From the IMG/VR virus record IMGVR_UViG_3300033182_000816, positions 1 to 63,890 of that record: a stretch of DNA of 63,890 nt. One strand, given 5' to 3'. The translations under genes were made by a program, and so were the position numbers. The notes below the pieces were generated by a model, which was not told the DNA's origin, searched no databases, and was given only the letters and a program-made list of their open reading frames with translations. Origin of the DNA: a virus. Below are positions 1-63,890 of this stretch, in pieces (the stretch's first letter is position 1; each line of letters begins with the position of its first letter).

Positions 1-1254
1 AGCATCGTAATGAATATCCCAGGTGCCGGTGGCGCTGCCGCAACAATGATTGACGGGTTTCCTATGTCAAGACGCGGCGAGGCAGCGAGAGCATTAAGTG
101 CCGCGATATCAACAAGTTGGATTAATGGTTTGATCTGGGGTTTGTTGGTATTTTTGTTTTTACCTTACTATACACAGATAGTACTGTATTTTGGAACTAA
201 AGAAATGTTTACGTTCCTGATATTTGCTATGACGTGTGTAGTGTTTATTAGTAGCAAATACTATGTGCGCGGATTCATTGCTCTTGTAGCAGGTTTCCTT
301 GTAGGACATATTGGTATGGATCCGGATACGGCTGCTCCACGATGGACTATGGGTTGGGATTACTTAGGTGAAGGGATCCAACTTATTCCAGTAATGGCAG
401 GTGTATTAGCGTTCCCAGAGTTGTTAAGTGCCTTGTTTATGAAAGCAGAGCATATTAAAATTGACAACAAAACTATTAGACACCAACTTTGGCAAGGTAT
501 CAAGGACAGTTGGAAGTACAAGTGGGATGGTGCGAGAGGCGGCTTTATTGGTGGCTTCATAGGACTTATTCCAGGTATTGGTGGCAACATTGCTGACTGG
601 TTTGCGTATTCGCAAACAGCCGCTGCCGCTGGTAGTAAGGATCCAATTGGACAAGGCAACGTGCGAGGTGTCGTAGGTTGCGAAGGTGCTAATAACGCAC
701 AAAAGGCAACATCATATGTACCAACTATACTGTTTGGTATTCCAGGTGCTCCTTTTGAAGTTATTGTTATGGGCTTATTAATGTATGTAGGCCTTGAGTT
801 AGGTACTCCGGCAGTGTTAGCAGACGAGAAGTTTTTTGATCATTTGCTTTCAAGTTATTTGTGGAGTATTGTTATTATCTTACCTATTGCGTATGGTTTC
901 ATTCGTTATGCGGTTAAGATTACAAACATTCCATTCCAGTGGTACTTTTGGCCTATCTTAGCAAGTTTAATTTGGTCAAGTGTACAGTATACTGGCTTGT
1001 GGGAAGATTACGCTATGTTCGCAATCTGCGCACTTGTTGGATTAGGCCTAAAGGCCTTTAAGTTTAGTCGTGTAAGTTTCTTAATTGGATTTATTCTTTC
1101 AGCACGTATAGAATCCAGTTATGTACAATTTACAGGACTTTACGAATGGCAAGATCTATTAACCAGTCCTCTTGCGCTGGCATTTGTAGTTCTCGCTGTA
1201 GCCGCTGCCTACTGGGGAGCATTTATTAATAAAGCAAGAATTGACTTTGTATAG
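1..1254 (+). CDS. tctA: Tripartite tricarboxylate transporter, large permease subunit (TctA family), 5' truncated
   Basis: This is a multi-pass inner-membrane permease of the TctA family, which imports di- or tricarboxylates with a small membrane subunit (TctB) and a periplasmic receptor (TctC). The frame is open to base 1 (codons Ser-Ile-Val precede the first Met at base 10), so roughly the first 90 residues of a normal TctA lie outside the window. Two family signatures are visible: an NIPG...DGFPM stretch at the truncated start, and a GLIPGIGG...GANNAQ...LFGIPGAP block near the middle. At least eight hydrophobic segments follow one another. The TctC-type gene starts 9 bases downstream after AGGAGA. 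No tctB is seen; it could lie upstream. Family assignment is strong; the transported substrate is unknown. Confidence 0.9.
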   Translation, partial: SIVMNIPGAGGAAATMIDGFPMSRRGEAARALSAAISTSWINGLIWGLLVFLFLPYYTQIVLYFGTKEMFTFLIFAMTCVVFISSKYYVRGFIALVAGFLVGHIGMDPDTAAPRWTMGWDYLGEGIQLIPVMAGVLAFPELLSALFMKAEHIKIDNKTIRHQLWQGIKDSWKYKWDGARGGFIGGFIGLIPGIGGNIADWFAYSQTAAAAGSKDPIGQGNVRGVVGCEGANNAQKATSYVPTILFGIPGAPFEVIVMGLLMYVGLELGTPAVLADEKFFDHLLSSYLWSIVIILPIAYGFIRYAVKITNIPFQWYFWPILASLIWSSVQYTGLWEDYAMFAICALVGLGLKAFKFSRVSFLIGFILSARIESSYVQFTGLYEWQDLLTSPLALAFVVLAVAAAYWGAFINKARIDFV

Positions 1255-1263
1255 GAGAAAATA

Positions 1264-2391
1264 ATGAAGAAGTTAATTATGGGTTTGGTAGCATCCGTAA
1301 TCATCGCTACTCCGGCATTAGCCGATTATACGTTTATTGTTCCGCAGAAGCCTGGTTCAGGTACAAGTGTGTGGACTTCAATCGTAGCAAAAGAACTTGA
1401 AAAGCACTTAGGTGAGCCTATCAAGATCGTACACATTCCTGGTGCAAACGATATTCCAGGTTTTAATAAGTTCCACAACGAACTACAAAACGACGAAAAG
1501 ACCGTAATGGTATCACACGGTGGTAATGGTGTTTCTTACTTAGTTGACCAAGTTGACTATGACTATTATCAGTATGATCCAATTGGTATGATGAACTTGA
1601 CTATTATTAATGGTCATCGTGTAGAAGTTGATCCTTACAAAGAAAAGATCATTTTCTCAGCAGGTTCTGGTATGAACCCAGATATGATGGCACACATCTT
1701 GTTGAAAGGTGGTCCTGGTCTAACTATGGCTCGTGCTAAAGAAATCTTTGAAAATGATTATAACTTTGTTAAAGGTATGAGCGGTGGCGAAAGACGTCTT
1801 GGTTTCCAACGTGGCGAACTAAACGTTACTCGTGAGTCTACAGCGGCTTATAACAAGTACTACACTGGCAAAGACTACTCTAAGGTATGGTTCTCACAAG
1901 GTGTATACAACTTAGAAACTGGTCTTGTTGACAAAGATCCTAACTGGCCTAACCAATCAATCCACGAAGTGTTTGAACAAAAGTGGGGCGAGAAGCCAAG
2001 TGGTGAGTTCTGGGACGCATTTGTACTTGTTCGTAACTTCCGTGACGTAATGCAGAAAGCACTATGGACTAAAGCAAACAACCCTAACACTCCTGCGTTA
2101 GTTGCAGCATTTAAGAAAATGGCAGCAGACCCAGAGTCAATGGAAAAGATTTACGTTAAGACTGGTAAGTATGATTGGATCATCGGCGACGATATGAAGA
2201 AAGCACTTACTCAACTACGTGGTCAGATCCAGCCTACCACTTATGCTAACTTAGTAGACTTCCTACAATTTACTGGTAAGCCAGCAGTGTACAAAGAAGC
2301 ACTTGCAGGCGCTAAACCTCAAGCAACAGTTGCAGAAGAAAAAAGTTTAGCAGAGACTGCAATCGATAAAGTGTACGGCTGGTTTAAATGA
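1264..2391 (+). CDS. tctC: Periplasmic tricarboxylate-binding receptor (TctC/Bug family)
   Basis: This is the extracytoplasmic solute receptor that would deliver a carboxylate to the TctA permease encoded just upstream. Residues 1-20 form a clear signal peptide (MKK, hydrophobic core, ending TPALA before Asp), so export to the periplasm is expected. The mature protein has the Bug-type layout, with an early VPQKPGSGT segment and a middle GxRRLGFQRGELN stretch that resembles the ligand-proximal loop of TctC proteins. At 375 residues it is longer than the usual 320 or so. The start follows AGGAGAAAATA. The stop overlaps the start of the next phage gene as ATGA, which ties the transporter genes to the phage operon and argues against flanking host DNA. 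Ligand unknown. Confidence 0.8.
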   Translation: MKKLIMGLVASVIIATPALADYTFIVPQKPGSGTSVWTSIVAKELEKHLGEPIKIVHIPGANDIPGFNKFHNELQNDEKTVMVSHGGNGVSYLVDQVDYDYYQYDPIGMMNLTIINGHRVEVDPYKEKIIFSAGSGMNPDMMAHILLKGGPGLTMARAKEIFENDYNFVKGMSGGERRLGFQRGELNVTRESTAAYNKYYTGKDYSKVWFSQGVYNLETGLVDKDPNWPNQSIHEVFEQKWGEKPSGEFWDAFVLVRNFRDVMQKALWTKANNPNTPALVAAFKKMAADPESMEKIYVKTGKYDWIIGDDMKKALTQLRGQIQPTTYANLVDFLQFTGKPAVYKEALAGAKPQATVAEEKSLAETAIDKVYGWFK

Positions 2392-3014
2392 AACCAACGC
2401 TGGTCATTATGACCGGTCCTCAGGGTTCAGGTAATCATCTTTTCAGTAAGGTGCTTGCTTTGAACCCTGAAATACAAGGCTGGCAAGGTTTGCTAAATTC
2501 TTATTGGATAGGACACGATAAAGAGCCGTTTTCCAAATATTGGAAATATCCAAACGAGTTAGCAAACTTTGACTGGTCTACTCATAAGGTTTTTGTTGCG
2601 AGCATAAGTTGTCCATATATAGACAACGGAGAAGTAACAGAGCCCAATTATAAAGATTTTATACAAGAAGCAAAGAAACACGCTAACGTAAAAATACTTA
2701 TAATTGGACGAGATCAAAACATACTCAACCATCAACAAACACGAGTTCGTAAATCAAACACAACTCACATATTCAAACAAAACATTCCAATCTTATTAAG
2801 TAATGATGCATTGTTTATTTCGCAAGAACTGCTGTATTTGTACAGACTTGAATACTTGAACTATATTGAGGATTATCTCTGCGTAGAGCGCACTACACAC
2901 AGCGACAGGGTAGAGAAAATACTGGAGTCCGATGCAAATAAAAAATACATTAAACCAATAGAAGAATTTTGGTTAGACGAGGAAGTCAAAAAGGCATCAC
3001 AGAAGAGGATTTAA
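2388..3014 (+). CDS. P-loop protein, sulfotransferase-like
   Basis: This 208-residue cytoplasmic protein begins with a beta strand followed by GPQGSGNHLF (residues 9-18), a P-loop or PAPS-binding type motif as in sulfotransferase-family proteins. A later strand reads KILIIGRDQN, where sulfotransferases carry the 3'-phosphate-binding Arg. It is the first of about nine proteins of this general build in the island. Its start overlaps the tctC stop (ATGA) and its stop overlaps the next start (TAATG), so it is translated within one operon. Sulfate or phosphate transfer is a guess from the fold; the acceptor is unknown. Confidence 0.6.
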   Translation: MKPTLVIMTGPQGSGNHLFSKVLALNPEIQGWQGLLNSYWIGHDKEPFSKYWKYPNELANFDWSTHKVFVASISCPYIDNGEVTEPNYKDFIQEAKKHANVKILIIGRDQNILNHQQTRVRKSNTTHIFKQNIPILLSNDALFISQELLYLYRLEYLNYIEDYLCVERTTHSDRVEKILESDANKKYIKPIEEFWLDEEVKKASQKRI

Positions 3015-3238
3015 TGAATCACATTATTTTTATTAAATATGCCAGTGCATTAACAATTTTATGCGCAATGGTATTACACGTTCAAGGAATTACTCCTTGG
3101 AACAGTTTTTTACAAATTGCTGGAGCAATAGGCTGGGTATATGTTGGCTATCGTTGGAATGAAAAAGCCATTATACTAAACTTCCTACCTCAATTGTTTA
3201 TTATCATCCCAACTCTAATTTATATGTATTATTTGTAG
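3014..3238 (+). CDS. Small integral membrane protein, 74 aa
   Basis: I do not recognise the family. The 74-residue product is almost entirely hydrophobic, with about three predicted membrane segments separated by short polar turns (a GYRWNEK loop in the middle). The start was placed at the ATG that overlaps the previous stop as TAATG, preceded by AGAGGA; an upstream in-frame start would overlap the previous gene without a ribosome site. It lies between a P-loop protein and an oxygenase. Its role may be membrane anchoring or lipid-related, which is speculative. Confidence 0.65.
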   Translation: MNHIIFIKYASALTILCAMVLHVQGITPWNSFLQIAGAIGWVYVGYRWNEKAIILNFLPQLFIIIPTLIYMYYL

Positions 3239-3239
3239 G

Positions 3240-3246
3240 GTAAATA
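3240..3246 (+). promoter_or_regulatory. T4-late-type promoter element, 4 nt from the start codon
   Basis: GTAAATA is followed by four bases and then the ATG of the oxygenase gene at 3251. If it acts as a T4 late -10 element, transcription would begin within a base or two of the ATG, giving a leaderless or nearly leaderless mRNA. The same arrangement recurs at several other genes here. Confidence 0.5.
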
Positions 3247-3250
3247 CGAT

Positions 3251-3901
3251 ATGGAAAAAAGTAATTGGGAAATACAAAAATCAAAATCATCTTATCACTT
3301 TGATAATAACATAATCGACGAACGCTACGATTGTGTTCGCGAATTAGGCAGATTTAATGGGGTCTGGCAAGACGAAATTGATCAAGTTTTAAAAAGTGCA
3401 AGACCAGTGTCTTGGAGAAATAGGTCAAAAACTGGTAACCCTAACAGACTTGTTAGAGCGGAAGAATATGACTTAGAAGCAGCAGGAGCAGATCCTAATA
3501 TGATTATTTCTAATTTGGAATATAATCTCACTCCAACATTCCAAAAAATGGTTGCTGTTATCGGATTAGACAATGTTGAAAGTCGCATACACGTTCAATG
3601 GCCTGGTCAGGTTTTTACAAAACACATTGATAAGTTAGAAAAATATTGCCCAGAAGATCCAAGTAGGGTAATGCGTATTGTGGTTATGTTAACTGACTGG
3701 GATCAAGGACATTACAATCAATACGGTAACTTTACATATGAACATTGGAAGGCCGGTGATATACATACATTTGATTGGATGAATGTTCCGCATAGTTCAG
3801 CAAACTCAGGACTTACTCCAAGAGTTAGTTTACTAACAACTGGAATTATATCAGAAACGACAAGAAAGTTACTTTCGGGGAATTGGAGTCTTGACATCTA
3901 A
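3251..3901 (+). CDS. Fe(II)/2-oxoglutarate-dependent oxygenase, island paralog A
   Basis: Probable non-haem iron hydroxylase with a double-stranded beta-helix core. The facial triad is visible: HxD at His125 and Asp127 (within FTKHIDKL), and the distal His181 in a DWMNVPHSSAN segment. Arg191, ten residues further on, is placed to bind 2-oxoglutarate. A TDWDxGH segment (about 148-154) and the DWxxMPHxxAN segment are shared with the larger products at 7738 and 10719, so the three are paralogs; this is the short form (216 aa). There is no ribosome site, but a late promoter element sits 4 nt upstream. It overlaps the next gene by 11 bases. The substrate, small molecule or protein side chain, is unknown. 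Confidence 0.8.
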   Translation: MEKSNWEIQKSKSSYHFDNNIIDERYDCVRELGRFNGVWQDEIDQVLKSARPVSWRNRSKTGNPNRLVRAEEYDLEAAGADPNMIISNLEYNLTPTFQKMVAVIGLDNVESRIHVQWPGQVFTKHIDKLEKYCPEDPSRVMRIVVMLTDWDQGHYNQYGNFTYEHWKAGDIHTFDWMNVPHSSANSGLTPRVSLLTTGIISETTRKLLSGNWSLDI

Positions 3902-4406
3902 AATTACTTTTGTTGTTGGAGCACTCGGTGAAGGGAGAGAAAATTATGCTAAACTAATCTCCAAGCAACGTACCGGTACACGATTAAGATCTATTGGATC
4001 GTTATCTTGTTTAGATAACTGGGGAGGTATTTCTGCCTTAACATTAGAATTTTGTTTAGAAGAAATACATCAAGGTTTAACACACCGAGTCGGCAATAGA
4101 CAGAAACTGCTTAACGAAGTTATTTTTAATGGAGTAGGTATATCGATGTATATTAATGAACTTATAGAAATGTTTCCTAAATCTTCTATACATCTGGTTA
4201 GAAGCGATACCTGTAAGTTTGATACAAGCGTTTTGTGGAAAGAAAAAATCCTTATGACAACAGACGATATTACAGACGAGTGGGTTTACAATAACAATAA
4301 ATCAGTGAAAGATTTTATACAGAAATTTGCCAATGATCACTCGTTAAAATGGACTAAGATTGACAACATACCCGAAGATGCAGAGGTTGCCATCTATGGA
4401 GAATAA
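3891..4406 (+). CDS. P-loop-like protein with GVGIS motif, paralog 1
   Basis: The 171-residue product starts at a TTG inside the end of the oxygenase gene. An N-terminal strand leads into GALGEGRENY, a degenerate P-loop. Residues about 83-97 carry FNGVGIS followed by a helix and a Pro at the end (EMFPKS). The same FxGVGIS-helix-P block occurs in the product at 10175, so the two are paralogs. Both sit beside a methyltransferase and an oxygenase of matching sister families. Function is unknown; a transferase or kinase-like nucleotide-binding role is plausible from the fold only. Confidence 0.55.
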   Translation: MTSKITFVVGALGEGRENYAKLISKQRTGTRLRSIGSLSCLDNWGGISALTLEFCLEEIHQGLTHRVGNRQKLLNEVIFNGVGISMYINELIEMFPKSSIHLVRSDTCKFDTSVLWKEKILMTTDDITDEWVYNNNKSVKDFIQKFANDHSLKWTKIDNIPEDAEVAIYGE

Positions 4407-4977
4407 ATCAAGAGCCTTTAGTGATATTCATAAACCTTATATGAATAATCCAAGGACATGGGTTATAGATTATGTTAACCAGTTAAATCCAAACCTTGTT
4501 ATAGACGCAGGTTGCGGAAGGAACCAATATAAGAATAAAATACCTAATCTTATTGGAATAGATCCTGGTGATTATCAAAATGTTGATATGAATGTATCAA
4601 TATTAGATGCTCCGTTTGAACCAGAATGTGCAGACGTAGTTATGGCTATTGGCAGTATACAGTTTGTAAGTTTTAAATTTATTAGACTAAATGTTTCTAA
4701 AATTGTAGATTGGGTAAAACCAAGCGGACATATTGTAATGCGAGTAACTATGAGAACCGACGACACCCTTAAAAGAATACGATTTGACAATAAAGTAAAA
4801 TTAGTTCCATGGACTGAAGAATTGATAAAAGAAATAACAGAACTAAACAATTTAAAATTAGTAGTACAGCCGTTTGAAGAAAAGGTTACTTATTTAAAGA
4901 AACCAGCAAACAATCTTACACGGGTTTATCCTGCAATTAAAAAATACTGGGTATGGCAAAAACCAGAGAGAAAGTAA
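4396..4977 (+). CDS. SAM-dependent methyltransferase-like protein, paralog 1
   Basis: Class I methyltransferase fold. The SAM-binding motif I reads VIDAGCGRNQY (about residues 37-47), followed by IGIDPG for motif II, a SADVVMAIGS-like motif IV, and WVKPSGHIVM for motif V/VI. The ATG at 4396 was chosen because it has CAGAGG upstream and an 11-base overlap with the preceding gene; an earlier ATG would overlap more and lacks a site. It is a clear sister of the product at 9547 (same DAGCG, LIGxD, AxGSxQF and LKPxG pattern). The methyl acceptor is unknown; its operon partners suggest modification of a hydroxylated product. Confidence 0.75.
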   Translation: MENKSRAFSDIHKPYMNNPRTWVIDYVNQLNPNLVIDAGCGRNQYKNKIPNLIGIDPGDYQNVDMNVSILDAPFEPECADVVMAIGSIQFVSFKFIRLNVSKIVDWVKPSGHIVMRVTMRTDDTLKRIRFDNKVKLVPWTEELIKEITELNNLKLVVQPFEEKVTYLKKPANNLTRVYPAIKKYWVWQKPERK

Positions 4978-4980
4978 ATA
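4974..4980 (+). promoter_or_regulatory. T4-late-type promoter element, 5 nt from the start codon
   Basis: GTAAATA, whose TAA is also the stop codon of the methyltransferase, is followed by exactly five bases and the ATG at 4986. With T4-like geometry the first transcribed base would be the A of the ATG. Confidence 0.5.
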
Positions 4981-4985
4981 AAAAT

Positions 4986-5240
4986 ATGCTAAAATGGTTT
5001 AAACAATCGAGAGAACATTTAGACGAAACTGAGTGGACATACTGGCAACACTTAAGACACAGTGTAATGCAGAGTAACCGCTTGGTCGCTACTGCTGTTA
5101 AAAGTTATATCCATGGTGTTTTTCCAATGTGGTTTAAAGCAGATGGTCCTAAAACCGTGTTCCGTATGTACCATCAAATTAAAAGAATACGCCACATTGA
5201 AAAAATGGAAAGAGAAATGAAAGATAGGGGAGAACTATAA
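4986..5240 (+). CDS. Conserved 84-aa protein resembling DUF6356
   Basis: The sequence has the layout I recall for the short DUF6356 family: an N-terminal WFxxSREHLxET segment, an EH-like LRHSV helix, a central SYIHGVFPMWF motif and a GPKTVFRMY tail. It is rich in aromatic and basic residues and the central part is amphipathic or weakly hydrophobic, so membrane association is possible. The ATG at 4986 was preferred over one at 4953 because 4986 lies 5 nt from a TAAATA element and avoids overlap with the previous gene. Function is unknown. Confidence 0.65.
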   Translation: MLKWFKQSREHLDETEWTYWQHLRHSVMQSNRLVATAVKSYIHGVFPMWFKADGPKTVFRMYHQIKRIRHIEKMEREMKDRGEL

Positions 5241-5827
5241 TGGATGTAATGAGTTTACACAGCATTCTCTCATCATACGGCGATGTTGTTGAATTAAATT
5301 ATAAATTTAATAGTGAACAAACCATTAACGAATTAAAACAAATTGAAGATTGGTTGCCGGGCCCAAACGGTAAAACCGCAATCAACTTAACGGGCCCTAT
5401 TGAAGATTTGGGGTTAGATGCTCCGCCCGAAGTTAAACACGCTCGTAACCAACCCTATAATGAAAATTTAGATCGCTGTCCGAGCATTGTAAAGTTTTTT
5501 GATAAGTGGACTGAGTTAGCACGTTGTAGAGTTGCTACTATGAATAAAGGTAGTTTTTTTAGATTGCATAGAGATGCCTATCGACTAAACGATCAATTTA
5601 GAATTTTTATTCCGTTAAACAAAACAGACGATGACGATTGGGTATTTCTATACGATGGTAAAATACAACGATTTAAGCCTGGTGTTCCATACATTTTAAA
5701 TACACGAAAGGTACACGGAAGTTTTGCTATGGCTGACGACATATATCACGTACTTATGAGTGTTTATCTAAACGAACGTAATTTAAAAACTATCGCTCGT
5801 ATGCTTCCAAACTGCGAGGAAAACTAA
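5240..5827 (+). CDS. Aspartyl/asparaginyl beta-hydroxylase-like oxygenase 1
   Basis: 195-residue protein resembling the Asp/Asn beta-hydroxylase branch of Fe(II)/2-oxoglutarate oxygenases. The core reads GSFFRLHRD (HxD iron ligands), then FRIFIPLN, a DGKIQRFKPG strand-turn, and a distal NTRKVHGSF that supplies the second His. A final HVLMSVYLNE strand replaces the usual RIHLxxD, so the 2-oxoglutarate contact is less obvious. It overlaps both neighbours by one base (TAATG). The next gene is a paralog in tandem. Confidence 0.7.
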   Translation: MDVMSLHSILSSYGDVVELNYKFNSEQTINELKQIEDWLPGPNGKTAINLTGPIEDLGLDAPPEVKHARNQPYNENLDRCPSIVKFFDKWTELARCRVATMNKGSFFRLHRDAYRLNDQFRIFIPLNKTDDDDWVFLYDGKIQRFKPGVPYILNTRKVHGSFAMADDIYHVLMSVYLNERNLKTIARMLPNCEEN

Positions 5828-6348
5828 TGGCATCTGCAAACGAAATACATACTAAGTTTGGTAATGTTTTTGCTATGAACATTTTTGCACCTCTTGAAGA
5901 TGTGCATACCAATTTAATTGACCAAGAACGTTACAGAGGCCATCTTGGAAACAAAGTTGCATATCGTTATATTAAAGCACCAGAGAGTTGGGGTATACAA
6001 GGAAAGCACCAAAAAGCAGTACACGTTGAACTGAATGCAGGAAGTTTCTTTGCTCCGCATAGAGATTTCTTTGGTAATACAAATTCGCGCTGGTTACGTT
6101 TAAATTGTTTTGCTAACCATAGTCACCCCGAAGAATGTACATACGTTGTAGATGGACAAATACAACATTTTAGGTCAGGGCAATGGATGTGCGTGAATAC
6201 ATCGTTGGTTCATTATAGTTTTACATTTAAAGACAATACAGTGCATTATATTGTAGATGTTGACATAAGTGATAGAGATACTCTCGATTGGTTTTTAAGT
6301 AACATCGAACACTGTCAGAGACCAAAAGGTGCTGAAGGTTATAAATGA
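5827..6348 (+). CDS. Aspartyl/asparaginyl beta-hydroxylase-like oxygenase 2
   Basis: Tandem paralog of the preceding gene (173 aa). It keeps GSFFAPHRD with the HxD iron ligands, a WLRLNCF strand, DGQIQHFRSG, and a distal TSLVHYSF that supplies the second His. The C-terminal strand HYIVDVDISDRD is closer to the canonical family ending than in paralog 1. Start and stop overlap the neighbours (TAATG before, ATGA after). Substrate unknown; two adjacent diverged copies suggest two sequential or two alternative hydroxylation targets. Confidence 0.7.
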   Translation: MASANEIHTKFGNVFAMNIFAPLEDVHTNLIDQERYRGHLGNKVAYRYIKAPESWGIQGKHQKAVHVELNAGSFFAPHRDFFGNTNSRWLRLNCFANHSHPEECTYVVDGQIQHFRSGQWMCVNTSLVHYSFTFKDNTVHYIVDVDISDRDTLDWFLSNIEHCQRPKGAEGYK

Positions 6349-7040
6349 AATGTTTAACAGTAGTTGTTGCAATGAGCGGGCACGGTGGACACGGCCTTGC
6401 GAGAAAAATTGCTGAAGGGAATCCAGACTATCGTTGGTACGATCACCCAAGAAACAACCCAGATCACCCCAGACACTTTCCAGAATTAGATTTAGCACAA
6501 AATCATTTTAGAAAACGGTTTGCAGATAACAGTGTGTTACCTCACCTCTTTGATAGAATTGAAAGTTTAGTAACTAACTTAGATGAATATTACAATATAG
6601 CATCATTAGAAATAGAAAAATTAAGTCAAGGTAAAAAACTTATTTACGTGTGTCACGATACACCAAAGCATATCAAAGAACGGTTTCCTGAAGCAACTGT
6701 TGTACAAATATTACCAACATCTAACATTTTAGAAAATGTAATTGATAGACACATGATTACTCACATGGAATATCCTGTACAAACTGGCTTACACAAAATA
6801 GAAAATAGAAGACATTTATTAAACAATCTATACTGGGAAATGAATAATTGGAGTATGTCAACTGACCATCCAAGTTTAACAAATTTCCGCAAATATTACT
6901 ACGACAAAACCACAGAAGAAGTCACATCCGACGAGAGAGGCTTCCAACGAGAGTTATATACTAAGCAACTTGAAACAACAGAATATGCTGATGTTTCCGT
7001 AATAGTTGAAACTGTTGAAGAGGCTTTAGAACAATTCTAA
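6345..7040 (+). CDS. P-loop/sulfotransferase-like protein
   Basis: 231 residues. An N-terminal strand is followed by AMSGHGGHGLAR (residues 9-20), a Gly-rich loop in the P-loop position. In the middle is a CHDTPKHIKERFPEAT segment; the minus-strand gene at 14239 carries a matching HDSPDYIASRFPNA, so these two are relatives. No convincing catalytic residue can be named. Overlaps of 4 and 1 bases with its neighbours place it in one operon between two hydroxylases and a GAPGS-type P-loop gene. Confidence 0.55.
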   Translation: MKCLTVVVAMSGHGGHGLARKIAEGNPDYRWYDHPRNNPDHPRHFPELDLAQNHFRKRFADNSVLPHLFDRIESLVTNLDEYYNIASLEIEKLSQGKKLIYVCHDTPKHIKERFPEATVVQILPTSNILENVIDRHMITHMEYPVQTGLHKIENRRHLLNNLYWEMNNWSMSTDHPSLTNFRKYYYDKTTEEVTSDERGFQRELYTKQLETTEYADVSVIVETVEEALEQF

Positions 7041-7741
7041 TGATTGATGAAAGTAAAATAATTTTTTATACAGGTGCTCCGGGGAGTAAATGGAGTGCTA
7101 CTGCTCATTTGATTTCTTTCAATGAAAAGTACCCTATTAACAAATCAGATTATAATGACGATCGTTATTATTTCCATGACGATGTAGGTGTTGCACATCA
7201 CGGCGCTTATTGGGGACCCGGTAATGGTTTTGGTGAAAACTTCCATCAATTGCATACAATGTCTAAAAATGAAATCATTAATGAGATTGAAAAACCATAT
7301 GACGATAAAAACTGGGAACAATATAGATTGATAAAATGTCATCATTTTAGTTCTCAACTTGATTATATTAAAGAAACATTTCCCACAAGTAAAATTATCA
7401 TTGTACTGCGTCCTGACATTCAGTGTTATCGAGGATGGTTAGGTGCTGGCGGGTTTGATAAAATTTCTTACCCAGACTATAAAGCATTTTATAAGAATAG
7501 AGAAACAATGGAAGAATTATTAGTTGAAGAAAACACAGCAGCGAAACAATTCATCCACGATAATGATTTAGACATACACGTTATACGTGAAAAGTATTGG
7601 AGAGACTTTTGGGGCATTGAACGTAATACTGACGAGATTGATACATACATTCGTTCAGTTGAAATGCGACAAACAAGAGGTAAGGCAAGACTGAACTACG
7701 ATGCATTAATCGCACATTATAATTTTGAGGATTTAAAATGA
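7040..7741 (+). CDS. Sulfotransferase-like P-loop protein (GAPGS type), paralog 1
   Basis: The 233-residue product opens with a strand and TGAPGSKWSAT (about residues 11-21), close to the PAPS 5'-phosphosulfate loop of sulfotransferases. A later KIIIVLRPDIQCYRGW segment matches the position of the 3'-phosphate-binding Arg and helix. A GxxxGPGNGFGENF stretch and KCHHFS lie between. It is a paralog of the product at 11675 (GAPGSAWS, a GxYFGPxxEFGExF block, LLVWREP). Each of the two is adjacent to a long oxygenase (7738 and 10719). Sulfation of a hydroxyl made by the oxygenase is an attractive but untested idea. Confidence 0.6.
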   Translation: MIDESKIIFYTGAPGSKWSATAHLISFNEKYPINKSDYNDDRYYFHDDVGVAHHGAYWGPGNGFGENFHQLHTMSKNEIINEIEKPYDDKNWEQYRLIKCHHFSSQLDYIKETFPTSKIIIVLRPDIQCYRGWLGAGGFDKISYPDYKAFYKNRETMEELLVEENTAAKQFIHDNDLDIHVIREKYWRDFWGIERNTDEIDTYIRSVEMRQTRGKARLNYDALIAHYNFEDLK

Positions 7742-8751
7742 GTAATAAAACGGCACAAGACTTTGCTAACATGATGGCGAATATGGATAAAAGTATTGAA
7801 GGGGATGCAAATAATCGCAACTATTCTTCTGGAGAACTTGTGTCAGATCTTGTTCCAAAATCAGTACCTGATTTTCAAGAAGGAGTAAACATCGAAGATA
7901 CAAATTACGAAGATGAACTTTATTCCGATGCGCAACTAAAACGCCACGACGAGGCAAATATGAATGCATTTACAGTTGATGGGATTCCAAGTAGATGGTA
8001 TCATAATAAACTTCGTTCTACTTGGCATTTTAACCCTAAAGCAGATCCTCAAGAAGAAACTTTTAAAATTCTTTGTACATACAAAGGAGATTGGAGTGCG
8101 GGTATTGAACGTGCTATTAGCAGATCGCAAGAACATACAATTGGCAACTATCGAAAACGCAATCAATCTAAGCAAGACCAAATGTTGCACGACGGCGAAA
8201 TGATGGATATCAAGAGAGGTTCTGGACGAGATGATGTAAGTTGTATGTATTACGATACAATTTGCAATTTAAAAGGATTTGACGACAACGGAAAAGAAAT
8301 TTGGAAAATTGACGACCACCCTGCGTATAAACCTTTCTTCAATATGTTTAAAGCCATTGGTATGTACGATGTTCATATGTCGAGAGTACACATTCAACGT
8401 TTAGGGCAAGTTACACCATTCCACATTGATCAACAAATGCGCTATGCTCGTAGCCATTGGCGTAAACGTTGGATTGATGCAGGAGCGGATAAAAATCCTT
8501 TAAAACTACGTAGGGTATTAATTGCACTAACTGACTGGGATTACGGTCACGTATGGCAAATGGGTAACACATATTATCAAGGTTATAACGCAGGCGAATG
8601 CATGGTATACGATTGGACAAATATGCCACACGCAACCGCTAATATGGGATACACTCCTCGCATTACTTTACAAGCAACTGGGTTTATGGATGAAGAAACC
8701 TTTCCGTACTTATTGAAGCACGGATCTAAAGATCATATTATTGAGGTGTAA
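7738..8751 (+). CDS. Fe(II)/2-oxoglutarate-dependent oxygenase, island paralog B
   Basis: Longest of the three related oxygenases (337 aa). The iron ligands are His229 and Asp231 (TPFHIDQQ) and His298 (NMPHATAN), with Arg308 for 2-oxoglutarate. The TDWDYGHVWQMGN and AGECxxYDWTNMPH segments are shared with the product at 10719, and the DWxxMPH core with that at 3251. An acidic N-terminal region of about 100 residues precedes the catalytic part and has no recognised domain. It overlaps the GAPGS P-loop gene by 4 bases and converges with the SGNH gene with a 14-base overlap of ends. Confidence 0.8.
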   Translation: MSNKTAQDFANMMANMDKSIEGDANNRNYSSGELVSDLVPKSVPDFQEGVNIEDTNYEDELYSDAQLKRHDEANMNAFTVDGIPSRWYHNKLRSTWHFNPKADPQEETFKILCTYKGDWSAGIERAISRSQEHTIGNYRKRNQSKQDQMLHDGEMMDIKRGSGRDDVSCMYYDTICNLKGFDDNGKEIWKIDDHPAYKPFFNMFKAIGMYDVHMSRVHIQRLGQVTPFHIDQQMRYARSHWRKRWIDAGADKNPLKLRRVLIALTDWDYGHVWQMGNTYYQGYNAGECMVYDWTNMPHATANMGYTPRITLQATGFMDEETFPYLLKHGSKDHIIEV

Positions 8752-9514
8752 TAGTTTTATAAATTTTCTCAGCGAAGTTTTTATGTGATACTATTCCCGG
8801 ATGTGCATTATCTCTTGCAATATCAACTACTTCTTTCTTAGTTAGAGTTACGGTTTTAAAATGTCTGAAGTCGGGCATTTCAATTCGAAATGCTCTCCTA
8901 TAGCAATATGCCAGTACAAGTTCTGCGTTAGGGAATAAATCTTTTAGATACGATTCAAACATTAATAAAAAGTTTTTATCGCACTCTACAAATACATCTT
9001 TATAAAACGGTCTCGATTCAAAATTTTTTTGTTTGTAGATATCCAGCAACACCCACCCATATCTTTGTATAAACCTCGGATCGCTAATAACAACAAGATC
9101 TGGATCAAAACCTTTATAATCTTTCAACGGTTGAAGTAAATCCGACAACGTATCAACATCACTAAAATTAAGATAAGTTGCATCCATCATTTTAGATAAG
9201 ACATAAGGAAAAGTATGCTCAACAGGAAGGCCACAACCAAAACTTAAACTTCCGCCGGCGAATAAAATTTTTTTCTTTTTTGTATAATCTGGTTCTGGGC
9301 CTCTTAACCCTAAACTATTCCACTCATATTCAAACGGTATTGTGTCCCAATTTGTTGACTGCTTAACATGACTTGTAAATACATCTGATCCTGTAACTCC
9401 ATATAGGAAACTCGATCCAGTATCCTTTGAGTATGTCGTTGATTTACTGTGGGGTTCCTTAAACAACTCTTTAGGTTGTTTAAGATTGGTAGCATCTAAA
9501 TTATTTTTTTCCAT
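8738..9514 (-). CDS. SGNH/GDSL-like hydrolase or acyltransferase
   Basis: Minus-strand protein of 258 residues. A KILFAGGSLSFGCG block carries the nucleophilic Ser in the GxSxxxG context, and the C-terminus has RDNAHPG, the DxxH dyad of SGNH enzymes, so the catalytic triad appears intact. A middle PDLVVISDPRF strand may hold oxyanion residues. The family includes esterases and O-acetyl transfer or removal enzymes on glycans and lipids. The ATG at 9514 was chosen over one two codons upstream because a TAAGTA element overlaps the upstream ATG and ends exactly 5 nt before 9514. Substrate unknown. Confidence 0.65.
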   Translation of the reverse strand: MEKNNLDATNLKQPKELFKEPHSKSTTYSKDTGSSFLYGVTGSDVFTSHVKQSTNWDTIPFEYEWNSLGLRGPEPDYTKKKKILFAGGSLSFGCGLPVEHTFPYVLSKMMDATYLNFSDVDTLSDLLQPLKDYKGFDPDLVVISDPRFIQRYGWVLLDIYKQKNFESRPFYKDVFVECDKNFLLMFESYLKDLFPNAELVLAYCYRRAFRIEMPDFRHFKTVTLTKKEVVDIARDNAHPGIVSHKNFAEKIYKTITPQ

Positions 9515-9519
9515 ACTCA

Positions 9520-9525
9520 TACTTA
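9520..9525 (-). promoter_or_regulatory. Late-type promoter variant TAAGTA, 5 nt from the start codon (minus strand)
   Basis: On the minus strand TAAGTA is followed by five bases and the ATG at 9514. The variant G in place of A also occurs before 22572 and 55981 with the same spacing. Confidence 0.4.
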
Positions 9526-9531
9526 GCCATC

Positions 9532-9538
9532 ATAAATA
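9532..9538 (+). promoter_or_regulatory. T4-late-type promoter element, divergent
   Basis: ATAAATA lies 8 bases upstream of the ATG at 9547 and only a few bases from the minus-strand TAAGTA element, so the 32-base intergenic gap could fire in both directions. The 8-base gap includes GAG. Confidence 0.5.
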
Positions 9539-9546
9539 ACAACGAG

Positions 9547-10173
9547 ATGAAATCAGATAGTAACTTAAACAAAAAATTTGATCCTGAAAACTGGTCTGGT
9601 TGGAAGGCTTTTAGACATTACAAATATACTGGATTTAATTTAGTTGACGAAGTAAATGCTTTAGATCCAGACCTTGTTATTGATGTAGGCTGTGGACATA
9701 ACAGATTCAAAGGACACATACAAAATCTAATTGGCTTTGATCAAGAACCGTTTCCATTTGCAGACCTTCACGGCAATATAGGACAGATGCTATTTAGACC
9801 TGAAAGTGCAGATGTTATTATGGCATTAGGAAGCGTTCAGTTTGGAGACAAAGAGTTTGTAAAATCAAACATCGCTAAACTTAACCGTTGGCTCAAACCC
9901 GGTGGGTTTATGATCATGCGTACAATGAAAGACTGGTTCCGACGAGAAGAATATCCTTTCATGGACGAACATTATATTTGGTCGCATGAAGACATTGAGG
10001 AAATAGGAAAAGAAAACAGTCTAAAATTAGTTAAAGGTATATGGACTGAAGAAATTAGAAAACCCAGTGGTCGACTAACAAGTACACGCCTTGCGTGGTG
10101 GTGGCAAAAAGAAGGTGAACTCACCAAACATAAAATAGATATTACAACGTGTAAAATTTTACCCAGGGGATAA
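9547..10173 (+). CDS. SAM-dependent methyltransferase-like protein, paralog 2
   Basis: Class I methyltransferase fold, 208 residues, sister to the product at 4396. Motif I is VIDVGCGHNRF (about residues 44-54), then LIGFDQE, SADVIMALGSVQF and WLKPGGFMIMRT. The C-terminal third (WSHEDIEEIG...WWWQKEG) is partner-specific. It opens a second module in the same gene families as the first (methyltransferase, GVGIS P-loop, oxygenase), with the order reversed relative to 3251-4977. The acceptor is unknown. Confidence 0.75.
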   Translation: MKSDSNLNKKFDPENWSGWKAFRHYKYTGFNLVDEVNALDPDLVIDVGCGHNRFKGHIQNLIGFDQEPFPFADLHGNIGQMLFRPESADVIMALGSVQFGDKEFVKSNIAKLNRWLKPGGFMIMRTMKDWFRREEYPFMDEHYIWSHEDIEEIGKENSLKLVKGIWTEEIRKPSGRLTSTRLAWWWQKEGELTKHKIDITTCKILPRG

Positions 10174-10174
10174 C

Positions 10175-10717
10175 ATGAAATTATATTTTTTTGCAAGCTC
10201 TTTTTACGGCGGGCGTCAAGTAAGAGTTATGCAACGATTACTTGAGAATTTAAAAGAAAAATACGATACAAAATTAGGTGTTGTATTTACAGACGAATCC
10301 CACTTTAATAATCCGTCAAAGGAAAGTATATTAGAGTTAGTTGCAGATAAAATTAACGAATCTAAAGATTATAAAGATTTGTTATTATTTTCAGGAGTAG
10401 GTATTTCTCTTCATATAAAAGCATTGTGGGAATTATATCCGGATGCACAATTTTTTATGATGAAACGCCACGGTAGAAACAAAGAGAATAATGATAAAAT
10501 TTTAATAGGTATAAACGATCCTAATGCAGATACTTCATGGATCAATGATTATAATCTTAATGTTAGACAAGGGATGAATTATGTGGCATCAGAAGCTGGT
10601 GCTTCGTGGGGATTTATAGATAGGCCAATTTTTAGAAGAAACGGCAGAGTTAATTATACTGAAGATAACCAAGCATCAGAAGAAACAACGGTACAAGTTA
10701 TTACGGTAAATATTTAA
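10175..10717 (+). CDS. P-loop-like protein with GVGIS motif, paralog 2
   Basis: 180-residue relative of the product at 3891: both have FxGVGIS, a following amphipathic helix and a Pro (here LWELYPDAQ), then a basic strand (MMKRHGRNK). The N-terminal loop reads SSFYGGRQVR, which is not a good Walker A, so nucleotide binding is uncertain. The start follows GGGGATAAC, one base after the methyltransferase stop. No family name can be given. Confidence 0.55.
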   Translation: MKLYFFASSFYGGRQVRVMQRLLENLKEKYDTKLGVVFTDESHFNNPSKESILELVADKINESKDYKDLLLFSGVGISLHIKALWELYPDAQFFMMKRHGRNKENNDKILIGINDPNADTSWINDYNLNVRQGMNYVASEAGASWGFIDRPIFRRNGRVNYTEDNQASEETTVQVITVNI

Positions 10718-10718
10718 A

Positions 10719-11687
10719 ATGAGTAAAAATATTACCAGAATCATCCCACACGATGAATGGGTAGAAAAACAAAAGGATCTAACTATTCGTCAGGCTGAGT
10801 GGTGGAAGAAAAAATTAAAACATCGTAAAGGTAAAGGACCTAACCCAGGAAGACCGCCAAGAGATTGGATTGACCCAGATACAGGGAAACAGAGCCGTTG
10901 GCTACAAGCAAAAACATTCAGCAATTATGACGAAACAAGATTTGGTCCTGACCCTATAGATACCGTTATCGATAGGCTTGGAATATTTGAAGGCCTTGAC
11001 TTCCAAAAAGATATAGCATATGGCGAAGAACATAACTTTGGACCTACTACGTTATTAGACAGAACCGGAACTCCAGAATACAGAGATCCTAATAGTTCTC
11101 ACTATCCAGGTAGTATGGTAAACGATGCAGAAAAAGTAGGTTTAAATTTAAATGACTTGCCAATGTTTGATAGTGCCCAGGGCGGAGAAAATTGTCAACT
11201 TATTTCTGAGTTTATTGGTTTAGATTATGATGCAGCACAAGCCGGAGCCCAACGTGACTATGGATACGATAGTTTTCATATTCAAAGACCAGGTCATTTT
11301 TTAATGTATCATCATGATCTGTATTATGCCGTTATACGTGATGCAGATATGGAACTTGGTTGGAAGCCTGAGAAATTAAGACGGTTTGTTATTTTCATGG
11401 AAGATTGGAAACCAGGCCATGTATGGATTGTAGGTAATACACATTACAGCCACTGGAGAGCCGGTGAATGCATTACTTGGAATTGGCAGGATATGCCACA
11501 CGGCACTGCTAATTTATCGTCAAGTTCGAGATACAGTTGGCATTTAACTGGATACATGACTGAGAAAAGTTTTAACTTTTACAATAATGGAAATAAAGAT
11601 ATGCGTTATGTCTTAAATGCCAACGGAACAGGGTTTGATACATATATACAAAGAGAGGATGGTAAGAGAGATTTATGTTCAATGTAA
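10719..11687 (+). CDS. Fe(II)/2-oxoglutarate-dependent oxygenase, island paralog C
   Basis: 322-residue paralog of the products at 7738 and 3251. Iron ligands are His198 and Asp200 (MYHHDLYY) and His261 (DMPHGTAN), with Arg271 for 2-oxoglutarate. The MEDWKPGHVWIVGN and AGECITWNWQDMPH segments align with paralog B. The N-terminal 60 residues are very basic (KKLKHRKGKG) and differ from paralog B, which may reflect a different partner or a nucleic-acid or polyanionic substrate. It overlaps the following GAPGS P-loop gene by 13 bases, the same pairing as 7040/7738. Confidence 0.8.
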   Translation: MSKNITRIIPHDEWVEKQKDLTIRQAEWWKKKLKHRKGKGPNPGRPPRDWIDPDTGKQSRWLQAKTFSNYDETRFGPDPIDTVIDRLGIFEGLDFQKDIAYGEEHNFGPTTLLDRTGTPEYRDPNSSHYPGSMVNDAEKVGLNLNDLPMFDSAQGGENCQLISEFIGLDYDAAQAGAQRDYGYDSFHIQRPGHFLMYHHDLYYAVIRDADMELGWKPEKLRRFVIFMEDWKPGHVWIVGNTHYSHWRAGECITWNWQDMPHGTANLSSSSRYSWHLTGYMTEKSFNFYNNGNKDMRYVLNANGTGFDTYIQREDGKRDLCSM

Positions 11688-12382
11688 CATCAGAAAATTC
11701 AACTTTATGGTTTGTTGCAGGTGCCCCAGGGTCTGCTTGGAGTATGATCAGCCACAGATTGAAAAAGACATCGAAGTCTTTTGATTACTCAGACGAAACT
11801 CCAGAGCGTCAGTACAATCTTCCTGAAGAGCATAAAGAAAGAAGTTACGATATTGAAAATGATAAATGGAAAGGGAAAACACACATAGGGAGTTATTTTG
11901 GCCCATATCACGAGTTTGGCGAGCATTTTGATGATTTAACATATTACGATAACAACGTTGAAGATTTCTACAAAGAATGCTTAATTCCGTTTTCAGAGCC
12001 AATGGCAGAAGATAAAATTATTCGTTCTCATTGGTTCGCATACAACCTGGATTGGCTCTGGGAAAATTGTAAAGGACATAAAATGTTGCTCGTCTGGAGA
12101 GAACCCGTTGCTACTAAAAATTGGTGGTATCAAATGGGGGGATGGAATATTCATTTTCCTGTATATAAGTGGTACGACAACGACGAACGTATGTGGGAAA
12201 AAATTCAAGAAGAAAGTAACGCTATTTGGGAGTTTGGACAACGCAAAGGAGTTCAGTGGTTAGATTACGACAACGACAGCGAATGGATTGTAGAAATATT
12301 AGGGAGGAAAAGACATAGACCTAATGCTGCTAATCCAATAATGGAAGATATTATTAAAATAGGTTACCTTGAAATTTCTTAA
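11675..12382 (+). CDS. Sulfotransferase-like P-loop protein (GAPGS type), paralog 2
   Basis: 235 residues, a sister of the product at 7040. Residues about 14-25 read AGAPGSAWSMIS (PAPS-type P-loop). KMLLVWREPVATKNWW corresponds to the 3'-phosphate-binding strand and helix with its Arg. Both paralogs share a GxYxGPxxxFGExF block and a RSHWF/KCHHF strand. Trp and Tyr are unusually frequent, which would suit carbohydrate or aromatic acceptors. The start lies inside the end of the oxygenase gene. Confidence 0.6.
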   Translation: MFNVTSENSTLWFVAGAPGSAWSMISHRLKKTSKSFDYSDETPERQYNLPEEHKERSYDIENDKWKGKTHIGSYFGPYHEFGEHFDDLTYYDNNVEDFYKECLIPFSEPMAEDKIIRSHWFAYNLDWLWENCKGHKMLLVWREPVATKNWWYQMGGWNIHFPVYKWYDNDERMWEKIQEESNAIWEFGQRKGVQWLDYDNDSEWIVEILGRKRHRPNAANPIMEDIIKIGYLEIS

Positions 12383-12389
12383 ATTTGGT

Positions 12390-12395
12390 TAAATA
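12390..12395 (+). promoter_or_regulatory. T4-late-type promoter element
   Basis: TTAAATA-type element (core TAAATA) 21 bases upstream of the ATG at 12417. A leader containing AAAGGATG would carry the ribosome site, the conventional arrangement. Confidence 0.45.
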
Positions 12396-12416
12396 TACGA
12401 TAAAGGATGTAAAAAT

Positions 12417-13004
12417 ATGCCACAACTTCATATTATTATTGCAAAAATTGGATCAGGTTTTTCTTATGTTGCAGACGAATTAGAAAAGGCGCTGGTTGAT
12501 AAGCACAGCGATAGCAACAAAGTTGCTCAAGTAGGCAACGGCGGAATGAAACAATGGAAGCGTTTTATTCAAAACCCGGATGGTTCGAGCCCGAGCAGAG
12601 CAGTGCTAAGTTTTGTATCGGAAAGATTTCCAACATTTGTATCATTAAATCCTGAAGTTGAAGATCTTGTTCTTAGTGGGCCAGTTGTAATGATGAACTT
12701 AGATGCAATTATTAGAGACTATCCTGGATCTATCCTTTATTTTATTGACCGTGTTTCATCAGAAGAACTTAGCAATCAAGCAAGTAATTTTTACGCTAAT
12801 AACCCAACTAACGACGACGATGCATGGAACGCTCTTAATGCAGCCATTAATGATGCGTACGATAGTGCAGAGTCAACACACGGCCCGTCTATGCAGGTAT
12901 ATAAAAACTTTTTCTGGGATTTAGATGAAGAGGCAATTGTGGTTGAGCCAAGCGAAAAAACTACTTTATCTTATCTAAAACGTGTTGGAATAGTTACTTT
13001 ATAA
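12417..13004 (+). CDS. P-loop-like island protein
   Basis: 195 residues. The N-terminus reads IIIAKIGSGFSYV, a strand and short Gly-rich loop. A central LVLSGPVVMMNLDAI...YPGS block parallels the GVGIS-helix-P block of the products at 3891 and 10175 and the VITGPGLI block of the product at 13636, so these four may be one diverged family. Acidic (many Asp and Asn) C-terminal half. No catalytic residues can be named. It converges with the hydroxylase at 12999. Confidence 0.5.
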   Translation: MPQLHIIIAKIGSGFSYVADELEKALVDKHSDSNKVAQVGNGGMKQWKRFIQNPDGSSPSRAVLSFVSERFPTFVSLNPEVEDLVLSGPVVMMNLDAIIRDYPGSILYFIDRVSSEELSNQASNFYANNPTNDDDAWNALNAAINDAYDSAESTHGPSMQVYKNFFWDLDEEAIVVEPSEKTTLSYLKRVGIVTL

Positions 13005-13559
13005 GTAAGTTCCGTCTACGTCAACTACGAGATGAATTCTGTCAGTAGAGCCGCCATTAACAACTCTATGTTCGAACTCTAAGTTTCTAACTTCATAAAC
13101 TGTATCGAGTTTCATATTAACTCTTAATTTTCCTCCATACCAATAACAGTCGTTGTTAGTTTGGATAGGAATATGAAATCTATGAATGTTTTCTGGATGA
13201 GGGTATACGTCTACGTGTTTATACACTTCTTGTCCTGCTGGTAGCATAATCAAACAAGCAGCCCACTCGCCAACATTCATTACATTACGTAATTCGTTCA
13301 ATACGCTGTTAACTTCGGGCGCAAACGTTGGCATGATATCATGCTCTAACATATGGCCTTCTTCAAAGTACATATCAGCATCTGTTTTTCCTGCAGGATT
13401 TGGAACAGATCTTAAAAAGATACTTTTTGTATGTCTATGCGGTGAAAACGTTTCCTGTCTACCAGTAACAAGATCCCACATTTCGTTAGTAACTTTAGCC
13501 GCCATTCCTGCTGAAATGTGACTATTTAATTCAAATAACTTTTTAATAGGTGTGTTCAT
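12999..13559 (-). CDS. Aspartyl/asparaginyl beta-hydroxylase family oxygenase
   Basis: Minus-strand 186-residue protein and the most canonical Asp/Asn hydroxylase of the island. It has YKHVDVYPHPENIHRFHIPIQ (HxD iron ligands), WYGGKLRVNMKLDTVYEV, and the distal EHRVVNGGSTDRIHLVVDV, where the His completes the triad and the Arg of DRIHL binds 2-oxoglutarate. A late promoter element stands exactly 5 nt upstream of its ATG, with no ribosome site. In other organisms this family hydroxylates protein side chains, LPS lipid A chains or peptide precursors; the target here is unknown. Confidence 0.8.
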   Translation of the reverse strand: MNTPIKKLFELNSHISAGMAAKVTNEMWDLVTGRQETFSPHRHTKSIFLRSVPNPAGKTDADMYFEEGHMLEHDIMPTFAPEVNSVLNELRNVMNVGEWAACLIMLPAGQEVYKHVDVYPHPENIHRFHIPIQTNNDCYWYGGKLRVNMKLDTVYEVRNLEFEHRVVNGGSTDRIHLVVDVDGTYL

Positions 13560-13564
13560 ACTAC

Positions 13565-13570
13565 TATTTA
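13565..13570 (-). promoter_or_regulatory. T4-late-type promoter element, 5 nt from the start codon (minus strand)
   Basis: Reading on the minus strand, CATAAATA is followed by five bases and the ATG at 13559. It is one arm of a divergent pair with the element at 13581. Confidence 0.55.
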
Positions 13571-13580
13571 TGCCTTAGAA

Positions 13581-13586
13581 TAAATA
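13581..13586 (+). promoter_or_regulatory. T4-late-type promoter element, divergent partner
   Basis: AATAAATA on the plus strand, 49 bases upstream of the ATG at 13636. The leader contains AAGGAG. It is separated by only 10 bases from the minus-strand element. Confidence 0.5.
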
Positions 13587-13635
13587 CAACTATAAAAAGA
13601 CTTATCCATATTTGACAGTTAAGCAAGGAGAAAAC

Positions 13636-14280
13636 ATGAACTATCATCTTGTATATACACTTCCCGGACAGGGCGGTCAATACGTTACAGAATCATTAAT
13701 TAGAAAATTAGGAAGAAAAAACGGAAGTCGGTTTAGTGCTGAACTTTTTCAATGGGGAGCATACAGTAAGTGGCGTCCTACTACTCCTTATGACGTTGAT
13801 AAATTTTTAAGAAGATTACAAGAGCGAGTAGATAAACACGAAGGTCAACAGCCCGGCGGATATATTTTACAAGATGTGGTTATTACAGGTCCTGGACTGA
13901 TTCACCCAGCAAACTTTTTTGAAGCCTTTCCGTCATTAGAAAATCAAAAAAGATACTATGTGGCACCAGCAGAGTGGTCAGGACAAGCAAATAAAATATT
14001 AATTAATAAGAATGCACAATTTTTAAATAATGTTAATGCATATAGAAATCTTCGTGATAGAGTAGCCAACTCTAAGTTAGACGAAACTGTGCTATCTTCA
14101 GTGTCGGCTCCGTTTAGAGACTTAGTTTCTAAATATTATCAAAACCTATCAGAATTAGGAAGACCTTTTGTGCCATTTGAGTCTTGGGCTCTTGACGAAT
14201 CAAACGAGATTGTTGTAAATTCAGTTGACGGCAAGCCTTTAAGACACAGCGACAGAAATATTAAAATCGCTATCGCTTAA
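13636..14280 (+). CDS. P-loop-like island protein (GQGGQ motif)
   Basis: 214 residues. The ATG at 13636 has AAGGAG seven bases upstream; a TTG further upstream lacks a site. The N-terminal strand LVYTLPGQGGQYVTESL has a Gly-rich loop in the P-loop position, and a later VVITGPGLIHPANFFEAFPS block matches the product at 12417. Function unknown. A strong stem-loop with a following T-rich run starts 9 bases after its stop codon. Confidence 0.55.
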   Translation: MNYHLVYTLPGQGGQYVTESLIRKLGRKNGSRFSAELFQWGAYSKWRPTTPYDVDKFLRRLQERVDKHEGQQPGGYILQDVVITGPGLIHPANFFEAFPSLENQKRYYVAPAEWSGQANKILINKNAQFLNNVNAYRNLRDRVANSKLDETVLSSVSAPFRDLVSKYYQNLSELGRPFVPFESWALDESNEIVVNSVDGKPLRHSDRNIKIAIA

Positions 14281-15105
14281 TAATATTTTGTACCTGTCGT
14301 CTACATTATCGAGAGACAGGTACATTTTTATTTCTTCAATATTAATACTATTCCAATTAATGTTTAGTACCTTTGTAGATGTATTCTCTTTTTGAACTGT
14401 TACGTTGTTAATATATTCAAAAAGCCATTTTGTATATTCAACATCAAATGAACTATCATACACAGGTACATTTTTAACTGTCCACGCCCAATAATCTCTA
14501 TAAGTTGCATCTTTATTTTTAGATAATAACTCGTCTACAACATTGGCATACTCGTTTTTATATGCTGGCTTTAATTTTTTATTTCTTAAAATTATAGGAA
14601 ATAATGCGGTTGTACTTTTATAACGTTCTACAACACTACTAAAATCAGAATCAATAAGATTTATAATTTTTGCATTTGGAAATCGAGAAGCAATATAGTC
14701 CGGCGAGTCGTGTACAACCCAAGACACGTAGACGTCTTTATTGAGTAAATCTTGAGCGCAACACATTTTCATTTGCTCAAACCACACAGTATTATAAAAA
14801 TATTCTAAATCTTCAACATTCCAATAACGTTCAATCCTTTCGCCAACAAGTGGAATTGTTGTTCCGTTAACATATCGATCATAATGGTAGGGACTAATGT
14901 CTTTTCCAGTAACTCGCTGGTCGCCTTCACTATTAGGTCTATTGCAAAATATGTCCCAAGGAGATTTACCATTTCGGTCATCAGCATACCAATGTACCTT
15001 GTCGAAACAACTTACTAATCTACCCAAGCGAAACCCGCCTCCGGCTGGACTTGCACATATAAACAACAATTTGTCGCTGTTAATAATGTCGTTGCCCATA
15101 TTCAT
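14239..15105 (-). CDS. P-loop/sulfotransferase-like protein (SPAGGG motif)
   Basis: Minus-strand 288-residue protein. The N-terminus reads KLLFICASPAGGGFRLGRL, a strand, a Gly-rich loop and a helix as in sulfotransferase-like proteins. A WVVHDSPDYIASRFPNAK segment parallels CHDTPKHIKERFPEA in the product at 6345. Either of two ATG codons (15105 or 15099) could be used. It overlaps the GNAT-like gene upstream by 26 bases and so belongs to the AMP-ligase operon. Its last codons overlap the convergent gene at 13636, and the opposing terminator hairpin lies within its coding region. Confidence 0.55.
   Translation of the reverse strand: MNMGNDIINSDKLLFICASPAGGGFRLGRLVSCFDKVHWYADDRNGKSPWDIFCNRPNSEGDQRVTGKDISPYHYDRYVNGTTIPLVGERIERYWNVEDLEYFYNTVWFEQMKMCCAQDLLNKDVYVSWVVHDSPDYIASRFPNAKIINLIDSDFSSVVERYKSTTALFPIILRNKKLKPAYKNEYANVVDELLSKNKDATYRDYWAWTVKNVPVYDSSFDVEYTKWLFEYINNVTVQKENTSTKVLNINWNSINIEEIKMYLSLDNVDDRYKILLSDSDFNISVAVS
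14289..14335 (+). terminator. Intrinsic terminator-like hairpin
   Basis: A perfect 10-bp inverted repeat (14289-14298 and 14315-14324, TGTACCTGTC and its complement) encloses a 16-base loop and is followed by TTTTTATTT. It starts 9 bases after the stop of the plus-strand gene at 13636 and lies inside the 3' end of the convergent gene. Confidence 0.6.
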
Positions 15106-15658
15106 CTCTTGCTTGTTTATACTTAGAAATATTTAACTTCCATACACTTTGGTCTGTATAGAAAAGTTCCATCTTTTCTACAACACATTCTACAATACCT
15201 TGCCTTTCTAATAATTTAAAAATGCTATGACTTTTTGACATGGACTTAATACCATCTGGATTACTCCAATTTGTAGTTATAACAATATCGTCATATCCTT
15301 CCATGCTTGCCCATGTAATCTGTCTCGGTAAATGAAAAAAGAATGGGATAGAATTCATGTGTGTTTTTGTTAACTTTCCTGTCCAGTTTTGATATTTAGG
15401 CAACGTTGCTCCTCTAAACAACCCTCTATACACATTACCAACTTCTGGTAAAGGGTGGCACCCGCTTACAGACACGATCTTATGATAATTGTCATCCCAA
15501 GTTAGGTAGAACTGTCCGTTGTTTTCGAGACACCAATCAAGTCTCATTGCTTTTAGACTCTTGTTATTATCGTAACCCAAGTGTTCGCATTCCTTACAGA
15601 ACTGTTCCAACTTGGGGATATCATTTTCAGTAAACGGAGTTGTTATTAAATTCATCAT
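15080..15658 (-). CDS. GNAT-like acyltransferase candidate
   Basis: 192 residues on the minus strand, start overlapping the end of the ANL-ligase gene (ATGATG), so the two are co-translated. It begins with a GNAT-like opening (FTENDIPKLEQFCKEC) and continues GQFYLTWDDNYHKIVSVSGCHPLP, a beta hairpin typical of strands 2-4 of that fold, then VYRGLFRGATLP. A clean acetyl-CoA loop (R/QxxGxG/A) is not visible, so the call rests on layout. Its coupling to an AMP-ligase suggests that it transfers the activated acyl group, which is inference. Confidence 0.45.
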   Translation of the reverse strand: MMNLITTPFTENDIPKLEQFCKECEHLGYDNNKSLKAMRLDWCLENNGQFYLTWDDNYHKIVSVSGCHPLPEVGNVYRGLFRGATLPKYQNWTGKLTKTHMNSIPFFFHLPRQITWASMEGYDDIVITTNWSNPDGIKSMSKSHSIFKLLERQGIVECVVEKMELFYTDQSVWKLNISKYKQARDEYGQRHY

Positions 15659-16344
15659 GCTCTTCCGTTGTAGTATAAGTTTGAATTTTGAAAAATTACC
15701 TTATCGCCTGTATCATACCAATCGTCGTATATAGAAATATCTCCTCTTACAAAAAGCCTACCGTCTACAACTCTCCATATACAAAAATAATTATTACCTA
15801 AGATCGTTGTTCCTGCCGGAGAAGTATTTTCATCAATTTGATCTATATCAATGTATGTTTTATTGATTGCTATTGGCCCAACTTCTGTCATTCCCCAGTT
15901 AGCAATAAACGTTGCTCCCCGTTTGACAAATTCTCTAATAATGTTCCATTCTACTCTATCGCTACCACAGGTAACGGTGATACCATTAAAGGTTGCTTCC
16001 CTAAAACCTTTAGTACCCATTATTGCTTTTGCATGATCTGGAGTTAAATGCGTATGTGTGTAATTATGTATTACTCTCATAAAACGATAAGCATTAAAAT
16101 CTTCAATAGTAACTTTTGCTCCTATACTATGTGCAGGTAATGTTTGTGCCAAGAGCCCACCTGCGTGTTGCGTTTTGCAGACTGTATATACCTTGCTATT
16201 TTTGGATAACTTTTGACTTTCAATTGCTGCTCGATTAGCCGCCCGAAGTTTTTCCGGAGTTTGGAACAACTGTTTTGGAGTTCCTGTGGTACCAGAACTT
16301 AAAAGTGTAATACCATTTTTTAATATACTATCTAAATTGAGCAT
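15655..16344 (-). CDS. Minimal ANL-superfamily AMP-forming ligase
   Basis: 229 residues. It carries the phosphate loop LLSSGTTGTPKQ (about residues 14-25, core motif A3), the adenine-site motif NWGMTEVGP (A5) and YDTGDKV (A7, ribose-binding Asp), in the right order. The superfamily activates carboxylates as acyl-adenylates. Typical members are 450-600 aa. This one starts almost at A3 and stops after A7, so the N-terminal subdomain and the C-terminal lid with the catalytic Lys are missing. The ATG at 16344 is preferred because a TAAATA element lies just upstream of it; an in-frame ATG nine codons earlier lies before that element. The lid might be supplied by another protein. Confidence 0.75.
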   Translation of the reverse strand: MLNLDSILKNGITLLSSGTTGTPKQLFQTPEKLRAANRAAIESQKLSKNSKVYTVCKTQHAGGLLAQTLPAHSIGAKVTIEDFNAYRFMRVIHNYTHTHLTPDHAKAIMGTKGFREATFNGITVTCGSDRVEWNIIREFVKRGATFIANWGMTEVGPIAINKTYIDIDQIDENTSPAGTTILGNNYFCIWRVVDGRLFVRGDISIYDDWYDTGDKVIFQNSNLYYNGRA

Positions 16345-16355
16345 CGTTCTTCTGT

Positions 16356-16361
16356 TATTTA
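16356..16361 (-). promoter_or_regulatory. T4-late-type promoter element (minus strand)
   Basis: TTAAATA read on the minus strand, 11 bases before the ATG at 16344. It would drive the ligase, GNAT-like and P-loop genes leftward. Confidence 0.45.
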
Positions 16362-16374
16362 ACAACCACATCTA

Positions 16375-16402
16375 TTGACATCTACATATCTGGCTGTATA
16401 AT
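16375..16402 (+). promoter_or_regulatory. Sigma70-type early promoter
   Basis: Perfect TTGACA (16375) and perfect TATAAT (16397) with a 16-base spacer, about 45 bases upstream of the histone-like gene. It marks the switch from late-type to early-type genes. Confidence 0.8.
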
Positions 16403-16454
16403 TAAAAGTGTGGCAGAATTGTTTTGTCACGTATTTTTAAGGAAAAATATAGTT

Positions 16455-16637
16455 ATGAATACAACAGAACAACTACAAGCAGCAATGGAAACATATCTTG
16501 CTGAAAATGAAAAGCACGCAGGCGGCAATGGTGCTGCTGGCACTCGTGCTCGCAAGGCATTGCAAGAAATGGCTAAACTTGTTAAAGAACGTCGTAAGGA
16601 AATTACTGACGAGAAGAATGCACGAAAGGCTGCTTAA
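16455..16637 (+). CDS. Histone H1-like small DNA-binding protein
   Basis: 60-residue basic protein. The segment NGAAGTRARKALQEM followed by KLVKERRKEI matches the core I recall for bacterial histone-H1-like proteins (GNKAAGTRxRK...LKKLxxExRxEI). It should form a helical, DNA-binding product in the cytoplasm or nucleoid. The start at 16455 follows AAGGAAAAAT; an upstream in-frame start at 16410 lacks a site. A strong early promoter precedes it, so it is probably made early, perhaps to compact or protect DNA or to shift host transcription. The Lys/Ala-rich tail typical of H1 is absent here, but a tail-like protein is encoded separately at 28489. Confidence 0.65.
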   Translation: MNTTEQLQAAMETYLAENEKHAGGNGAAGTRARKALQEMAKLVKERRKEITDEKNARKAA

Positions 16638-17203
16638 TGGAAATAGACAAGGATGCGTTTTCTACAAGCCAAGTATTAAGTAAACTTTGGTTAGCAGAAA
16701 AGTTAGAGCAGGTTGTTAAATTTAACGATGTATCTAATCCATTACGCATACTTTGTTTAGGTGGTTGGTACGGGCTTACTAACTTTATTTTACAATCAAG
16801 AAACAATTTAAATATCGAACTGTTTCGAAGTGTAGATATAGACGAAGAAGCCTGTACCAATGCCGATTTAATTAACAAAGCCTGGGAATGGCAAGCATGG
16901 CAATTTAAATCTATTGTCGACGATGCAAACACATTCCAATACACTAAGGATGATTTTAACCTTGTGATTAACACAAGTTCAGAGCATATAGGATCAACCC
17001 AGTGGTTTGATAACATACCAGAAGGAATTTTAACTGTTATACAAAGCAACAATATGCCGCACGATGATCATTGTCATAATCACACATCAGTGGAAGATTT
17101 ATCAAAAGAGTTTCCGTTAACAACAACATTATTTGAAGGATCGAAAAATTTTGTTTACCCGGACTGGTCTTTTGATCGTTACATGATTATAGGGGAAAAA
17201 TGA
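16637..17203 (+). CDS. Class I methyltransferase-like protein
   Basis: 188 residues. PLRILCLGGWYGLTNFIL (about residues 36-53) is a SAM-binding-like motif I with GxxG, followed by an acidic strand end RSVDIDEEA (motif II) and FNLVINTSSEH in the motif IV position. The C-terminal half includes HDDHCHNHTS, a His-rich segment. It differs from the pair at 4396 and 9547. Overlaps of one base before and four bases after place it in the early operon. The target is unknown. Confidence 0.6.
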   Translation: MEIDKDAFSTSQVLSKLWLAEKLEQVVKFNDVSNPLRILCLGGWYGLTNFILQSRNNLNIELFRSVDIDEEACTNADLINKAWEWQAWQFKSIVDDANTFQYTKDDFNLVINTSSEHIGSTQWFDNIPEGILTVIQSNNMPHDDHCHNHTSVEDLSKEFPLTTTLFEGSKNFVYPDWSFDRYMIIGEK

Positions 17204-17601
17204 TGGGAGATGACATTAAAATTGATCTCGATGCATTAGACGACTACGTAACTGATTACGATGATAGAGCAGCCAATTCTTACACCATTACAATAGGTGA
17301 CGATTATTCCAACCGTTACGGCGTAACTGGTATGAGCGGTGATTTTGGTAACATTACCTGGGGACACGACAGTACATTTAATAAGGGATTAAACATCGAC
17401 GAAGATGGTGATATCACATTAGGCAAAACAAGTTTAAAAGACTTTATAAGCAAAGTAGAGAAACGTCTTGCTATTTTGCAACCAAACGAAGAACTTGAAG
17501 AACAGTGGGAAGAATTAAAAGCACTGGGCGACAAGTATAGAGAGCTCGAAGCACAACTTAACGAGCGTAACAAAATTATGGATATTTTAAAGGAAAAATA
17601 A
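17200..17601 (+). CDS. Conserved hypothetical protein with C-terminal coiled coil
   Basis: 133 residues (the start could also be one codon later, in ATGATG). The first half is acidic and beta-rich with a SGDFGNITWG stretch. The second half (about 80-133) is heptad-like and strongly charged (KVEKRLAIL...LKALGDKYRELEAQL), suggesting oligomerisation. It lies just before thyX with a one-base overlap. Function unknown. Confidence 0.65.
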   Translation: MMGDDIKIDLDALDDYVTDYDDRAANSYTITIGDDYSNRYGVTGMSGDFGNITWGHDSTFNKGLNIDEDGDITLGKTSLKDFISKVEKRLAILQPNEELEEQWEELKALGDKYRELEAQLNERNKIMDILKEK

Positions 17602-18272
17602 TGCAGGTAAAATTAGTTTCGTATTCGCAACCCACAGAGGAGTTTGCAGCACAAGGTATCGATAACGCACAAGAACTGATTGCATTTTGTGCGAGGGTTT
17701 CTAATCCGAGTAATCAAATGAATACCGAAACAAGCGAAAAACTTATTCGCTATCTTATTAAACACGCACACTGGTCGCCACTTGAGATGGTAAGTGCTAC
17801 ATTAGAGATTGACACTACACGAGATATCGCACATCAAATTGTACGTCATCGTTCATTTAGTTTCCAAGAGTTTAGTCAACGGTATGCTGACCCTGCTGAG
17901 TTTGGTAATCAATTTGTTGTTCGCGAAGCACGACTGCAGGATATGAAAAATCGGCAGAACTCTATTGAAACTCAAGATAGCCAACTAATTTTAGATTGGG
18001 AAGAAAAACAACAAGAAGTTATCGATGCCGCTAAAAAAGCATACAGGTGGGCAATTGACCACGGCATTGCTAAAGAACAGGCTCGTGCAGTATTACCAGA
18101 AGGTTGTACTAAAACACGACTATATATGAACGGTACATTACGTTCGTGGGTACACTACATTGAACTGAGAGGTGCAAATGGAACTCAAAAAGAACATATG
18201 GAGATCGCTAAAGCCTGTGCTAAAGTCATCGCGGAAATCTTCCCCATGGCGGAATCACTTATCGATGGATGA
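17601..18272 (+). CDS. thyX: Flavin-dependent thymidylate synthase ThyX
   Basis: Converts dUMP to dTMP using FAD, NADPH and methylenetetrahydrofolate, supplying dTTP for phage replication. The ThyX signature RHRSFSFQEFSQRY is at residues 82-95, with conserved HWSPLE before it and ARAVLPEG...RSWVHYIELR after it. At 223 residues it is full length. It starts directly after the preceding stop codon (TAATG-type overlap) and overlaps the next gene by 8 bases. Confidence 0.95.
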   Translation: MQVKLVSYSQPTEEFAAQGIDNAQELIAFCARVSNPSNQMNTETSEKLIRYLIKHAHWSPLEMVSATLEIDTTRDIAHQIVRHRSFSFQEFSQRYADPAEFGNQFVVREARLQDMKNRQNSIETQDSQLILDWEEKQQEVIDAAKKAYRWAIDHGIAKEQARAVLPEGCTKTRLYMNGTLRSWVHYIELRGANGTQKEHMEIAKACAKVIAEIFPMAESLIDG

Positions 18273-18648
18273 GAAACGTAAAACTTTCCTCGACAGATAC
18301 GAAGTTAAAGTTCTAAACGACGATAAGCCTTGCCTACGTAGAAGTCGAAAATATAAGTTCTTTTCAGATCCGAAAAATGCTTCTTATATTACAGAAGAAC
18401 CTGAGAAAACAGAAGTAGATAGATTAGTAACTTTACAAATACCTGAGTTCTATCTTAACAGACTTATTGAAATAGAAAACAAGTTCTTTGCCGGCGAAAG
18501 TAATAACGATGTTGTTCGACGTATGTTTGATACTTTTATAGATAAAGAGTTTGAAGAAGCAGCATTAAGAAACAACAGCGAAGCAATACGTAAAGCCTAC
18601 GAGCATTACAGTATGCTCTTACACCTGGCAGGAAAGGAAGCAAAATGA
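18265..18648 (+). CDS. Hypothetical protein, 127 aa
   Basis: Not recognised. The ATG at 18265 overlaps the thyX end by 8 bases. The N-terminal third is basic (LRRSRKYKFF), followed by VDRLVTLQIPEFYLNRLIEIENKFF and a helical C-terminus (FIDKEFEEAALRNN). The pattern of a short strand then helices (LVTLQIPEFYLNRLIEI...NDVVRRMFDTF) would fit a ribbon-helix-helix type DNA-binding protein, an inference from layout only. Confidence 0.6.
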   Translation: MDEKRKTFLDRYEVKVLNDDKPCLRRSRKYKFFSDPKNASYITEEPEKTEVDRLVTLQIPEFYLNRLIEIENKFFAGESNNDVVRRMFDTFIDKEFEEAALRNNSEAIRKAYEHYSMLLHLAGKEAK

Positions 18649-18812
18649 AACTACTCTTGGCACATATCTTATTCTATTTTGGAGATTTTGTATCCAAAAT
18701 AATGTATCTCCCATTGACAGGGTGGCTCTATCCAGTGTATAATAAGTTAATGATTTGGAGTTCAAACTTAGACGACGACGGTGTAATATGGAAAAAACCC
18801 GATGGGCAATAA
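18645..18812 (+). CDS. Small conserved phage protein, 55 aa
   Basis: Starts with an ATGA overlap on the preceding gene. The product opens MKLLLAHILFYFGDFVSK, a hydrophobic and amphipathic helix, and continues with YPVYNKLMIWSSNLDDDG. I recall similar short proteins in T4-like marine phages, with a FGD...SK...YP.YN pattern, of unknown function. It is probably membrane-associated. An early promoter lies inside its coding region. Confidence 0.65.
   Translation: MKLLLAHILFYFGDFVSKIMYLPLTGWLYPVYNKLMIWSSNLDDDGVIWKKPDGQ
18714..18743 (+). promoter_or_regulatory. Sigma70-type promoter inside a gene
   Basis: TTGACA (18714) and TATAAT (18738) with an 18-base spacer inside the 55-aa gene. It would feed the small genes from 18788 onward. 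Confidence 0.65.
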
Positions 18813-18991
18813 TGGTCTGCATCGATGTAGATGAAGACGATTGGATTTACGTCACTAAACAAAAGGATGCTTGCGCTTGGCCAGAGCCGGTGCTATTTGA
18901 TAACATAGAAGAAGCATTCAAATACTCAGATGCTTGGCGCTTGCCAGGTAAAGAACAAAATGTACAGGTGGTAGCATACAATGACACTTAA
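18788..18991 (+). CDS. Small conserved hypothetical protein, 67 aa
   Basis: The product begins EKTRWAIMVCIDVDEDDWIYVTK, a beta-rich acidic start, and ends with YSDAWRLPGKEQNVQVVAYND. Two starts are possible: 18788, which overlaps the preceding gene, or 18812, which forms TAATG with the preceding stop; the first keeps the RWAIMV strand intact. Compact single-domain protein of unknown role, conserved in style with small T4-like phage early proteins. Confidence 0.6.
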   Translation: MEKTRWAIMVCIDVDEDDWIYVTKQKDACAWPEPVLFDNIEEAFKYSDAWRLPGKEQNVQVVAYNDT

Positions 18992-19172
18992 AGTTTTTCC
19001 AACCGAGTTTGAGATATATGATGACGAAGCCGGACTTGTACTTGGCACGATCAAAGCATTCGATGATGTGTCGTTGGATGTTGAGATCAAACAGATCATG
19101 ACTTCAAAAGATATGGCGGAACTTGCTGTTGTGATGGAAAAGATTGAACAACTTCATAAGGACGGTGTATGA
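18981..19172 (+). CDS. Small hypothetical protein, 63 aa
   Basis: Overlaps the preceding gene by 11 bases and has AGGTGG upstream of the start. Acidic, with strands FEIYDDEAGLVLGTI and a C-terminal helix (DMAELAVVMEKIEQLHK). No family recognised. Confidence 0.6.
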   Translation: MTLKVFPTEFEIYDDEAGLVLGTIKAFDDVSLDVEIKQIMTSKDMAELAVVMEKIEQLHKDGV

Positions 19173-19191
19173 AGCGGCATGAGAGATAAAA

Positions 19192-19353
19192 ATGATTGTT
19201 TGTAGTTGTAGGCGAATAAGCGACCGTGATTACAAATGTGCAGACGATCTAAAAAAACGTTTGTTAGAACCAGACTTTGACTGTAAAAAATGCTTACAGT
19301 ATGTAAAGGCACTGGAATGCGATTGCAAAGATTGTAGTAAGGAGAAGAAATGA
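19192..19353 (+). CDS. Bfd-like [2Fe-2S] small protein
   Basis: A 53-residue open frame that ends in an ATGA overlap with the next gene. The start MIVCSCRRISDRD matches the N-terminus of bacterioferritin-associated ferredoxin (MxVCxCxxISDxx). Cys4, Cys6, Cys31 and Cys34 reproduce its CxC...CxxC cluster spacing, slightly shortened. An extra C-terminal CDCKDC is not part of that family. Bfd proteins reduce and mobilise iron stored in bacterioferritin. It could therefore release host iron for the many iron enzymes of this phage; this role is inferred. Confidence 0.6.
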   Translation: MIVCSCRRISDRDYKCADDLKKRLLEPDFDCKKCLQYVKALECDCKDCSKEKK

Positions 19354-20066
19354 AGGTAAAAATTGGAAATTATACCTCCTGGTACGGGCCATATCAGTTA
19401 GCGAAAACGCTGATGTTCTGGGTACCTGATGAAAAAGACGAGTACGGCTTTCCGCACACTGCGGAGCGTGTACACAAGTTTGGTGAATGGCTTGCTCACG
19501 GTAGCATTGAGCCAGAAGCAGAAGTGGGCGAGATTCGTTCTTGGGATCGCGAGCGTCATCACACACTGCTTTCTCGTTTCTTGTCGTGGATCCACAGCAA
19601 ACAAGAGCGTACCATTAAAGTACAGATTGATCGTTGGGATACCTGGAGCATGGATCATACTCTTGCCTACATCATCTTGCCTATGCTCAAACAACTAAAG
19701 GAAAACAAGCAAGGTGCTCCGTTTGTTGATCTAAAGGATGTGCCTAAAGAACTACAACCAAAGAAACAGACCAAAAAGCAAAAAGAAAATCACGAAACTG
19801 ATAGCACACACTTTGAACGCTGGGACTGGGTGTTAGACGAAATGATCTTTGCGTTTGAAAGCAAACTTGACGATTCGTGGGAAGAGCAGTTTGAATCAGG
19901 TGAAAGCGACATTCAGTGGAAGAAACTGGAAGATGGTTGTAGTGAAATGATTCGTGGACCTAATGATACTAAAGTGTATGATTGGGAAGGAAGGAAGAAA
20001 TATGAAGAACGCATCGCAAACGGCTTTGCTCTTTTTGGCAAGTATTATCAGTCTCTTTGGACTTAG
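19350..20066 (+). CDS. Conserved hypothetical phage protein, 238 aa
   Basis: Rich in Trp and charged residues. N-terminus KIGNYTSWYGPYQLAKTL, middle RWDTWSMDHTLAYIILPMLKQLKENKQGAP, C-terminal DKxxYERIANGFALFGKYYQSLW. I recall this YGPYQ...W.MD.TLA pattern as a widespread phage protein of unknown function. It sits in the early operon right after the Bfd-like gene. The last 65 bases overlap the lipoprotein gene in another frame. Confidence 0.7.
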   Translation: MKVKIGNYTSWYGPYQLAKTLMFWVPDEKDEYGFPHTAERVHKFGEWLAHGSIEPEAEVGEIRSWDRERHHTLLSRFLSWIHSKQERTIKVQIDRWDTWSMDHTLAYIILPMLKQLKENKQGAPFVDLKDVPKELQPKKQTKKQKENHETDSTHFERWDWVLDEMIFAFESKLDDSWEEQFESGESDIQWKKLEDGCSEMIRGPNDTKVYDWEGRKKYEERIANGFALFGKYYQSLWT

Positions 20067-20178
20067 TGGATGCTCAACTGCGGTAGCAGTAGCAGATGTA
20101 ACTGCGACTACTGCTATCTATGCTGGTAAAACAGTAGTAAACACCATTGACGCAGTTACACCAGATATAGTGAATTAA
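20002..20178 (+). CDS. Small phage lipoprotein
   Basis: 58 residues. The start at 20002 has GGAAGGAAG upstream and lies inside the end of the preceding gene. A short basic start is followed by a hydrophobic helix and an LSGC lipobox (LFGLSGCS), so the product should be exported and lipidated at that Cys. The mature part is about 38 residues, Ala/Val/Thr-rich. Possible roles include superinfection exclusion at the envelope, which is inference. Confidence 0.65.
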   Translation: MKNASQTALLFLASIISLFGLSGCSTAVAVADVTATTAIYAGKTVVNTIDAVTPDIVN

Positions 20179-20191
20179 ATAGGAGTGAATA

Positions 20192-20383
20192 ATGGACCGA
20201 CCTGAATTTTTAAAGAATTTTGGATTACCTAACAAGCCTTTTCGTACATGGCTACAAAAGATATATTTTGAAAATCAAAAAGAGCGTGAAATCTTCAAAG
20301 ACGACTGCGTAACACTAAAAGAATATTTTAACCAAAATAAATGGTGGTTAAAAAATAAGTACAAACAAGAAATCAATTCTTGA
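20192..20383 (+). CDS. Small basic hypothetical protein, 63 aa
   Basis: Preceded by AGGAGTGAATA. It has many aromatic and Lys residues (FRTWLQKIYFENQKERE, NKWWLKNKYKQE) and is probably helical. Family unknown. A TAAATA element (20176-20181) precedes it. Confidence 0.55.
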   Translation: MDRPEFLKNFGLPNKPFRTWLQKIYFENQKEREIFKDDCVTLKEYFNQNKWWLKNKYKQEINS

Positions 20384-20408
20384 CATTGTTTTTTTCTGAT
20401 CGTATAAT
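20380..20408 (+). promoter_or_regulatory. Consensus sigma70 promoter
   Basis: Perfect TTGACA (20380), a 17-base spacer and perfect TATAAT (20403). With the promoter at 48808 it is one of the two best matches in the window. It lies just after the 63-aa gene and about 35 bases before the start at 20444. Confidence 0.9.
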
Positions 20409-20443
20409 ATATACATACTGTTAACACTACAGAGGATTAAGTA

Positions 20444-21715
20444 ATGGCTGTTGCTACACGCAAGAAAAAGAAAGTAATTCGTGCTCCAAAGGCGAAGAAA
20501 CAAACGTTCGATTGGACAGGGTGGGAAGAACTTTCAGGAGAACAATTTCATCGTAAGCGTCGTGAAGCGATCGATCATTACTATTCTGAGCACAAAACTT
20601 CGGATCTTATCGCCCATTTTTATGACTGGATGAAAAACAACGAATACACCAAAGAGGATATCCGTTGTGCAAAACTTGCCAGTACTGGTGGAATGACTAC
20701 AGCGGCTATTATGGCACGTTGTATTTCGGACGGTATGCCTGATTATAATGAAAAGCACAACGAGCACTGGAACAGTCTTGCAGGAACCTTTGGGGACGTT
20801 AAACCTGTCTCCGAAAGTCTACACAAATGGGCAAAAGAAGCAGTAAAGGTTGGATCTAAGGTAGTCGAAGAAAAAGAAGAAGAGGCAAAGCCTTCGGGTC
20901 CTGTAAAAACTATTCAACAACGTATGCAGGAAACTGCCGCTGGTATGTGCGAACCGATCGAAGATCACTTAAATGAATTGTTTAGTGATCCTAAATCTTT
21001 CGATATGAAGGGTGTTAAGATTATTAATCTTCTTCGCGAACGAGAAGCAAAGGCTGCTCACGCTCGTGTGATCAAAGGTTTTTATACAAAAGAACGAGAA
21101 GAGTTTGAGGAACTGCTCAACTATCCAACTAAAGCACAATTAGAAAAAATGGATGAGCAAGAACGAGATATGTGGGAACAACTTAAAGAAGGTTATTCAC
21201 ACCTTGATAAACCCGCAATTAAGAAATTTATCGCCTTTTACAGTGAAGTCGAAGAAGCCTGTGATATGTTGGCTGCTTCTCAGAAAGCAACACGCAAGCC
21301 ACGCAAGCCTAAAGAAGTCAAGAAAGATAAACTTGTCGCTAAACTGAAGTACAAGAAAGAAGATACTCCGCTGAAGCTCGTATCTGTTAATCCTATTGAC
21401 ATTATTGGAGCCGCAGAGCTTTGGGTGTATAATACAAAAACTCGCAAAATAGGCAAGTATGTTGCGTCTAACATTGATCCTACTGGGCAAAATCGTGCAG
21501 GAAGCGGTCTAAGCGTTAAGGGCACAACAATCCAAGGATACAACGAAACTGAAAGTATCCAAAAAACTCTGCGTAAACCTGCAGAACAACTTTCCGATTT
21601 TAAAGGCGCAGGTAAGGTTAAACTACGCAAGTTTTTAGATGAGATCAAAGCGGTAGATATTAAACTAAATGGCCGTATCAACGCTGATGTAATACTACTC
21701 AAAGTGTCAAATTAA
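20444..21715 (+). CDS. Abundantly promoted early protein of unknown function, 423 aa
   Basis: The N-terminus is very basic (RKKKKVIRAPKAKKQ), followed by an acidic helical domain (WTGWEELSGEQFHRKRREAIDHYY), a Lys/Glu linker near residues 145-155, a long helical middle, and a C-terminal beta-rich part (ELWVYNTKTRKIGKY...GRINADVILLKV). The distribution of charge suggests a nucleic-acid or protein-binding role. It is led by a consensus early promoter and a ribosome site (AGAGGATTAAGT), so strong early expression is expected. I recall long proteins of this type in T4-like marine phages without an assigned function. Confidence 0.7.
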   Translation: MAVATRKKKKVIRAPKAKKQTFDWTGWEELSGEQFHRKRREAIDHYYSEHKTSDLIAHFYDWMKNNEYTKEDIRCAKLASTGGMTTAAIMARCISDGMPDYNEKHNEHWNSLAGTFGDVKPVSESLHKWAKEAVKVGSKVVEEKEEEAKPSGPVKTIQQRMQETAAGMCEPIEDHLNELFSDPKSFDMKGVKIINLLREREAKAAHARVIKGFYTKEREEFEELLNYPTKAQLEKMDEQERDMWEQLKEGYSHLDKPAIKKFIAFYSEVEEACDMLAASQKATRKPRKPKEVKKDKLVAKLKYKKEDTPLKLVSVNPIDIIGAAELWVYNTKTRKIGKYVASNIDPTGQNRAGSGLSVKGTTIQGYNETESIQKTLRKPAEQLSDFKGAGKVKLRKFLDEIKAVDIKLNGRINADVILLKVSN

Positions 21716-21724
21716 TCAAAATGA

Positions 21725-21730
21725 TAAATA
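21725..21730 (+). promoter_or_regulatory. T4-late-type promoter element, 5 nt from the start codon
   Basis: GATAAATA followed by five bases and the ATG at 21736. An upstream in-frame ATG at 21721 overlaps the element and is therefore an unlikely start. Confidence 0.55.
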
Positions 21731-21735
21731 CTGTT

Positions 21736-22563
21736 ATGGAAAACAGTATCGACAAAGCCCTTGAGGCACTTTCAGAAGCATTGAAAACAGGCGGCGCAGG
21801 AGCCACTGCTCCTATCGCATTTAAGCAAGACATCTACGGTAAGGGGTTCTTGTGGGCAGGAAAGAAATATACAAAGCAGTTTGTGGTAGTTGACGGCCCT
21901 GACAGGATTTTTAGTTCTGAAACTATTGACCTTGCTAAGGATAAGAGTTTTGCTATTAACAATGCAACTGTTCTTTCAGCAACTGAATTAGGGCAGAGCG
22001 TTACGAAGAGTAATCTGCGCGAAGTAGGCAAGTTAAAAGGCCTTATTGTAGATGGTTCTGTTTCCATTAACCAGTATGTATTTTTTGATTCATACACAGA
22101 TAGATTAGGCTTAGGCACTGATGAACCAAACGGTGCATTAAGTATCGCAGAAGGCGGCATTGAAGTTGTTGTAGGAACAAAAGACTACAACAGTGGCATG
22201 ATTGGAACTTTCGCCAGCAACGATTTCCATATCGTAACTGATGATACGCAACGAATTACTATCACAGCAGGCGGTGATGTTGAAATTGGTGACAATTCTA
22301 AAGCACCAATTAAAACAACAATCCATGGTAAATTAAGTGTTGGTGTTGAAAATCCTGATCCTAATGTTGATCTTCACGTTAAAGGTTCTGTTAAGTTTAA
22401 CGGAAACACTCAAACTAAAGGCACAAGTGCTCCACAACATGGTAACTGGAGGCAAGGTGATATTTGTTGGAATGCTAAACCTGCTCAAAGAGGCTATATT
22501 GGTTGGGTATGTATTCAAGCAGGCGCTCCAGGTGTATGGTGTGCTTTCGGTGAAATCCACTAA
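21736..22563 (+). CDS. Tail-fibre-like virion protein
   Basis: 275 residues from the ATG five bases after a late promoter. The middle is beta-repetitive and fibre-like (DRLGLGTDEPNGALSIAEGG, ITITAGGDVEIGDN, TTIHGKLSVGV, VDLHVKGSVKFNG). The C-terminus has GNWRQGDICWNAKPAQRGYIG then GWVCIQAGAPGVWCAFG, the terminal motif I know from phage tail-fibre tips (GxWxxGDxxxNxxPxxGGYxGW). It is isolated from the main fibre block by early genes, so it may be an exchanged receptor-binding protein. Confidence 0.7.
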   Translation: MENSIDKALEALSEALKTGGAGATAPIAFKQDIYGKGFLWAGKKYTKQFVVVDGPDRIFSSETIDLAKDKSFAINNATVLSATELGQSVTKSNLREVGKLKGLIVDGSVSINQYVFFDSYTDRLGLGTDEPNGALSIAEGGIEVVVGTKDYNSGMIGTFASNDFHIVTDDTQRITITAGGDVEIGDNSKAPIKTTIHGKLSVGVENPDPNVDLHVKGSVKFNGNTQTKGTSAPQHGNWRQGDICWNAKPAQRGYIGWVCIQAGAPGVWCAFGEIH

Positions 22564-22566
22564 GTA
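22561..22566 (+). promoter_or_regulatory. Late-type promoter variant TAAGTA, 5 nt from the start codon
   Basis: CTAAGTA, beginning with the preceding stop codon, is followed by exactly five bases and the ATG at 22572. No ribosome site is present. Confidence 0.4.
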
Positions 22567-22571
22567 ATTTT

Positions 22572-23171
22572 ATGTTAAATTCTTTAGTAGTCGGCAACGG
22601 CGAGAGTCGTGCAGGTATAGATCTCACTTCTTTTAAAAACGATTATACGTTAATTGGGTGTAATGCCATACATCGAGATATGCCAGTAGATCACCTGGTA
22701 TGTTGTGATCGAAGAATGGTAGAAGAAGCCGTTAAAAGCAAAAATACGTTAGATACATCCATTCATGTTCGTCCTGATTGGTACAGATATTTCCGTAAAA
22801 TACGAAAAGATAAACGGATACATCAAGTTCCAGATTTGCCCTACAACGGAACGTTAAAGCAAGATCAACCATTACATTGGGGGAGTGGCACTTATGCTGT
22901 TTTACTTGGCGCGATGCTTTCTGATGTCATTATACTAACTGGTTTTGATCTGTATTCAAATACAGGCAAAGTTAACAACATTTATAAAGATACAGAAAAT
23001 TATCTATCCTCTGATAAAAACTCAATTGATCCAAGTTATTGGATTTATCAAACATCTAAAATATTCGAAGCCTTTCCGTCAAGAGATTTTATAATCATAA
23101 ACGATAAAAATTGGCAAGTGCCTAAAGAATGGAAATTTAAAAACGTCACTTTTGAAGAAATTTCTAAGTAA
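22572..23171 (+). CDS. Glycosyltransferase-like protein with NGxS motif (DUF115/GT42-like)
   Basis: 199 residues. The N-terminus LVVGNGESRAGIDL followed by YTLIGCNAIHRDMPVDHLVCCD resembles the start of DUF115 or GT42-type sialyltransferase proteins (GNGPS...N...D), which use CMP-activated sugars. A central HWGSGTYAVLLGAMLSDVIILTGFDL is also typical of that fold. Because a KDO-8-phosphate synthase is encoded 700 bases downstream, a CMP-KDO or similar donor would make sense, but that is inference. I recall similar proteins in T4-like marine phages. Confidence 0.55.
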   Translation: MLNSLVVGNGESRAGIDLTSFKNDYTLIGCNAIHRDMPVDHLVCCDRRMVEEAVKSKNTLDTSIHVRPDWYRYFRKIRKDKRIHQVPDLPYNGTLKQDQPLHWGSGTYAVLLGAMLSDVIILTGFDLYSNTGKVNNIYKDTENYLSSDKNSIDPSYWIYQTSKIFEAFPSRDFIIINDKNWQVPKEWKFKNVTFEEISK

Positions 23172-23175
23172 ATGG

Positions 23176-23204
23176 TTGACAACATAAATAAAATCAGTTA
23201 ACAT
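23176..23204 (+). promoter_or_regulatory. Sigma70-type promoter
   Basis: TTGACA (23176), a 17-base spacer and TAACAT (23199). A TAAATA element (23185-23190) lies within the spacer. It would produce an 80-90 base leader before queD. Confidence 0.55.
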
Positions 23205-23220
23205 ATACACATATTAACAA

Positions 23221-23293
23221 AGTGGCCTTTATGCTCGTCCCACTATAAAACTCCGCGCATCAAACTTACTCATGACGTTAAAGGAGGCAAGAG
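23221..23293 (+). ncRNA. Structured 5' leader of queD, preQ1-I-like hairpin with A-rich tail
   Basis: AGTGG (23221-23225) pairs perfectly with CCACT (23240-23244), enclosing a 14-base loop. The stem is followed directly by ATAAAACTCC. A 5-bp stem of this size followed by an A-rich tail is the outline of a preQ1-I riboswitch. CTCC (23251-23254) could also pair with GGAG (23283-23286) of the ribosome site. A pseudoknot between loop and tail is not evident, so the identification is tentative. Confidence 0.3.
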
Positions 23294-23890
23294 ATGTCTA
23301 TTAAAGTAAAAAGCACAAAAGTATTTAGAAATTTACCATGCGGTCACGCTCAGTTCTTTGATAAGGAACCGGACGGTAGCCCGGGCGAGTGTGCAAGTGT
23401 ACACGGATACGATCGTTCAGTAGAACTTACCTTTGCAGGCACACCAGACGAGATGGGCTGGATCGTAGCATTTGGTGATGCTACTAAACCTATTAAGAAG
23501 TTCTTAGAGTATTACTTTGACCATGTTACGGTACTACCTGCAAACGATCCACGCTTAGATCTTATTGATCGAATTCCATCACTTACTGAACCAGGTGGTG
23601 TATTAGGTACGCTTCGAGTATTACCAAGTGGTGTGTCAATGGAAATGAGTTCGCTGTTTATTTGGGAACACGTTAATCATTATGTCTATAAAATTACAAA
23701 TGGACGTTGCTATGTAGAAGGTGTACGAGTATACGAACATGAACGTAATGACGCAATGGTTGTCGTAGACGAAGCGGATGCTAAGATGTCTGCACAACGA
23801 AAGATAACAGCAGACGCAGCACTACTTCCAGAATGCCCGCGTTGGGATTGGGAATCACCAGCAGACGCTATTAAACGATTGGAAGATTAA
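23294..23890 (+). CDS. queD: 6-carboxytetrahydropterin synthase-like protein (QueD/PTPS family)
   Basis: 198 residues of the T-fold pterin family. FRNLPCGHAQF supplies the first metal His (His18). C33ASVHGYD parallels CxxLHGHxY of QueD, although the second His of HGH is Tyr here. GWIVAFGDATKPIKKFLEYYFDHVTVLP matches the DFxxLK...LDHxxLN stretch. QueD makes 6-carboxytetrahydropterin on the way to preQ0, the precursor of queuosine and of 7-deazaguanine DNA modifications. QueC, QueE and FolE are not in this window. It overlaps kdsA by one base. The changed His could alter zinc binding. Confidence 0.7.
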   Translation: MSIKVKSTKVFRNLPCGHAQFFDKEPDGSPGECASVHGYDRSVELTFAGTPDEMGWIVAFGDATKPIKKFLEYYFDHVTVLPANDPRLDLIDRIPSLTEPGGVLGTLRVLPSGVSMEMSSLFIWEHVNHYVYKITNGRCYVEGVRVYEHERNDAMVVVDEADAKMSAQRKITADAALLPECPRWDWESPADAIKRLED

Positions 23891-24669
23891 TGAGAGTAAT
23901 AGCAGGACCTTGTCAACACGAAGACTATCGTCACAGTTTAAAAATTGCAGAAGAATGTAAAAGAGTCTGCGACAAATACGGAGTTGAATATTATTTCAAA
24001 GCCAGTTATGATAAAGCAAACCGTACTAACGTTAACGGAATGCGAGGCGTTGGTCTTAGACAGACCATGGACGATTTTTATCTTATCAAAGACAAATTAA
24101 AATGTAATATTTTAACAGACGTTCATGATATACAACAAGTAGAATTAATTAAACATAATCATAATGATTGTGTAGATGTGTTGCAAGTTCCTGCATTCCT
24201 ATGCCGACAAACAGATTTAATCCAAGCAGTCTGTCAAACAGATAAAGTAGTAAACATTAAGAAAGGGCAGTTCCTTGCACCTTGGGATGTTGAAGGAATA
24301 CTAAGTAAAACCGAAGGAGCAAAAGAAGTATGGATTACAGAAAGGGGAACGAGCTTTGGTTACAATACTTTGGTTGTCGATTTTACCGGCCTTAATTATA
24401 TGCTTGATAATTTTAGTTGTCCTATTGTTTTGGACGCCACGCACAGCGTACAAAAGCCAGGTGGCAATGGAAGTAGCAGCGGCGGGAATAGGTCTTATGT
24501 TCCTGGTTTGGTTCGTGCAGCAAGTGCTTTGGGCGTTACAAACTTTTTCTTAGAAGTTCATGACGATCCAGATAACGCACCGAGCGATGGACCAAATATG
24601 GTTCGCTTAGAAGATTTTGAAAGTATCGTAAAAACTATGGTGGATATTAATGGAGTTGTCAAAGGCTGA
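23890..24669 (+). CDS. kdsA: 3-deoxy-D-manno-octulosonate 8-phosphate synthase (KdsA)
   Basis: Condenses phosphoenolpyruvate and arabinose 5-phosphate to KDO 8-phosphate, the committed step to the LPS inner-core sugar KDO. The family blocks are nearly all present: IAGPC at the start, FKASYDKANRT, LTDVHDIQQ, QVPAFLCRQTDL, VNIKKGQFLAPWD, TERGTSFGYNTLVVD, DATHSVQKPGG and a SDGPN near the end. At 259 residues it is slightly shorter than bacterial KdsA (about 280). It overlaps queD by one base and the next glycosyltransferase gene by 20 bases. The sequence is close to canonical, which suggests fairly recent acquisition from a Gram-negative host. Confidence 0.95.
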   Translation: MRVIAGPCQHEDYRHSLKIAEECKRVCDKYGVEYYFKASYDKANRTNVNGMRGVGLRQTMDDFYLIKDKLKCNILTDVHDIQQVELIKHNHNDCVDVLQVPAFLCRQTDLIQAVCQTDKVVNIKKGQFLAPWDVEGILSKTEGAKEVWITERGTSFGYNTLVVDFTGLNYMLDNFSCPIVLDATHSVQKPGGNGSSSGGNRSYVPGLVRAASALGVTNFFLEVHDDPDNAPSDGPNMVRLEDFESIVKTMVDINGVVKG

Positions 24670-25456
24670 ACGCAAGGCTGCTAAAGCAGAAAACCGAGCA
24701 AAAAAAGAAAGAGAAAGGTTAGAAAGAGAATTTGAAAAAAACACTTCTTCTTCTCCTGTTATGGTTACAATACTCTGTGTTCGCTTTGGTAACAAGTATG
24801 GTCCGGAATATGTAGAACGTCTTCGAAATATGATTGAACGTCATATCACTATTCCGTACGAACTTGTTTGCTTAACTGACGATCCTACTCCCATTGCTGG
24901 TGTTAGAATTTTAACAAAAAGAAATCAAGGCTATGCCAAAGGCTGGTGGCACAAAGTTCATATGTTTGATCCTACTCTTCCTTTAGAAGGAAGAATACTT
25001 TATATGGACTTAGATGTTATTATATGCGGTAATATTGATAAGATAGCCACATATAAAAGAAATGATTTCTTAGGTCTTCGTGATTTCAATAGAGCATTTT
25101 TTCCTACGTGGAAACGATTAAACAGTTCTGTGTTGTCGTGGAATGCCGGAACACAAACACATATATGGACTGAGTTTAATAAATCCCCCATGGCTGCAAT
25201 GCAATTACACGGTGATCAGGATTGGATATGGAAAACATCTCAAAACATTCTTACATTTTTCCCAGACGAATGGATTCAAAGTTACAAATGGGAAATACGT
25301 GATAAGACCGAACTTGTTGTTTACAATGGCAAGAGGAAATTTAAAGAGGCGAGAGACGACATTGTAATTCCTAAAGATTGCTCAATTGTTGTTTTTCATG
25401 GAGAACCAAACCCAAGCGAAGTGAATGATTCGTTTGTAACGGAGAACTGGAAATGA
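24650..25456 (+). CDS. Glycosyltransferase-like protein (DxD type)
   Basis: 268 residues. A basic, Lys/Glu-rich N-terminal helix of about 35 residues precedes a GT-A-like domain. MVTILCVRFGNKYGPEY is the first strand, VCLTDDPTP the second, and ILYMDLDVIICGNID (about residues 119-133) carries the DLD metal/nucleotide-sugar motif. LHGDQDWIW and HGEPNPSE follow in the usual acceptor-side positions. It probably transfers a sugar to a surface glycan, given its neighbours, but donor and acceptor are unknown. Confidence 0.7.
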   Translation: MELSKAERKAAKAENRAKKERERLEREFEKNTSSSPVMVTILCVRFGNKYGPEYVERLRNMIERHITIPYELVCLTDDPTPIAGVRILTKRNQGYAKGWWHKVHMFDPTLPLEGRILYMDLDVIICGNIDKIATYKRNDFLGLRDFNRAFFPTWKRLNSSVLSWNAGTQTHIWTEFNKSPMAAMQLHGDQDWIWKTSQNILTFFPDEWIQSYKWEIRDKTELVVYNGKRKFKEARDDIVIPKDCSIVVFHGEPNPSEVNDSFVTENWK

Positions 25457-26163
25457 GAGTAGGATTTACTTGTAGTTCTTTTGATTTGCTACACGCAGGC
25501 CACGTTGCTATGTTGCGTGAATCAAAAGAAAACTGTGATTATTTGGTATGTGGACTTAATATTAATCCTTTTAAAAACGGACGATATGCTGTACAAACTG
25601 TTGCAGAACGATATATGCAATTAGAAGCAGTAAAATATGTAGACCGTATCATTCCGTATAGTAGTGAAAATGAACTTATCGAAGTTCTAAATGTTGTTAA
25701 CCCTGATGTTCGCTTTATTGGGGAAGATTACAAAGGAAAGCCGTTTACAGGTGATGATTTAGGTATTGAGATTTTTTATAATACTCGCAAACACAACTAT
25801 TCAAGTAGTGGACTAAAAGAACAAGTTGTACAAAGTCAGCAAACTCCGCCACTTGTAGGTAAGACCGTAAAAGATAACGATGTTTATACTATTATTGATA
25901 ATACAGAATTAAATGCTCTTACCGTTAGTACAACAACACTACACCCCTCGCAAGAAACAAGCGGACATAGTCATCCAGGCATTGAAGAAGTTTACACATT
26001 CTTAAGTGGCACTGGCGTAATGCAGATTGATGGGGAAGAGTTTCCCGCAGAGAAAGGCAAAACATTTACTATTCCAGACGGCTCTTTCCATAAGGTTTAC
26101 AACAACAGTTCAGACGAAGACCTGTTATTCATATGTGTATTCAATAAACGAAGGAACCACTAA
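25453..26163 (+). CDS. Cytidylyltransferase-cupin fusion protein
   Basis: Two domains in 236 residues. Residues 1-130 are a nucleotidyltransferase of the glycerol-3-phosphate cytidylyltransferase/RfaE type: FTCSSFDLLHAGHVAML with the xxGH signature, later RFIGEDYKGKPFTG. Residues about 145-232 are a cupin: HSHPGIEEVYTFLSGTGVM, IPDGSFHKVYNN, with His-rich metal ligands. The N-terminal domain could activate a sugar or polyol phosphate as its CDP or ADP derivative, and the cupin could act as an isomerase or epimerase on the product. The fusion order is not one I know as a named enzyme. It overlaps both neighbours. Confidence 0.75.
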   Translation: MRVGFTCSSFDLLHAGHVAMLRESKENCDYLVCGLNINPFKNGRYAVQTVAERYMQLEAVKYVDRIIPYSSENELIEVLNVVNPDVRFIGEDYKGKPFTGDDLGIEIFYNTRKHNYSSSGLKEQVVQSQQTPPLVGKTVKDNDVYTIIDNTELNALTVSTTTLHPSQETSGHSHPGIEEVYTFLSGTGVMQIDGEEFPAEKGKTFTIPDGSFHKVYNNSSDEDLLFICVFNKRRNH

Positions 26164-26909
26164 TGAAAAAATTTATTTTTGACGTAGACGGCACATTAAC
26201 CCCAAGTCGAGGAGTAATTGATAGTAACTTTAAAACTTTCTTCAATAAGTTCTGTAATGATAATGATGTTTATCTTGTTACAGGCAGTGACAAAACAAAA
26301 ACTGTAGCACAAGTGGGATTAGATATTTACAATCTATGCAAACGTGTTTATCAATGCAACGGAAACGATGTATGGCATGGAAATAATCGTCAGTACACAA
26401 ATCAATGGTGGCTTAAAGGCAAACCACATGATTGGTTAGCAGAACAACTTACACAAAGCGACTTTCCTGTACGCACAGGCAACCACTTTGAACATCGTCC
26501 AGGTATGTGTAACTTCAGTGTTGTAGGTCGTAATGCTACACACGAACAGCGTCAACACTATGTTAAGTGGGATAAAGAACGAGACGAAAGAAAGAATATT
26601 GCTTCAATGTTTAATAGTTTCTTTCCGTTACTTGAAGCAAAGATTGGTGGCGAAACAGGCATTGACATTTCTTTAAGAGGTATGGACAAGAGTCAAATTT
26701 TACAAGACTTTGATAAACATAACGATGAAATATATTTCTTTGGTGATGCTATATTTGAAGGCGGCAACGACGAGCCTTTGGCTAACGCAATACTTGACTT
26801 AGAACACGGTTACTGCTATAATATACAAAATTGGTTGCAAACTTGGGACTTACTAAAAGATATTTCTAATGGAATTACCGTTTATAAAACAACGCTTTCA
26901 GAGGCATGA
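26163..26909 (+). CDS. Phosphomannomutase-like HAD enzyme (eukaryotic PMM family)
   Basis: 248 residues resembling the PMM/Sec53 family, which interconverts mannose 6-phosphate and mannose 1-phosphate. FDVDGTLTPSRG (nucleophile Asp7 and acid/base Asp9), LVTGSDKTK, NGNDVW, FEHRPGMCNFSVVGR, and a late YFFGDAIFEGGND all align with PMM blocks. The cap region carries ERxNI-like and GGETGIDISLRGMDKSQIL segments that bind the sugar phosphate. It would feed GDP-mannose or related sugars for the surrounding glycan genes. It overlaps the next oxygenase gene by 41 bases. Confidence 0.85.
   Translation: MKKFIFDVDGTLTPSRGVIDSNFKTFFNKFCNDNDVYLVTGSDKTKTVAQVGLDIYNLCKRVYQCNGNDVWHGNNRQYTNQWWLKGKPHDWLAEQLTQSDFPVRTGNHFEHRPGMCNFSVVGRNATHEQRQHYVKWDKERDERKNIASMFNSFFPLLEAKIGGETGIDISLRGMDKSQILQDFDKHNDEIYFFGDAIFEGGNDEPLANAILDLEHGYCYNIQNWLQTWDLLKDISNGITVYKTTLSEA
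26794..26822 (+). promoter_or_regulatory. Sigma70-type promoter inside a gene
   Basis: TTGACT (26794), a 17-base spacer and perfect TATAAT (26817), within the 3' end of the phosphomannomutase-like gene. It would start transcription just before the oxygenase and UvsE genes. Confidence 0.6.
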
Positions 26910-27369
26910 CGCAGTAAAAGATCACCTATTATTGTTGATAGAGCAGCACAATACCACTGTGACAGAATACGACACACATATTACTAACAGTGATTATTTT
27001 GATAAGGATAAGATGAATCATCCTTACAATCTATTAGCAAGTCCGTTATTATTAGAACACACAAGAAGCATTTTTAATACCGACGATGTTATTGTTAACG
27101 AGGTTTGGTTTCAACAGTATCTTACCAATGATACACACACCTGGCATATTCACAATTCTTGTCATTTTACAAATGTGTATTTTTTAGAACTACCAGATCC
27201 TGCATTTAAAACAGAAATACGAGAATTTGGTTCGGAAAATTTATTCTTGTATGAAGCAGAAGAAGGTGATATAATAACACTTCCAAGTTGTTTATTTCAT
27301 AGATCACCTGTTCTTAAATCAGATGAACGTAAAACAGTAATTGCATTTAACTCGAGTTTATTATCATGA
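26869..27369 (+). CDS. 2OG-Fe(II) oxygenase-like protein (PF13759-like)
   Basis: 166 residues. The pattern THTWHIHNSCHFTNVYFLELPD (iron ligands among His93/His95), EEGDIITLPSCLFHRSPVL (distal His144) and ERKTVIAFNSS (Arg154) follows the layout of the small phage oxygenases in which HxH, FPSxLxH and RxSISFN recur. It differs from the island oxygenases. It starts 41 bases inside the preceding gene and overlaps uvsE by 4 bases. The substrate is unknown; proximity to sugar genes suggests a nucleotide sugar or glycan. Confidence 0.65.
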   Translation: MELPFIKQRFQRHDAVKDHLLLLIEQHNTTVTEYDTHITNSDYFDKDKMNHPYNLLASPLLLEHTRSIFNTDDVIVNEVWFQQYLTNDTHTWHIHNSCHFTNVYFLELPDPAFKTEIREFGSENLFLYEAEEGDIITLPSCLFHRSPVLKSDERKTVIAFNSSLLS

Positions 27370-28436
27370 CACAGAAGCGTATCGGGTTTGCGTGTAAGTA
27401 TATGCACCCGGACCAAACACAAAAGAAAAAAGTATTAGAAGAATTACAACGTCCGTTAAACACAAAAGCAACTACTGTTGCATGGCTCAATAGACAAACT
27501 CGTGATGTCGCCGAACAACGCCTGTGGGATATCATGACACACAATATTCAGGCGTATTACAATTTGGTAAAATATGTAGGGGGGTTACCGCATGATTTAC
27601 GAATGGTCAGACTTGGTAGCGATGCTTTGCCTGTTTACACTCACGACTTATGGAGTTATTATTGGCGTAAAAGCGATGTCCGTGCTTACTGCGAACGTGA
27701 ATTCGCAAAAGTCGGTGAATTGGCTCGACAACTTGATGTTAGGCTCAGTATGCATCCTGGTCAGTTTACCGTCCTTGCTTCTGATAATGACGATATAGTA
27801 AATAGAAGTATAGAGGAGTTTGAATATCATGTGGACATCATTCGGTGGATGGGGTATGGACAGACATGGCAAGATTTCAAGTGTAACGTCCACATATCGG
27901 GTCGAAGAGGTCCACAAGGCATCATCGACGTCCTCCCAAGGCTATCGCCCGAAGCACGAAATACGATCACAATCGAAAACGACGAAATGTCGTGGGGCAT
28001 CGACGCAAGCCTCAAACTTGTCGACCATGTTGCACTCGTTCTCGATATACACCATGCGTGGGTCGCTACAGGTGAATACATACAGCCCACCGATCGTAGA
28101 TTTGCTCGCATAATTGATTCTTGGCGTGGTGTCCGTCCTGTGATACACTATTCTGTATCGCGTGAGGAATTACTAAAAGAAACTTGGCCTGATGATGTTA
28201 AGCCAGATATGGAATGGTTGCTAATGAATGGCTACAAGAAACAAAAACTCAGAGCTCATTCGGACTATATGTGGAATACAGCCGTTAACGAATGGGCAAT
28301 GAGTTTTTGGGACTATGCTGACATTATGGTAGAGGCCAAGGCAAAGAACCTTGCAAGTCAGGCGTTATTTGAATCATCATCTGATTTAGTATTTTCTACA
28401 CCTTTACCATCTCCAATCGAAATAATGCCGGTGTGA
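27366..28436 (+). CDS. uvsE: UV damage endonuclease UvsE/UvdE
   Basis: Full-length (356 aa) TIM-barrel endonuclease that nicks DNA 5' to UV photoproducts. Metal-binding family blocks are visible: IGFACKYM, RMVRLGSDALP, LSMHPGQFTVLAS, NVHISGR, ITIENDEMSWG, LVLDIHHAWVATG, VIHYSVSREE and LRAHSDYMW. It would protect phage DNA from light damage in surface seawater. ATGA overlap with the preceding gene; the early promoter at 26794 probably serves it. Confidence 0.92.
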   Translation: MTQKRIGFACKYMHPDQTQKKKVLEELQRPLNTKATTVAWLNRQTRDVAEQRLWDIMTHNIQAYYNLVKYVGGLPHDLRMVRLGSDALPVYTHDLWSYYWRKSDVRAYCEREFAKVGELARQLDVRLSMHPGQFTVLASDNDDIVNRSIEEFEYHVDIIRWMGYGQTWQDFKCNVHISGRRGPQGIIDVLPRLSPEARNTITIENDEMSWGIDASLKLVDHVALVLDIHHAWVATGEYIQPTDRRFARIIDSWRGVRPVIHYSVSREELLKETWPDDVKPDMEWLLMNGYKKQKLRAHSDYMWNTAVNEWAMSFWDYADIMVEAKAKNLASQALFESSSDLVFSTPLPSPIEIMPV

Positions 28437-28447
28437 CCTTCGGCTAT

Positions 28448-28465
28448 GTAGACAAAGAAGTCTAC
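28448..28465. repeat. Inverted repeat between convergent genes
   Basis: GTAGAC-6 bases-GTCTAC, a perfect 6-bp stem, between the uvsE stop and the stop of the convergent minus-strand gene. No T-run follows on either strand, so termination is uncertain. Confidence 0.35.
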
Positions 28466-28488
28466 TACACGATCAAAGAACCTTTTCA

Positions 28489-28734
28489 TCAGTCTGCTTT
28501 CTTTGGCTTAGGACCACGCTTTTTAGCAGGTGCTTTCTTAGTTGTGGTCTTCTTTTTGGCAGGGGCTTTCTTAGTTGTGGTCTTCTTTTTGGCAGGGGCT
28601 TTTTTCTTAGCAGCAGGCTTTGCTTCTGCTTTATTAGCAGGGATTTCAATTGGACCGTCGTCGGTACCTACTACCTGCGGCGCAGTCGAATCCTCGCCTC
28701 CAAAACCAAAAAGTGATTTGATAAATTTAATCAT
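28489..28734 (-). CDS. Lys/Ala-rich histone-H1-tail-like protein
   Basis: 81 residues on the minus strand. The first 12 residues are hydrophobic and aromatic (MIKFIKSLFGFG), followed by an acidic stretch. From about residue 33 onward the protein is a low-complexity tail of KKAPAKKKTTT units ending KRGPKPKKAD, as in eukaryotic H1 and bacterial Hc1/Hc2 tails. It should bind DNA or RNA non-specifically. It has AGGAG in its leader and late-type TAAATA elements upstream, so it may be made late and could condense packaged DNA. It may complement the tail-less H1-like protein at 16455. Confidence 0.7.
   Translation of the reverse strand: MIKFIKSLFGFGGEDSTAPQVVGTDDGPIEIPANKAEAKPAAKKKAPAKKKTTTKKAPAKKKTTTKKAPAKKRGPKPKKAD
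28532..28597 (-). repeat. Tandem 33-bp direct repeat, two copies
   Basis: Two back-to-back 33-base copies (28532-28564 and 28565-28597) inside the Lys-rich gene. Each encodes one 11-residue KKAPAKKKTTT-type unit. Their near identity points to slippage-driven length change. Confidence 0.75.
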
Positions 28735-28762
28735 TTTTTATTTTCTCCTATTTAGGGATACT

Positions 28763-28768
28763 TATTTA
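28763..28768 (-). promoter_or_regulatory. T4-late-type promoter element (minus strand)
   Basis: GTAAATA on the minus strand, 28 bases before the ATG at 28734. The leader would include the AGGAG ribosome site. A second TAAATA (28749-28754) overlaps that site. Confidence 0.4.
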
Positions 28769-28769
28769 C

Positions 28770-28775
28770 TAAATA
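28770..28775 (+). promoter_or_regulatory. T4-late-type promoter element
   Basis: CTAAATA 21 bases before the ATG at 28797, with AAAGGAGA in the leader. It is back to back with the minus-strand element. Confidence 0.45.
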
Positions 28776-28796
28776 TTTGCACAAAGGAGAACAGAT

Positions 28797-28961
28797 ATGA
28801 TTCAAAAGTGGATTAATGCTCGCATTAAAGAGCGTACAACATTAGACGGTGCTATTCTAATTGGCGCTGGTATTGCATTTCTAATTTTCAAACCAATCGC
28901 AAGTTTAGTTGCGTATGTTGCAATTGGATACGGTGCTTGGACACTTTGGAAATCAGAGTAA
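28797..28961 (+). CDS. Small membrane protein, 54 aa
   Basis: A good ribosome site (AAAGGAGAACAGAT) precedes the ATG. The product begins MIQKWINARIKERTTLDG, then a hydrophobic segment AILIGAGIAFLIF, a short break at KPIA, and a second segment SLVAYVAIGYGAWTLW. Two membrane passes are predicted with both ends inside. I recall this ERTTLDGAxLIG protein as conserved in T4-like marine phages, with no known function. Confidence 0.75.
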   Translation: MIQKWINARIKERTTLDGAILIGAGIAFLIFKPIASLVAYVAIGYGAWTLWKSE

Positions 28962-29047
28962 TGTGGGGGCTGGTTTGTATCAATCCTTGGTACAAAACGT
29001 ATTATAATAGAGTAACGGGTGAACTGAGACACGATCGTTATCGTTAA
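28961..29047 (+). CDS. Possible micro-ORF, 28 aa
   Basis: TAATG coupling to the preceding gene and a 28-codon frame (MWGLVCINPWYKTYYNRVTG...). It ends at the convergent gene's stop. It is short and without relatives known to me; translation is possible because of the coupling. Confidence 0.3.
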   Translation: MWGLVCINPWYKTYYNRVTGELRHDRYR

Positions 29048-29331
29048 AACTTGCTAACAGGCAAGTCCATACTCGCTGGCATATCCCAAATCTTTTTCTG
29101 CTCAACGCCTTTGCGTTGGGCAAATCTTTTAGCATCGCAGTTAGAACACACATGAAAGTAGTTGTTGCTTAGGCGCTTTCTTTGCATCTTTTTTAGGTCA
29201 CGCCGAAACTCTGTATCGCAATTATCACACTGAAATACAGCAACTGTCTTAGACCTTTCATACTCGTGAACCTTGCCTAACTTGCTTTTACGAGTATATT
29301 TTGTCTTTTGTTCTTCTGTTTTTATGAACAT
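29044..29331 (-). CDS. Zinc-ribbon-like conserved phage protein
   Basis: 95 residues on the minus strand. A basic N-terminus (KTKYTRKSKLGKVHEYERSK) leads into VFQCDNCDTEF and, 25 residues later, HVCSNCDAKRFAQRKG: two CxxC knuckles that would bind one zinc. The rest is basic, so nucleic-acid binding is likely. I recall this ERSKTVAxFxCDNC pattern as conserved in T4-like marine phages. A late promoter element lies 5 nt from its ATG. Confidence 0.75.
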   Translation of the reverse strand: MFIKTEEQKTKYTRKSKLGKVHEYERSKTVAVFQCDNCDTEFRRDLKKMQRKRLSNNYFHVCSNCDAKRFAQRKGVEQKKIWDMPASMDLPVSKF

Positions 29332-29336
29332 ATATG

Positions 29337-29342
29337 TATTTA
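29337..29342 (-). promoter_or_regulatory. T4-late-type promoter element, 5 nt from the start codon (minus strand)
   Basis: GTAAATA on the minus strand followed by five bases and the ATG at 29331. Confidence 0.5.
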
Positions 29343-29366
29343 CATTAGGCTTTTAAAACTTACTGA

Positions 29367-29372
29367 TAAATA
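29367..29372 (+). promoter_or_regulatory. T4-late-type promoter of the virion operon
   Basis: GATAAATA about 50 bases before the ATG at 29424, with a normal leader that ends TTAGGGAAGAAT. It probably drives the 18-kb virion block. Confidence 0.6.
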
Positions 29373-29423
29373 AGAATAGCAACAATCTACACGTGAAAAC
29401 GTTCAGTAACCTTAGGGAAGAAT

Positions 29424-32400
29424 ATGGCCAGAAAAATCGTTGATATTGGTACATTAGGAAATGATGGTACCGGTGATAGTATACGTGATTCGTTTCGCAA
29501 AGTAAACGATAACTTTAGAGAATTATATAGTTCGTTAGGTTTAGGAGAGCGTTTAACGTTCATCACTCTTGACGATACTCCAGATACCTATATTGGTAAC
29601 GAGAACGCTGTTCTTGCAGTTAACCAAACTACAGATGGTTTAAAGTTTAAACAAATTACTGCTGGTACAGGTGTTTTCATTGATAACACTACCAACCAGA
29701 ATGAAATCATTATTTCTACAGAGTTCTCTGAGATTTCAGGAGACCCTGCTCCGCAGTTAGGTGGCGATTTATCTGCACGTTCAGGTGGTAATCAATACAG
29801 AATTAAAGATCTTGTTATTCCTGTTTCCAACGACGAAGCAGCAAATAAAGAGTATGTAGACACAAAGATCTCAAAAGCAGGTACTACAGCGGTAAACCCA
29901 GAAACAGGATTGTCAGATGCATCTTATGGTACTATGACAGGTCCGCTTATTCTTGCAAGAGATCCGGAGCCAGACGATGACGACGTTTATGGCGGTTTGA
30001 TTGCTGCTACAAAACACTACGTTGATAGTTCAGCATTTGGATCTCACGTTAACCTTTATGTTGCTACATCAGGACAAGACGAACGTCCGGGTGTTAAACC
30101 AGATCTACAAGGTCGTGCATTAGCATATGCTTATCGTACATTAGAAGCAGCACTAAAACGTGCAGAAGAATTAATGCTTCAATCACGTAACGATATTGGT
30201 CCATATAGAAAACTTTTAACGTTTAATGACGGTGCTGGCATTTGTATTCTAAACAATTTTGACTCATCGCCATTGTCGGGTGACGGCTTCCAAGGTTACG
30301 CAACTATGAGTGTTGACACCATTTCAATTAAGTCACCAGGTGTTAACTATAACATTGGTGATGTTATTGAATTACAGGGCGGAACAGGCACTCCGGCAAA
30401 GTACGAAGTACTTTCTACTGCTTCTACTCCTGGTGCTGTTGTTACTTTTAGACAGTTATCATCAGGTGTTTATACAGATTTACCAGGTTCAAATAATGTA
30501 ACTACATCTTCAAATTCTGAATTTGGTTATGGATTAGAATTTGATGTAACGTATAAGGTTAATAATGTTACAGTTACAAACGGCGGTAGTGGTTACTCAC
30601 TTGTTTCTGTGCGTATTATTGGCGGCGGTTCATTAGATCCTGCATTTGGTACAGCATTCATCGAAAACGGTGAAATTACATCTATTACAGTTACAGATAC
30701 AGGAAGCGGCTTTACAAGTGTTCCAACCGTTGAAGCAGACTTGCCTCGCTTCTTAATTAAAACAGAAAACTATAGAACAGATTATACAGGTGATGTAGAA
30801 ACAGACACACCTGTGGCATACAGAGGACGTGATATCCGAGAAGGATTATACCTACAAGGTGTTGAGTCAGGTGCACTGGCACAGATTTTAGCACACTCTG
30901 GCGAACTTGATTCAGAAGGTAACGAGATCTTTGACGTAGACATTCAATATGGCCAGTTCCACGTTGGCGAACCTATTGCATACGGTGACGTTGCTAAGAT
31001 TGACCAGGTTACAGTATTAGTTGAAAGCGGCGAATATCACGAAAACTATCCGTTAAAAGTTCCTCAAAACGTTTCTATTGTTGGTAACGAGTTTAGACGT
31101 GTAATTATTAAACCAAAACAAGGAACTTCGAGTTCACCGTGGGCATTCCAAAAGTTCAGACGCGATCAAGTTATTGATGGAATGACTCTTAATAACGACG
31201 AGTATGGATATCATTACTTACAAGATGCGAGTGCTCCAGTATATCCAAAAGTTAGTAACCCTGGCTTTTACAATGCAGCAGCATCATTGATTCAATTAAA
31301 CAAAGAATTTATTCAGAATGAAGTTGTTGGCTGGATTAATAATCAAATCTTAGTAGAGAACGCACCGTTTACAGCAGACTTTGAATATAATCAATCACTA
31401 TGTAAAAGAGATGCAGGTTTAATTATCGATTCTATGATCTTCGACTTACGTTATGGAAGTTACAATAGAACAATTTCAGCATCGTTAAAGTACTTTGAAA
31501 GCGCAAGTAGTAGAATTGCTATTACAGATCAACTTTCGCAAACTACTGCTTCTATTCAGTATTTGTCTAACTTAGTAAAACAAGTTATTTCTAATACTGA
31601 AATTACAACAACATATCAAACTACGTATCCGCAAATCATTGACGGGGCATTTATTACAGAAGCAAATGCAAGTACAGTTGTTGACGACTTAACATTAACA
31701 ATTATTGATATTATTAGTGCGTCGGGCGGTGTTAACTATCCTAAAGAAAACGAAGAAATGGACGTTTTCTTATGTAATGACTCAATTCGTTTACAGGCTA
31801 TTTCGTGTATCGGTCACGGCGGCTTTATGATGGTACTTGACCCCGAAGGTCAAATTCTTTCAAGATCGCCATACGCTCAAGAGTGTGCCTCGTTCTCACG
31901 TAGTAAAGATAGACAAGTATTCGCAGGCGGTATGTTTGTTGATGGTTTTGCTGGTAACTTAGAATTTAAAATTACTGGCAAGGATAGCAACACAAGAATT
32001 AGAGTTTCAGGTCTCGACAGAAAGCCGCAACTACCATGCTCCTTTATATTTGAAGGTATTGTATATCGCGTTAACTATATTCGCGATTATGTTTATAACG
32101 TTGAAGGTTTTTATTACAACCAAGATAAGTGTTCGAGAGACGTAGGCTTAATTGTCAATGCCGTTTTGGACGATTTAGTATTTGGAACTAACTATAGATC
32201 AGTTACAGCAGGTCTTGCATACTTAAGAAGTTATTCTTCAAAGGTTACAGACGAACAAAAATCACAGACAATATCCGGTTTAAACAAAGCACGTGATCTT
32301 GTACTAAACTATCTCATTGATAACACTGCTAAAACTGCAATTACAAACAGCATGGCTATTGTCAATGACATTATTGATAACGTATCGCCTGCCGCTGCTC

Positions 32401-35400
32401 CATCATTGACATGGACAAATCCTGTGGGAGTTGCCGCTGGGGTTATTAATTCAGCAGCAGAAATGGAAGCAAACCGTGCATTCCTTGTAGAAGAAGTTAT
32501 TTCGTATATTGACGAAAACCTACTTCCTGCAACTATTGTAGGATACGACGAAGCAACTTGCGCTCGTGACGTAGGTTACCTAATTGATGCGATGATATTT
32601 GATACCTACTACGGTGGTAACTCTGCTACAATAACAGCAGCACGTGCCTATGCAGACGGTAATACAATTATTCTTGGAGTTGAAGAAAGAACTCCTACTG
32701 TACAAGCATTACAACGATTAAAGAGTGTAATTGGGTTTATCATCGCAGGTGACTTAGGTTGGAGTAAATCAATCAATAACGGCTTAACCCAAAGTACTGT
32801 TGCCGGTGTTGGTACTGAAAGTACTGCGGTAGAGAACTTAATTCAAATTGCTATTGATGTTATAGATGTAGGTACGAGCAGCATTCCATCGACTACTAAC
32901 CCGACACTATCAAGAGGTGCTGATTACGTAACGCACACATCTTCAAGAACACTGGCGCTCAATAACTTAGAAACTGTACAAGAAAATGTTATTGCATTCT
33001 TAAATAGAACATACGCAGACAATACAGGTTCAAGTGCTACGTTTATTTTAGACGAAACCACACCGTGGCCGTTCCCAGTATTCAGTTACAACGAGGCAGT
33101 GTGTCATCGAGACGTAGGTTTAATTATTGACGGTCTTGGATACGATCTTGTTTTTGGCACAAACTATCATGCAAGACGTTCAGGACTATCTTATCGACAA
33201 GGCAATACACACGTTGTTATCGACGACCAATTATCAATAACAAGACGTGCTATTAGATACGCACACGATGTGGCGGCAGGTTATGTTGATTCTCAGTTTT
33301 CTGATATCATTGACGAAACATCAGATTCAATTGTTACCACAGTTACACGCGGTGAATTATATGCTCCTATTGTTAGTATTCCGTCTCCAGCAGGATTAGA
33401 TATTGACGTTTCAAATGCTAAAGATATCCTGTTAGCAAACTTAGAATTTATTAGAGACGAAACTGTAGGTTGGATTAACAATCAAATTGCTACAAACGGA
33501 GCACCGTTTACTAATGCATTTGAATATGACGATACCAAGTGTTCAAGAGATACCGGTTATATTATTGAAGCACTTTGTTATGACTTAGCATATGGCGGTG
33601 ATTCACAATTAATGGCAATGGCCCAGAAATACATTGACGGAGTAGGCGATGCTATTGTTGATAATATTGCAGGTCAACACGACGAAACACTTGCTGCAAT
33701 AGATTATGTTAAGTATCTTGCTAAACAAGTTATTGTTAATGCTCCACCGGCGGCAACATTTACTGGAACTCCACAAGTTACTTCAATGACTGCATCTACT
33801 GCTATAGTACAAGGCTTAGTCGAAGACATGATGGCGGCTATGAAGACCAACTTAGATGGGCTGCTATCAGGAACTGTTACACAAGAAGATCTTTGGGCAT
33901 TAATCACATATCCAGATTTAAATGCGTATGCTTACGATGCAGATGCTGTGACAGCAAGAGGATTGTTACAAGCAAATAGAATTGATATCCAAGATACTGT
34001 TGTTTCGTGGGTTAACGATAATGCAAGTAAGTACGAATTGTTAGCACCTGGTAACAGATCGATGCTGGCAAACGACTTTACACAGATTAACGATATGGGT
34101 TATGGTGTACTTGCTACTAACGGCGGCTTGTCAGAAGTTGTATCTATGTTTACATACTATTGTTACGTATCATATCATTCAATTAACGGTGCGCAAATAC
34201 GTTCAGTAGGCGGTTCATCATCACATGGTGTATACGCATTGATTGCTGAAGGTGCTGACCCATTAGAAGTACCAACACCGACAACATTATATTATGATTT
34301 TGCTCAGCGTGCTGACTGTTACTACCCAACAGCATCTTATGCAAATACTCCAGGTGGCTTGTTCTTGTACGTTTACAACTACGATTACACTCCACTAAAC
34401 AACTCAGAGCTCGAAGTTGACCACGGTAACGTCATTTATAGATACCCAGTTACGTCAGTTTCAACTAATGATCTGCCTGCTGGTGTTGCAAGACTCAACT
34501 TAACATCAGATGACTCAGGTAACTTTGATGGTATCTTTAATCAAATACCACACGATACGGTAATGACATTACGTGCAAGTTCGCAAGTAATGCTTACAGG
34601 ACAACTTGAAGATGTTGCTACAAGACCTTCAACAGGTTTGGTTCTTGCAGAAAAAGACGAAGTATATCGTGTACTACAGTTTGAAGCAGACACAGATTCT
34701 AAAGGACCATATGAAATAGTTGCTTCAATTGCAGACGAAACAATTATTAAAGTTTTAGATACTGTTACTGAGATTGATACTGATGTTATTACATTTGATC
34801 TTAAGCACGGTTTGAGACTTAATGACAAAATTATTCCTCAAACAAGCGGAAACGGCTTGACAGCAGGAACAACTTACTACGTTATTGAAGTTCCTAATTA
34901 TTACAGTATTAAAGTTTCTACAACCAAAGGAGGTACTTCTGTATCGTTAGGTAATGGTACAGGATTGAGCATCAAGTGTGCTATCTCTCATAACTTAAAC
35001 GCAGACTTTACCATTGCATTTAGAACAACTGATACGCTTCCTGCAGGATTGGACGCAGCAAAAACATACTATGTTCTTTCTGTAGGACTAACTGAAACAC
35101 AATTTAAGATTTCAACATCAAGAACAGGAACACCGGTAACAGTTACTGACGCAGGTGTAGGCACTCATACTTATATTATGGAAGGGTTAACTAAAACAAC
35201 CCTGCGTGAAAACTACAACTACGTAGATCTGACTCTTAATACTCCAGGCGAATGGGTAACCACAAATGGTAGAGTTTGTAGCATTAGTATTGCAAGTCCT
35301 GCTATTATTACAGACATTGGACACGGACTGAGTGTAGGTGATGCTATTTCATTCTATGCTACTAACAATCTCCCAACAGGTCTTAGCGAAAGTAGAAACT

Positions 35401-37736
35401 ACTTTGTTAACCAAGTATTAAGTGCAGATACATTTACAGTATCGCAAGGCTATCCAGGTCAGCCAGGAACAGTTGAAGCAGATACCGCTGGAGCACTTTC
35501 AGGCATTTTCTACTATGATTTAATTAAAGGTCGTGCAGGAGATACGCAAGTTCCAGTTGTTCCGGTTGCTCCGTTAGAACGTGTAAGAATGCTTGGAACC
35601 AAATTTATATTCTTAGGTAAAGAATATATTATCCAATCTTACGAAAGTGAAACACAAACAGGTAAACCATACGGTAGAATTACACTTAACAGACCATTAG
35701 AAGATAGTATGCTTGCATATTCTTCTGCATACACCATTAAGTCTGCTGTTCCAGCAAGAAGTTTTGGTGCAGAAGGTACACTAACAATTCGTATTGCATT
35801 GACTCGTGTTACATCACATGACTTGCTTGAAATTGGTACTGGTTCGTATGCAGATACTAACTATCCAAAAGAAATTTATGGTGCTTCTGTTAACGCATTT
35901 AACCCGGACGCAGAAGTTGAAGAACGTGACGTAGGTCGTGTGTTCTATGTAACCACTGACCAATATGGTAACTTTAGCGTTGGTCCTTACTTTAAAGTTG
36001 ACCAGGGTACAGGTTCTGTAACATTTGCTGCATCAATTGCACTTTCAAACTTAGATGGTATCGGCTTTAAACGTGGTGTTCCGATTGCTGAATTCTCAAC
36101 AGACTCAGGTATGACTGACAACGCTGTTGATACTGTTCCAACAGAAAACGCAACAAGACTTTACATCGAAAGACGTTTAGGATTATCGCACACTGGTGAT
36201 GTTATTCCTCCAGAGAGATTGATACCTCCAGATTCAGGCGGCTTTATGTCACTTGATGGCCAATTGGCCATGAAAGGTACAATGGACATGGACGGCAACA
36301 CCATTACAAACGTTGCTGATCCTGTTAATTTAGGTGATGTTGTTAATCTAAGAAGTTTGGTATTTGCTAACTTCCAAGAATATACAATTAATAACTTACA
36401 AGCAAACGACTTGTTAGTATTTACAGGTGCCGGAAACGAAGCAATTAACGCATCTGTTGTTGGAGATATTAGTTTAAACATCGATAGTACCGCTAATACT
36501 ATTGATGCACAAATTAATCCAGATACTATTTTAAACGCAGATGTCCATTTACCAGTTGACAATACAGAGTTTGTAGGTAACGCAATAACGCAGTCTAAGT
36601 TAAATATGAACAAGGCTATAACTGCTGCGGCTGCTCCTACAGGAACTGAACAACAGAAACAAGGAACACTTGGTGTTGCAAGTTTTAATAGCGCAGAATT
36701 TGTTGCAACTGACGGTTGGCTTCAATTAAAAGACAACGGATTTAACATTGGAAAAATCCAACAACAGCCTACTAAAACGGTACTTGCTAACCCAAGTTTA
36801 ACAACAGGTAACGTACAAGCAGTAACTTATGCTTCTGTTATTAATGACGGCGGCGCTGTTAAAAAATCACAATACTCGGGTATAGGTTTCTTACGTAGAA
36901 TTAGCACTATCAGTTATCAAAACGATAGTGACTACGAAGTTGTACAAGCAGGTTCAGGTAGCTCAACAGTTCCAGAAGGCGGAAAACTTGTATTAAGAAA
37001 TTCATTTGGTGACTTTGGTGGTAGAAACGTTGATGTTTCTAAACTTAAAGTTGACACTATTGATGCTGTAGAAACAGGTTTAACATCAACAGGCGGTTAC
37101 CTAAGACTTTACAACTACGGTGGTAACGGTGGTATCTACTTACAAAACGGAACACTTGCTACTGATAAGAGAACGTATTACGATAATGACTTGCATCATT
37201 TCCGTACTGAAAATGGTCTTGCTGATGCTCCTATTAAAGCATCGCAAATTGAAGTAACTTCAATTACAACAGGTGGAAATACTACAGCAGGTACAATCAC
37301 AGGACGCTGGACGCTAACTGGTACTTCGCCAAACGAATCAAGACTACAAGCAACTTACTCCGCTGACTTAGCAGAATACTACGAAGGTGACAAAGAATAC
37401 GATGTAGGTACTGTACTTGTATTTGGCGGTGATAAAGAAGTAACCGTAACACACGAATGCGATGATAGACGTGTAGCAGGTGTTGTTTCTAACACAGCAG
37501 CATTTGCTATGTATGAAGGATGTCCAGGACTTAAGAATCTAATAGCACTACAAGGTCGTGTGCCGTGTAAGGTTGTTGGTAAGATCGAAAAAGGAGATAT
37601 GCTTGTTACATCTGCATACCCAGGAGTGGCTATGGTCAATAACGATCCTAAGCCAGGAACAATTATAGGTAAGGCATTAGAGAATTATGATTCAGAAGAT
37701 GTTGGCACAATTGAAGTAGCGGTAGGGAGAAACTAA
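29424..37736 (+). CDS. Giant virion/tail-fibre protein, 2770 aa
   Basis: The largest gene of the window. It opens with IGTLGNDGTGDSIRDSFRK, the N-terminal module shared by several fibre genes here. Beta-rich regions follow. Between about residues 650 and 1400 five copies of a unit of the form Y(N/D)xxxCxRDxGxxIxxxxxDxxxG occur (about 653, 897, 1040, 1221, 1368). The distal part has repeated beta modules. The C-terminus has SADLAEYYEGD...DRRVAGVVS...GKALENYD, resembling the terminal G2-peptidase-like domains of phage fibres. Probably a long structural or fibre protein on the virion surface. The stop overlaps the next ATG. Confidence 0.85.
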   Translation: MARKIVDIGTLGNDGTGDSIRDSFRKVNDNFRELYSSLGLGERLTFITLDDTPDTYIGNENAVLAVNQTTDGLKFKQITAGTGVFIDNTTNQNEIIISTEFSEISGDPAPQLGGDLSARSGGNQYRIKDLVIPVSNDEAANKEYVDTKISKAGTTAVNPETGLSDASYGTMTGPLILARDPEPDDDDVYGGLIAATKHYVDSSAFGSHVNLYVATSGQDERPGVKPDLQGRALAYAYRTLEAALKRAEELMLQSRNDIGPYRKLLTFNDGAGICILNNFDSSPLSGDGFQGYATMSVDTISIKSPGVNYNIGDVIELQGGTGTPAKYEVLSTASTPGAVVTFRQLSSGVYTDLPGSNNVTTSSNSEFGYGLEFDVTYKVNNVTVTNGGSGYSLVSVRIIGGGSLDPAFGTAFIENGEITSITVTDTGSGFTSVPTVEADLPRFLIKTENYRTDYTGDVETDTPVAYRGRDIREGLYLQGVESGALAQILAHSGELDSEGNEIFDVDIQYGQFHVGEPIAYGDVAKIDQVTVLVESGEYHENYPLKVPQNVSIVGNEFRRVIIKPKQGTSSSPWAFQKFRRDQVIDGMTLNNDEYGYHYLQDASAPVYPKVSNPGFYNAAASLIQLNKEFIQNEVVGWINNQILVENAPFTADFEYNQSLCKRDAGLIIDSMIFDLRYGSYNRTISASLKYFESASSRIAITDQLSQTTASIQYLSNLVKQVISNTEITTTYQTTYPQIIDGAFITEANASTVVDDLTLTIIDIISASGGVNYPKENEEMDVFLCNDSIRLQAISCIGHGGFMMVLDPEGQILSRSPYAQECASFSRSKDRQVFAGGMFVDGFAGNLEFKITGKDSNTRIRVSGLDRKPQLPCSFIFEGIVYRVNYIRDYVYNVEGFYYNQDKCSRDVGLIVNAVLDDLVFGTNYRSVTAGLAYLRSYSSKVTDEQKSQTISGLNKARDLVLNYLIDNTAKTAITNSMAIVNDIIDNVSPAAAPSLTWTNPVGVAAGVINSAAEMEANRAFLVEEVISYIDENLLPATIVGYDEATCARDVGYLIDAMIFDTYYGGNSATITAARAYADGNTIILGVEERTPTVQALQRLKSVIGFIIAGDLGWSKSINNGLTQSTVAGVGTESTAVENLIQIAIDVIDVGTSSIPSTTNPTLSRGADYVTHTSSRTLALNNLETVQENVIAFLNRTYADNTGSSATFILDETTPWPFPVFSYNEAVCHRDVGLIIDGLGYDLVFGTNYHARRSGLSYRQGNTHVVIDDQLSITRRAIRYAHDVAAGYVDSQFSDIIDETSDSIVTTVTRGELYAPIVSIPSPAGLDIDVSNAKDILLANLEFIRDETVGWINNQIATNGAPFTNAFEYDDTKCSRDTGYIIEALCYDLAYGGDSQLMAMAQKYIDGVGDAIVDNIAGQHDETLAAIDYVKYLAKQVIVNAPPAATFTGTPQVTSMTASTAIVQGLVEDMMAAMKTNLDGLLSGTVTQEDLWALITYPDLNAYAYDADAVTARGLLQANRIDIQDTVVSWVNDNASKYELLAPGNRSMLANDFTQINDMGYGVLATNGGLSEVVSMFTYYCYVSYHSINGAQIRSVGGSSSHGVYALIAEGADPLEVPTPTTLYYDFAQRADCYYPTASYANTPGGLFLYVYNYDYTPLNNSELEVDHGNVIYRYPVTSVSTNDLPAGVARLNLTSDDSGNFDGIFNQIPHDTVMTLRASSQVMLTGQLEDVATRPSTGLVLAEKDEVYRVLQFEADTDSKGPYEIVASIADETIIKVLDTVTEIDTDVITFDLKHGLRLNDKIIPQTSGNGLTAGTTYYVIEVPNYYSIKVSTTKGGTSVSLGNGTGLSIKCAISHNLNADFTIAFRTTDTLPAGLDAAKTYYVLSVGLTETQFKISTSRTGTPVTVTDAGVGTHTYIMEGLTKTTLRENYNYVDLTLNTPGEWVTTNGRVCSISIASPAIITDIGHGLSVGDAISFYATNNLPTGLSESRNYFVNQVLSADTFTVSQGYPGQPGTVEADTAGALSGIFYYDLIKGRAGDTQVPVVPVAPLERVRMLGTKFIFLGKEYIIQSYESETQTGKPYGRITLNRPLEDSMLAYSSAYTIKSAVPARSFGAEGTLTIRIALTRVTSHDLLEIGTGSYADTNYPKEIYGASVNAFNPDAEVEERDVGRVFYVTTDQYGNFSVGPYFKVDQGTGSVTFAASIALSNLDGIGFKRGVPIAEFSTDSGMTDNAVDTVPTENATRLYIERRLGLSHTGDVIPPERLIPPDSGGFMSLDGQLAMKGTMDMDGNTITNVADPVNLGDVVNLRSLVFANFQEYTINNLQANDLLVFTGAGNEAINASVVGDISLNIDSTANTIDAQINPDTILNADVHLPVDNTEFVGNAITQSKLNMNKAITAAAAPTGTEQQKQGTLGVASFNSAEFVATDGWLQLKDNGFNIGKIQQQPTKTVLANPSLTTGNVQAVTYASVINDGGAVKKSQYSGIGFLRRISTISYQNDSDYEVVQAGSGSSTVPEGGKLVLRNSFGDFGGRNVDVSKLKVDTIDAVETGLTSTGGYLRLYNYGGNGGIYLQNGTLATDKRTYYDNDLHHFRTENGLADAPIKASQIEVTSITTGGNTTAGTITGRWTLTGTSPNESRLQATYSADLAEYYEGDKEYDVGTVLVFGGDKEVTVTHECDDRRVAGVVSNTAAFAMYEGCPGLKNLIALQGRVPCKVVGKIEKGDMLVTSAYPGVAMVNNDPKPGTIIGKALENYDSEDVGTIEVAVGRN

Positions 37737-39580
37737 TGGCAAGAAAACATTTAACACCAGGAAATCCTCCCTTACTGTGGAATAGCGTCAAAGAAGCGTT
37801 TGATGACATTAATACTAACTTCCTCGAACTGTATGCATCAGTTGGAAGCGGTAATGCTATCGACTTAACACAATTAGAAACAAGTATGATTCCAGGAACC
37901 ACTGGAGATTATGTTTTAGGTCAATACGACAAACGTTGGAAAGAAGTTCATATAAATGAATACATTTCCGGTACAGGAGAAACAAACGGACTTTGGCTTG
38001 GATTAGCTCAAATAAAAGGTATGGGCTCAACAGTTGATCTTCCAATTAATTCAACTGTAGGCGGAGAACTAATTAATAATCCAGACTATACATTCTTTAA
38101 AGAAGTACAGGTTGACAACGACAGTGTTGTAGTTGCAAATGAAGTTGTAGACAGTATTAATTTGTTAAGCGGCACTGCTATTAGAATGTCTGTTGACAGT
38201 TCTGCTGAAAGCATTACTATTGATAACATTGGTGTTACAACCGCTATTGCCGGTCAAGGTATTAGTGTTAGCAGTGCAACAGGTGCAGTAACAGTTAGAA
38301 ATACAGGCGTACTAAGTTTAACAAACGGTAGTGTACTACCTCCAGGACTTGCATCTGGAAGTGGTATTAAAGCAAGTTCGTCTACAGGTAATATTGTATT
38401 AACAAATACAGGTGTAATTGATATTGACCAAGGTTACGGTATTACTGTTTCAAGAGATGACTCAACTGGTATTGTAACAATTACCAACTCTGCTCCAATG
38501 CAGGTTGCATTTAGAACACTTTATGTAACAGGAACAAATTTAGTTACTGATGGTATAGTTGCTGATAGCACATCGGATCAATTAAACTTTACAGCAGGAT
38601 ACGGTATGATTTTAACTCCAACTGCTGTTAATGATACATTAACATTTAGTATTGATCAACACATTGATATTTACGGTAGTGTTTTCGCTCCAGACAGTAG
38701 TGTAATGGTTGATACTATTGACCAGAAGATTAATGCCGTGGGAGGTTTTACTGGTGACTTAACCGGTGACGTAGTTGGTAACGTAACCGGTAACGTTCAA
38801 GGTGATGTAACTGGTGATGTAACTGGTAACGTTACAACTAATAGCATTGTAAGCACAAGCGGAAACATTGTAATAGAAGCAGACAACTATGTTACAATTA
38901 ATAGTGCCAATAACGGCCAACTTGAAATTGGAACAGCAAGTGGCGCAGGAAACGTCATCATTGGTAATAAAACCAACGGCACAGACGTTAACATCAATGG
39001 TGATGTTATTATGGATGCTGGAACTACTATTACTGGTGATTTAATTGGTGATGTAACTGGTAACATTAGTGGAACAGCACATACAGGTAACTTAACTGGT
39101 AATGTTACAGGTAATGTCGTAGGTAATGTAGTTGGTGACTTAACAGGTTCAGTATTTGCAGACGATAGCACAATGATTGTTAACAGCACTGATGGAACTG
39201 TTCATGCTAAGATTTATACACAATCTGTTGTACACAGCACACTCGAAAGTGTAGGTGGTTCAGATGCATCAAATCCTACAGCACTTGACTTAACTAAGTC
39301 AGTACAGGTACTTGATTCAGCAGACACCAACGATGATACATTTAGTTTAGCGGACGGGGAGGAAGGTCAAATTATGTACTTTGTTCCAAAGGGAACAAGC
39401 ACAGCAGGTATCTACATTATTGTAGATAATGCACGAAGATGGAACGCGACACAATTTGAAACTACGGCAACGTTTGCTTGGGTTCCATTTGATGTAGACG
39501 GCGGCACAAACTTTAAGAGTTTAGCAATGGCAGTGTTTACAGACGGTGCCTGGAACTTAGATGGTTACGTGGCAGGTTAA
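37736..39580 (+). CDS. Tail-fibre-like protein with GDVTGNV repeats, 614 aa
   Basis: The N-terminus (FDDINTNFLELYASVGSG) is a diverged copy of the shared fibre module. The middle is beta-repetitive (GxGISVSSATGAVTVRNTGVL type units). Residues about 339-370 and 433-475 contain runs of G(D/N)(V/L)(T/V)G units, predicted to fold as a regular beta-helix. The C-terminal domain (LADGEEGQIMYFVPKG, FKSLAMAVFTDGAWNLDGY) is a globular tip. Probably a trimeric fibre or baseplate appendage. Confidence 0.8.
   Translation: MARKHLTPGNPPLLWNSVKEAFDDINTNFLELYASVGSGNAIDLTQLETSMIPGTTGDYVLGQYDKRWKEVHINEYISGTGETNGLWLGLAQIKGMGSTVDLPINSTVGGELINNPDYTFFKEVQVDNDSVVVANEVVDSINLLSGTAIRMSVDSSAESITIDNIGVTTAIAGQGISVSSATGAVTVRNTGVLSLTNGSVLPPGLASGSGIKASSSTGNIVLTNTGVIDIDQGYGITVSRDDSTGIVTITNSAPMQVAFRTLYVTGTNLVTDGIVADSTSDQLNFTAGYGMILTPTAVNDTLTFSIDQHIDIYGSVFAPDSSVMVDTIDQKINAVGGFTGDLTGDVVGNVTGNVQGDVTGDVTGNVTTNSIVSTSGNIVIEADNYVTINSANNGQLEIGTASGAGNVIIGNKTNGTDVNINGDVIMDAGTTITGDLIGDVTGNISGTAHTGNLTGNVTGNVVGNVVGDLTGSVFADDSTMIVNSTDGTVHAKIYTQSVVHSTLESVGGSDASNPTALDLTKSVQVLDSADTNDDTFSLADGEEGQIMYFVPKGTSTAGIYIIVDNARRWNATQFETTATFAWVPFDVDGGTNFKSLAMAVFTDGAWNLDGYVAG
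38749..39150 (+). repeat. In-frame short repeats encoding GD/NVTGN units
   Basis: Two clusters (about 38749-38838 and 39029-39150) of 12-base units of the type GGTGATGTAACT or GGTAACGTAACC, back to back with third-position variation, inside the 614-aa fibre gene. Confidence 0.6.
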
Positions 39581-39593
39581 GGAGCGAAGATAA

Positions 39594-39863
39594 ATGAGTA
39601 AGCAAACAGTAAACATAGGTACAAGTGCTAACGATAGAACAGGTGATAATCTTCGTACTGCCTTTAATAAGATTAATGAAAACTTTACGGAGTTATACAA
39701 AGGCGTAATTACACAAACAGTTCCAACAACAAGTGCAGGAGCAACTGGCGATGTTGCAGGCATGATGGCTATCGATAACGATTACATTTATATTTGTGTT
39801 GCTGATTACGATAACAGTACACAGATTTGGAAAAGAATTCCATGGTCAGACGATTCGTGGTAA
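39594..39863 (+). CDS. Short fibre-module protein, 89 aa
   Basis: Almost only the shared N-terminal module: VNIGTSANDRTGDNLRTAF...KINENFTELYKG, followed by a small beta-strand domain (GMMAIDNDYIYICVADYDNSTQIWKRIPW). The same short C-terminal domain is common in phage structural proteins. It may be an adaptor or a cut-down fibre. Preceded by AAGGAGCGAAGATAA. Confidence 0.75.
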   Translation: MSKQTVNIGTSANDRTGDNLRTAFNKINENFTELYKGVITQTVPTTSAGATGDVAGMMAIDNDYIYICVADYDNSTQIWKRIPWSDDSW

Positions 39864-39877
39864 CAGGAGAGCGATAA

Positions 39878-40432
39878 ATGGCAGACTTACAAACAATTAA
39901 TATTGGTAACTTAGTAAATGACGGGCTTGGCGATGATTTGCGCACCGCTTTCCAAAAAGTAAATGCTAACTTCGAATCGCTCAATGCGGCATTAACTGTT
40001 ACAGCAAGTAACTTAGGTACAACAGGCGTAAATGTTTTTAAACAAAAAACAGATTCTAATTTAGAATTTAGAAAACTTGTTGCTGGCACAAAAATTTTAC
40101 TTGACGAGCAAGATAGTGGCATTGTTATTAGCTCAACAGTAGCTCAGGCATTTGAACGCATTGATACAAATGCAGGGGTTGTTCAAGCAAATGCATTTAA
40201 AAACATTACATTACAAGGCGGGGACGATATTGATGTAAGCGCATTAGGCGGTGTACTTACTGTTAACAACGTTATTCCTGTAACACATATTCTAACATAT
40301 TATGATTTTGGACCAATTGGCGGAGAGTACGAAAACTCAGTACAACTGGCATTACAATCGTCAAATATGGATTTTGGAACATTTACATATGAATCAATGT
40401 TAAACGTTGATTGCGGACCGTTGTTAGTATAA
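39878..40432 (+). CDS. Fibre-module protein, 184 aa
   Basis: Shared N-terminal module (INIGNLVNDGLGDDLRTAFQ...VNANFESLNAAL), then a beta-rich domain with KLVAGTKILLDEQDSGIVISS and a C-terminal HILTYYDFGPIGGEYEN. Ribosome site AGGAGAGCGATAA. It lies between the 89-aa module and the Ig-like repeat protein. Virion protein, exact place unknown. Confidence 0.75.
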   Translation: MADLQTINIGNLVNDGLGDDLRTAFQKVNANFESLNAALTVTASNLGTTGVNVFKQKTDSNLEFRKLVAGTKILLDEQDSGIVISSTVAQAFERIDTNAGVVQANAFKNITLQGGDDIDVSALGGVLTVNNVIPVTHILTYYDFGPIGGEYENSVQLALQSSNMDFGTFTYESMLNVDCGPLLV

Positions 40433-40443
40433 GGGGGTACTAA

Positions 40444-42078
40444 GTGGCAGTAACTTGGACAACAGCAGGCGGTGATTTAGGTACACTTGTTGAAAGACAA
40501 ATTGTTCAAATTCCACTCCAAGCAAGCTCTGATGTTGGCGATATTACATACAGTGTTATCGCTGGTGCACTACCTAACGGATTACGATTATCAGAGAACT
40601 TTATCGTAGGAAGCCCTACTGAAGTTAGTCGGTTTACTGAAAAACGGTTTGTTATAAGAGCAGACGACGGTGTAGATAAAAAAGATAGAACATTTAATTT
40701 AAAAATTGACGGTGCTGATATTCCTGAGTGGATCACAGAAGCAGGGTTCCTTAATGTTGGCCAAGGACAGGCATACTTTGTGCTTGACAACAGTCATGTT
40801 GATTTCCAACTTGAGGCGACCGACACTGATATTACAGCAGGAGAAACATTAAGTTATTACTTGGTTCCAAATGGCGGCTTGTTACCTGCAGGGTTATCAA
40901 TGTCCAGAGATGGTAAAATTTCTGGATTTACACAGCCTATATTCTTTACAGATTTTAATAACAACCCTAACGGAGCATACGATACACAATCATATGATAG
41001 TATGCCTCATGATATTGCACAAGCAAAGTCAAACGGTTTTGATACATTCTTTTATGATAATACAACATATGATTATAATGAGCCCAGTAGAACTCCTAAA
41101 AGATTAAGCAGAGTATATTCTTTTACGGTTGCTGTTACAGACGGTGTAAATGTTGTAACAGAAATATTTAAAATTTACGTTGTAACTGAAGAATTCTTAC
41201 AAGCAGATAATAGTATCTTACAAGTTGATACTAACTTATTCCAAGCAGACTCTGCTGCTGATAGAGTTCCATTCTGGGTTACAGATCCATATTTAGGCCG
41301 TTGGAGAGCAAACAACTTCATTACCATACGTTTAGATGTGTATGATCCACCAAGTTTACCAGGGACAATCACGTATTTCTTACTACCTGAAAATCCAGAC
41401 GGATCGCCGAGTGTGTTGCCACCGGGCATGGAAATTGATTCTATTACAGGAGATATTGCAGGTAAAGTTCCTTATCAGGCTGCTGTAACTAAAAACTATC
41501 AATTTACAATGCAGGCAGTAAACTTTCCAGCGGTACTTGCAGAAACAAATTACACACTAAGAGGCACGTGGAGTTCGACAACTACGTATGCTCAAAATGA
41601 TGCTGTTAAGTTTGACGGGTTTATTTACATATCTTTACAAGATCATAGAAACCAATTACCAACAGAGCCCAATAGTGCTTATTGGGAATTAGGTGTAACA
41701 ACTTCAGAAAGAACATTCTCAATTGATTTAATTGGTGAAATTGAAAGTGCTATACAATGGGTGTCAAACACTTCATTAGGTACAATCAAACCTAATCAAC
41801 CAAGTAAACTAAAAGTTGAAGCACAATCTGCAGGATACGGAAACAGAGTTAGTTTTGAAATTATTGACGGAAAACTACCACCAGGGCTACAATTTTTACC
41901 ATCGGGCGAAATTGTAGGCAAGGTTAGACAGTTTGCTACTACAGCAGAATTTGGTTTAACAAGAATTATCGAAGGTGGCGGCATAACAGTTGATATACCT
42001 TATATTGACACAATTAACTTTAGTAGTTCAGTCACATCATTTGACTCGCTAAATATTACATTCGACGGAGACTTTTAA
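40444..42078 (+). CDS. Tail protein with Ig-like (He_PIG) repeats, probably the N-terminal part of a split protein
   Basis: Starts at GTG after AAGGGGGTACTAA. Four putative Ig domains are marked by the LPxGL...GxIxG signature: GALPNGLRLSENFIVGSP, GGLLPAGLSMSRDGKISG, SVLPPGMEIDSITGDIAG and KLPPGLQFLPSGEIVGKV. Complete copies end in a (F/Y)xVRAxDG...xxFxLxI strand pair. The last copy lacks that ending, which instead opens the gene at 45783. In related marine phages I recall one continuous protein, so this looks like an interrupted gene. Probably a surface-adhesion or baseplate protein. Confidence 0.75.
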   Translation: MAVTWTTAGGDLGTLVERQIVQIPLQASSDVGDITYSVIAGALPNGLRLSENFIVGSPTEVSRFTEKRFVIRADDGVDKKDRTFNLKIDGADIPEWITEAGFLNVGQGQAYFVLDNSHVDFQLEATDTDITAGETLSYYLVPNGGLLPAGLSMSRDGKISGFTQPIFFTDFNNNPNGAYDTQSYDSMPHDIAQAKSNGFDTFFYDNTTYDYNEPSRTPKRLSRVYSFTVAVTDGVNVVTEIFKIYVVTEEFLQADNSILQVDTNLFQADSAADRVPFWVTDPYLGRWRANNFITIRLDVYDPPSLPGTITYFLLPENPDGSPSVLPPGMEIDSITGDIAGKVPYQAAVTKNYQFTMQAVNFPAVLAETNYTLRGTWSSTTTYAQNDAVKFDGFIYISLQDHRNQLPTEPNSAYWELGVTTSERTFSIDLIGEIESAIQWVSNTSLGTIKPNQPSKLKVEAQSAGYGNRVSFEIIDGKLPPGLQFLPSGEIVGKVRQFATTAEFGLTRIIEGGGITVDIPYIDTINFSSSVTSFDSLNITFDGDF

Positions 42079-43766
42079 TGGCGAAAAGTATAATCTATAC
42101 AGGCTCACAATCAAACGACGGAACAGGTGATTCGCTCCGTAGCGGTGCAGCCAAAATTAATAACAACTTTACTGAGATTTATAACAAACTTGGTGATGGT
42201 GCAGAACTGCTGACAAAAGATTTAGACTTAGGTGAAAACAAGATTTACTTTAAAAATAGTGTTGCTACACCAACAGAATTAAATTCATTTAATGGATCAA
42301 AATATCAAGGAATGGTAATTCATGTAGAATCCGAAGGTGCATTATATTACGGCACTAACGGCACATGGAGAAAGATAATTACAGACACATCTGATGGTTT
42401 ACAAACGCCATATGTAAATCCATTAAGTACTGTTGCGTATACTGGTCGATTAACAGACTTAGGTATTGATGATGGTGTGCAAGATGATGTTCTTACTTCA
42501 AATGGCGACGGAACATTTTCTTTTAAGTCAGTATCAGCAGCAGCAAATACAAACGCTTTCACACTCGAAGGACAGGTTGGAAGTTATTACCTGAATTGGT
42601 CTAACTTTACTAATACTCCGTCTACTTTGCAAGGTTATGGAATTACAAATGCATTTAGTGGTAACTACAACGACTTGTCAGGAAAGCCTACACTTTTTGA
42701 TGGGGACTATAGTAGTTTAACAAACAAACCAACTATTCCTGAAGACTTATCAGATTTAACTGATACTACAGGATTAGTGTTTAGTAAAGATTATAATGAC
42801 CTTACAAACAAACCGATAATTCCAGCAACAATTGACGATTTAGGAGATGTTAGTTTGTCAGGAGTTGCATCAGGAAAAACTCTTGTATGGAATGGATTGC
42901 AATTTATTCCACAAACTCCATTCAGCGGTAGTTATTTAGATTTATCAAATACTCCTCAGTTTTCCGCAGTAGCAACATCCGGTGATTATGCAGATTTATC
43001 AAATACTCCTTCTGCGTTTGATGCTATTTCAATTACCAATGCTTCGAGCATAGGGTTCGCAGTTGGTGTTGGCATTAACGAATTTAGTAGCGATATTACT
43101 CTTGCTGGAAACAGTAACCTTGCTGTACCAACTGAAAAGGCTGTAAAGAATTATGTAGACACAGCAATTGCAGGGTTCAGTGCTGTAGGTAACTTTGACT
43201 TTACAGGTAGTACGATTAGTACTGCTGATAGTTCTGCTATTATAGTTCAACAAAGTGTGCAACTTTACAGTGATCTAAATGTTGGCAATAATGTTATTAT
43301 TGATAATGATTTAGACGTAGCGGGAAATCTTACAGCAGGAGAATTTCATTCTACAGGAACAGGATCTCCTCAGATTATTTCAGAAGGTGACATTACACTT
43401 ACTGCTCCGGGACAAATTAACTTAGACACACCAACATTAAGTGTTACATCGGTTTCTTTTAACGGTAACATTACATTTGTTAATAACTTAAACAACGTTA
43501 TGAGTGTTTCAAACGGTGGCACACAAATTGGTCTAAATGGATCAAATGTTGAGATTGGATCACTTAATTCAACTTGTACATTTGTCAACGGCACACAAAC
43601 TATCATGAATGTCTATCAATTAGTTGTTAGGACATCAGAACCACCAAGTCCAACTAACGGAATGGTTACTATTGCAGACGGAACAACTTGGAATCCAACA
43701 GGTACAGGCGTACAAACTATGGTAGTTCGTTTAGGTGGCGCTTGGAAAACAATAGCATCAGCATAA
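42078..43766 (+). CDS. Tail-fibre-like protein, 562 aa
   Basis: The shared N-terminal module (YTGSQSNDGTGDSLRSGAAK...INNNFTEIYNKLGDG) is followed by repeated collagen-like YxDLxNKPT units (SGNYNDLSGKPT, GDYSSLTNKPT, KDYNDLTNKPI, GSYLDLSNTP, GDYADLSNTP), the typical shaft of trimeric phage fibres. Later come beta-prism repeats (INLDTPTLSVTSVSFNGN) and a C-terminal tip (TMVVRLGGAWKTIA). It overlaps the preceding stop by one base. With the subtilase it lies inside the apparently split tail gene. Confidence 0.85.
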   Translation: MAKSIIYTGSQSNDGTGDSLRSGAAKINNNFTEIYNKLGDGAELLTKDLDLGENKIYFKNSVATPTELNSFNGSKYQGMVIHVESEGALYYGTNGTWRKIITDTSDGLQTPYVNPLSTVAYTGRLTDLGIDDGVQDDVLTSNGDGTFSFKSVSAAANTNAFTLEGQVGSYYLNWSNFTNTPSTLQGYGITNAFSGNYNDLSGKPTLFDGDYSSLTNKPTIPEDLSDLTDTTGLVFSKDYNDLTNKPIIPATIDDLGDVSLSGVASGKTLVWNGLQFIPQTPFSGSYLDLSNTPQFSAVATSGDYADLSNTPSAFDAISITNASSIGFAVGVGINEFSSDITLAGNSNLAVPTEKAVKNYVDTAIAGFSAVGNFDFTGSTISTADSSAIIVQQSVQLYSDLNVGNNVIIDNDLDVAGNLTAGEFHSTGTGSPQIISEGDITLTAPGQINLDTPTLSVTSVSFNGNITFVNNLNNVMSVSNGGTQIGLNGSNVEIGSLNSTCTFVNGTQTIMNVYQLVVRTSEPPSPTNGMVTIADGTTWNPTGTGVQTMVVRLGGAWKTIASA

Positions 43767-43775
43767 GGTTAAAAT

Positions 43776-45782
43776 ATGTCAGAAACTAAAGTCTATCAAA
43801 TTAGTGTTAACGAACCAGCAGACTGGGAAATTGTTCATGAGTTATTAACAAGAGACGGAACATTAGAAGATAATATTCCTCCTCGAGGCGTCGCGGCTAC
43901 TGATACAAAAGAACACAGTCCAACACGTTCATCATATTTAATGACTGAAGAGGAAGCACTTGAGTTAAGTAAGCACCCTAAAATACAGTTTGTTAATATT
44001 GATTACAACTATTATAAGGACGACTTTAAAGCGCCGCCGGAAGAACTTGCAACGTTAACACCTCAGTTGCAAGAACGATATCAAACAAATGTAAGAAACT
44101 ATAGAGAATTTGAGAATAGTAACCTGCTACCTAATCTGGCAGATTGGACGCCGGAATATAATAGATCCGGATATCAACTATTAAGGTGTCAGCAAAAACG
44201 AGATCCGTGGATTGCAGGATCGTTAGCAGATAATGCTGTTATCTCCAGTAACATAAGTCAATACGGAACCGGTAAAGATGTTGATGTAATAGTTGGTGAC
44301 GACGGTTGTTGGTTTGGCCATCCTGAATTTAATAGTGCAACCGATTATCCAAAACCAGATGGATATACAGGTGGCAATGTATTACCTGGGAACGGAACTT
44401 GTGATGTATTAGATTTATTATTAGATAGTCCGTATTATTTAGATCCTGCTTGGTTTAACGCTGATCCAGGTAACAGACTCGAAACACGCTGGGACGGAAC
44501 AATTGTTCCACAAGAGGCAGAAGCGTTAAATTGGTGGGCTCTTACCGCAAATAGATCTGCAGCGTTTTCTGCAATGGGTACTGTAGATTTAAGACTTAGT
44601 GGTTATACACGATCAAGAAATAATGGTTCTAATACTTCACTATCTACATATGGACAACACGGAACTCCGTGTTCTGCATTAACATTTGGAAGATCGCAAG
44701 GTTGGGCTTATAATGCTAATAAATGGTTTGTTCAGGTGTATAACTATTACGGAACAGACATTGAACCATACTTCGATCTTTTAAAATTATTCCATCAATA
44801 TAAACCAGTTAACACAAAATACGGAACAAAAAATCCCACTATTAACTCAAACAGTTGGGGATATCGTGCAAGTAAAGGTGTTACAAACGGATACTATCAT
44901 CATAGGAATGTAGCGACCCAATACGGTGGTGTTAGTAACGAACCTGACTTTATTTCACATTTAGGGCAAACAGGTGACGGGGGACGTTGGAAATCAGAAA
45001 TGTACGATAACAGTTACACTCAAGCCGGTAAAGAAATGATCGATGCTGGTGTAATTTTTGTTGTCGCTTCTGGTAACTCTAACCAAAAACAAGTTGGAGA
45101 CACACATCCTGATTGGGAGAACCGTGTAAGTGCAAACGAAACTGACGGTGTTTATGATAGTACGTTTTACGAGTTTGGCATTGCTACTACAGGTACAACA
45201 AACAGGCGTGGGTTTCCTCAACAGTTAGGAAAGTACACAGAAGCCGGCCATGTTGTTTATCCTGCTATTAATGTAGGTGCTCTCGACGACGAGTGGAAAA
45301 CTGGTAAAGAATGTAAAGTTAACTACAGCGACCGAGGTGAACAAATTGATTTGTTTGCGCCTGCCGACGGGACACTTGCTGCTAATCACAGTTACGCCTC
45401 AGAAGGTTGGTATCCGGTAGCATATCCGGGACTGACTATTTCTGCAACCGATTGTGCGTTTGGTGGTACATCAGCAGCGTGTCCGGTAGCAACAGGGTTT
45501 CTTGCAACTGTATTAGAACATAATAGAGGATGGACGTGGCAAGATATAAAGAATTGGCTTGCTTCTTTAGATGATCAAGATGCGGCTGACTTTTATGTAG
45601 GGACAGAAACTACAACACCAACATCATCTAATTGGTTCGATTACAATAGTTTAGAAGGTGCATCTCCGAGAGTAATATATCAAGGAAACATTCAAATTTC
45701 TTCGAGAATGATTGCTTCAAGAAAAACTATTTCAGGTAGCGGGTTACGCATCAGCGGAAACTTAACAATAAAAGGCGGATAA
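43776..45782 (+). CDS. Subtilisin-family serine protease (S8), virion-block encoded
   Basis: 668 residues. The triad is visible in order: Asp in DVDVIVGDDGCWFGH, His in YGQHGTPC, Ser in FGGTSAACPVATG. The oxyanion Asn lies in NSNSWGY, and a VVASGNSN strand follows. A long insert of about 120 residues sits between the Asp and His motifs. There is no signal peptide; the N-terminal 150 residues could be a propeptide (SYLMTEEEALELSKHPKIQFVNIDYN resembles an I9-type inhibitor end). The C-terminus has beta repeats (GNIQISSRMIASRKTISGSG) as in fibres, suggesting virion attachment. Confidence 0.85.
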   Translation: MSETKVYQISVNEPADWEIVHELLTRDGTLEDNIPPRGVAATDTKEHSPTRSSYLMTEEEALELSKHPKIQFVNIDYNYYKDDFKAPPEELATLTPQLQERYQTNVRNYREFENSNLLPNLADWTPEYNRSGYQLLRCQQKRDPWIAGSLADNAVISSNISQYGTGKDVDVIVGDDGCWFGHPEFNSATDYPKPDGYTGGNVLPGNGTCDVLDLLLDSPYYLDPAWFNADPGNRLETRWDGTIVPQEAEALNWWALTANRSAAFSAMGTVDLRLSGYTRSRNNGSNTSLSTYGQHGTPCSALTFGRSQGWAYNANKWFVQVYNYYGTDIEPYFDLLKLFHQYKPVNTKYGTKNPTINSNSWGYRASKGVTNGYYHHRNVATQYGGVSNEPDFISHLGQTGDGGRWKSEMYDNSYTQAGKEMIDAGVIFVVASGNSNQKQVGDTHPDWENRVSANETDGVYDSTFYEFGIATTGTTNRRGFPQQLGKYTEAGHVVYPAINVGALDDEWKTGKECKVNYSDRGEQIDLFAPADGTLAANHSYASEGWYPVAYPGLTISATDCAFGGTSAACPVATGFLATVLEHNRGWTWQDIKNWLASLDDQDAADFYVGTETTTPTSSNWFDYNSLEGASPRVIYQGNIQISSRMIASRKTISGSGLRISGNLTIKGG

Positions 45783-46697
45783 ATGGCAATTGGCGAAATA
45801 ACACAATTCGACGGCGGCAACACAACATTCGATTTAGATTATCGCTTTACTGTTCGTGCGAGAGACTTTTCTGGTGTAGCTCAGAGAGAAAAAGATTTTA
45901 CTATATCTATACAGTCAGATACATCTATAAGTTATGCAAATGTTTTTGTTAAAGCAATGCAGAAAAAAGAAAAACGTCTAAATTGGTTTGACTTTATTAC
46001 AGATGCTACTATTTTTAAACCTAACGATATTTACAGATACGGTGACCGAAACTTTGGTGTACAAGCAGAATTAAAAATGCTTTTATTTGCAGGCATTGAA
46101 AGTGTAGATGCTGTTAGTTTTGTACAAGCACTGAGTAAAAATCATTACAGAAAACGTTTACAGTTTGGCGAAGTAAAACTTGCAAAAGGCAGAGATCCTG
46201 AAACTCAAGAAACGTTATATGAAGCAATTTATGTAGATATTATTGACCCTTACGAAAAAGAAGGAAAAAGTATTAGCGAAACTGTAAACCTATCGGATAA
46301 AATAGAAAGTAAGGTATTAGTAAGTTATGATGCTATTAAAATTGATAGCGACACTCCGTTAGTAAGTGACAGCGATCATCAAAGAATCTTTCCTAACTCT
46401 ATTAAAAATATGAGAAGAAGAGTTAAGAACGTAGGGGAGAGAGATAGAGAGTTCTTGCCATTATGGATGCGTAGTATTCAGGACAACACATTTGTAGAGC
46501 CTGGTTACACCAAAGCACTCGTTTTATGTTATGCTAAACCCGGTACAGGGTTAAATATTATGGCGAGAATTAGAGCATCTCAGTTTGATTTTAAAACGAT
46601 TGACTTTGAAGTAGATCGTTATATCATAGATATTATTGACGGGAATATTGAAGATAAATACCTTGCATTCCCTCAACGTGGAGAAAAAATACCGTGA
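45783..46697 (+). CDS. Tail/virion protein, probable C-terminal part of the split Ig-like protein
   Basis: 304 residues. It opens with FDGGNTTFDLDYRFTVRARDF...REKDFTISI, the second half of an Ig-like domain, and continues with a conserved globular part (FVKAMQKKEKRLNWFDFI, FKPNDIYRYGDRNFGVQAELKMLLFAGIE, HYRKRLQFGEVKLAKG, KVLVSYDAIKIDSDTPLVSDSDHQRIFPNSIKNMRRR). I remember this block as the C-terminus of a single long protein in T4-like marine phages. Here a fibre gene and a subtilase gene separate it from the Ig-repeat part. The start follows the subtilase stop directly. Confidence 0.75.
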   Translation: MAIGEITQFDGGNTTFDLDYRFTVRARDFSGVAQREKDFTISIQSDTSISYANVFVKAMQKKEKRLNWFDFITDATIFKPNDIYRYGDRNFGVQAELKMLLFAGIESVDAVSFVQALSKNHYRKRLQFGEVKLAKGRDPETQETLYEAIYVDIIDPYEKEGKSISETVNLSDKIESKVLVSYDAIKIDSDTPLVSDSDHQRIFPNSIKNMRRRVKNVGERDREFLPLWMRSIQDNTFVEPGYTKALVLCYAKPGTGLNIMARIRASQFDFKTIDFEVDRYIIDIIDGNIEDKYLAFPQRGEKIP

Positions 46698-47278
46698 GTA
46701 GCAATATAAATTATTTAAGTATTAATGAAAACTTTCCTGTGGCAGGTCAAGACAACGACACGCAGGTTTTTAGAGATAACTTTAACACTATCAAAAATAG
46801 TCTTAGAGAAGGTCAAACTGAAATTAGTGACCTACAGGAATATACAGCAAAAGTAAATGCAGATAATGATTTTAATCTTTATAAAATTCAAAATGCATTA
46901 TTACAGAACAACAGAACACAGAAGTTTGACGCTGGCGCTGTTTCGGCAAGTCCTACAACTATTGATTTCCAAAACGGTAGTTATCAAATTTATCGTGTAA
47001 GTGCTAATATCACAATGGACTTTTTAAACTTCCCAGGAGACCCTGTTTATACAGCAGAGATTACTCCTATTGGCGCAGGCGGAGTGAGATTAGAACTTTA
47101 CAGCACTGGTGGAAACTTTAATATTACATTCCAAACTTCAGGTGCAACAGTAATTAAGAAAGACGCAAGTTTTCCTTCAATCCTTACTTTAACTTCAGCA
47201 TCAGAACCTGTGTTCATTGATGTATGGAGACACAGTGCAGACGTTATCTATATGCGTTATTTAGGCACATTTGCATAA
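46694..47278 (+). CDS. Fibre-module protein, 194 aa
   Basis: GTG start overlapping the preceding stop (GTGA). The N-terminus INYLSINENFPVAGQDNDTQ then FRDNFNTIKNSLREG is a more diverged version of the shared NxGTGDxLRxxFxKINxNF module. A beta-sandwich domain follows (NITMDFLNFPGDPVYTAEITPIG, VRLELYSTGGNFNITFQTSG). Likely the last virion gene of the block. Confidence 0.75.
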   Translation: MSSNINYLSINENFPVAGQDNDTQVFRDNFNTIKNSLREGQTEISDLQEYTAKVNADNDFNLYKIQNALLQNNRTQKFDAGAVSASPTTIDFQNGSYQIYRVSANITMDFLNFPGDPVYTAEITPIGAGGVRLELYSTGGNFNITFQTSGATVIKKDASFPSILTLTSASEPVFIDVWRHSADVIYMRYLGTFA

Positions 47279-47520
47279 TGCTACACCCACTTGTTGATGA
47301 CCTATCCGAGCTCAAAGATTCTGAAGTAGAAGAAAAACTTCAAGAATTGAATAAAAAATACTTCACGGCTTCTCGGTTAGGCAATAATCAGGTCTTGACA
47401 CAACTGTCAACTCTTGTTACAATATACAGAGAAGAACTACAAAAACGTTATCTTGCTCAGAAAATTGCATTACAAGAGAACGACGGGGAAGATCTGGATA
47501 ACTTAATCAATGTGGACTAA
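47278..47520 (+). CDS. Small conserved helical protein, 80 aa
   Basis: TAATG coupling to the fibre-module gene fixes the start. The product is helical and charged (LVDDLSELKDSEVEEKLQELNKK, YREELQKRYLAQKIA) with an acidic tail. I recall short proteins of this kind directly after virion genes in T4-like marine phages. A sigma70 promoter lies inside the gene. Confidence 0.7.
   Translation: MLHPLVDDLSELKDSEVEEKLQELNKKYFTASRLGNNQVLTQLSTLVTIYREELQKRYLAQKIALQENDGEDLDNLINVD
47395..47423 (+). promoter_or_regulatory. Sigma70-type promoter at the late-to-early boundary
   Basis: TTGACA (47395), a 17-base spacer and TACAAT (47418), inside the 80-aa gene and just before the DNA-metabolism genes. Confidence 0.65.
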
Positions 47521-47980
47521 AACAAACACGTTAGAACAATTAACAAACGGAATTGTAAGGCATGGTACTCAAATTATTGAGAACTGTTTAATTTCTGATG
47601 ATTTTAAACAATACGTCGATCGTGTTTATGACGAACATTTAAATTACCCTGTTCCTCCTACTGAAATTGATCACACTCAATGGTATATGCCTGCTGAGTA
47701 TAGAAAAATGGATATCTATGGATTCTTAGAGCAGCAATGTAATACTCAGGAAGAGCGCATTCGTTTAGATCAAGAATATCAAGAATTTGAACGTAGAGAT
47801 CTTGTTCTTCTTCTAAAACAAATGAAATATATAGTAGATACATTGAGAAAAAATAATATTGTTTGGGGTGTAGGCCGCGGATCGAGCGTGGCAAGTTTAG
47901 TTCTTCATTTATTAGGGGTTCACAAGATTAATCCGATTAAATACAATATACCAATTGAAGAATTTTTTAAGGAGATCTAA
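47510..47980 (+). CDS. DNA polymerase III alpha-like fragment protein
   Basis: 156 residues. The C-terminal third reads VWGVGRGSSVASLVLHLLGVHKINPIKYN, closely matching the GPGRGSxAGSLVxYxLxITxxDPxxYxLxFERF block of bacterial DnaE (C-family polymerase palm). The PHP, finger and tau-binding parts are absent, and the N-terminal 90 residues are unrelated helices. It overlaps the preceding gene by 11 bases. It may be a polymerase-derived nucleotide-binding protein with a new role; polymerase activity is unlikely at this size. Confidence 0.7.
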   Translation: MWTKTNTLEQLTNGIVRHGTQIIENCLISDDFKQYVDRVYDEHLNYPVPPTEIDHTQWYMPAEYRKMDIYGFLEQQCNTQEERIRLDQEYQEFERRDLVLLLKQMKYIVDTLRKNNIVWGVGRGSSVASLVLHLLGVHKINPIKYNIPIEEFFKEI

Positions 47981-47982
47981 TC

Positions 47983-48201
47983 ATGGTAATTAAAAGTATG
48001 CGAGGCAAAGAGGTTGATATGGAAAAACTCAACCTTAAGAATGAGTTGCTACCTGCTGTTGGAAATATGAAAGTAAATGCTCGAGGTGACGAGTTAGGCC
48101 AAGGTGGCCAGATTGTTAAGACAAGAGAACAAATCTTAGCAGACTATTATAAGAAAAATCCAAAAGTAGCGAAGGAAGAAGTTCCAGCACGTAAAAAGTA
48201 A
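47983..48201 (+). CDS. Small conserved phage protein, 72 aa
   Basis: MVIKSMRGKEVDMEKL...NMKVNARGDELGQGGQIVKTREQILADYY. The MRGxxVDM and NARGDxxGxGGxxVKTRE pattern is one I recall from T4-like marine phages; function unknown. The C-terminus is basic. It starts two bases after the preceding stop. Confidence 0.75.
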   Translation: MVIKSMRGKEVDMEKLNLKNELLPAVGNMKVNARGDELGQGGQIVKTREQILADYYKKNPKVAKEEVPARKK

Positions 48202-48221
48202 AAATTAATTAAGAGGGTAAA

Positions 48222-48629
48222 ATGTATAATCCAATTAAGGCTAAAGTCGTTAGAGCAATTCACGACGATGTGCTAATCACAAATATGCACATGGGCGAAA
48301 TGAAAACTAAAGGTGGTATTATTATTGGTTCAGATGATGGTAAAAATCATGGAGTTAAACCACGTTGGGGTCAGGTATATGCTATTGGCCCTGAGCAAAA
48401 AGACGTTAAAGCAGGAGATTGGATTCTTGTTGAACACGGACGTTGGACCCGTAAATTTCCTGTTGAAATAGACGGGAAAATAATTGAGCTTCAAAAAGTT
48501 GAAGTTAAATCAATTATTGGCTGGCAAGAAGAAGAACCTGATGTAAACTACTTTGGGCAAGAGTACGAAGACGGTGCCGGATATGACATCGATCCTTCAG
48601 TTTTCCTTGATCAAAACCATGGGCTTTAA
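48222..48629 (+). CDS. GroES/gp31-like co-chaperonin
   Basis: 135 residues. IHDDVLITNMHMGEMKTKGGIIIGSDD has the GroES opening strand and a mobile-loop segment ending in the hydrophobic III tripeptide that contacts GroEL. GVKPRWGQVYAIGPEQKDVKAGDWILVEHGRWTR follows the GxVxAVGxG...VKxGDxVLF roof and base pattern. The C-terminal extension is acidic and not part of GroES. It probably replaces or tunes host GroES for capsid folding, as gp31 does in T4. It overlaps the next gene by 11 bases. Confidence 0.75.
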   Translation: MYNPIKAKVVRAIHDDVLITNMHMGEMKTKGGIIIGSDDGKNHGVKPRWGQVYAIGPEQKDVKAGDWILVEHGRWTRKFPVEIDGKIIELQKVEVKSIIGWQEEEPDVNYFGQEYEDGAGYDIDPSVFLDQNHGL

Positions 48630-48855
48630 GCAACCAGCAGACGTTTCTCACATCATTAGCGAAATTAGAAGAATAGCGAACGAATGCAGGAGCCCGTATA
48701 ACGACGGTTATATTTCCTTTGGACTTAAGAAAGACCTCTATTTAATAGATCACGTATTAAAAGAGTTAATCAAAGACTGTCCTACTTTTGCAGGAGAAGA
48801 GGAATGGTTGACAGAAATAGAGAAAGAACGTATAATTAACTACTTAAAGAATTAG
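48619..48855 (+). CDS. Small hypothetical protein, 78 aa
   Basis: Start at the ATG overlapping the co-chaperonin gene end by 11 bases. All-helical, charged (VSHIISEIRRIANECRSPYNDGY, LYLIDHVLKELIKDCP, EKERIINYLKN). The pattern NECRSPYNDGYISFGLKKDLY recalls small proteins of T4-like marine phages. Its 3' end contains a consensus early promoter. Confidence 0.65.
   Translation: MGFKQPADVSHIISEIRRIANECRSPYNDGYISFGLKKDLYLIDHVLKELIKDCPTFAGEEEWLTEIEKERIINYLKN
48808..48836 (+). promoter_or_regulatory. Consensus sigma70 promoter
   Basis: Perfect TTGACA (48808), a 17-base spacer and perfect TATAAT (48831), about 30 bases before the nucleotide-sugar dehydrogenase gene. Confidence 0.85.
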
Positions 48856-48864
48856 TAGGTAAAA

Positions 48865-49647
48865 ATGCAAATTGGTATTATTGGTTATGGCTATGTTGGG
48901 TCAGCAGTTTCATGGGCGCATAACAACGACGAGTTACTTATAAATGACCCATCTTTAAAAGAAAGCACACCTTTAGAAAAGTTTGTCTCTTGTGATGCTG
49001 TATTCATTTGTGTTCCGTCTCCAAGTACAGATGACGGGCACTGTGATACTTCTATTTTAGAAGACGTTCTTAGCAAACTGGAGGTTCATGAAAGTGTTCC
49101 GCTAATTTCAAAAGTTACGGCTCCGCCCAACATTTATGAAAAGTTACAAGAACAATATCCTAACTTAGTACACGCACCTGAGTTTCTTACAGCAAAAAAC
49201 AGCGTAAAGGATTATATGTCTCCACACTTAATTGTAGTAGGTGGACATGAAACATTTGCTGATGCTGCTTCTAACATTATTGCATCGGCGGTTGATACAT
49301 CGAGAGCAGAAATATTAATTACGGATATAAAATCTGCTGCTCTTTTCAAATATATGATGAACAGTTATCTTGCCACTAAGGTAACATTTATGAATGATTT
49401 TTTTAATTTGGCACAGGCAGAAAATATAGATTGGAAAGAAATCTGCGACATTGCGCAATTTGATAAAAGGATCGGTTCCTCTCATATGGGTGTACCAGGA
49501 AATAACGGAGAATTTGGTTGGGCAGGTGCTTGCTTTCCTAAAGATATCGATGCTATAATAAACTATGCTAAAGACAAAAATATATCATTTGACTTTTTAA
49601 AAAGTGTCAAAGAAGTCAACAAGAAACACAGGAGTAAAAATAAATGA
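48865..49647 (+). CDS. UDP-glucose/GDP-mannose dehydrogenase-like protein, C-terminally short
   Basis: 260 residues. IGIIGYGYVGSAVSWA is the NAD-binding loop. FICVPSPSTDDG, HAPEFLTAKNSVKDYM and FKYMMNSYLATKVTFMNDF are family blocks, and GWAGACFPKDIDA holds the catalytic Cys223. The family oxidises a nucleotide sugar to the uronic acid. Normal members are 400-450 aa; the C-terminal UDP-binding domain is missing, so substrate binding must differ or need a partner. Together with the KdsA and PMM-like enzymes it points to glycan synthesis. It has its own consensus promoter. Confidence 0.8.
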   Translation: MQIGIIGYGYVGSAVSWAHNNDELLINDPSLKESTPLEKFVSCDAVFICVPSPSTDDGHCDTSILEDVLSKLEVHESVPLISKVTAPPNIYEKLQEQYPNLVHAPEFLTAKNSVKDYMSPHLIVVGGHETFADAASNIIASAVDTSRAEILITDIKSAALFKYMMNSYLATKVTFMNDFFNLAQAENIDWKEICDIAQFDKRIGSSHMGVPGNNGEFGWAGACFPKDIDAIINYAKDKNISFDFLKSVKEVNKKHRSKNK

Positions 49648-50018
49648 CGAATCCGTTCGCTGATCAACAAGATTTTATGAATGCTTGCGAGCAAAGTACA
49701 ATTAAACTTAACAATGAACAATACAGCCTATACCTTGATCTAATTCGAGAAGAGGTTGAAGAACTTGAACTGGCTCTTATTGGCGACAACCGAGTAGAAC
49801 AGCTCGATGCACTTATTGACATTCTCGTTGTTACAATTGGCGCTATTCATTCAGCAGGGTTTGACGGCGAAGGTGCGTGGAACGAAGTAATGAAAACAAA
49901 CTTTGCTAAAATTGATCCTGAAACAGGAAAAGTACGCAAACGTGAAGATGGAAAAGTGCTTAAACCGGAAGGGTGGAAGGCACCGGAACTTGAGAAATTT
50001 TTATTAAAATCAAAATAA
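49644..50018 (+). CDS. MazG/PRA-PH-like nucleotide pyrophosphohydrolase
   Basis: 124 residues, ATGA overlap with the preceding gene. LIREEVEELELAL and EQLDALIDILVVTIGAIHSAG carry the EExxE...D metal-binding pattern of the all-alpha NTP pyrophosphatase superfamily. The C-terminal part (KIDPETGKVRKREDGKVLKPEGW) is the usual phage version's tail. Members hydrolyse NTPs or dNTPs to monophosphates, or lower (p)ppGpp; either could remodel host nucleotide pools. Confidence 0.8.
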   Translation: MTNPFADQQDFMNACEQSTIKLNNEQYSLYLDLIREEVEELELALIGDNRVEQLDALIDILVVTIGAIHSAGFDGEGAWNEVMKTNFAKIDPETGKVRKREDGKVLKPEGWKAPELEKFLLKSK

Positions 50019-50028
50019 AGGAGAGATA

Positions 50029-50217
50029 GTGAGCATCGTAAATTCAAAGCAGGCAGTTGCGTGTATGCATGACATTGCACGTTACGTAGAACATCATATA
50101 GGCAGTGGCTCGTTATCATCAGATATTCGCCAAGTGGCGGATAGGCTACACGAAGTATCTACAAAAGAACTTCGTAAACCAGTTCCAACAGCAGCAAGTT
50201 TAAAGGCAAAACAATGA
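50029..50217 (+). CDS. Small hypothetical protein, 62 aa
   Basis: GTG start with AAAGGAGAGATA upstream, ATGA overlap with the clamp-loader gene. Mostly helical (AVACMHDIARYVEHHIG, IRQVADRLHEVSTKEL). I cannot assign a family. Its coupling to gp44 suggests a role in replication, which is inference. Confidence 0.65.
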   Translation: MSIVNSKQAVACMHDIARYVEHHIGSGSLSSDIRQVADRLHEVSTKELRKPVPTAASLKAKQ

Positions 50218-51131
50218 AAGAGTTATGGGTAGAAAAACACCGTCCTAAGACACTCGACGGTTACGTGTTTAGAGATTTAGCACAAAAGAAACAAATTGAA
50301 GGTTGGGTCAAAGACAAAAGTATCCCACATCTGTTATTGAGTGGTAGTGCAGGTCTTGGTAAAACAACTCTTGCTAAAATCCTTGTTAACGAACTTGAAA
50401 TCCAAGAACACGATGTATTAGAAATCAATGCATCGCGTACAAACTCAGTAGACGATGTTCGTGACAAGATTACTAACTTTGTACAAATGATTAGTTGGGG
50501 ATCACCATTTAAGGTTGTGCTACTCGACGAGGCTGATTATTTGTCGCCAAACGCACAGGCTGCATTACGTGGGGTTATGGAAGAATACCATGCGACTTCA
50601 CGTTTTATTCTAACGTGTAACTATCCTAATAGAATTATTCCAGCGATCCATTCACGTTGTCAAGGTTTCCACGTAGAGAAACCAGATATGGGTGAATTTG
50701 TAACTCGTGTAGCAAGTGTATTAGCGCAAGAAGAAGTAAGTTTCAAAGACGAAGATTTGTTAACTTACATTGAAGTAACCTATCCAGATCTACGTAAGTG
50801 TCTTAATATGGTTCAACAAAATGTACACGACAACCAATTAGATCCTCCTCACAAAGGAGACGCAGGTGAGGCTGATTGGAAGTTTGAAATGGTTGAACTG
50901 TTTAAGGCAGGTAAGATTCAAGAAGCACGTAAGATGCTTTGTGGAAAGATTCGTGCAGAAGAAATGGAAGATGTGTATCGTTGGCTGTATGATCATTTAG
51001 AAATTTTTGGAAGTGAGGATCAACAAGATAAAGCGGTGCTAATTATTAAGCAAGGATTAGTAGATCATACGCTTGTTGTAGATCCAGAGATTAACTTAGC
51101 CGCAGTATTAATTAAATTAGGAAGGTTATAA
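50214..51131 (+). CDS. 44: Sliding-clamp loader ATPase subunit, T4 gp44-like
   Basis: AAA+ ATPase of 305 residues that opens and loads the phage sliding clamp onto primed DNA. Walker A GSAGLGKT is at residues 44-51, Walker B VVLLDEADYLS near 101-111, sensor 1 in ILTCNYPNRI, and the arginine-finger SRC motif in IHSRCQGF. The N-terminal WVEKHRPKTLD is the family's WxEKYRP. The clamp and gp62 genes are not in this window. Confidence 0.92.
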   Translation: MKELWVEKHRPKTLDGYVFRDLAQKKQIEGWVKDKSIPHLLLSGSAGLGKTTLAKILVNELEIQEHDVLEINASRTNSVDDVRDKITNFVQMISWGSPFKVVLLDEADYLSPNAQAALRGVMEEYHATSRFILTCNYPNRIIPAIHSRCQGFHVEKPDMGEFVTRVASVLAQEEVSFKDEDLLTYIEVTYPDLRKCLNMVQQNVHDNQLDPPHKGDAGEADWKFEMVELFKAGKIQEARKMLCGKIRAEEMEDVYRWLYDHLEIFGSEDQQDKAVLIIKQGLVDHTLVVDPEINLAAVLIKLGRL

Positions 51132-51460
51132 TGGCATACGTAGTAGATGATAAATGTATTAACTGCAAACACTCAACCTGTGTATCGGTTTGTCCTGTAG
51201 ATTGTTTCTTTGAAGGAGTTAACATGATTGTTATTCACCCCGAAGAGTGTATTGACTGCGGAGTATGTGTTCCGGAATGTCCAGAAGATGCTATCTATAA
51301 AACAGACGACAAAGACGATAAATGGTATAAACACAACCTATACTTTGCAGAAATTTGGCCTAACATCACTGAAGAAAAAGATCCATTGCCAGATTACGAA
51401 AAATGGTCAATGTACAACGGTGATAAAACAGAATTCTTTAAAAAGGATGCTGCTGAGTGA
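51131..51460 (+). CDS. fdxA: FdxA-type 7Fe ferredoxin
   Basis: 109 residues. Cys9, Cys17 and Cys50 are placed to bind a [3Fe-4S] cluster, and Cys21, Cys40, Cys43 and Cys46 a [4Fe-4S] cluster; Cys12 and Cys25 also match the free Cys positions of Azotobacter ferredoxin I. The conserved tail LYFAEIWPNITEEKDPLPDYEKW is FdxA-specific. It is a cytoplasmic one-electron carrier. It looks host-derived and close to canonical. One-base overlap with gp44 and 4 bases with the deaminase gene show that it is part of the replication operon. The partner enzyme is unknown. Confidence 0.93.
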   Translation: MAYVVDDKCINCKHSTCVSVCPVDCFFEGVNMIVIHPEECIDCGVCVPECPEDAIYKTDDKDDKWYKHNLYFAEIWPNITEEKDPLPDYEKWSMYNGDKTEFFKKDAAE

Positions 51461-51873
51461 AGCAGAAGTTTATAGATGCTTATATGGACGTTGCTGAACG
51501 TTTCGCACAACTAAGTTCAGCAAAGCGTTTGAAGGTTGGGGCGATTGTTGTAAAGGATGATCGCATCATCTCCATTGGCTACAATGGTATGCCAAGTGGT
51601 TGGGATAATTGTTGCGAAGATGAAAACAATAAATCAAAGCCAGAGGTACTTCACGCAGAAGCGAATGCATTGATGAAACTTGCAGGTAGTCACGAAAGCG
51701 GAAAAGACGCTACCTTGTTCTGCACACACTTGCCTTGTATAGACTGTGCAAAACTTATATATCAAAGTGGTATTACCACTGTGTACTACAAAAACGACTA
51801 TCGCAGTACACAGGGTGTAGAATTTTTACAAAAATCAAATATTGAAGTTAAAAAGTTAGGTAACAAGGAATGA
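51457..51873 (+). CDS. cd: Deoxycytidylate (dCMP) deaminase
   Basis: 138 residues. The zinc site is complete: HAEANALMK supplies the His and catalytic Glu, and THLPCIDCAKLI the two Cys. VGAIVVKDDRIISIGYNGMPSGWDN is the family's substrate strand-loop. It converts dCMP to dUMP, the substrate of the ThyX encoded at 17601. ATGA overlaps join it to both neighbours. Confidence 0.93.
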   Translation: MKQKFIDAYMDVAERFAQLSSAKRLKVGAIVVKDDRIISIGYNGMPSGWDNCCEDENNKSKPEVLHAEANALMKLAGSHESGKDATLFCTHLPCIDCAKLIYQSGITTVYYKNDYRSTQGVEFLQKSNIEVKKLGNKE

Positions 51874-52109
51874 ATAATAGATATATGTTTGTAACATACG
51901 TCCCGGATAAAGAAGGAACGTTTAGTGAACTGACAGAGTTTCGTCCCCAAGCAAAAGGGCATCACAAAAAGAATGCTCAGATTGTATTAGACTTTAAGAA
52001 AAAAAGAGTAATAAAGAACACTATCAATCCAGATGCTGGATTTCAAGACCTTGTAAATTATTATCATAAGGTATTAGGGGATCACTTGACCCCCTATCTA
52101 CCAAAATAA
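51870..52109 (+). CDS. Small conserved hypothetical protein, 79 aa
   Basis: Overlaps the deaminase gene by 4 bases. Beta-rich start (NRYMFVTYVPDKEGTFSELTEFRPQ) and a basic middle (KKNAQIVLDFKKKRVIK). Ends two bases before the convergent phoH stop. No family recognised. Confidence 0.65.
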   Translation: MNNRYMFVTYVPDKEGTFSELTEFRPQAKGHHKKNAQIVLDFKKKRVIKNTINPDAGFQDLVNYYHKVLGDHLTPYLPK

Positions 52110-52110
52110 G

Positions 52111-52821
52111 TTAATCTTCTCCGTAAATTGACAATATCTCCTTAACTGCTTCATGACGTTCAACATCTTTTGCTGTGAACTCGCACATATCTACATAACG
52201 ATGATTTTGGAAGTTGTTATACAATTGAAGGAATTCTAATAGTCCGTTGTTTGTCGGTCGGTCAGCCTGCTGTAGATCACCGGTGACGACCATCTTAGAT
52301 CCTTCTCCTATCCTGGTTAGTAGCATTTTCATTTGACTTGGAGTCGCATTTTGCATTTCGTCGGCAACAATAACTGCCTTTTTAAACGTTCTGCCTCGCA
52401 TATATGCTAAAGGACTTGTTTCGATGTAGCCCTCCCTTACTAACCTTTCTACTTCTTTAGCATGAAAATTTTCTGCGAATACATCAAATATCGGCCGAGT
52501 CCAAGGCTCCATTTTTTCCTGTAATGTTCCAGGTAAGAACCCATGTTGTTCGTCGACTGATACAGCAGGGCGTGTGACTACAATCCTATCTACAAATCCT
52601 GATTTAAACTCATTGATTGCCCATTGAACTGCCAGCATGGTTTTACCCGTACCAGCAGGGCCTATCGCAAAGACGATGTGTTTTTGCTCTTCATTAAGTT
52701 TTAAAAGGTAATCTTCTTGGCTCCTGTTTCGAGGAATTAGTTGAATTCTTTTTGATCTGTGATGATTAATTTCGTACACGTTATCCGCTTGTGCTTGCTT
52801 TTTTCGCTTCATATAGGACAT
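52111..52821 (-). CDS. phoH: PhoH-like ATPase
   Basis: 236-residue P-loop ATPase on the minus strand. Walker A lies in AIGPAGTGKTMLAVQ, Walker B in AVIVADEMQNATP, and the family block VVTRPAVSVDEQHGFLPGTLQEKM and sensor VVTGDLQQAD are present. PhoH is nearly universal in marine myoviruses; in bacteria it is linked to RNA metabolism and phosphate stress, but its phage role is not settled. AAAGGAG precedes the start. It is transcribed opposite to the flanking early and late genes. Confidence 0.92.
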   Translation of the reverse strand: MSYMKRKKQAQADNVYEINHHRSKRIQLIPRNRSQEDYLLKLNEEQKHIVFAIGPAGTGKTMLAVQWAINEFKSGFVDRIVVTRPAVSVDEQHGFLPGTLQEKMEPWTRPIFDVFAENFHAKEVERLVREGYIETSPLAYMRGRTFKKAVIVADEMQNATPSQMKMLLTRIGEGSKMVVTGDLQQADRPTNNGLLEFLQLYNNFQNHRYVDMCEFTAKDVERHEAVKEILSIYGED

Positions 52822-52854
52822 TGCTCCTTTGTTGATTATAAAGGTGTTCTATAT

Positions 52855-52871
52855 CCGAGCATCGTGCTCGG
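52855..52871. repeat. GC-rich palindrome in the phoH leader
   Basis: CCGAGCA-TCG-TGCTCGG, a perfect 7-bp stem with a 3-base loop, 34 bases upstream of the phoH ATG. It would form a hairpin in the leader RNA or serve as an operator in the divergent promoter region. Confidence 0.5.
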
Positions 52872-52887
52872 ACTCCGAACACAAAAG

Positions 52888-52893
52888 TATTTA
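52888..52893 (-). promoter_or_regulatory. T4-late-type promoter element upstream of phoH (minus strand)
   Basis: TTAAATA read on the minus strand about 66 bases before the phoH ATG. It would put the GC-rich palindrome in the leader RNA. The match is weaker than others because only the core is conserved. Confidence 0.35.
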
Positions 52894-52936
52894 ACCCAGG
52901 ACAGCGAAAAATATAGTGTTATATAATAATTTTACA

Positions 52937-52942
52937 TAAATA
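52937..52942 (+). promoter_or_regulatory. T4-late-type promoter element
   Basis: CATAAATA 16 bases before the ATG at 52959, followed by TTGGAG in the leader. It starts the second virion and lysis block. Confidence 0.55.
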
Positions 52943-52958
52943 CTATTGGAGATTATTA

Positions 52959-53501
52959 ATGGCAGCAACTATCAAAGATATTATCAAAAACATCGAACAA
53001 GTGTACGGTTCAAATAACAGTCTTTCAATGTTACAAGATTTTGAACGTGTGATCGACGAATTAGACGTATATGTCTACGATAACTGGATTGACGGCGAAT
53101 TAGTATCGGGACCAAAAGAATCTCGCTATTTCATTGAATGCACATTTATGTGGCCAAAAGACAAGATGCCTGAGCCAAAGGGCGGTCAGCGGTTGCTTGA
53201 ATATAATTGCAAAGTACAATACGCTGAACAGACACTTGCTAAAGTTAGGAAGATTAAAACTCCGGATGATATTCGTCCAGGTACTAAGAAAGGCAAGATC
53301 GATGTTGAAGATGTCTGGATGGTTAAGATTCAAATGCCAAAACGTTTAATTCAAAATATTCAGCGAGGATACAATGAATTAGATAAAAATAAAGTTGAAG
53401 ATATTCTTACATCAGTTGCTGTTAATCCGCAGCAACTTGATCAAGCATCAGAACTACAAGCAGCAGCAGAAGGAGGCGCAGATGAGCAACCAGCCGCTTA
53501 A
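52959..53501 (+). CDS. Conserved virion-block protein, 180 aa
   Basis: It starts after TTGGAGATTATTA. N-terminal helices (IKDIIKNIEQVYGSNNSLSMLQDFERVIDELDVYVYDNW), then FIECTFMWPKDKMPEPKGGQRLLEYNCKVQY and a basic strand region, ending in a Gln/Ala-rich tail. The block MPxPxGGxRLLEYxC is one I recall from T4-like marine phages beside structural genes. Exact role unknown. It overlaps the next gene by 20 bases. Confidence 0.65.
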   Translation: MAATIKDIIKNIEQVYGSNNSLSMLQDFERVIDELDVYVYDNWIDGELVSGPKESRYFIECTFMWPKDKMPEPKGGQRLLEYNCKVQYAEQTLAKVRKIKTPDDIRPGTKKGKIDVEDVWMVKIQMPKRLIQNIQRGYNELDKNKVEDILTSVAVNPQQLDQASELQAAAEGGADEQPAA

Positions 53502-54222
53502 TGAAGGTCTAAGAGCAGACGATCTTAAAGATAACATTTACCCTATGTTCGAAGTTGATACATTTCGTTCTAAGATGGGTGAAGATCAAGATGTATGCGT
53601 ATTAACATTCCAAGCAAAAGATAGATATCCTGCAAGAGATATGATGGAATTTGTAGAGAAAGGTTATCCTTTTGTCTTAGATGCAGACGTTAGTGCTGGT
53701 GAAAATGACAAAGGCGAGTATGCTATTTTTGTTGAGATCGAACGAAATGAAAATATTGCAGAAAACATTGAAGAATTAACATACGGGTTGTCTAAACTCA
53801 CAGGCATACACGATTGGGAATTCAAGTACTATAAAGGAAACAGAACCTACGAAGCGTCTGGAGACAACCTTCGGGAGGTTATTCCGTCAAACAAATTAGC
53901 CTATAACGAGGCAGTTAATAAAGTAAAAACAGAAAATGTTAAGTCGTTCTTTACTAAAACGTTAATGGATGATCTAACGTTAGACGGAAATATAATTACT
54001 ATTCGTAAACCATTTGGAGTGACAGTACAGCTCGAAATGGTTAGTGAAGATGATCCGCAGTCTATATTAGAAAATACTGAAGATACAACAACTGTAGATC
54101 ATAATTCTGTCAGTGAAGTGTTTTGGTTAACAAAGGTGTTAGGCGACTACAGCATTGACAAACTCGGCGAGAACTTCATGTTTGTAAATGGAGATCGCGC
54201 CATGCTATTAAAGAGGGTATAA
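53482..54222 (+). CDS. Conserved virion-block protein, 246 aa
   Basis: The ATG at 53482 has AAGGAGG upstream; an earlier in-frame start lacks one. DNIYPMFEVDTFRSKMGEDQDVCVLTF opens a beta-rich protein with KGYPFVLDADVSAGENDKGEYAIFVEIERN, HDWEFKYYKG, and a C-terminal half ending SIDKLGENFMFVNGDRAMLLKRV. I recall this as a conserved structural-region protein in T4-like marine phages. Its place in the particle is not known. Confidence 0.65.
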   Translation: MSNQPLNEGLRADDLKDNIYPMFEVDTFRSKMGEDQDVCVLTFQAKDRYPARDMMEFVEKGYPFVLDADVSAGENDKGEYAIFVEIERNENIAENIEELTYGLSKLTGIHDWEFKYYKGNRTYEASGDNLREVIPSNKLAYNEAVNKVKTENVKSFFTKTLMDDLTLDGNIITIRKPFGVTVQLEMVSEDDPQSILENTEDTTTVDHNSVSEVFWLTKVLGDYSIDKLGENFMFVNGDRAMLLKRV

Positions 54223-54226
54223 CAAA

Positions 54227-54739
54227 ATGGCACAAGAAAACTTCGATCGCTGTTTAGCGATCATCCTTCATCACGAAGGCGGTTATGTAAATCATCCTAA
54301 AGACCCAGGCGGCGAAACTAACCTGGGTGTAACTAAACGTGTATACGAAGAATGGGGTGGTACTAAAGATATGCGTGATTTAACAGAAGAAGATGTGGCG
54401 CCAATCTACAAGAAAAATTATTGGGATCGAGTAAAGGGCGACGATCTTCCAAGTGGCTTAGACTTAGCAGTTTTTGACTGGGCAGTTAACAGTGGTACAG
54501 GTCGTGCTGCTAAGAAACTACAGTCTATGATTGGTACTGTTGCTGACGGCGGTATTGGTCCTAACACATTACGCATCTTAGGCGAATACATCGACGAACA
54601 CGGTGTTGAACAAACTATTCGCAACTATCAAGAAGTACGTCAAGCGTTTTACGAATCGCTAAGTACTTTTGAAACATTTGGTAGAGGTTGGACCCGACGC
54701 AATGAAGAGACAGCAGAAACCGCAATTGAGATGAGTTAA
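54227..54739 (+). CDS. Endolysin, GH108-type N-acetylmuramidase
   Basis: 170 residues. HHEGGYVNHPKDPGGETNLGVT, with catalytic Glu17 in the EGGY motif, is the GH108 signature. LDLAVFDWAVNSGTGRAAKKLQ and GGIGPNTL follow as in the family's second half, which includes a small peptidoglycan-binding fold. It cleaves the glycan backbone of host peptidoglycan. It has no signal peptide, so it needs the holin encoded four genes later in the same cassette. Confidence 0.92.
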   Translation: MAQENFDRCLAIILHHEGGYVNHPKDPGGETNLGVTKRVYEEWGGTKDMRDLTEEDVAPIYKKNYWDRVKGDDLPSGLDLAVFDWAVNSGTGRAAKKLQSMIGTVADGGIGPNTLRILGEYIDEHGVEQTIRNYQEVRQAFYESLSTFETFGRGWTRRNEETAETAIEMS

Positions 54740-55218
54740 TGTTTAGTTCAGTTAGAATTGTAATGATTGTTGTTATGTTAGGTGGCCTTACAGGCGGGGC
54801 TGCCTACATATATAAACTCAAAGCAGACAATGAAGTGCTTAAGGCAAACAATGCTAAACTTGAAAATGGCATTGCTGAACAGAAAGCAGTCATTGAACAG
54901 CAAATGAAAGACTTCAAAGCAATCACTGCGGCTAACGATGAACTAAGAGCATTAAACAGCACACTCAAAAAAGAGTTTGAATTTTTAGATAAACGTTTCA
55001 ACAAGGACGGTAGAGACATTGGCAACTTAGCAGTCAAGAGACCAGATTCCATCCAACGTATTATTACAGGTGGTAGTAAAAATGCTATGCGTTGTGTAGA
55101 GATTGCTATGGGCAGTCCTTTAACAGAAAAGGAAAAAACTGCTACAAAGAAAAGTGAAATCAACACAGAATGCCCAAGTTTAGCAAATCCATCATATAAG
55201 GCGTATAACAATGAATAA
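54739..55218 (+). CDS. Inner-membrane spanin-like protein (i-spanin)
   Basis: 159 residues, start overlapping the endolysin stop by one base (TAATG). One membrane helix (about residues 5-27, IVMIVVMLGGLTGGAAYIY) is followed by a long coiled coil (LKADNEVLKANNAKLENGIAEQKAVIEQQMKDF...LNSTLKKEFEFLDKRF). This is the build of Rz-type i-spanins. It overlaps the lipoprotein gene by 8 bases, as spanin pairs often do. Would join inner and outer membranes at lysis. Confidence 0.75.
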   Translation: MFSSVRIVMIVVMLGGLTGGAAYIYKLKADNEVLKANNAKLENGIAEQKAVIEQQMKDFKAITAANDELRALNSTLKKEFEFLDKRFNKDGRDIGNLAVKRPDSIQRIITGGSKNAMRCVEIAMGSPLTEKEKTATKKSEINTECPSLANPSYKAYNNE

Positions 55219-55570
55219 GGTTATTATTGTAGCACTATCATTATTATTCCTTTCAGGTTGTTCTACTATCTCCGAACTTGAAATCTTCAAAACTGAAGTA
55301 AAACGCACTCCGCTTAACTTAGCACTTCCAGATACACCTAAAATGGAAGACCTACAATGGCTTGTTATCACAAGTAAAAACGCAGATGAAGTATTTGCTA
55401 AGATGGAAAAAGAAGGCAAAGACCCTGCTGTGTTTGGTTTAAGCGACGAAGACTTCCAATACCTTGCTAAAAACTTTGCTCATATTAGAGCATATATTAT
55501 TCAACAGCAAGAAATCATCAAGCAATACAAAGACTATTACGAGCCTGTGGAGGAGCCCAAAACTGAATAA
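55211..55570 (+). CDS. Outer-membrane spanin-like lipoprotein (o-spanin)
   Basis: 119 residues, with a lipobox FLSGC at residues 13-17 after a hydrophobic signal, so the mature protein is lipidated at Cys17 in the outer membrane. The middle is compact with LNLALPDTPKMEDLQWLVITSKNADEVFAK. It ends in a Pro/Glu-rich tail. Larger than lambda Rz1, but its position directly after the i-spanin candidate supports the pairing. Confidence 0.7.
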   Translation: MNKVIIVALSLLFLSGCSTISELEIFKTEVKRTPLNLALPDTPKMEDLQWLVITSKNADEVFAKMEKEGKDPAVFGLSDEDFQYLAKNFAHIRAYIIQQQEIIKQYKDYYEPVEEPKTE

Positions 55571-55573
55571 ATA
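55568..55573 (+). promoter_or_regulatory. T4-late-type promoter element
   Basis: GAATAAATA overlapping the preceding stop codon, about 30 bases before the ATG at 55604. The leader contains TTAAGGAG. Confidence 0.5.
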
Positions 55574-55603
55574 ATAGTAGTTGTTATTTAAGGAGCGAAA
55601 TAA

Positions 55604-55936
55604 ATGGCAGACGAAGAGATCAAAAAAGCAGGGTTTCATCCTGCAGACACAAATGGCGACGGAGTAGTATCCGACGAAGAAAAAGAAATGTACTTAGAGT
55701 TCAAACGTAAAGAACTCGAAGATGCAGATGCACGTCGCGACGCGATGCGTATGATGACTTGGTTTGCATTATTAGGTATGTTACTATACCCGTTAGCAAT
55801 TCTTATAACCTCATTAATGGGGCAAGAAAAAGCCGCTAACATTATTGGCGACATTGCACCTACTTATTTTGTTGCAATTTCTGCATTGGTAGCAGCATAC
55901 TTTGGTGCTAACGCATACACAGACAAGAAGAAGTAA
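55604..55936 (+). CDS. EF-hand-containing holin candidate
   Basis: 110 residues. The N-terminus contains a canonical EF-hand loop: Asp15, Asn17, Asp19, Val21, Ser23 and Glu26 in DTNGDGVVSDEE. A charged helix follows (LEFKRKELEDADARRDAMRM), then two membrane segments (MTWFALLGMLLYPLAILITSL and DIAPTYFVAISALVAAYFGAN) and a basic tail. Two membrane passes and the lysis-cassette position fit a holin. Calcium binding by the cytoplasmic loop could gate it, which is inference. AAGGAG precedes the start. Confidence 0.7.
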   Translation: MADEEIKKAGFHPADTNGDGVVSDEEKEMYLEFKRKELEDADARRDAMRMMTWFALLGMLLYPLAILITSLMGQEKAANIIGDIAPTYFVAISALVAAYFGANAYTDKKK

Positions 55937-55969
55937 TCACTTATAACATTATCTAATAGTTCATACAGA

Positions 55970-55975
55970 TAAGTA
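55970..55975 (+). promoter_or_regulatory. Late-type promoter variant TAAGTA, 5 nt from the start codon
   Basis: GATAAGTA followed by exactly five bases and the ATG at 55981. No ribosome site is present. Confidence 0.4.
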
Positions 55976-55980
55976 TTTGT

Positions 55981-56814
55981 ATGGACTATTATTCTTTACT
56001 TGGCGTTAATAAAGGCGCCACAGCAGACGAGATTAAAAAAGCGTATCGTAAGGCTTCTATGAAGTATCACCCCGATCGCGGCGGTGATGAGGCGCAATTC
56101 AAAAAAGTTAACGAAGCATACGATACTCTAAGCGATCCACAGAAAAAACAAATATATGATATGGGCGGCAATCCGAATCAGCAAGGCGGGTTTGGAGGAA
56201 ACGGGCACGGCGGAGATCCGTTTGAGTTTCATTTTAACTCAGGCAATTTTGATGACATTTTTGGAGGGTTTGGGTTTGGCCGCAGACAAGCACGAAACAA
56301 AAGTGTTAACATTGTAGTAACCGTTACCTTAGAAGATTTAATATTTGGTAAGCAAGTTCACGCTGAAGTATCAATGCCTGGCAACAAGAGAAAATTAGTA
56401 ACAATTGATATTCCAAAAGGAATCGATGACGGACAACACATACGGTATAGAGGCATGGGCGACGACACTATACCTAACGTTCCGCCAGGAGATTTAATTG
56501 TTAACATTAGAGTCGCGCCGCATCCACTGTACAAACGCACAGGAAATGATCTATTCTCTGAAAGAGAAGTTAGCATTTGGGATTGCATCTTAGGTAGTAG
56601 CATAGATATTTTAACTGTTGACAGACGAAGTTTAAATATCAGTATACCTGCTGGATGTCAGCCCGGAACTGTATTACGTGTTACAGGAGAAGGAATCCCA
56701 AATGTTCGATCAGGAAAACGTGGTAACCTTTTGATAAAAATTAAAACGTCTGTTCCAAAGAACCTAACAGAAGAACAAAAAAGAATTATCAAGAATTTAA
56801 AAGATAGCCTTTAA
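55981..56814 (+). CDS. J-domain co-chaperone (DnaJ/CbpA type B)
   Basis: 277 residues. The J domain (1-66) has YHPDRGGDEAQFKKVNEAY with the HPD tripeptide that triggers DnaK ATPase. A short Gly/Phe region (about 68-100) follows, then two C-terminal substrate domains (VTVTLEDLIFGKQVHAEVSMPG, PGDLIVNIRVAPHPLYKRTGNDL, LRVTGEGIPN). The zinc-finger domain of DnaJ is missing, as in CbpA. It would direct host DnaK to phage proteins. Followed by an early promoter and the clpA gene. Confidence 0.92.
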   Translation: MDYYSLLGVNKGATADEIKKAYRKASMKYHPDRGGDEAQFKKVNEAYDTLSDPQKKQIYDMGGNPNQQGGFGGNGHGGDPFEFHFNSGNFDDIFGGFGFGRRQARNKSVNIVVTVTLEDLIFGKQVHAEVSMPGNKRKLVTIDIPKGIDDGQHIRYRGMGDDTIPNVPPGDLIVNIRVAPHPLYKRTGNDLFSEREVSIWDCILGSSIDILTVDRRSLNISIPAGCQPGTVLRVTGEGIPNVRSGKRGNLLIKIKTSVPKNLTEEQKRIIKNLKDSL

Positions 56815-56830
56815 TTGGCAGCATACTATA

Positions 56831-56859
56831 TTGACTTTTTAAATATAAAATAGTACAAT
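56831..56859 (+). promoter_or_regulatory. Sigma70-type promoter
   Basis: TTGACT (56831), a 17-base spacer and TACAAT (56854), in the gap before the ClpA-type gene. Confidence 0.65.
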
Positions 56860-56885
56860 ATATAAAAATAAATGAGGAATACTTA

Positions 56886-59234
56886 ATGATAGAACCAAGT
56901 ACATCACTACAAGCCTGCTTCGATCACGCTGTTGAAACAGCAAAAGAGTTAAAGCACGAACACATCACAATAGAACATATTGTTCATAGTATTGTGAGTC
57001 ATAACGAAGCATACAACGCTCTAAAAGAATACGGCGCCGATGTTGAATATATCAGGCAAAACATTGACCATTATCTAAGAAATAATCTTAACGATATTAT
57101 AACCGACGAAGAGAATTTTAAACCTACAAAAACAAATGCTGTAGAACGTGTATTGAATAGATGTTTTACACAAGTTTTGTTTAGCGGTCGTTCAAAGATG
57201 GAAATTGCTGATGTATTGATTAGTGTTCTATCAGAAAAGAATAGTTTCGCATATTACTTCTTAACCAAAGGTGGTGTTTCTAAAGAAAAATTTGCTGCAC
57301 ACTTCCAGCAAGTTATCGAAGGTGATCCAGAAGTAGATGCAGACGACACTCTTCCTGCAAATCTAAATCAAAGTCAGGTTGATAAGATCATTAATAAATT
57401 TTGCACCAACCTATCAGTAAAAGCAAAACAACGTGAAATTGATCCTGTTATTGGACGAGATAATGAATTAGAAGAAATTGAACTTGTACTTGCACGACGC
57501 AATAAATGTAATGTACTAATGGTAGGTGATCCGGGTGTAGGTAAAACTGCTATTGCAGAAGGTCTTGCACTTAAAATCCTACAGAAGAAAGTACCTAAGT
57601 TTATTCAAGACCATACTGTTATTAGTTTAGATGTTAGCTCGGTTGTTGCTGGGTCTAAGTATAGAGGCGATTTTGAAGAAAGAATGAAAGCGATCCTCGG
57701 CGCACTGGAGCGCAAAGGAAAAGTTATCTTGTTCATCGACGAAGCACATATGATGAATGGCGCAGGCGCTGGCGGCAGTGACAAGTCAAATGACATGGCT
57801 AATATGCTAAAGCCTGCTCTTACTAAGGGTAAAATTAAATTAATTGCATCTACTACTTGGGAAGAATATCGCAAATACTTTGAAAGCGATAGAGCACTTA
57901 TGCGTCGATTCCAGCGTGTTACCATTGACGAACCAAGCAAAGAATTAACTGTTAAAATTATTAAAGGTATCCGAAAGTATTACGAAAAACATCATGGTGT
58001 AAAAATTACAAATGCTGCGGTAGAACAGGCTGTAAAACTTTCTATCAAATACATGGCTGACAAGAAATTGCCAGACAAAGCAATTGATATTATTGACTGT
58101 GCGTCAGCCCGTTATAAATTAACCGACGACGAAACTATGGAAGGCGTACAACAAATTGTTGACGTAGAACAGATTAGTTTTGAACTTTCTAAAATGGTTA
58201 ATATGCCTGTAGAAACTGTTGCAGAAAAAGAAACACAAAAACTTGAAAAGTTAGAAGAAAATCTAAAACAAGCAGTATACGGACAAGATCACGCAGTTGA
58301 TAACATTTTAGATAAAATTTTTGTATCACAGTCAGGCATGAAGGCTCCTAATAAACCTGTTGGTACATTTTTATTCTTAGGGCCCACAGGATGTGGTAAA
58401 ACAGAAACTGCTAAACAACTTGCAGATAAAATGGGTTTAGAGTTGTTACGATTTGATATGTCAGAGTATCAAGAGAAACATAGTGTAGCAAGACTAATTG
58501 GTGCTCCTCCGGGCTATGTAGGTTATGAAGATGACGCTGGTCAACTTATTACTAAACTGCAAGAACATCCTAATGCTGTATTGCTACTTGACGAAATTGA
58601 AAAGTCGCACAAAGACGTTTCAAATATTTTGTTAGGATTGATGGATAACGGCTTTGTTACAGGAGGCAACGGCAAGCAAGCAGACGCTCGTAACTGTATC
58701 CTTATTATGACATCTAACTTAGGTGCTGCTGACAATGAACTTAACACTATTGGATTTGGTGACCTTGAACGCACCGGAGAGGACGATAAAGCAATTAAGA
58801 AATTCTTCCCGCCAGAGTTCCGTAATAGACTTGATGCTATTATTAAGTTCGATAAACTTTCTCAGGATGTTGTACAAAACATTGTAGGTAAATTTATTGG
58901 CGAACTCAATGATCAACTTAAAGATAAGAATATCGAAATCATTCCAGATCAAGATACAATTAAGTGGTTAGCAAAACACGGGTACAACAAGAAGATGGGT
59001 GCTCGCCCGTTAGCACGATTAATTGACGAGAAAATTAAATCGCCGCTCTCACGCAGAGTTCTGTTTGGTGACTTAATTGACGGCGGACGTGTTGATGTTT
59101 CTATTGTAGACGACGAACTTTCGTTTGCTGTCACTGAGATGCCTAAACCATTAACCAAAGAAGAGAGAAAGGCTATGAAGGCAGCGATAAAGGAAGAGAA
59201 AATTGCTAACGACACCACAGACGACGAGTCGTAA
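56886..59234 (+). CDS. clpA: ClpA-type AAA+ unfoldase
   Basis: 782 residues, two AAA+ rings per chain. An N-domain (about 1-145) resembles ClpA. The first ATPase has Walker A GDPGVGKT (214-221) and LFIDEAH. The second has GPTGCGKT (499-506) and LLLDEIEKSH. There is no ClpB-type middle coiled-coil insert. NTIGFGDLE (IGF at about 622-624) lies where ClpA and ClpX carry the ClpP-docking tripeptide. C-terminal MGARPLARLIDEKIKSPLS is canonical. So it could unfold proteins into host ClpP; ClpP is not encoded here. Ribosome site GAGGAATACTTA. Confidence 0.9.
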   Translation: MIEPSTSLQACFDHAVETAKELKHEHITIEHIVHSIVSHNEAYNALKEYGADVEYIRQNIDHYLRNNLNDIITDEENFKPTKTNAVERVLNRCFTQVLFSGRSKMEIADVLISVLSEKNSFAYYFLTKGGVSKEKFAAHFQQVIEGDPEVDADDTLPANLNQSQVDKIINKFCTNLSVKAKQREIDPVIGRDNELEEIELVLARRNKCNVLMVGDPGVGKTAIAEGLALKILQKKVPKFIQDHTVISLDVSSVVAGSKYRGDFEERMKAILGALERKGKVILFIDEAHMMNGAGAGGSDKSNDMANMLKPALTKGKIKLIASTTWEEYRKYFESDRALMRRFQRVTIDEPSKELTVKIIKGIRKYYEKHHGVKITNAAVEQAVKLSIKYMADKKLPDKAIDIIDCASARYKLTDDETMEGVQQIVDVEQISFELSKMVNMPVETVAEKETQKLEKLEENLKQAVYGQDHAVDNILDKIFVSQSGMKAPNKPVGTFLFLGPTGCGKTETAKQLADKMGLELLRFDMSEYQEKHSVARLIGAPPGYVGYEDDAGQLITKLQEHPNAVLLLDEIEKSHKDVSNILLGLMDNGFVTGGNGKQADARNCILIMTSNLGAADNELNTIGFGDLERTGEDDKAIKKFFPPEFRNRLDAIIKFDKLSQDVVQNIVGKFIGELNDQLKDKNIEIIPDQDTIKWLAKHGYNKKMGARPLARLIDEKIKSPLSRRVLFGDLIDGGRVDVSIVDDELSFAVTEMPKPLTKEERKAMKAAIKEEKIANDTTDDES

Positions 59235-59883
59235 ATTTTACAACAAATGGTTGTATAAAGTGACATTAAAAGTTCACGGCGCAGGACTTATGCGCCAGTG
59301 GACTGAGCCTCAGATACTTAAATTTTGCAACAGTAATACTCGACAACCGGGTAATTCTTCGTATAACTACTGGAAAGAAAAGGCATGGATGTCGAGAAGC
59401 GAAATAAAAGACATAGTAACATTTCTACAGGATTGGAGCAGCGACCAGTGGACCAGACGAATTGAAAATAATTACTTTGACCTATACACCAATAACAAAG
59501 AAATGTTTGAACAGTTTTCTTCTAAATTTGAAAAAATCATTGTACATAGATTTGCTCCAGACGAAAAAACAATAGATCGATTAAATGAAAGAAATGGTAA
59601 AACTATCGTAGGTAAAAAATTACCGCATAACAGATATCAGTTCAAAGCATATCTGTATCCTCACAAAATTGCCGATCGTTCCGATCGCCAATCATTCGTT
59701 AACTGGGTTGAGATGCAAGATCAAAGAATTAAAATGACAGATTCTGTAAAAAACTGGTTCATCAATACAACGGTTTCCTGGGACCGTCGCTACGTTCTTG
59801 TAGAAGACGAAGGAACACTTATGCTTATGAAAATGAGAAATGCTGATGTTGTTGGTTCAGTATATAAATTTGAAATAGCATAA
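59203..59883 (+). CDS. Conserved hypothetical phage protein, 226 aa
   Basis: The best start is a TTG overlapping the clpA end by 32 bases, since the segment RKFYNKWLYKVTLKVHGAGLMR is conserved in style with T4-like marine phage proteins and would be lost with the ATG at 59290. It is basic and Trp-rich, with HRFAPDEKTIDRLNER, GKKLPHNRYQFKAYLYPHK and a final strand VLVEDEGTLMLMKMR. Possibly nucleic-acid binding. Function unknown. Confidence 0.65.
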   Translation: MLTTPQTTSRKFYNKWLYKVTLKVHGAGLMRQWTEPQILKFCNSNTRQPGNSSYNYWKEKAWMSRSEIKDIVTFLQDWSSDQWTRRIENNYFDLYTNNKEMFEQFSSKFEKIIVHRFAPDEKTIDRLNERNGKTIVGKKLPHNRYQFKAYLYPHKIADRSDRQSFVNWVEMQDQRIKMTDSVKNWFINTTVSWDRRYVLVEDEGTLMLMKMRNADVVGSVYKFEIA

Positions 59884-59886
59884 ATA
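59881..59886 (+). promoter_or_regulatory. T4-late-type promoter element, 4 nt from the start codon
   Basis: GCATAAATA, with its TAA as the preceding stop codon, is followed by four bases and the ATG at 59891. Confidence 0.5.
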
Positions 59887-59890
59887 TAGT

Positions 59891-60229
59891 ATGGCAACTG
59901 AAATCTTATTATCAAATATCACTACGATTGTTTCAGATTCATCGTTCTCTTACGGTGATAAGAAAAAAGGTGCGGGCTATCACAAAAACAATGATGGTGT
60001 GCATACCGCTGTCTACGATTTAAACGGGTTCGTAGGTACTGTTAAAATTCAAGGAACTTTAGCAACTTATCCTGGAGATGAGGATTGGATTGATATTATA
60101 GACACTGAGGCAAACTCAGGGGACCCTATTAACAACTTTAGTTGTACATTTACCGGCAAATTTGTGTGGATTCGTGCTGCACACAACCTACACGCTGGCT
60201 CTATTACTGAAATCCGTTATAATTACTAA
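59891..60229 (+). CDS. Small beta-rich virion-type protein, 112 aa
   Basis: Beta-sandwich-like composition: TTIVSDSSFSYGDKKKGAGYHKNNDGVHTAVYDLNGFVGTVKIQGTLA, ending with FTGKFVWIRAAHNLHAGSITEIRYNY. This form (VxGFxGTVKIQGTL...WxDI) occurs in small decoration or baseplate proteins of marine phages that I recall. No ribosome site; late promoter 4 nt before the start. Confidence 0.65.
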   Translation: MATEILLSNITTIVSDSSFSYGDKKKGAGYHKNNDGVHTAVYDLNGFVGTVKIQGTLATYPGDEDWIDIIDTEANSGDPINNFSCTFTGKFVWIRAAHNLHAGSITEIRYNY

Positions 60230-60243
60230 CTTTACTTTTGGCA

Positions 60244-60257
60244 TAAATATAGTATAA
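60244..60257 (+). promoter_or_regulatory. Overlapping late-type and sigma70-like promoter
   Basis: CATAAATA (core 60244-60249) is followed by TATAAT (60252-60257). A TTTACT 16 bases upstream of TATAAT could act as -35. The leader to 60277 has TTAGGA. Confidence 0.45.
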
Positions 60258-60276
60258 TATTTAGGATTGTACTATT

Positions 60277-61188
60277 ATGCGTGACCTTTTAGATATTCTA
60301 TCAACCATTGATGAAGATTCTTCTTTTCAAATTGGTGATGAGTTTGGTATCAGTCTGTCCGAAGACTTTGAAATCGGCACAACAATCACAGACCTCGTTG
60401 AGGATGGCATAGTCATTGACTTAGATGAGGAAGCCTTAGAGTATCTTACACAAAATGGTGTTAAGTTTCTTGAGGGCGAATTAGTAGAAGCACACGGTAA
60501 CAGCAAAGTCTATGACAAGTGCTGGAAAGGGTACAAAAAAGTACCTGGCAAGAAACGTGGCGAAGAAGGTAGTTGTGTTAAAGAAGAAGACGAACCAGCA
60601 AATCCACGTGAAGCAGATATGCTTGACAATCAAGTTGCATTTATCAAATACGCAGTCGATGAAATTGAAGAATTTGTAAATATGGGTGGAACGTTTCCAG
60701 AATGGTTCCAAAATAAAATTTCTGGAGTGCATGAAACTGTTAAAATGCTACACGCATATACGGAAGGCGAAAAACGTAGCGATGAAAGCACAGAAGAAAA
60801 ATCCGATAACGACCTGTTAAGCAAAATGTCTGACTTTGTATTACGTACAACCGGACAGGGTACATCTAATGCTAAAGGTCAGAAGATTGTATACGAACCA
60901 AAAGGTCCTAAAATAGAGAAACCCAAAAAAGACGATAACGAAGTAGACGAAGCAGAATACCAAGGAAGAAAAGTTCAACTCGGAAAGAAAATGGCAGGTG
61001 ACGTAAAGAAGTACAAAGTTTACGTAAAGAATCCTAAAGGTAATGTTGTCAAAGTAAACTTTGGCGACAAGAAAATGCGTATTAAAAAATCTAATCCTAA
61101 ACGTAGAGCATCATTCCGTGCTCGTCATAATTGTTCCAAACCTGGACCAAGACACAAGGCACGTTATTGGAGTTGTAGGAACTGGTAA
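60277..61188 (+). CDS. Conserved virion-associated protein with Cys/Arg-rich C-terminus, 303 aa
   Basis: The acidic N-terminal 75 residues are followed by KVYDKCWKGYKKVPGKKRGEEGSC, a basic motif, then a helical part, a Lys-rich linker, and a C-terminus of VKVNFGDKKMRIKKSNPKRRASFRARHNCSKPG and YWSCRNW. Both the KCWKGYKKVPGKKRGxxGSC and the FGDxxMxIxKxxPxRRxSFRARHNC patterns recur in virion or prohead proteins of T4-like marine phages as I recall. Two Cys pairs could bind zinc. Exact function unknown. Confidence 0.65.
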   Translation: MRDLLDILSTIDEDSSFQIGDEFGISLSEDFEIGTTITDLVEDGIVIDLDEEALEYLTQNGVKFLEGELVEAHGNSKVYDKCWKGYKKVPGKKRGEEGSCVKEEDEPANPREADMLDNQVAFIKYAVDEIEEFVNMGGTFPEWFQNKISGVHETVKMLHAYTEGEKRSDESTEEKSDNDLLSKMSDFVLRTTGQGTSNAKGQKIVYEPKGPKIEKPKKDDNEVDEAEYQGRKVQLGKKMAGDVKKYKVYVKNPKGNVVKVNFGDKKMRIKKSNPKRRASFRARHNCSKPGPRHKARYWSCRNW

Positions 61189-61189
61189 T

Positions 61190-61528
61190 ATGTTATTAAA
61201 AGAATTATTTTCCCCTATCGGCGCACCAAAAGAAAAAGAACAAGATATCAATTGGGTTGAAGATCTAAAGTACTTTATTGATAATGATAGTGAAATGCTT
61301 TCTCAATCTTTATTTCCTGCAATTAAAAAACATAAACAAATGGGCGATCATCATGATGCGTATAAGTTATACATTAAACCCATTATGTCTTGTAAAGAAG
61401 TCTACACAAATAAATTCAACGTTGAAGAGATTGAAAGCAAGATTTCTAAAGGCGATATTATTGGATTAGCCAAAACCTTTGCAGAAGAACAAAACAAACA
61501 TATAAAGAACGGCGACTATGAAGATTAG
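61190..61528 (+). CDS. Hypothetical late protein, 112 aa
   Basis: The ATG at 61190, one base after the preceding stop, is the natural start; upstream in-frame codons belong to another gene's shadow. Helical, acidic (DINWVEDLKYFIDNDSEMLSQSLFPAIKKHKQMGDHHDAYKLYIKPI). The N-terminus MLLKELFSPIG loosely resembles those of the products at 61518 and 63357. No family recognised. Confidence 0.65.
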   Translation: MLLKELFSPIGAPKEKEQDINWVEDLKYFIDNDSEMLSQSLFPAIKKHKQMGDHHDAYKLYIKPIMSCKEVYTNKFNVEEIESKISKGDIIGLAKTFAEEQNKHIKNGDYED

Positions 61529-62966
61529 GCATCTATTTGAAGAAGAAGCAAAACACGTAACATTCTGCTTTGGCAGAATGAATCCTCCTACGATTGGTCA
61601 TAAAAAACTATTAGACACAATGAAATCAGTGGGCGGTGAGATGCGTATATTTGTAAGCCAAAGCCAAGATCCTAAAAAGAACCCACTTAGTTATTCAGAA
61701 AAAATTAGTTTCATGCGTAAACTATTTCCTGAATATTCAAAAGACATTATAGAAGAACCTACACTAAACACATTACCTAAAATTGCAGAGTACCTAAACA
61801 ACAATGGGTATGACCATGCTACTTTTGTAGCAGGAAGCGATCGTATAGACGATATGAAAAAAATGCTCGAAGCATACAATGGCAAAACAGAAGGTAAGAA
61901 AGGCCCACTTGCTACTACTTATAAATTTGAAACATTAGACTTTGTATCAAGCGGAGAAAGAGAAGATGGTGGTGGCGGTGTATCTGGTATTAGTGCATCA
62001 GGTGCAAGAGCAGCGGCAGCATCTGGAAACTTTGAAGAGTTTGTTCAAACAACCGGTGCTGGCGAGGCTGCGAAAGATTTGTACAATGCTGTACGTAATG
62101 GTATGGGTATTGAAGAGAAACGAGACATTGAAGAACGCTTTTCAAATAAATTAGCATACGTTCTTTCTGAAAAGAATGATGTTGATTGGGATTCTATATA
62201 TAAAGGTATTAACAGTGCTGAGTTTAGAGGCATAAAACCCGGCAAAGACGGAAGAGCACATTTTATTCGAACTAAAGGTGTTGATCCGAACGATAAAAAA
62301 TCTGTAGGATCAACTGCATACGGTCCTGTACAATTAACAGGCAAAACACTTAATGACTTAAGGAAAAGACATCCAGAGTTATTTAAAGGTGTTAATCAAA
62401 ATTACTTAGATAAGTTTTCTCAACAGGCTAAAGATTTTGCTAAACACGGAAGAAACAAAGGCAAAATTTCCGATTACGATCCAAAGTTTGATTATGGTTC
62501 AGCAGGCTCTTTAAGTGGTCCTGAATTTGATAAAGATTACAAAGATATGAGTATCGCAGCATTTAAAGCAAAACACGCAGATCTTGTAAAGAAAGGAAAT
62601 ACAAATCCGTCAGCAACAGACATTGCAACTGCATGGAGGGGAGTTGGACCAGATAAGGATCCTGAATATTTTCACGCATTTGATAAAGGACGCTTACCGA
62701 AGCCAACCGGAAGAAATGTTTCTATGACCAACAGTGAAACTAACGAAGATGGTGGACTCGTAATTCCAACAAGCACCGTTCGTGGTGTAATCATAGATAT
62801 GATCGCAGACAAGATTATGAAAACAAATGATTACGATAAAATAGCAAAATGGTTGAAACTAATTGTAGGTAAAGATTTAAAACCAAAAGGTCAATCAAGA
62901 TATATAATTACATCAGCAGATGTAAAAGAAGCAATCGGTATTGTAAAAGAACGCATAGGAAAATAA
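61518..62966 (+). CDS. Nucleotidyltransferase fused to a lysozyme-like domain
   Basis: 482 residues. Residues about 10-170 form a cytidylyltransferase/NMNAT-type Rossmann domain: VTFCFGRMNPPTIGHKKLLD with TIGH (25-28), and ISASGAR (158-164) in the ISxTxxR position. From about 225 the protein has EFRG (Glu235), then GSTAYGPVQLTGKTLNDL (about 264-281), which resembles the E...SxAYGxxQxT arrangement of lytic transglycosylases. The N-terminus MKIRHLFEEE resembles T4 capsid-targeting sequences with an LxE prohead-protease site. It might be packaged and injected. Domain 1 is solid, domain 2 tentative. Confidence 0.7.
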   Translation: MKIRHLFEEEAKHVTFCFGRMNPPTIGHKKLLDTMKSVGGEMRIFVSQSQDPKKNPLSYSEKISFMRKLFPEYSKDIIEEPTLNTLPKIAEYLNNNGYDHATFVAGSDRIDDMKKMLEAYNGKTEGKKGPLATTYKFETLDFVSSGEREDGGGGVSGISASGARAAAASGNFEEFVQTTGAGEAAKDLYNAVRNGMGIEEKRDIEERFSNKLAYVLSEKNDVDWDSIYKGINSAEFRGIKPGKDGRAHFIRTKGVDPNDKKSVGSTAYGPVQLTGKTLNDLRKRHPELFKGVNQNYLDKFSQQAKDFAKHGRNKGKISDYDPKFDYGSAGSLSGPEFDKDYKDMSIAAFKAKHADLVKKGNTNPSATDIATAWRGVGPDKDPEYFHAFDKGRLPKPTGRNVSMTNSETNEDGGLVIPTSTVRGVIIDMIADKIMKTNDYDKIAKWLKLIVGKDLKPKGQSRYIITSADVKEAIGIVKERIGK

Positions 62967-62967
62967 T

Positions 62968-63360
62968 ATGAAAGCAACTGATTTTATGAGCAATCAACAA
63001 TTTGAAAGTTGGGGCAAAGGAAAGAAAAAGAAAACGGAAGATACAGTGGACGAAGTCAACTACGATCATCCAGGTGCTAAAAAACTTGCTGAAATCGGAC
63101 GCAAAGTAATGGATATGTCTATTAGCATCAAAGACGATAAAACATCTAACTTAGTTTCTACTGTTGGCAACGAGCTTACTATGTTTGGCGGTCCAGGTGG
63201 GGCACAGAGCGCACAGGAATTAGAAAAACGTTGTGGCTGTCCTATGAGTTTAATTGAAAAAATTATGAAGGCTGCTTCTAAGCGTCCTGACGTATTAGAT
63301 AAAGTTAGGGATCCTGTTCCTTCTAAAGACGATGAAGAAATCGGAGACTTTGAGCAATGA
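62968..63360 (+). CDS. Hypothetical late protein, 130 aa
   Basis: One base after the preceding stop codon. Basic N-terminal region (WGKGKKKKTEDT), then helices and a Gly-rich GGPGGAQSAQELEKRCGCPMSLIEKIM. Acidic C-terminus. It overlaps the next gene as ATGA. No family known to me; its position suggests a virion or head-internal role. Confidence 0.6.
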   Translation: MKATDFMSNQQFESWGKGKKKKTEDTVDEVNYDHPGAKKLAEIGRKVMDMSISIKDDKTSNLVSTVGNELTMFGGPGGAQSAQELEKRCGCPMSLIEKIMKAASKRPDVLDKVRDPVPSKDDEEIGDFEQ

Positions 63361-63890
63361 AGATAAGTCAGTTATTTGAAGGTTGGGGGGCAGACGAAAT
63401 TACTCCGTATTCAAATGGATACACTATTTGGCATAAGAAGCAATCAGCAGTTCGAGGAGAAGGCAATCATTGGGTCTACAAAACTCCAGATGAGTTTAGT
63501 GATTGGGACGATAGTATGAAGTGGGATCTTGAAAAGACTATTAAGTCATCAGAACCTATTGCTAAAGCATACTCCCATCAAGAAGCGGCTGATATCATGA
63601 AAAAAGCGGCTTCGGGCGAGACAGAATCTTTAGAAGAAAATCCTCTTCTTTACGGAACTGCTGCTGCTGCGTTTAAAGCACTCAGAGCTCTGAAAAAATT
63701 TAAACACTTACCAGACGAGACTATTAAAAAAATGTCTCATGAAGTTGTGAAAAAACAAAATAATCCAGTCAAAAAACCAAACCCTACAGCAAAAAATCAA
63801 TATAAAACAGATCAAAAAAGTTTAGACGACGAACAATTTAAACAAAAGTACGGTTGGGACAAAACTGCTGAAAAGGGCGGTCTTGACGAT
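63357..63890 (+). CDS. Late protein, 3' truncated by the window edge
   Basis: ATGA overlap with the preceding gene; 178 codons are open to the last base. The N-terminus MKISQLFEGWG shares the MKIxxLFE start with the product at 61518. Then comes WVYKTPDEFSDWDDSMKWDLEKTIKSSE and, near residues 95-115, an Ala-rich helix (YGTAAAAFKALRALKKFK) and a Lys/Asn-rich tail. Full length and function cannot be seen. Confidence 0.6.
   Translation, partial: MKISQLFEGWGADEITPYSNGYTIWHKKQSAVRGEGNHWVYKTPDEFSDWDDSMKWDLEKTIKSSEPIAKAYSHQEAADIMKKAASGETESLEENPLLYGTAAAAFKALRALKKFKHLPDETIKKMSHEVVKKQNNPVKKPNPTAKNQYKTDQKSLDDEQFKQKYGWDKTAEKGGLDD

Follow-up and report, generated by a model that had tools for sequence, protein, structure and literature searches.

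What could a marine virus make with a dense block of oxygenase, sulfotransferase-like and methyltransferase genes, and do these genes belong together? The question is raised by a 63,890-nucleotide stretch of viral DNA, here called the window (IMG/VR record IMGVR_UViG_3300033182_000816), in which a sequence-only reading had described an island of about 20 overlapping small genes at 2388-16344. We found such a block of ~20 dense genes, most of them overlapping, at 2388-16371 (Table 1). The earlier bounds were nevertheless too small, as TctA (10-1254) and TctC (1264-2391) had been overlooked; these form the left edge of the island (10-2391) and encode a tripartite tricarboxylate (TTT) transporter. 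The right edge is a convergent, leftward operon (14239-16371) encoding a half-size AMP-ligase, a GNAT-like protein and a sulfotransferase-fold protein. Pfam and PHROGs gave few matches for most island proteins.

Table 1. Genes of the island and its transporter edge, with coordinates in the window
Feature	Coordinates	Strand	Evidence or remark
TctA, large membrane subunit of TTT transporter	10..1254	+	Pfam TctA (PF01970) E 1.4e-78
TctC-type periplasmic binding protein, nearly virus-only clade	1264..2391	+	six phage loci have copies 45-48% identical
g1, TGPQGSGNH P-loop-like protein, often after TctA-oxygenase	2388..3014	+	23/62 non-redundant TctA loci
g1b, small hydrophobic protein	2969..3238	+	homologues in 17 loci
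g2, Fe(II)/2OG oxygenase	3251..3901	+	HxD..H..R
g3, GVGIS protein	3891..4406	+	blastp to g12 E 3e-5
g4, class I SAM methyltransferase-like	4360..4977	+	blastp to g11 E 7e-37; weak Methyltransf_11
g4b, 95-aa protein, recurrent small family	4953..5240	+	32/53 AMP-ligase loci
g5, Asp/Asn-hydroxylase-like Fe/2OG protein	5240..5827	+	HxD..H 31/31
g6, Asp/Asn-hydroxylase-like Fe/2OG protein	5827..6348	+	Asp_Arg_Hydrox 24.6 bits vs cut-off 22.6
g7, paralogue of g18 (sulfotransferase-fold family)	6345..7040	+	blastp E 1e-10
g8, GAPGS sulfotransferase-fold protein (predicted)	7040..7741	+	model pLDDT 94.6; TPST1 Z 10.1
g9, Fe(II)/2OG oxygenase	7738..8751	+	HxD..H..R
g10, SGNH-like/DUF6473-like protein (tentative)	8738..9520	-	DUF6473 E 0.001, under cut-off
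g11, class I SAM methyltransferase	9547..10173	+	Methyltransf_11 21.5 bits vs cut-off 21.2
g12, GVGIS protein	10175..10717	+	paralogue of g3
g13, Fe(II)/2OG oxygenase	10719..11687	+	orthologues: loci L004, L002, L016, L195
g14, GAPGS sulfotransferase-fold protein (predicted)	11675..12382	+	paralogue of g8
g15, GVGIS-related protein	12417..13004	+	orthologue in locus L004 E 3e-16
g16, Asp/Asn-hydroxylase-like Fe/2OG protein	12999..13559	-	Asp_Arg_Hydrox 34.2 bits
g17, P-loop-like protein	13612..14280	+	weak link to g15 family
g18, sulfotransferase-fold protein (predicted), partner of AMP-ligase and GNAT	14239..15105	-	model pLDDT 90.0
g19, GNAT-like protein	15080..15658	-	partial PDB GNAT match E 0.01; fused to g18 family in some loci
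g20, half-size AMP-forming ligase	15655..16371	-	Pfam AMP-binding 53.2 bits; PDB feruloyl-CoA synthetase E 5e-10

The TctA membrane subunit is clearly recognised by its Pfam domain and is cut at its 5' end by the contig start, leaving 414 aa compared with about 480-507 aa in homologues. TctC, which overlaps g1 by 4 bases, has a signal-peptide-like N-terminus and matches BugD weakly in the PDB (E 0.012), with no Pfam match at E 0.01 and none in NCBIfam or PHROG; it accompanies TctA in 61/62 clusters. The pair shares the TctA domain and, putatively, a TctC-type binding protein with the TTT systems of Proteobacteria (TctABC / Bug). It differs from them in that no TctB small membrane subunit was recognised alongside, the TctC clade is almost confined to viral contigs and nearly absent from cellular genomes, and TctA falls inside a viral group that branches away from the sampled alphaproteobacterial TctA. 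A bacterial Omnitrophota contig carries the same TctA/TctC type adjoining apparent methyltransferases. A match in a 'Pelagibacter' MAG was rejected as a genuine cellular copy, being most likely a misbinned phage contig.

Six Fe(II)/2OG proteins had been proposed in the island, and all are backed by conserved iron-binding residues, with g6 and g16 also passing the Pfam Asp_Arg_Hydrox cut-off. In an alignment of 74 g2/g9/g13-family sequences, the residues of HxD...H...R were kept in 74/74 (H), 74/74 (D), 73/74 (H) and 70/74 (R), while the HxD...H portion, the only part counted in the g5/g6/g16 family, was kept in 31/31. Nine further proteins had been read as P-loop or sulfotransferase-like. None of the nine has a Walker A motif (GxxxxGK[ST]), which rules them out as P-loop NTPases, but the sulfotransferase part of the description stood for two families, g8/g14 and g7/g18, whose predicted structures confidently place them in that transferase fold. 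The g8 model matched TPST1 best (adenylate kinases reached Z 7.6), and the best 50 matches of the g18 model were all sulfotransferases or close homologues (top Z 10.3). For both, the nearest structures are tyrosylprotein sulfotransferases, at Z about 10 and 11-14% identity. His101 is present in 59/59 GAPGS (g8) sequences and His132 in 38/38 of the g18 family. In g8/g14, Arg124 is conserved (49 sequences) and the 3'-phosphate-binding Ser eight residues beyond it is not (alignment A11), so this family was not filed as a PAPS sulfotransferase. Judging from the modelled folds, sulfation is probably among the activities of the island enzymes. The GAPGS family has 138 members by profile search; a viral-contig scan with a two-member alignment had returned nothing usable, although later profiles detected members. 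APS-kinase-like genes adjoin the module in about 17 relatives, with none in the window. These are not proof of PAPS supply, as their NCBIfam scores lie under the cut-offs, and their partner resembles nicotinamide-nucleotide adenylyltransferase.

The short AMP-ligase noted earlier passes the Pfam AMP-binding cut-off, yet g20 covers just positions 170-350 of the 384-position profile. Family ORFs are 225-274 aa long (93 members), without a full-length N-domain and without the C-terminal domain that bears the catalytic Lys. Over 44 sequences, the ANL motifs A3, A5, A7 and A8 (SSGTTG, WGxxE, W..T.D and the final R) are nearly invariant. Two of the remaining suggestions stay tentative: the GNAT-like protein has its partial PDB match, but Pfam matched none of 28 g19-family members and a narrower GNAT profile found no relative in genome contigs, and the SGNH hydrolase has a DUF6473 match below the Pfam cut-off. 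The two sister methyltransferases were borne out as paralogues.

Paralogy in general was as the sequence-only reading described it, with blastp among window proteins linking the oxygenases g2/g9 (E 2e-27), g9/g13 (7e-22) and g2/g13 (1e-13), the hydroxylases g5/g6 (6e-11), the methyltransferases g4/g11 (7e-37), GAPGS g8/g14 (2e-16), GVGIS g3/g12 (3e-5) and g7/g18 (1e-10). The explanation offered, repeated amplification of one biosynthetic logic, finds no support in the trees, which speak against local amplification. The oxygenases g2, g9 and g13 lie ~4 changes per site from one another, as opposed to 0.5-0.8 from copies in other phages, and most island paralogues are nearer to other-phage copies than to their own sisters in the window. 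These are therefore old families that have been reshuffled. Median dN/dS was 0.07-0.18 in nine families, and such low values, together with the conserved catalytic residues, indicate functional enzymes.

The same families were found together in many other phage contigs, and they turned up side by side whether a scan started from TctA or, independently, from the AMP-ligase. Neither outcome named in the sequence-only reading as counting against it was therefore observed: two of the P-loop families resemble transferases in predicted fold, and the genes do recur together elsewhere. With family profiles trained on the same loci that they counted, non-redundant TctA-seeded loci held the oxygenase in 52/62, the methyltransferase in 48/62 and GAPGS in 39/62, and AMP-ligase-seeded loci held GNAT in 49/53, the g18-type partner in 45/53 and g4b in 32/53. 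PhoH-seeded control loci scored 0/80 for all six families; they represent another genome region, leaving a hot-spot effect on the co-occurrence counts possible. Gene order varies greatly among loci. The AMP-ligase, GNAT and g18 trio nevertheless stays adjacent in several orders, also occurs as g18-GNAT fusions, and keeps the convergent layout of the window in twelve clusters. Some relatives add di-iron, amidinotransferase and NodU-type carbamoyltransferase genes. Most of the tested island families were absent from 50,697 GenBank phage records. By these searches, the combination of transporter and tailoring enzymes hardly ever occurs among cultured phages or sequenced bacteria.

Our leading interpretation, to which we give somewhat less than an even chance as a whole, is a recurrent mobile tailoring module that marine T4-like phages carry in a variable region and that decorates a host-envelope glycan or lipid through carboxylate import and activation, hydroxylation, sulfation and methylation. 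It draws on co-occurrence, gene order, catalytic residues, purifying selection and the predicted folds of two families. Through TctC and TctA, the infected cell would take up a carboxylate. The half-size ligase would activate a carboxylate, perhaps the imported one, for transfer by its GNAT-like partner. The oxygenases would hydroxylate the acceptor or product, the sulfotransferase-fold proteins would attach a sulfate-like group, and the SAM methyltransferases would cap the product. The earlier formula 'hydroxylate, then sulfate, methylate or acylate' was a fair reading of these parts; we infer the reaction order, as we do the imported compound, sulfate as the transferred group, and the target. 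The likeliest acceptor would be a glycan or lipid of the host envelope, or a precursor of it, and the infected-cell surface may be remodelled, for example against co-infection. An envelope target is suggested because regions of this type are where pelagimyophage O-chain genes, for which a superinfection block was proposed, are concentrated (PMC7029224), and because the contig itself carries sugar-type genes at 23890-26909, one of them RfaE-like, with tail-fibre genes from position 29424 onward. Against it, a scan of the 20 island proteins recognised no glycosyltransferase, and most glycan tailoring needs no carboxylate importer. Also weighing against it are the 3'-phosphate-binding Ser of PAPS sulfotransferases, not conserved in GAPGS, and the missing catalytic-Lys domain of the ligase.

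It is also possible, in a reading we lean against, that the module is a virus-specific pathway in which the near virus-only TTT importer would feed a carboxylate to the minimal ligase. The ligase would work with its GNAT-like and sulfotransferase-fold partners, and oxygenases and methyltransferases would finish a product formed only in infected cells. We consider it unlikely that the imported carboxylate is a precursor of a soluble metabolite that is sulfated, methylated or amidinated and is used in the cell or released. The transporter genes adjoin the tailoring genes, an acyl-adenylating ligase sits alongside the GNAT-like protein, and some relatives bring the amidinotransferase and carbamoyltransferase genes; however, neither the island nor the ten annotated neighbour families showed a recognisable carrier-protein or PKS/NRPS core, and an exported product would give a lytic phage little gain in a short time. 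The highly variable gene order would also be seen if unrelated auxiliary genes had gathered in a hypervariable hot spot, with TctA/TctC and the 2OG enzymes separately serving nutrient or 2OG metabolism. For cyanophage 2OG oxygenases, a role in adjusting 2OG and nitrogen status has been put forward (PMC3037559), and for SUP05 viral contigs tctA and a 2OG oxygenase were catalogued as separate auxiliary genes (PMC4164917). We regard this as rather improbable given the trio's adjacency, its fusions and recurring convergent layout, and the Omnitrophota pairing described above. Modification of virion or host proteins by tyrosine sulfation, Asp/Asn hydroxylation and methylation would fit the nearest structures of g8 and g18, the Asp/Asn-hydroxylase-like proteins and the long tail-fibre genes close by, but the fold similarity is modest and no guide to substrate, and the transporter and ligase would have no clear role, making it very improbable. 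Least probable is hypermodification of phage DNA bases, in which 2OG oxygenases, methyltransferases and GNAT-like proteins are known types: on this possibly incomplete contig there was no Thymidylat_synt homologue, where the same search was positive in nine control genomes, and no Tet_JBP match in a search run without a positive control.

Among described systems, the O-chain/LPS clusters of T4-like pelagimyophages and cyanophages (PMC7029224) resemble the tailoring module in phage type, a region near tail-fibre genes, sugar-precursor genes on the contig and a proposed surface remodelling. Those clusters consist of glycosyltransferases and sugar synthases, whereas the island has oxygenases, sulfotransferase-fold proteins, methyltransferases, a half-size AMP-ligase and a TTT transporter. 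The SUP05 report (PMC4164917) is the only earlier mention we found of tctA with a 2OG-FeII oxygenase on viral contigs; it listed the genes apart, identified tctA by domain match only, stated its role to be unknown, and did not describe TctC, the AMP-ligase/GNAT unit or the module. OM43 phages also encode Sulfotransfer_3 and 2OG proteins whose role is unclear; these occur in a few genomes, are not presented as one cluster and have no transporter or AMP-ligase reported alongside (PMC10580990). Such biology is missed by current reference sets, since GenBank phage records lack most of the tested families. Phage metabolic genes are already known; if a transporter and group-transfer enzymes do form one shared module, marine viruses would have a tailoring chemistry of their own. 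The island supplies candidate genes for the question of what many marine-phage 2OG oxygenases and sulfotransferase-like genes do, and it includes a reduced adenylating enzyme, half the usual size, that is maintained by selection.

The window comprises 63,890 bases of an IMG/VR virus record. Genes between positions 2388 and 16371 were found to be densely packed, most of them overlapping, and the island extends upstream beyond the limits first drawn; the table lists the features at its two ends. The paralog sets proposed by the sequence-only reading were recovered by blastp within the window. Pfam supported two Asp/Asn-hydroxylase-like proteins, with one methyltransferase at the cut-off and the AMP-binding enzyme above it, while most of the other island proteins had no good family match. 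The tail-fibre and related phage genes of the window matched those of T4-like marine phages.

Features at the two ends of the island (g1 to g20, island genes numbered in order)
Feature	Coordinates	Arrangement	Position
TctA	10-1254	truncated by contig start	directly upstream of the g1-g20 genes
TctC	1264-2391	four-base overlap with g1	directly upstream of g1
AMP-ligase, GNAT-like protein and g18	14239-16371	leftward operon, ends overlap	far end of island

The same genes were found together in many other phage loci. A scan with the oxygenase alignment gave 79 loci, in which TctC, TctA, oxygenases, methyltransferases, proteins of the GAPGS family (g8 and g14), and the trio of AMP-ligase, GNAT-like protein and g18 were mapped. 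Two further scans, seeded with TctA and the AMP-ligase, were added against circularity, and redundant loci were then removed. The TctA-seeded clusters (n = 62) contained an oxygenase in 52, a methyltransferase in 48, and a GAPGS protein in 39; of the 53 clusters seeded with the AMP-ligase, 49 had the GNAT-like protein, 45 a member of the g18 family, and 32 the island gene g4b. None of these families occurred in 80 loci of relatives of PhoH, a control gene from the same phage but distant from the island; since the profiles were made from the very loci counted and the control represents another genome region, the counts alone would also fit a shared hot spot. The arrangement of the genes offers stronger support: adjacency of the trio is kept across several gene orders, also as g18-GNAT fusions, and the convergent layout of the window recurs in 12 clusters. 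One phage contig (L027, 5954-11979) packs six oxygenases of the g2/g9/g13 family into 6 kb.

Membership of these neighborhoods varies around a common theme of group transfer. Among the TctA neighbors in other phages, a class I glutamine amidotransferase and a ferritin-like family each occurred in about 20 loci; the latter was assigned as di-iron from motifs and a single weak NCBIfam match. APS-kinase-like kinases, together with an NMNAT-like partner, adjoined TctA in 17 loci, and amidinotransferases (PDB match E 1e-40) and NodU-type carbamoyltransferases did so in 12 loci each. Radical SAM proteins lay farther from TctA. The APS-kinase-like and NMNAT-like domains are fused in one protein in three loci (L083 12691-13590, L084 9270-10091, and L085 13831-14703) and are separate genes elsewhere.

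Residue conservation and a median dN/dS of 0.07 to 0.18 across nine families suggest that the island genes encode enzymes at work. The iron ligands and 2OG arginine of the g2/g9/g13 oxygenases are conserved in 70 to 74 of 74 sequences, HxD..H of the g5/g6/g16 hydroxylase-like family in 31/31, His101 of the GAPGS family in 59/59, and His132 of the g18 family in 38/38. Another short protein resembling Fe/2OG oxygenases lies beyond the island, at 26869-27369. The AMP-ligase is short in every ORF (225-274 aa, n = 93); the core motifs are present, but the N-domain lacks its beginning and the C-terminal domain is absent, so we term it half-size and do not class it as a normal acyl-CoA synthetase.

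Nine P-loop or sulfotransferase-like proteins had been proposed, yet a Walker A motif was present in none of the nine; what stood was a predicted sulfotransferase fold for two families. The GAPGS model (mean pLDDT 94.6) was closest to tyrosylprotein sulfotransferases (Z 10.1, against 7.6 for adenylate kinases), and the best rows for the g18 model (pLDDT 90.0) were sulfotransferases or close homologues throughout (Z 10.3). Sulfotransfer_3 was matched weakly by 9 of 29 GAPGS members. GAPGS proteins also conserve a 'KSH..F' His followed by 'FP..KI..V.R', which we take to resemble the catalytic-His region of cytosolic sulfotransferases. The serine expected after the Arg of the second motif is not conserved in the GAPGS alignment, so PAPS is at most a putative donor. 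Profile comparison linked the g8 and g18 families weakly and gave no convincing link for g1 or the GVGIS family (g3 and g12).

The suggestion of repeated local amplification was not upheld. In trees, g2, g9, g13, g8, g14, g11, and g18 were each nearer to other phages' copies than to their own sister in the window, while g4 and g7 had no close relative in the tree set. The paralogs are thus old, and the changed order of the sets reflects old family diversity and reshuffling.

In GenBank phage records and cellular genomes, relatives were rare. Among 50,697 GenBank phage records, TctC, the AMP-ligase, the GNAT-like protein, g18, and g1 were unmatched; GAPGS and the methyltransferase matched only the marine single-cell virus AG-345-D19, the oxygenase one cyanophage, weakly, and TctA distant sequences only. 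A TctC pattern search covering 84,980 species genomes of bacteria and archaea returned two loci, and further searches of 237 and 289 genomes returned the same two. The first (L322, 7.9 kb, from a 'Pelagibacter' MAG) carries TctA-TctC-GAPGS-oxygenase-methyltransferase and a phage-like neighbor, and is most likely viral DNA misassigned to a bacterial genome bin. The second (L323, from an Omnitrophota MAG), with viral-clade TctA/TctC between several apparent SAM methyltransferases at 432-6446, is the sole likely cellular relative found. Viral TctA sequences formed one group separate from alphaproteobacterial TctA (support 89/100; small cellular sample, n = 24).

The best-supported reading is that the island is a tailoring module. 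A carboxylate would be imported into the cell, the ligase would activate a carboxylate, perhaps the imported one, the GNAT-like partner would transfer the activated group, and hydroxylation, sulfation-like transfer, and methylation would be the other steps. We prefer a host-envelope glycan or lipid as the target for two reasons: O-chain genes, for which a change of the host surface has been proposed, occupy a region of this type in pelagimyophages (PMC7029224), and the island is followed downstream on its contig by sugar-type genes and tail fibres. A soluble metabolite as the product is the main rival. A hot spot that collected unrelated genes is less likely, as is modification of protein or of DNA. 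We found no description of the combined module in the open-licence literature searched. One earlier study lists a tctA of unknown role and a 2OG oxygenase on viral contigs of SUP05, each as an auxiliary gene by itself (PMC4164917), cyanophage 2OG oxygenases have been tied to nitrogen status (PMC3037559), and the function of OM43 phage sulfotransferases was termed unclear (PMC10580990).

Beyond the island, consecutive KdsA-like, glycosyltransferase-like, RfaE-like cytidylyltransferase-cupin, and HAD-like genes form a second sugar-related cluster at 23890-26909, where the match was tested for the RfaE-like gene alone and the other names are tentative. Four predicted tail proteins within 29424-43766 (starts 29424, 39594, 39878, and 42078) have similar N-terminal stretches of ~35-50 residues, probably a shared attachment segment.
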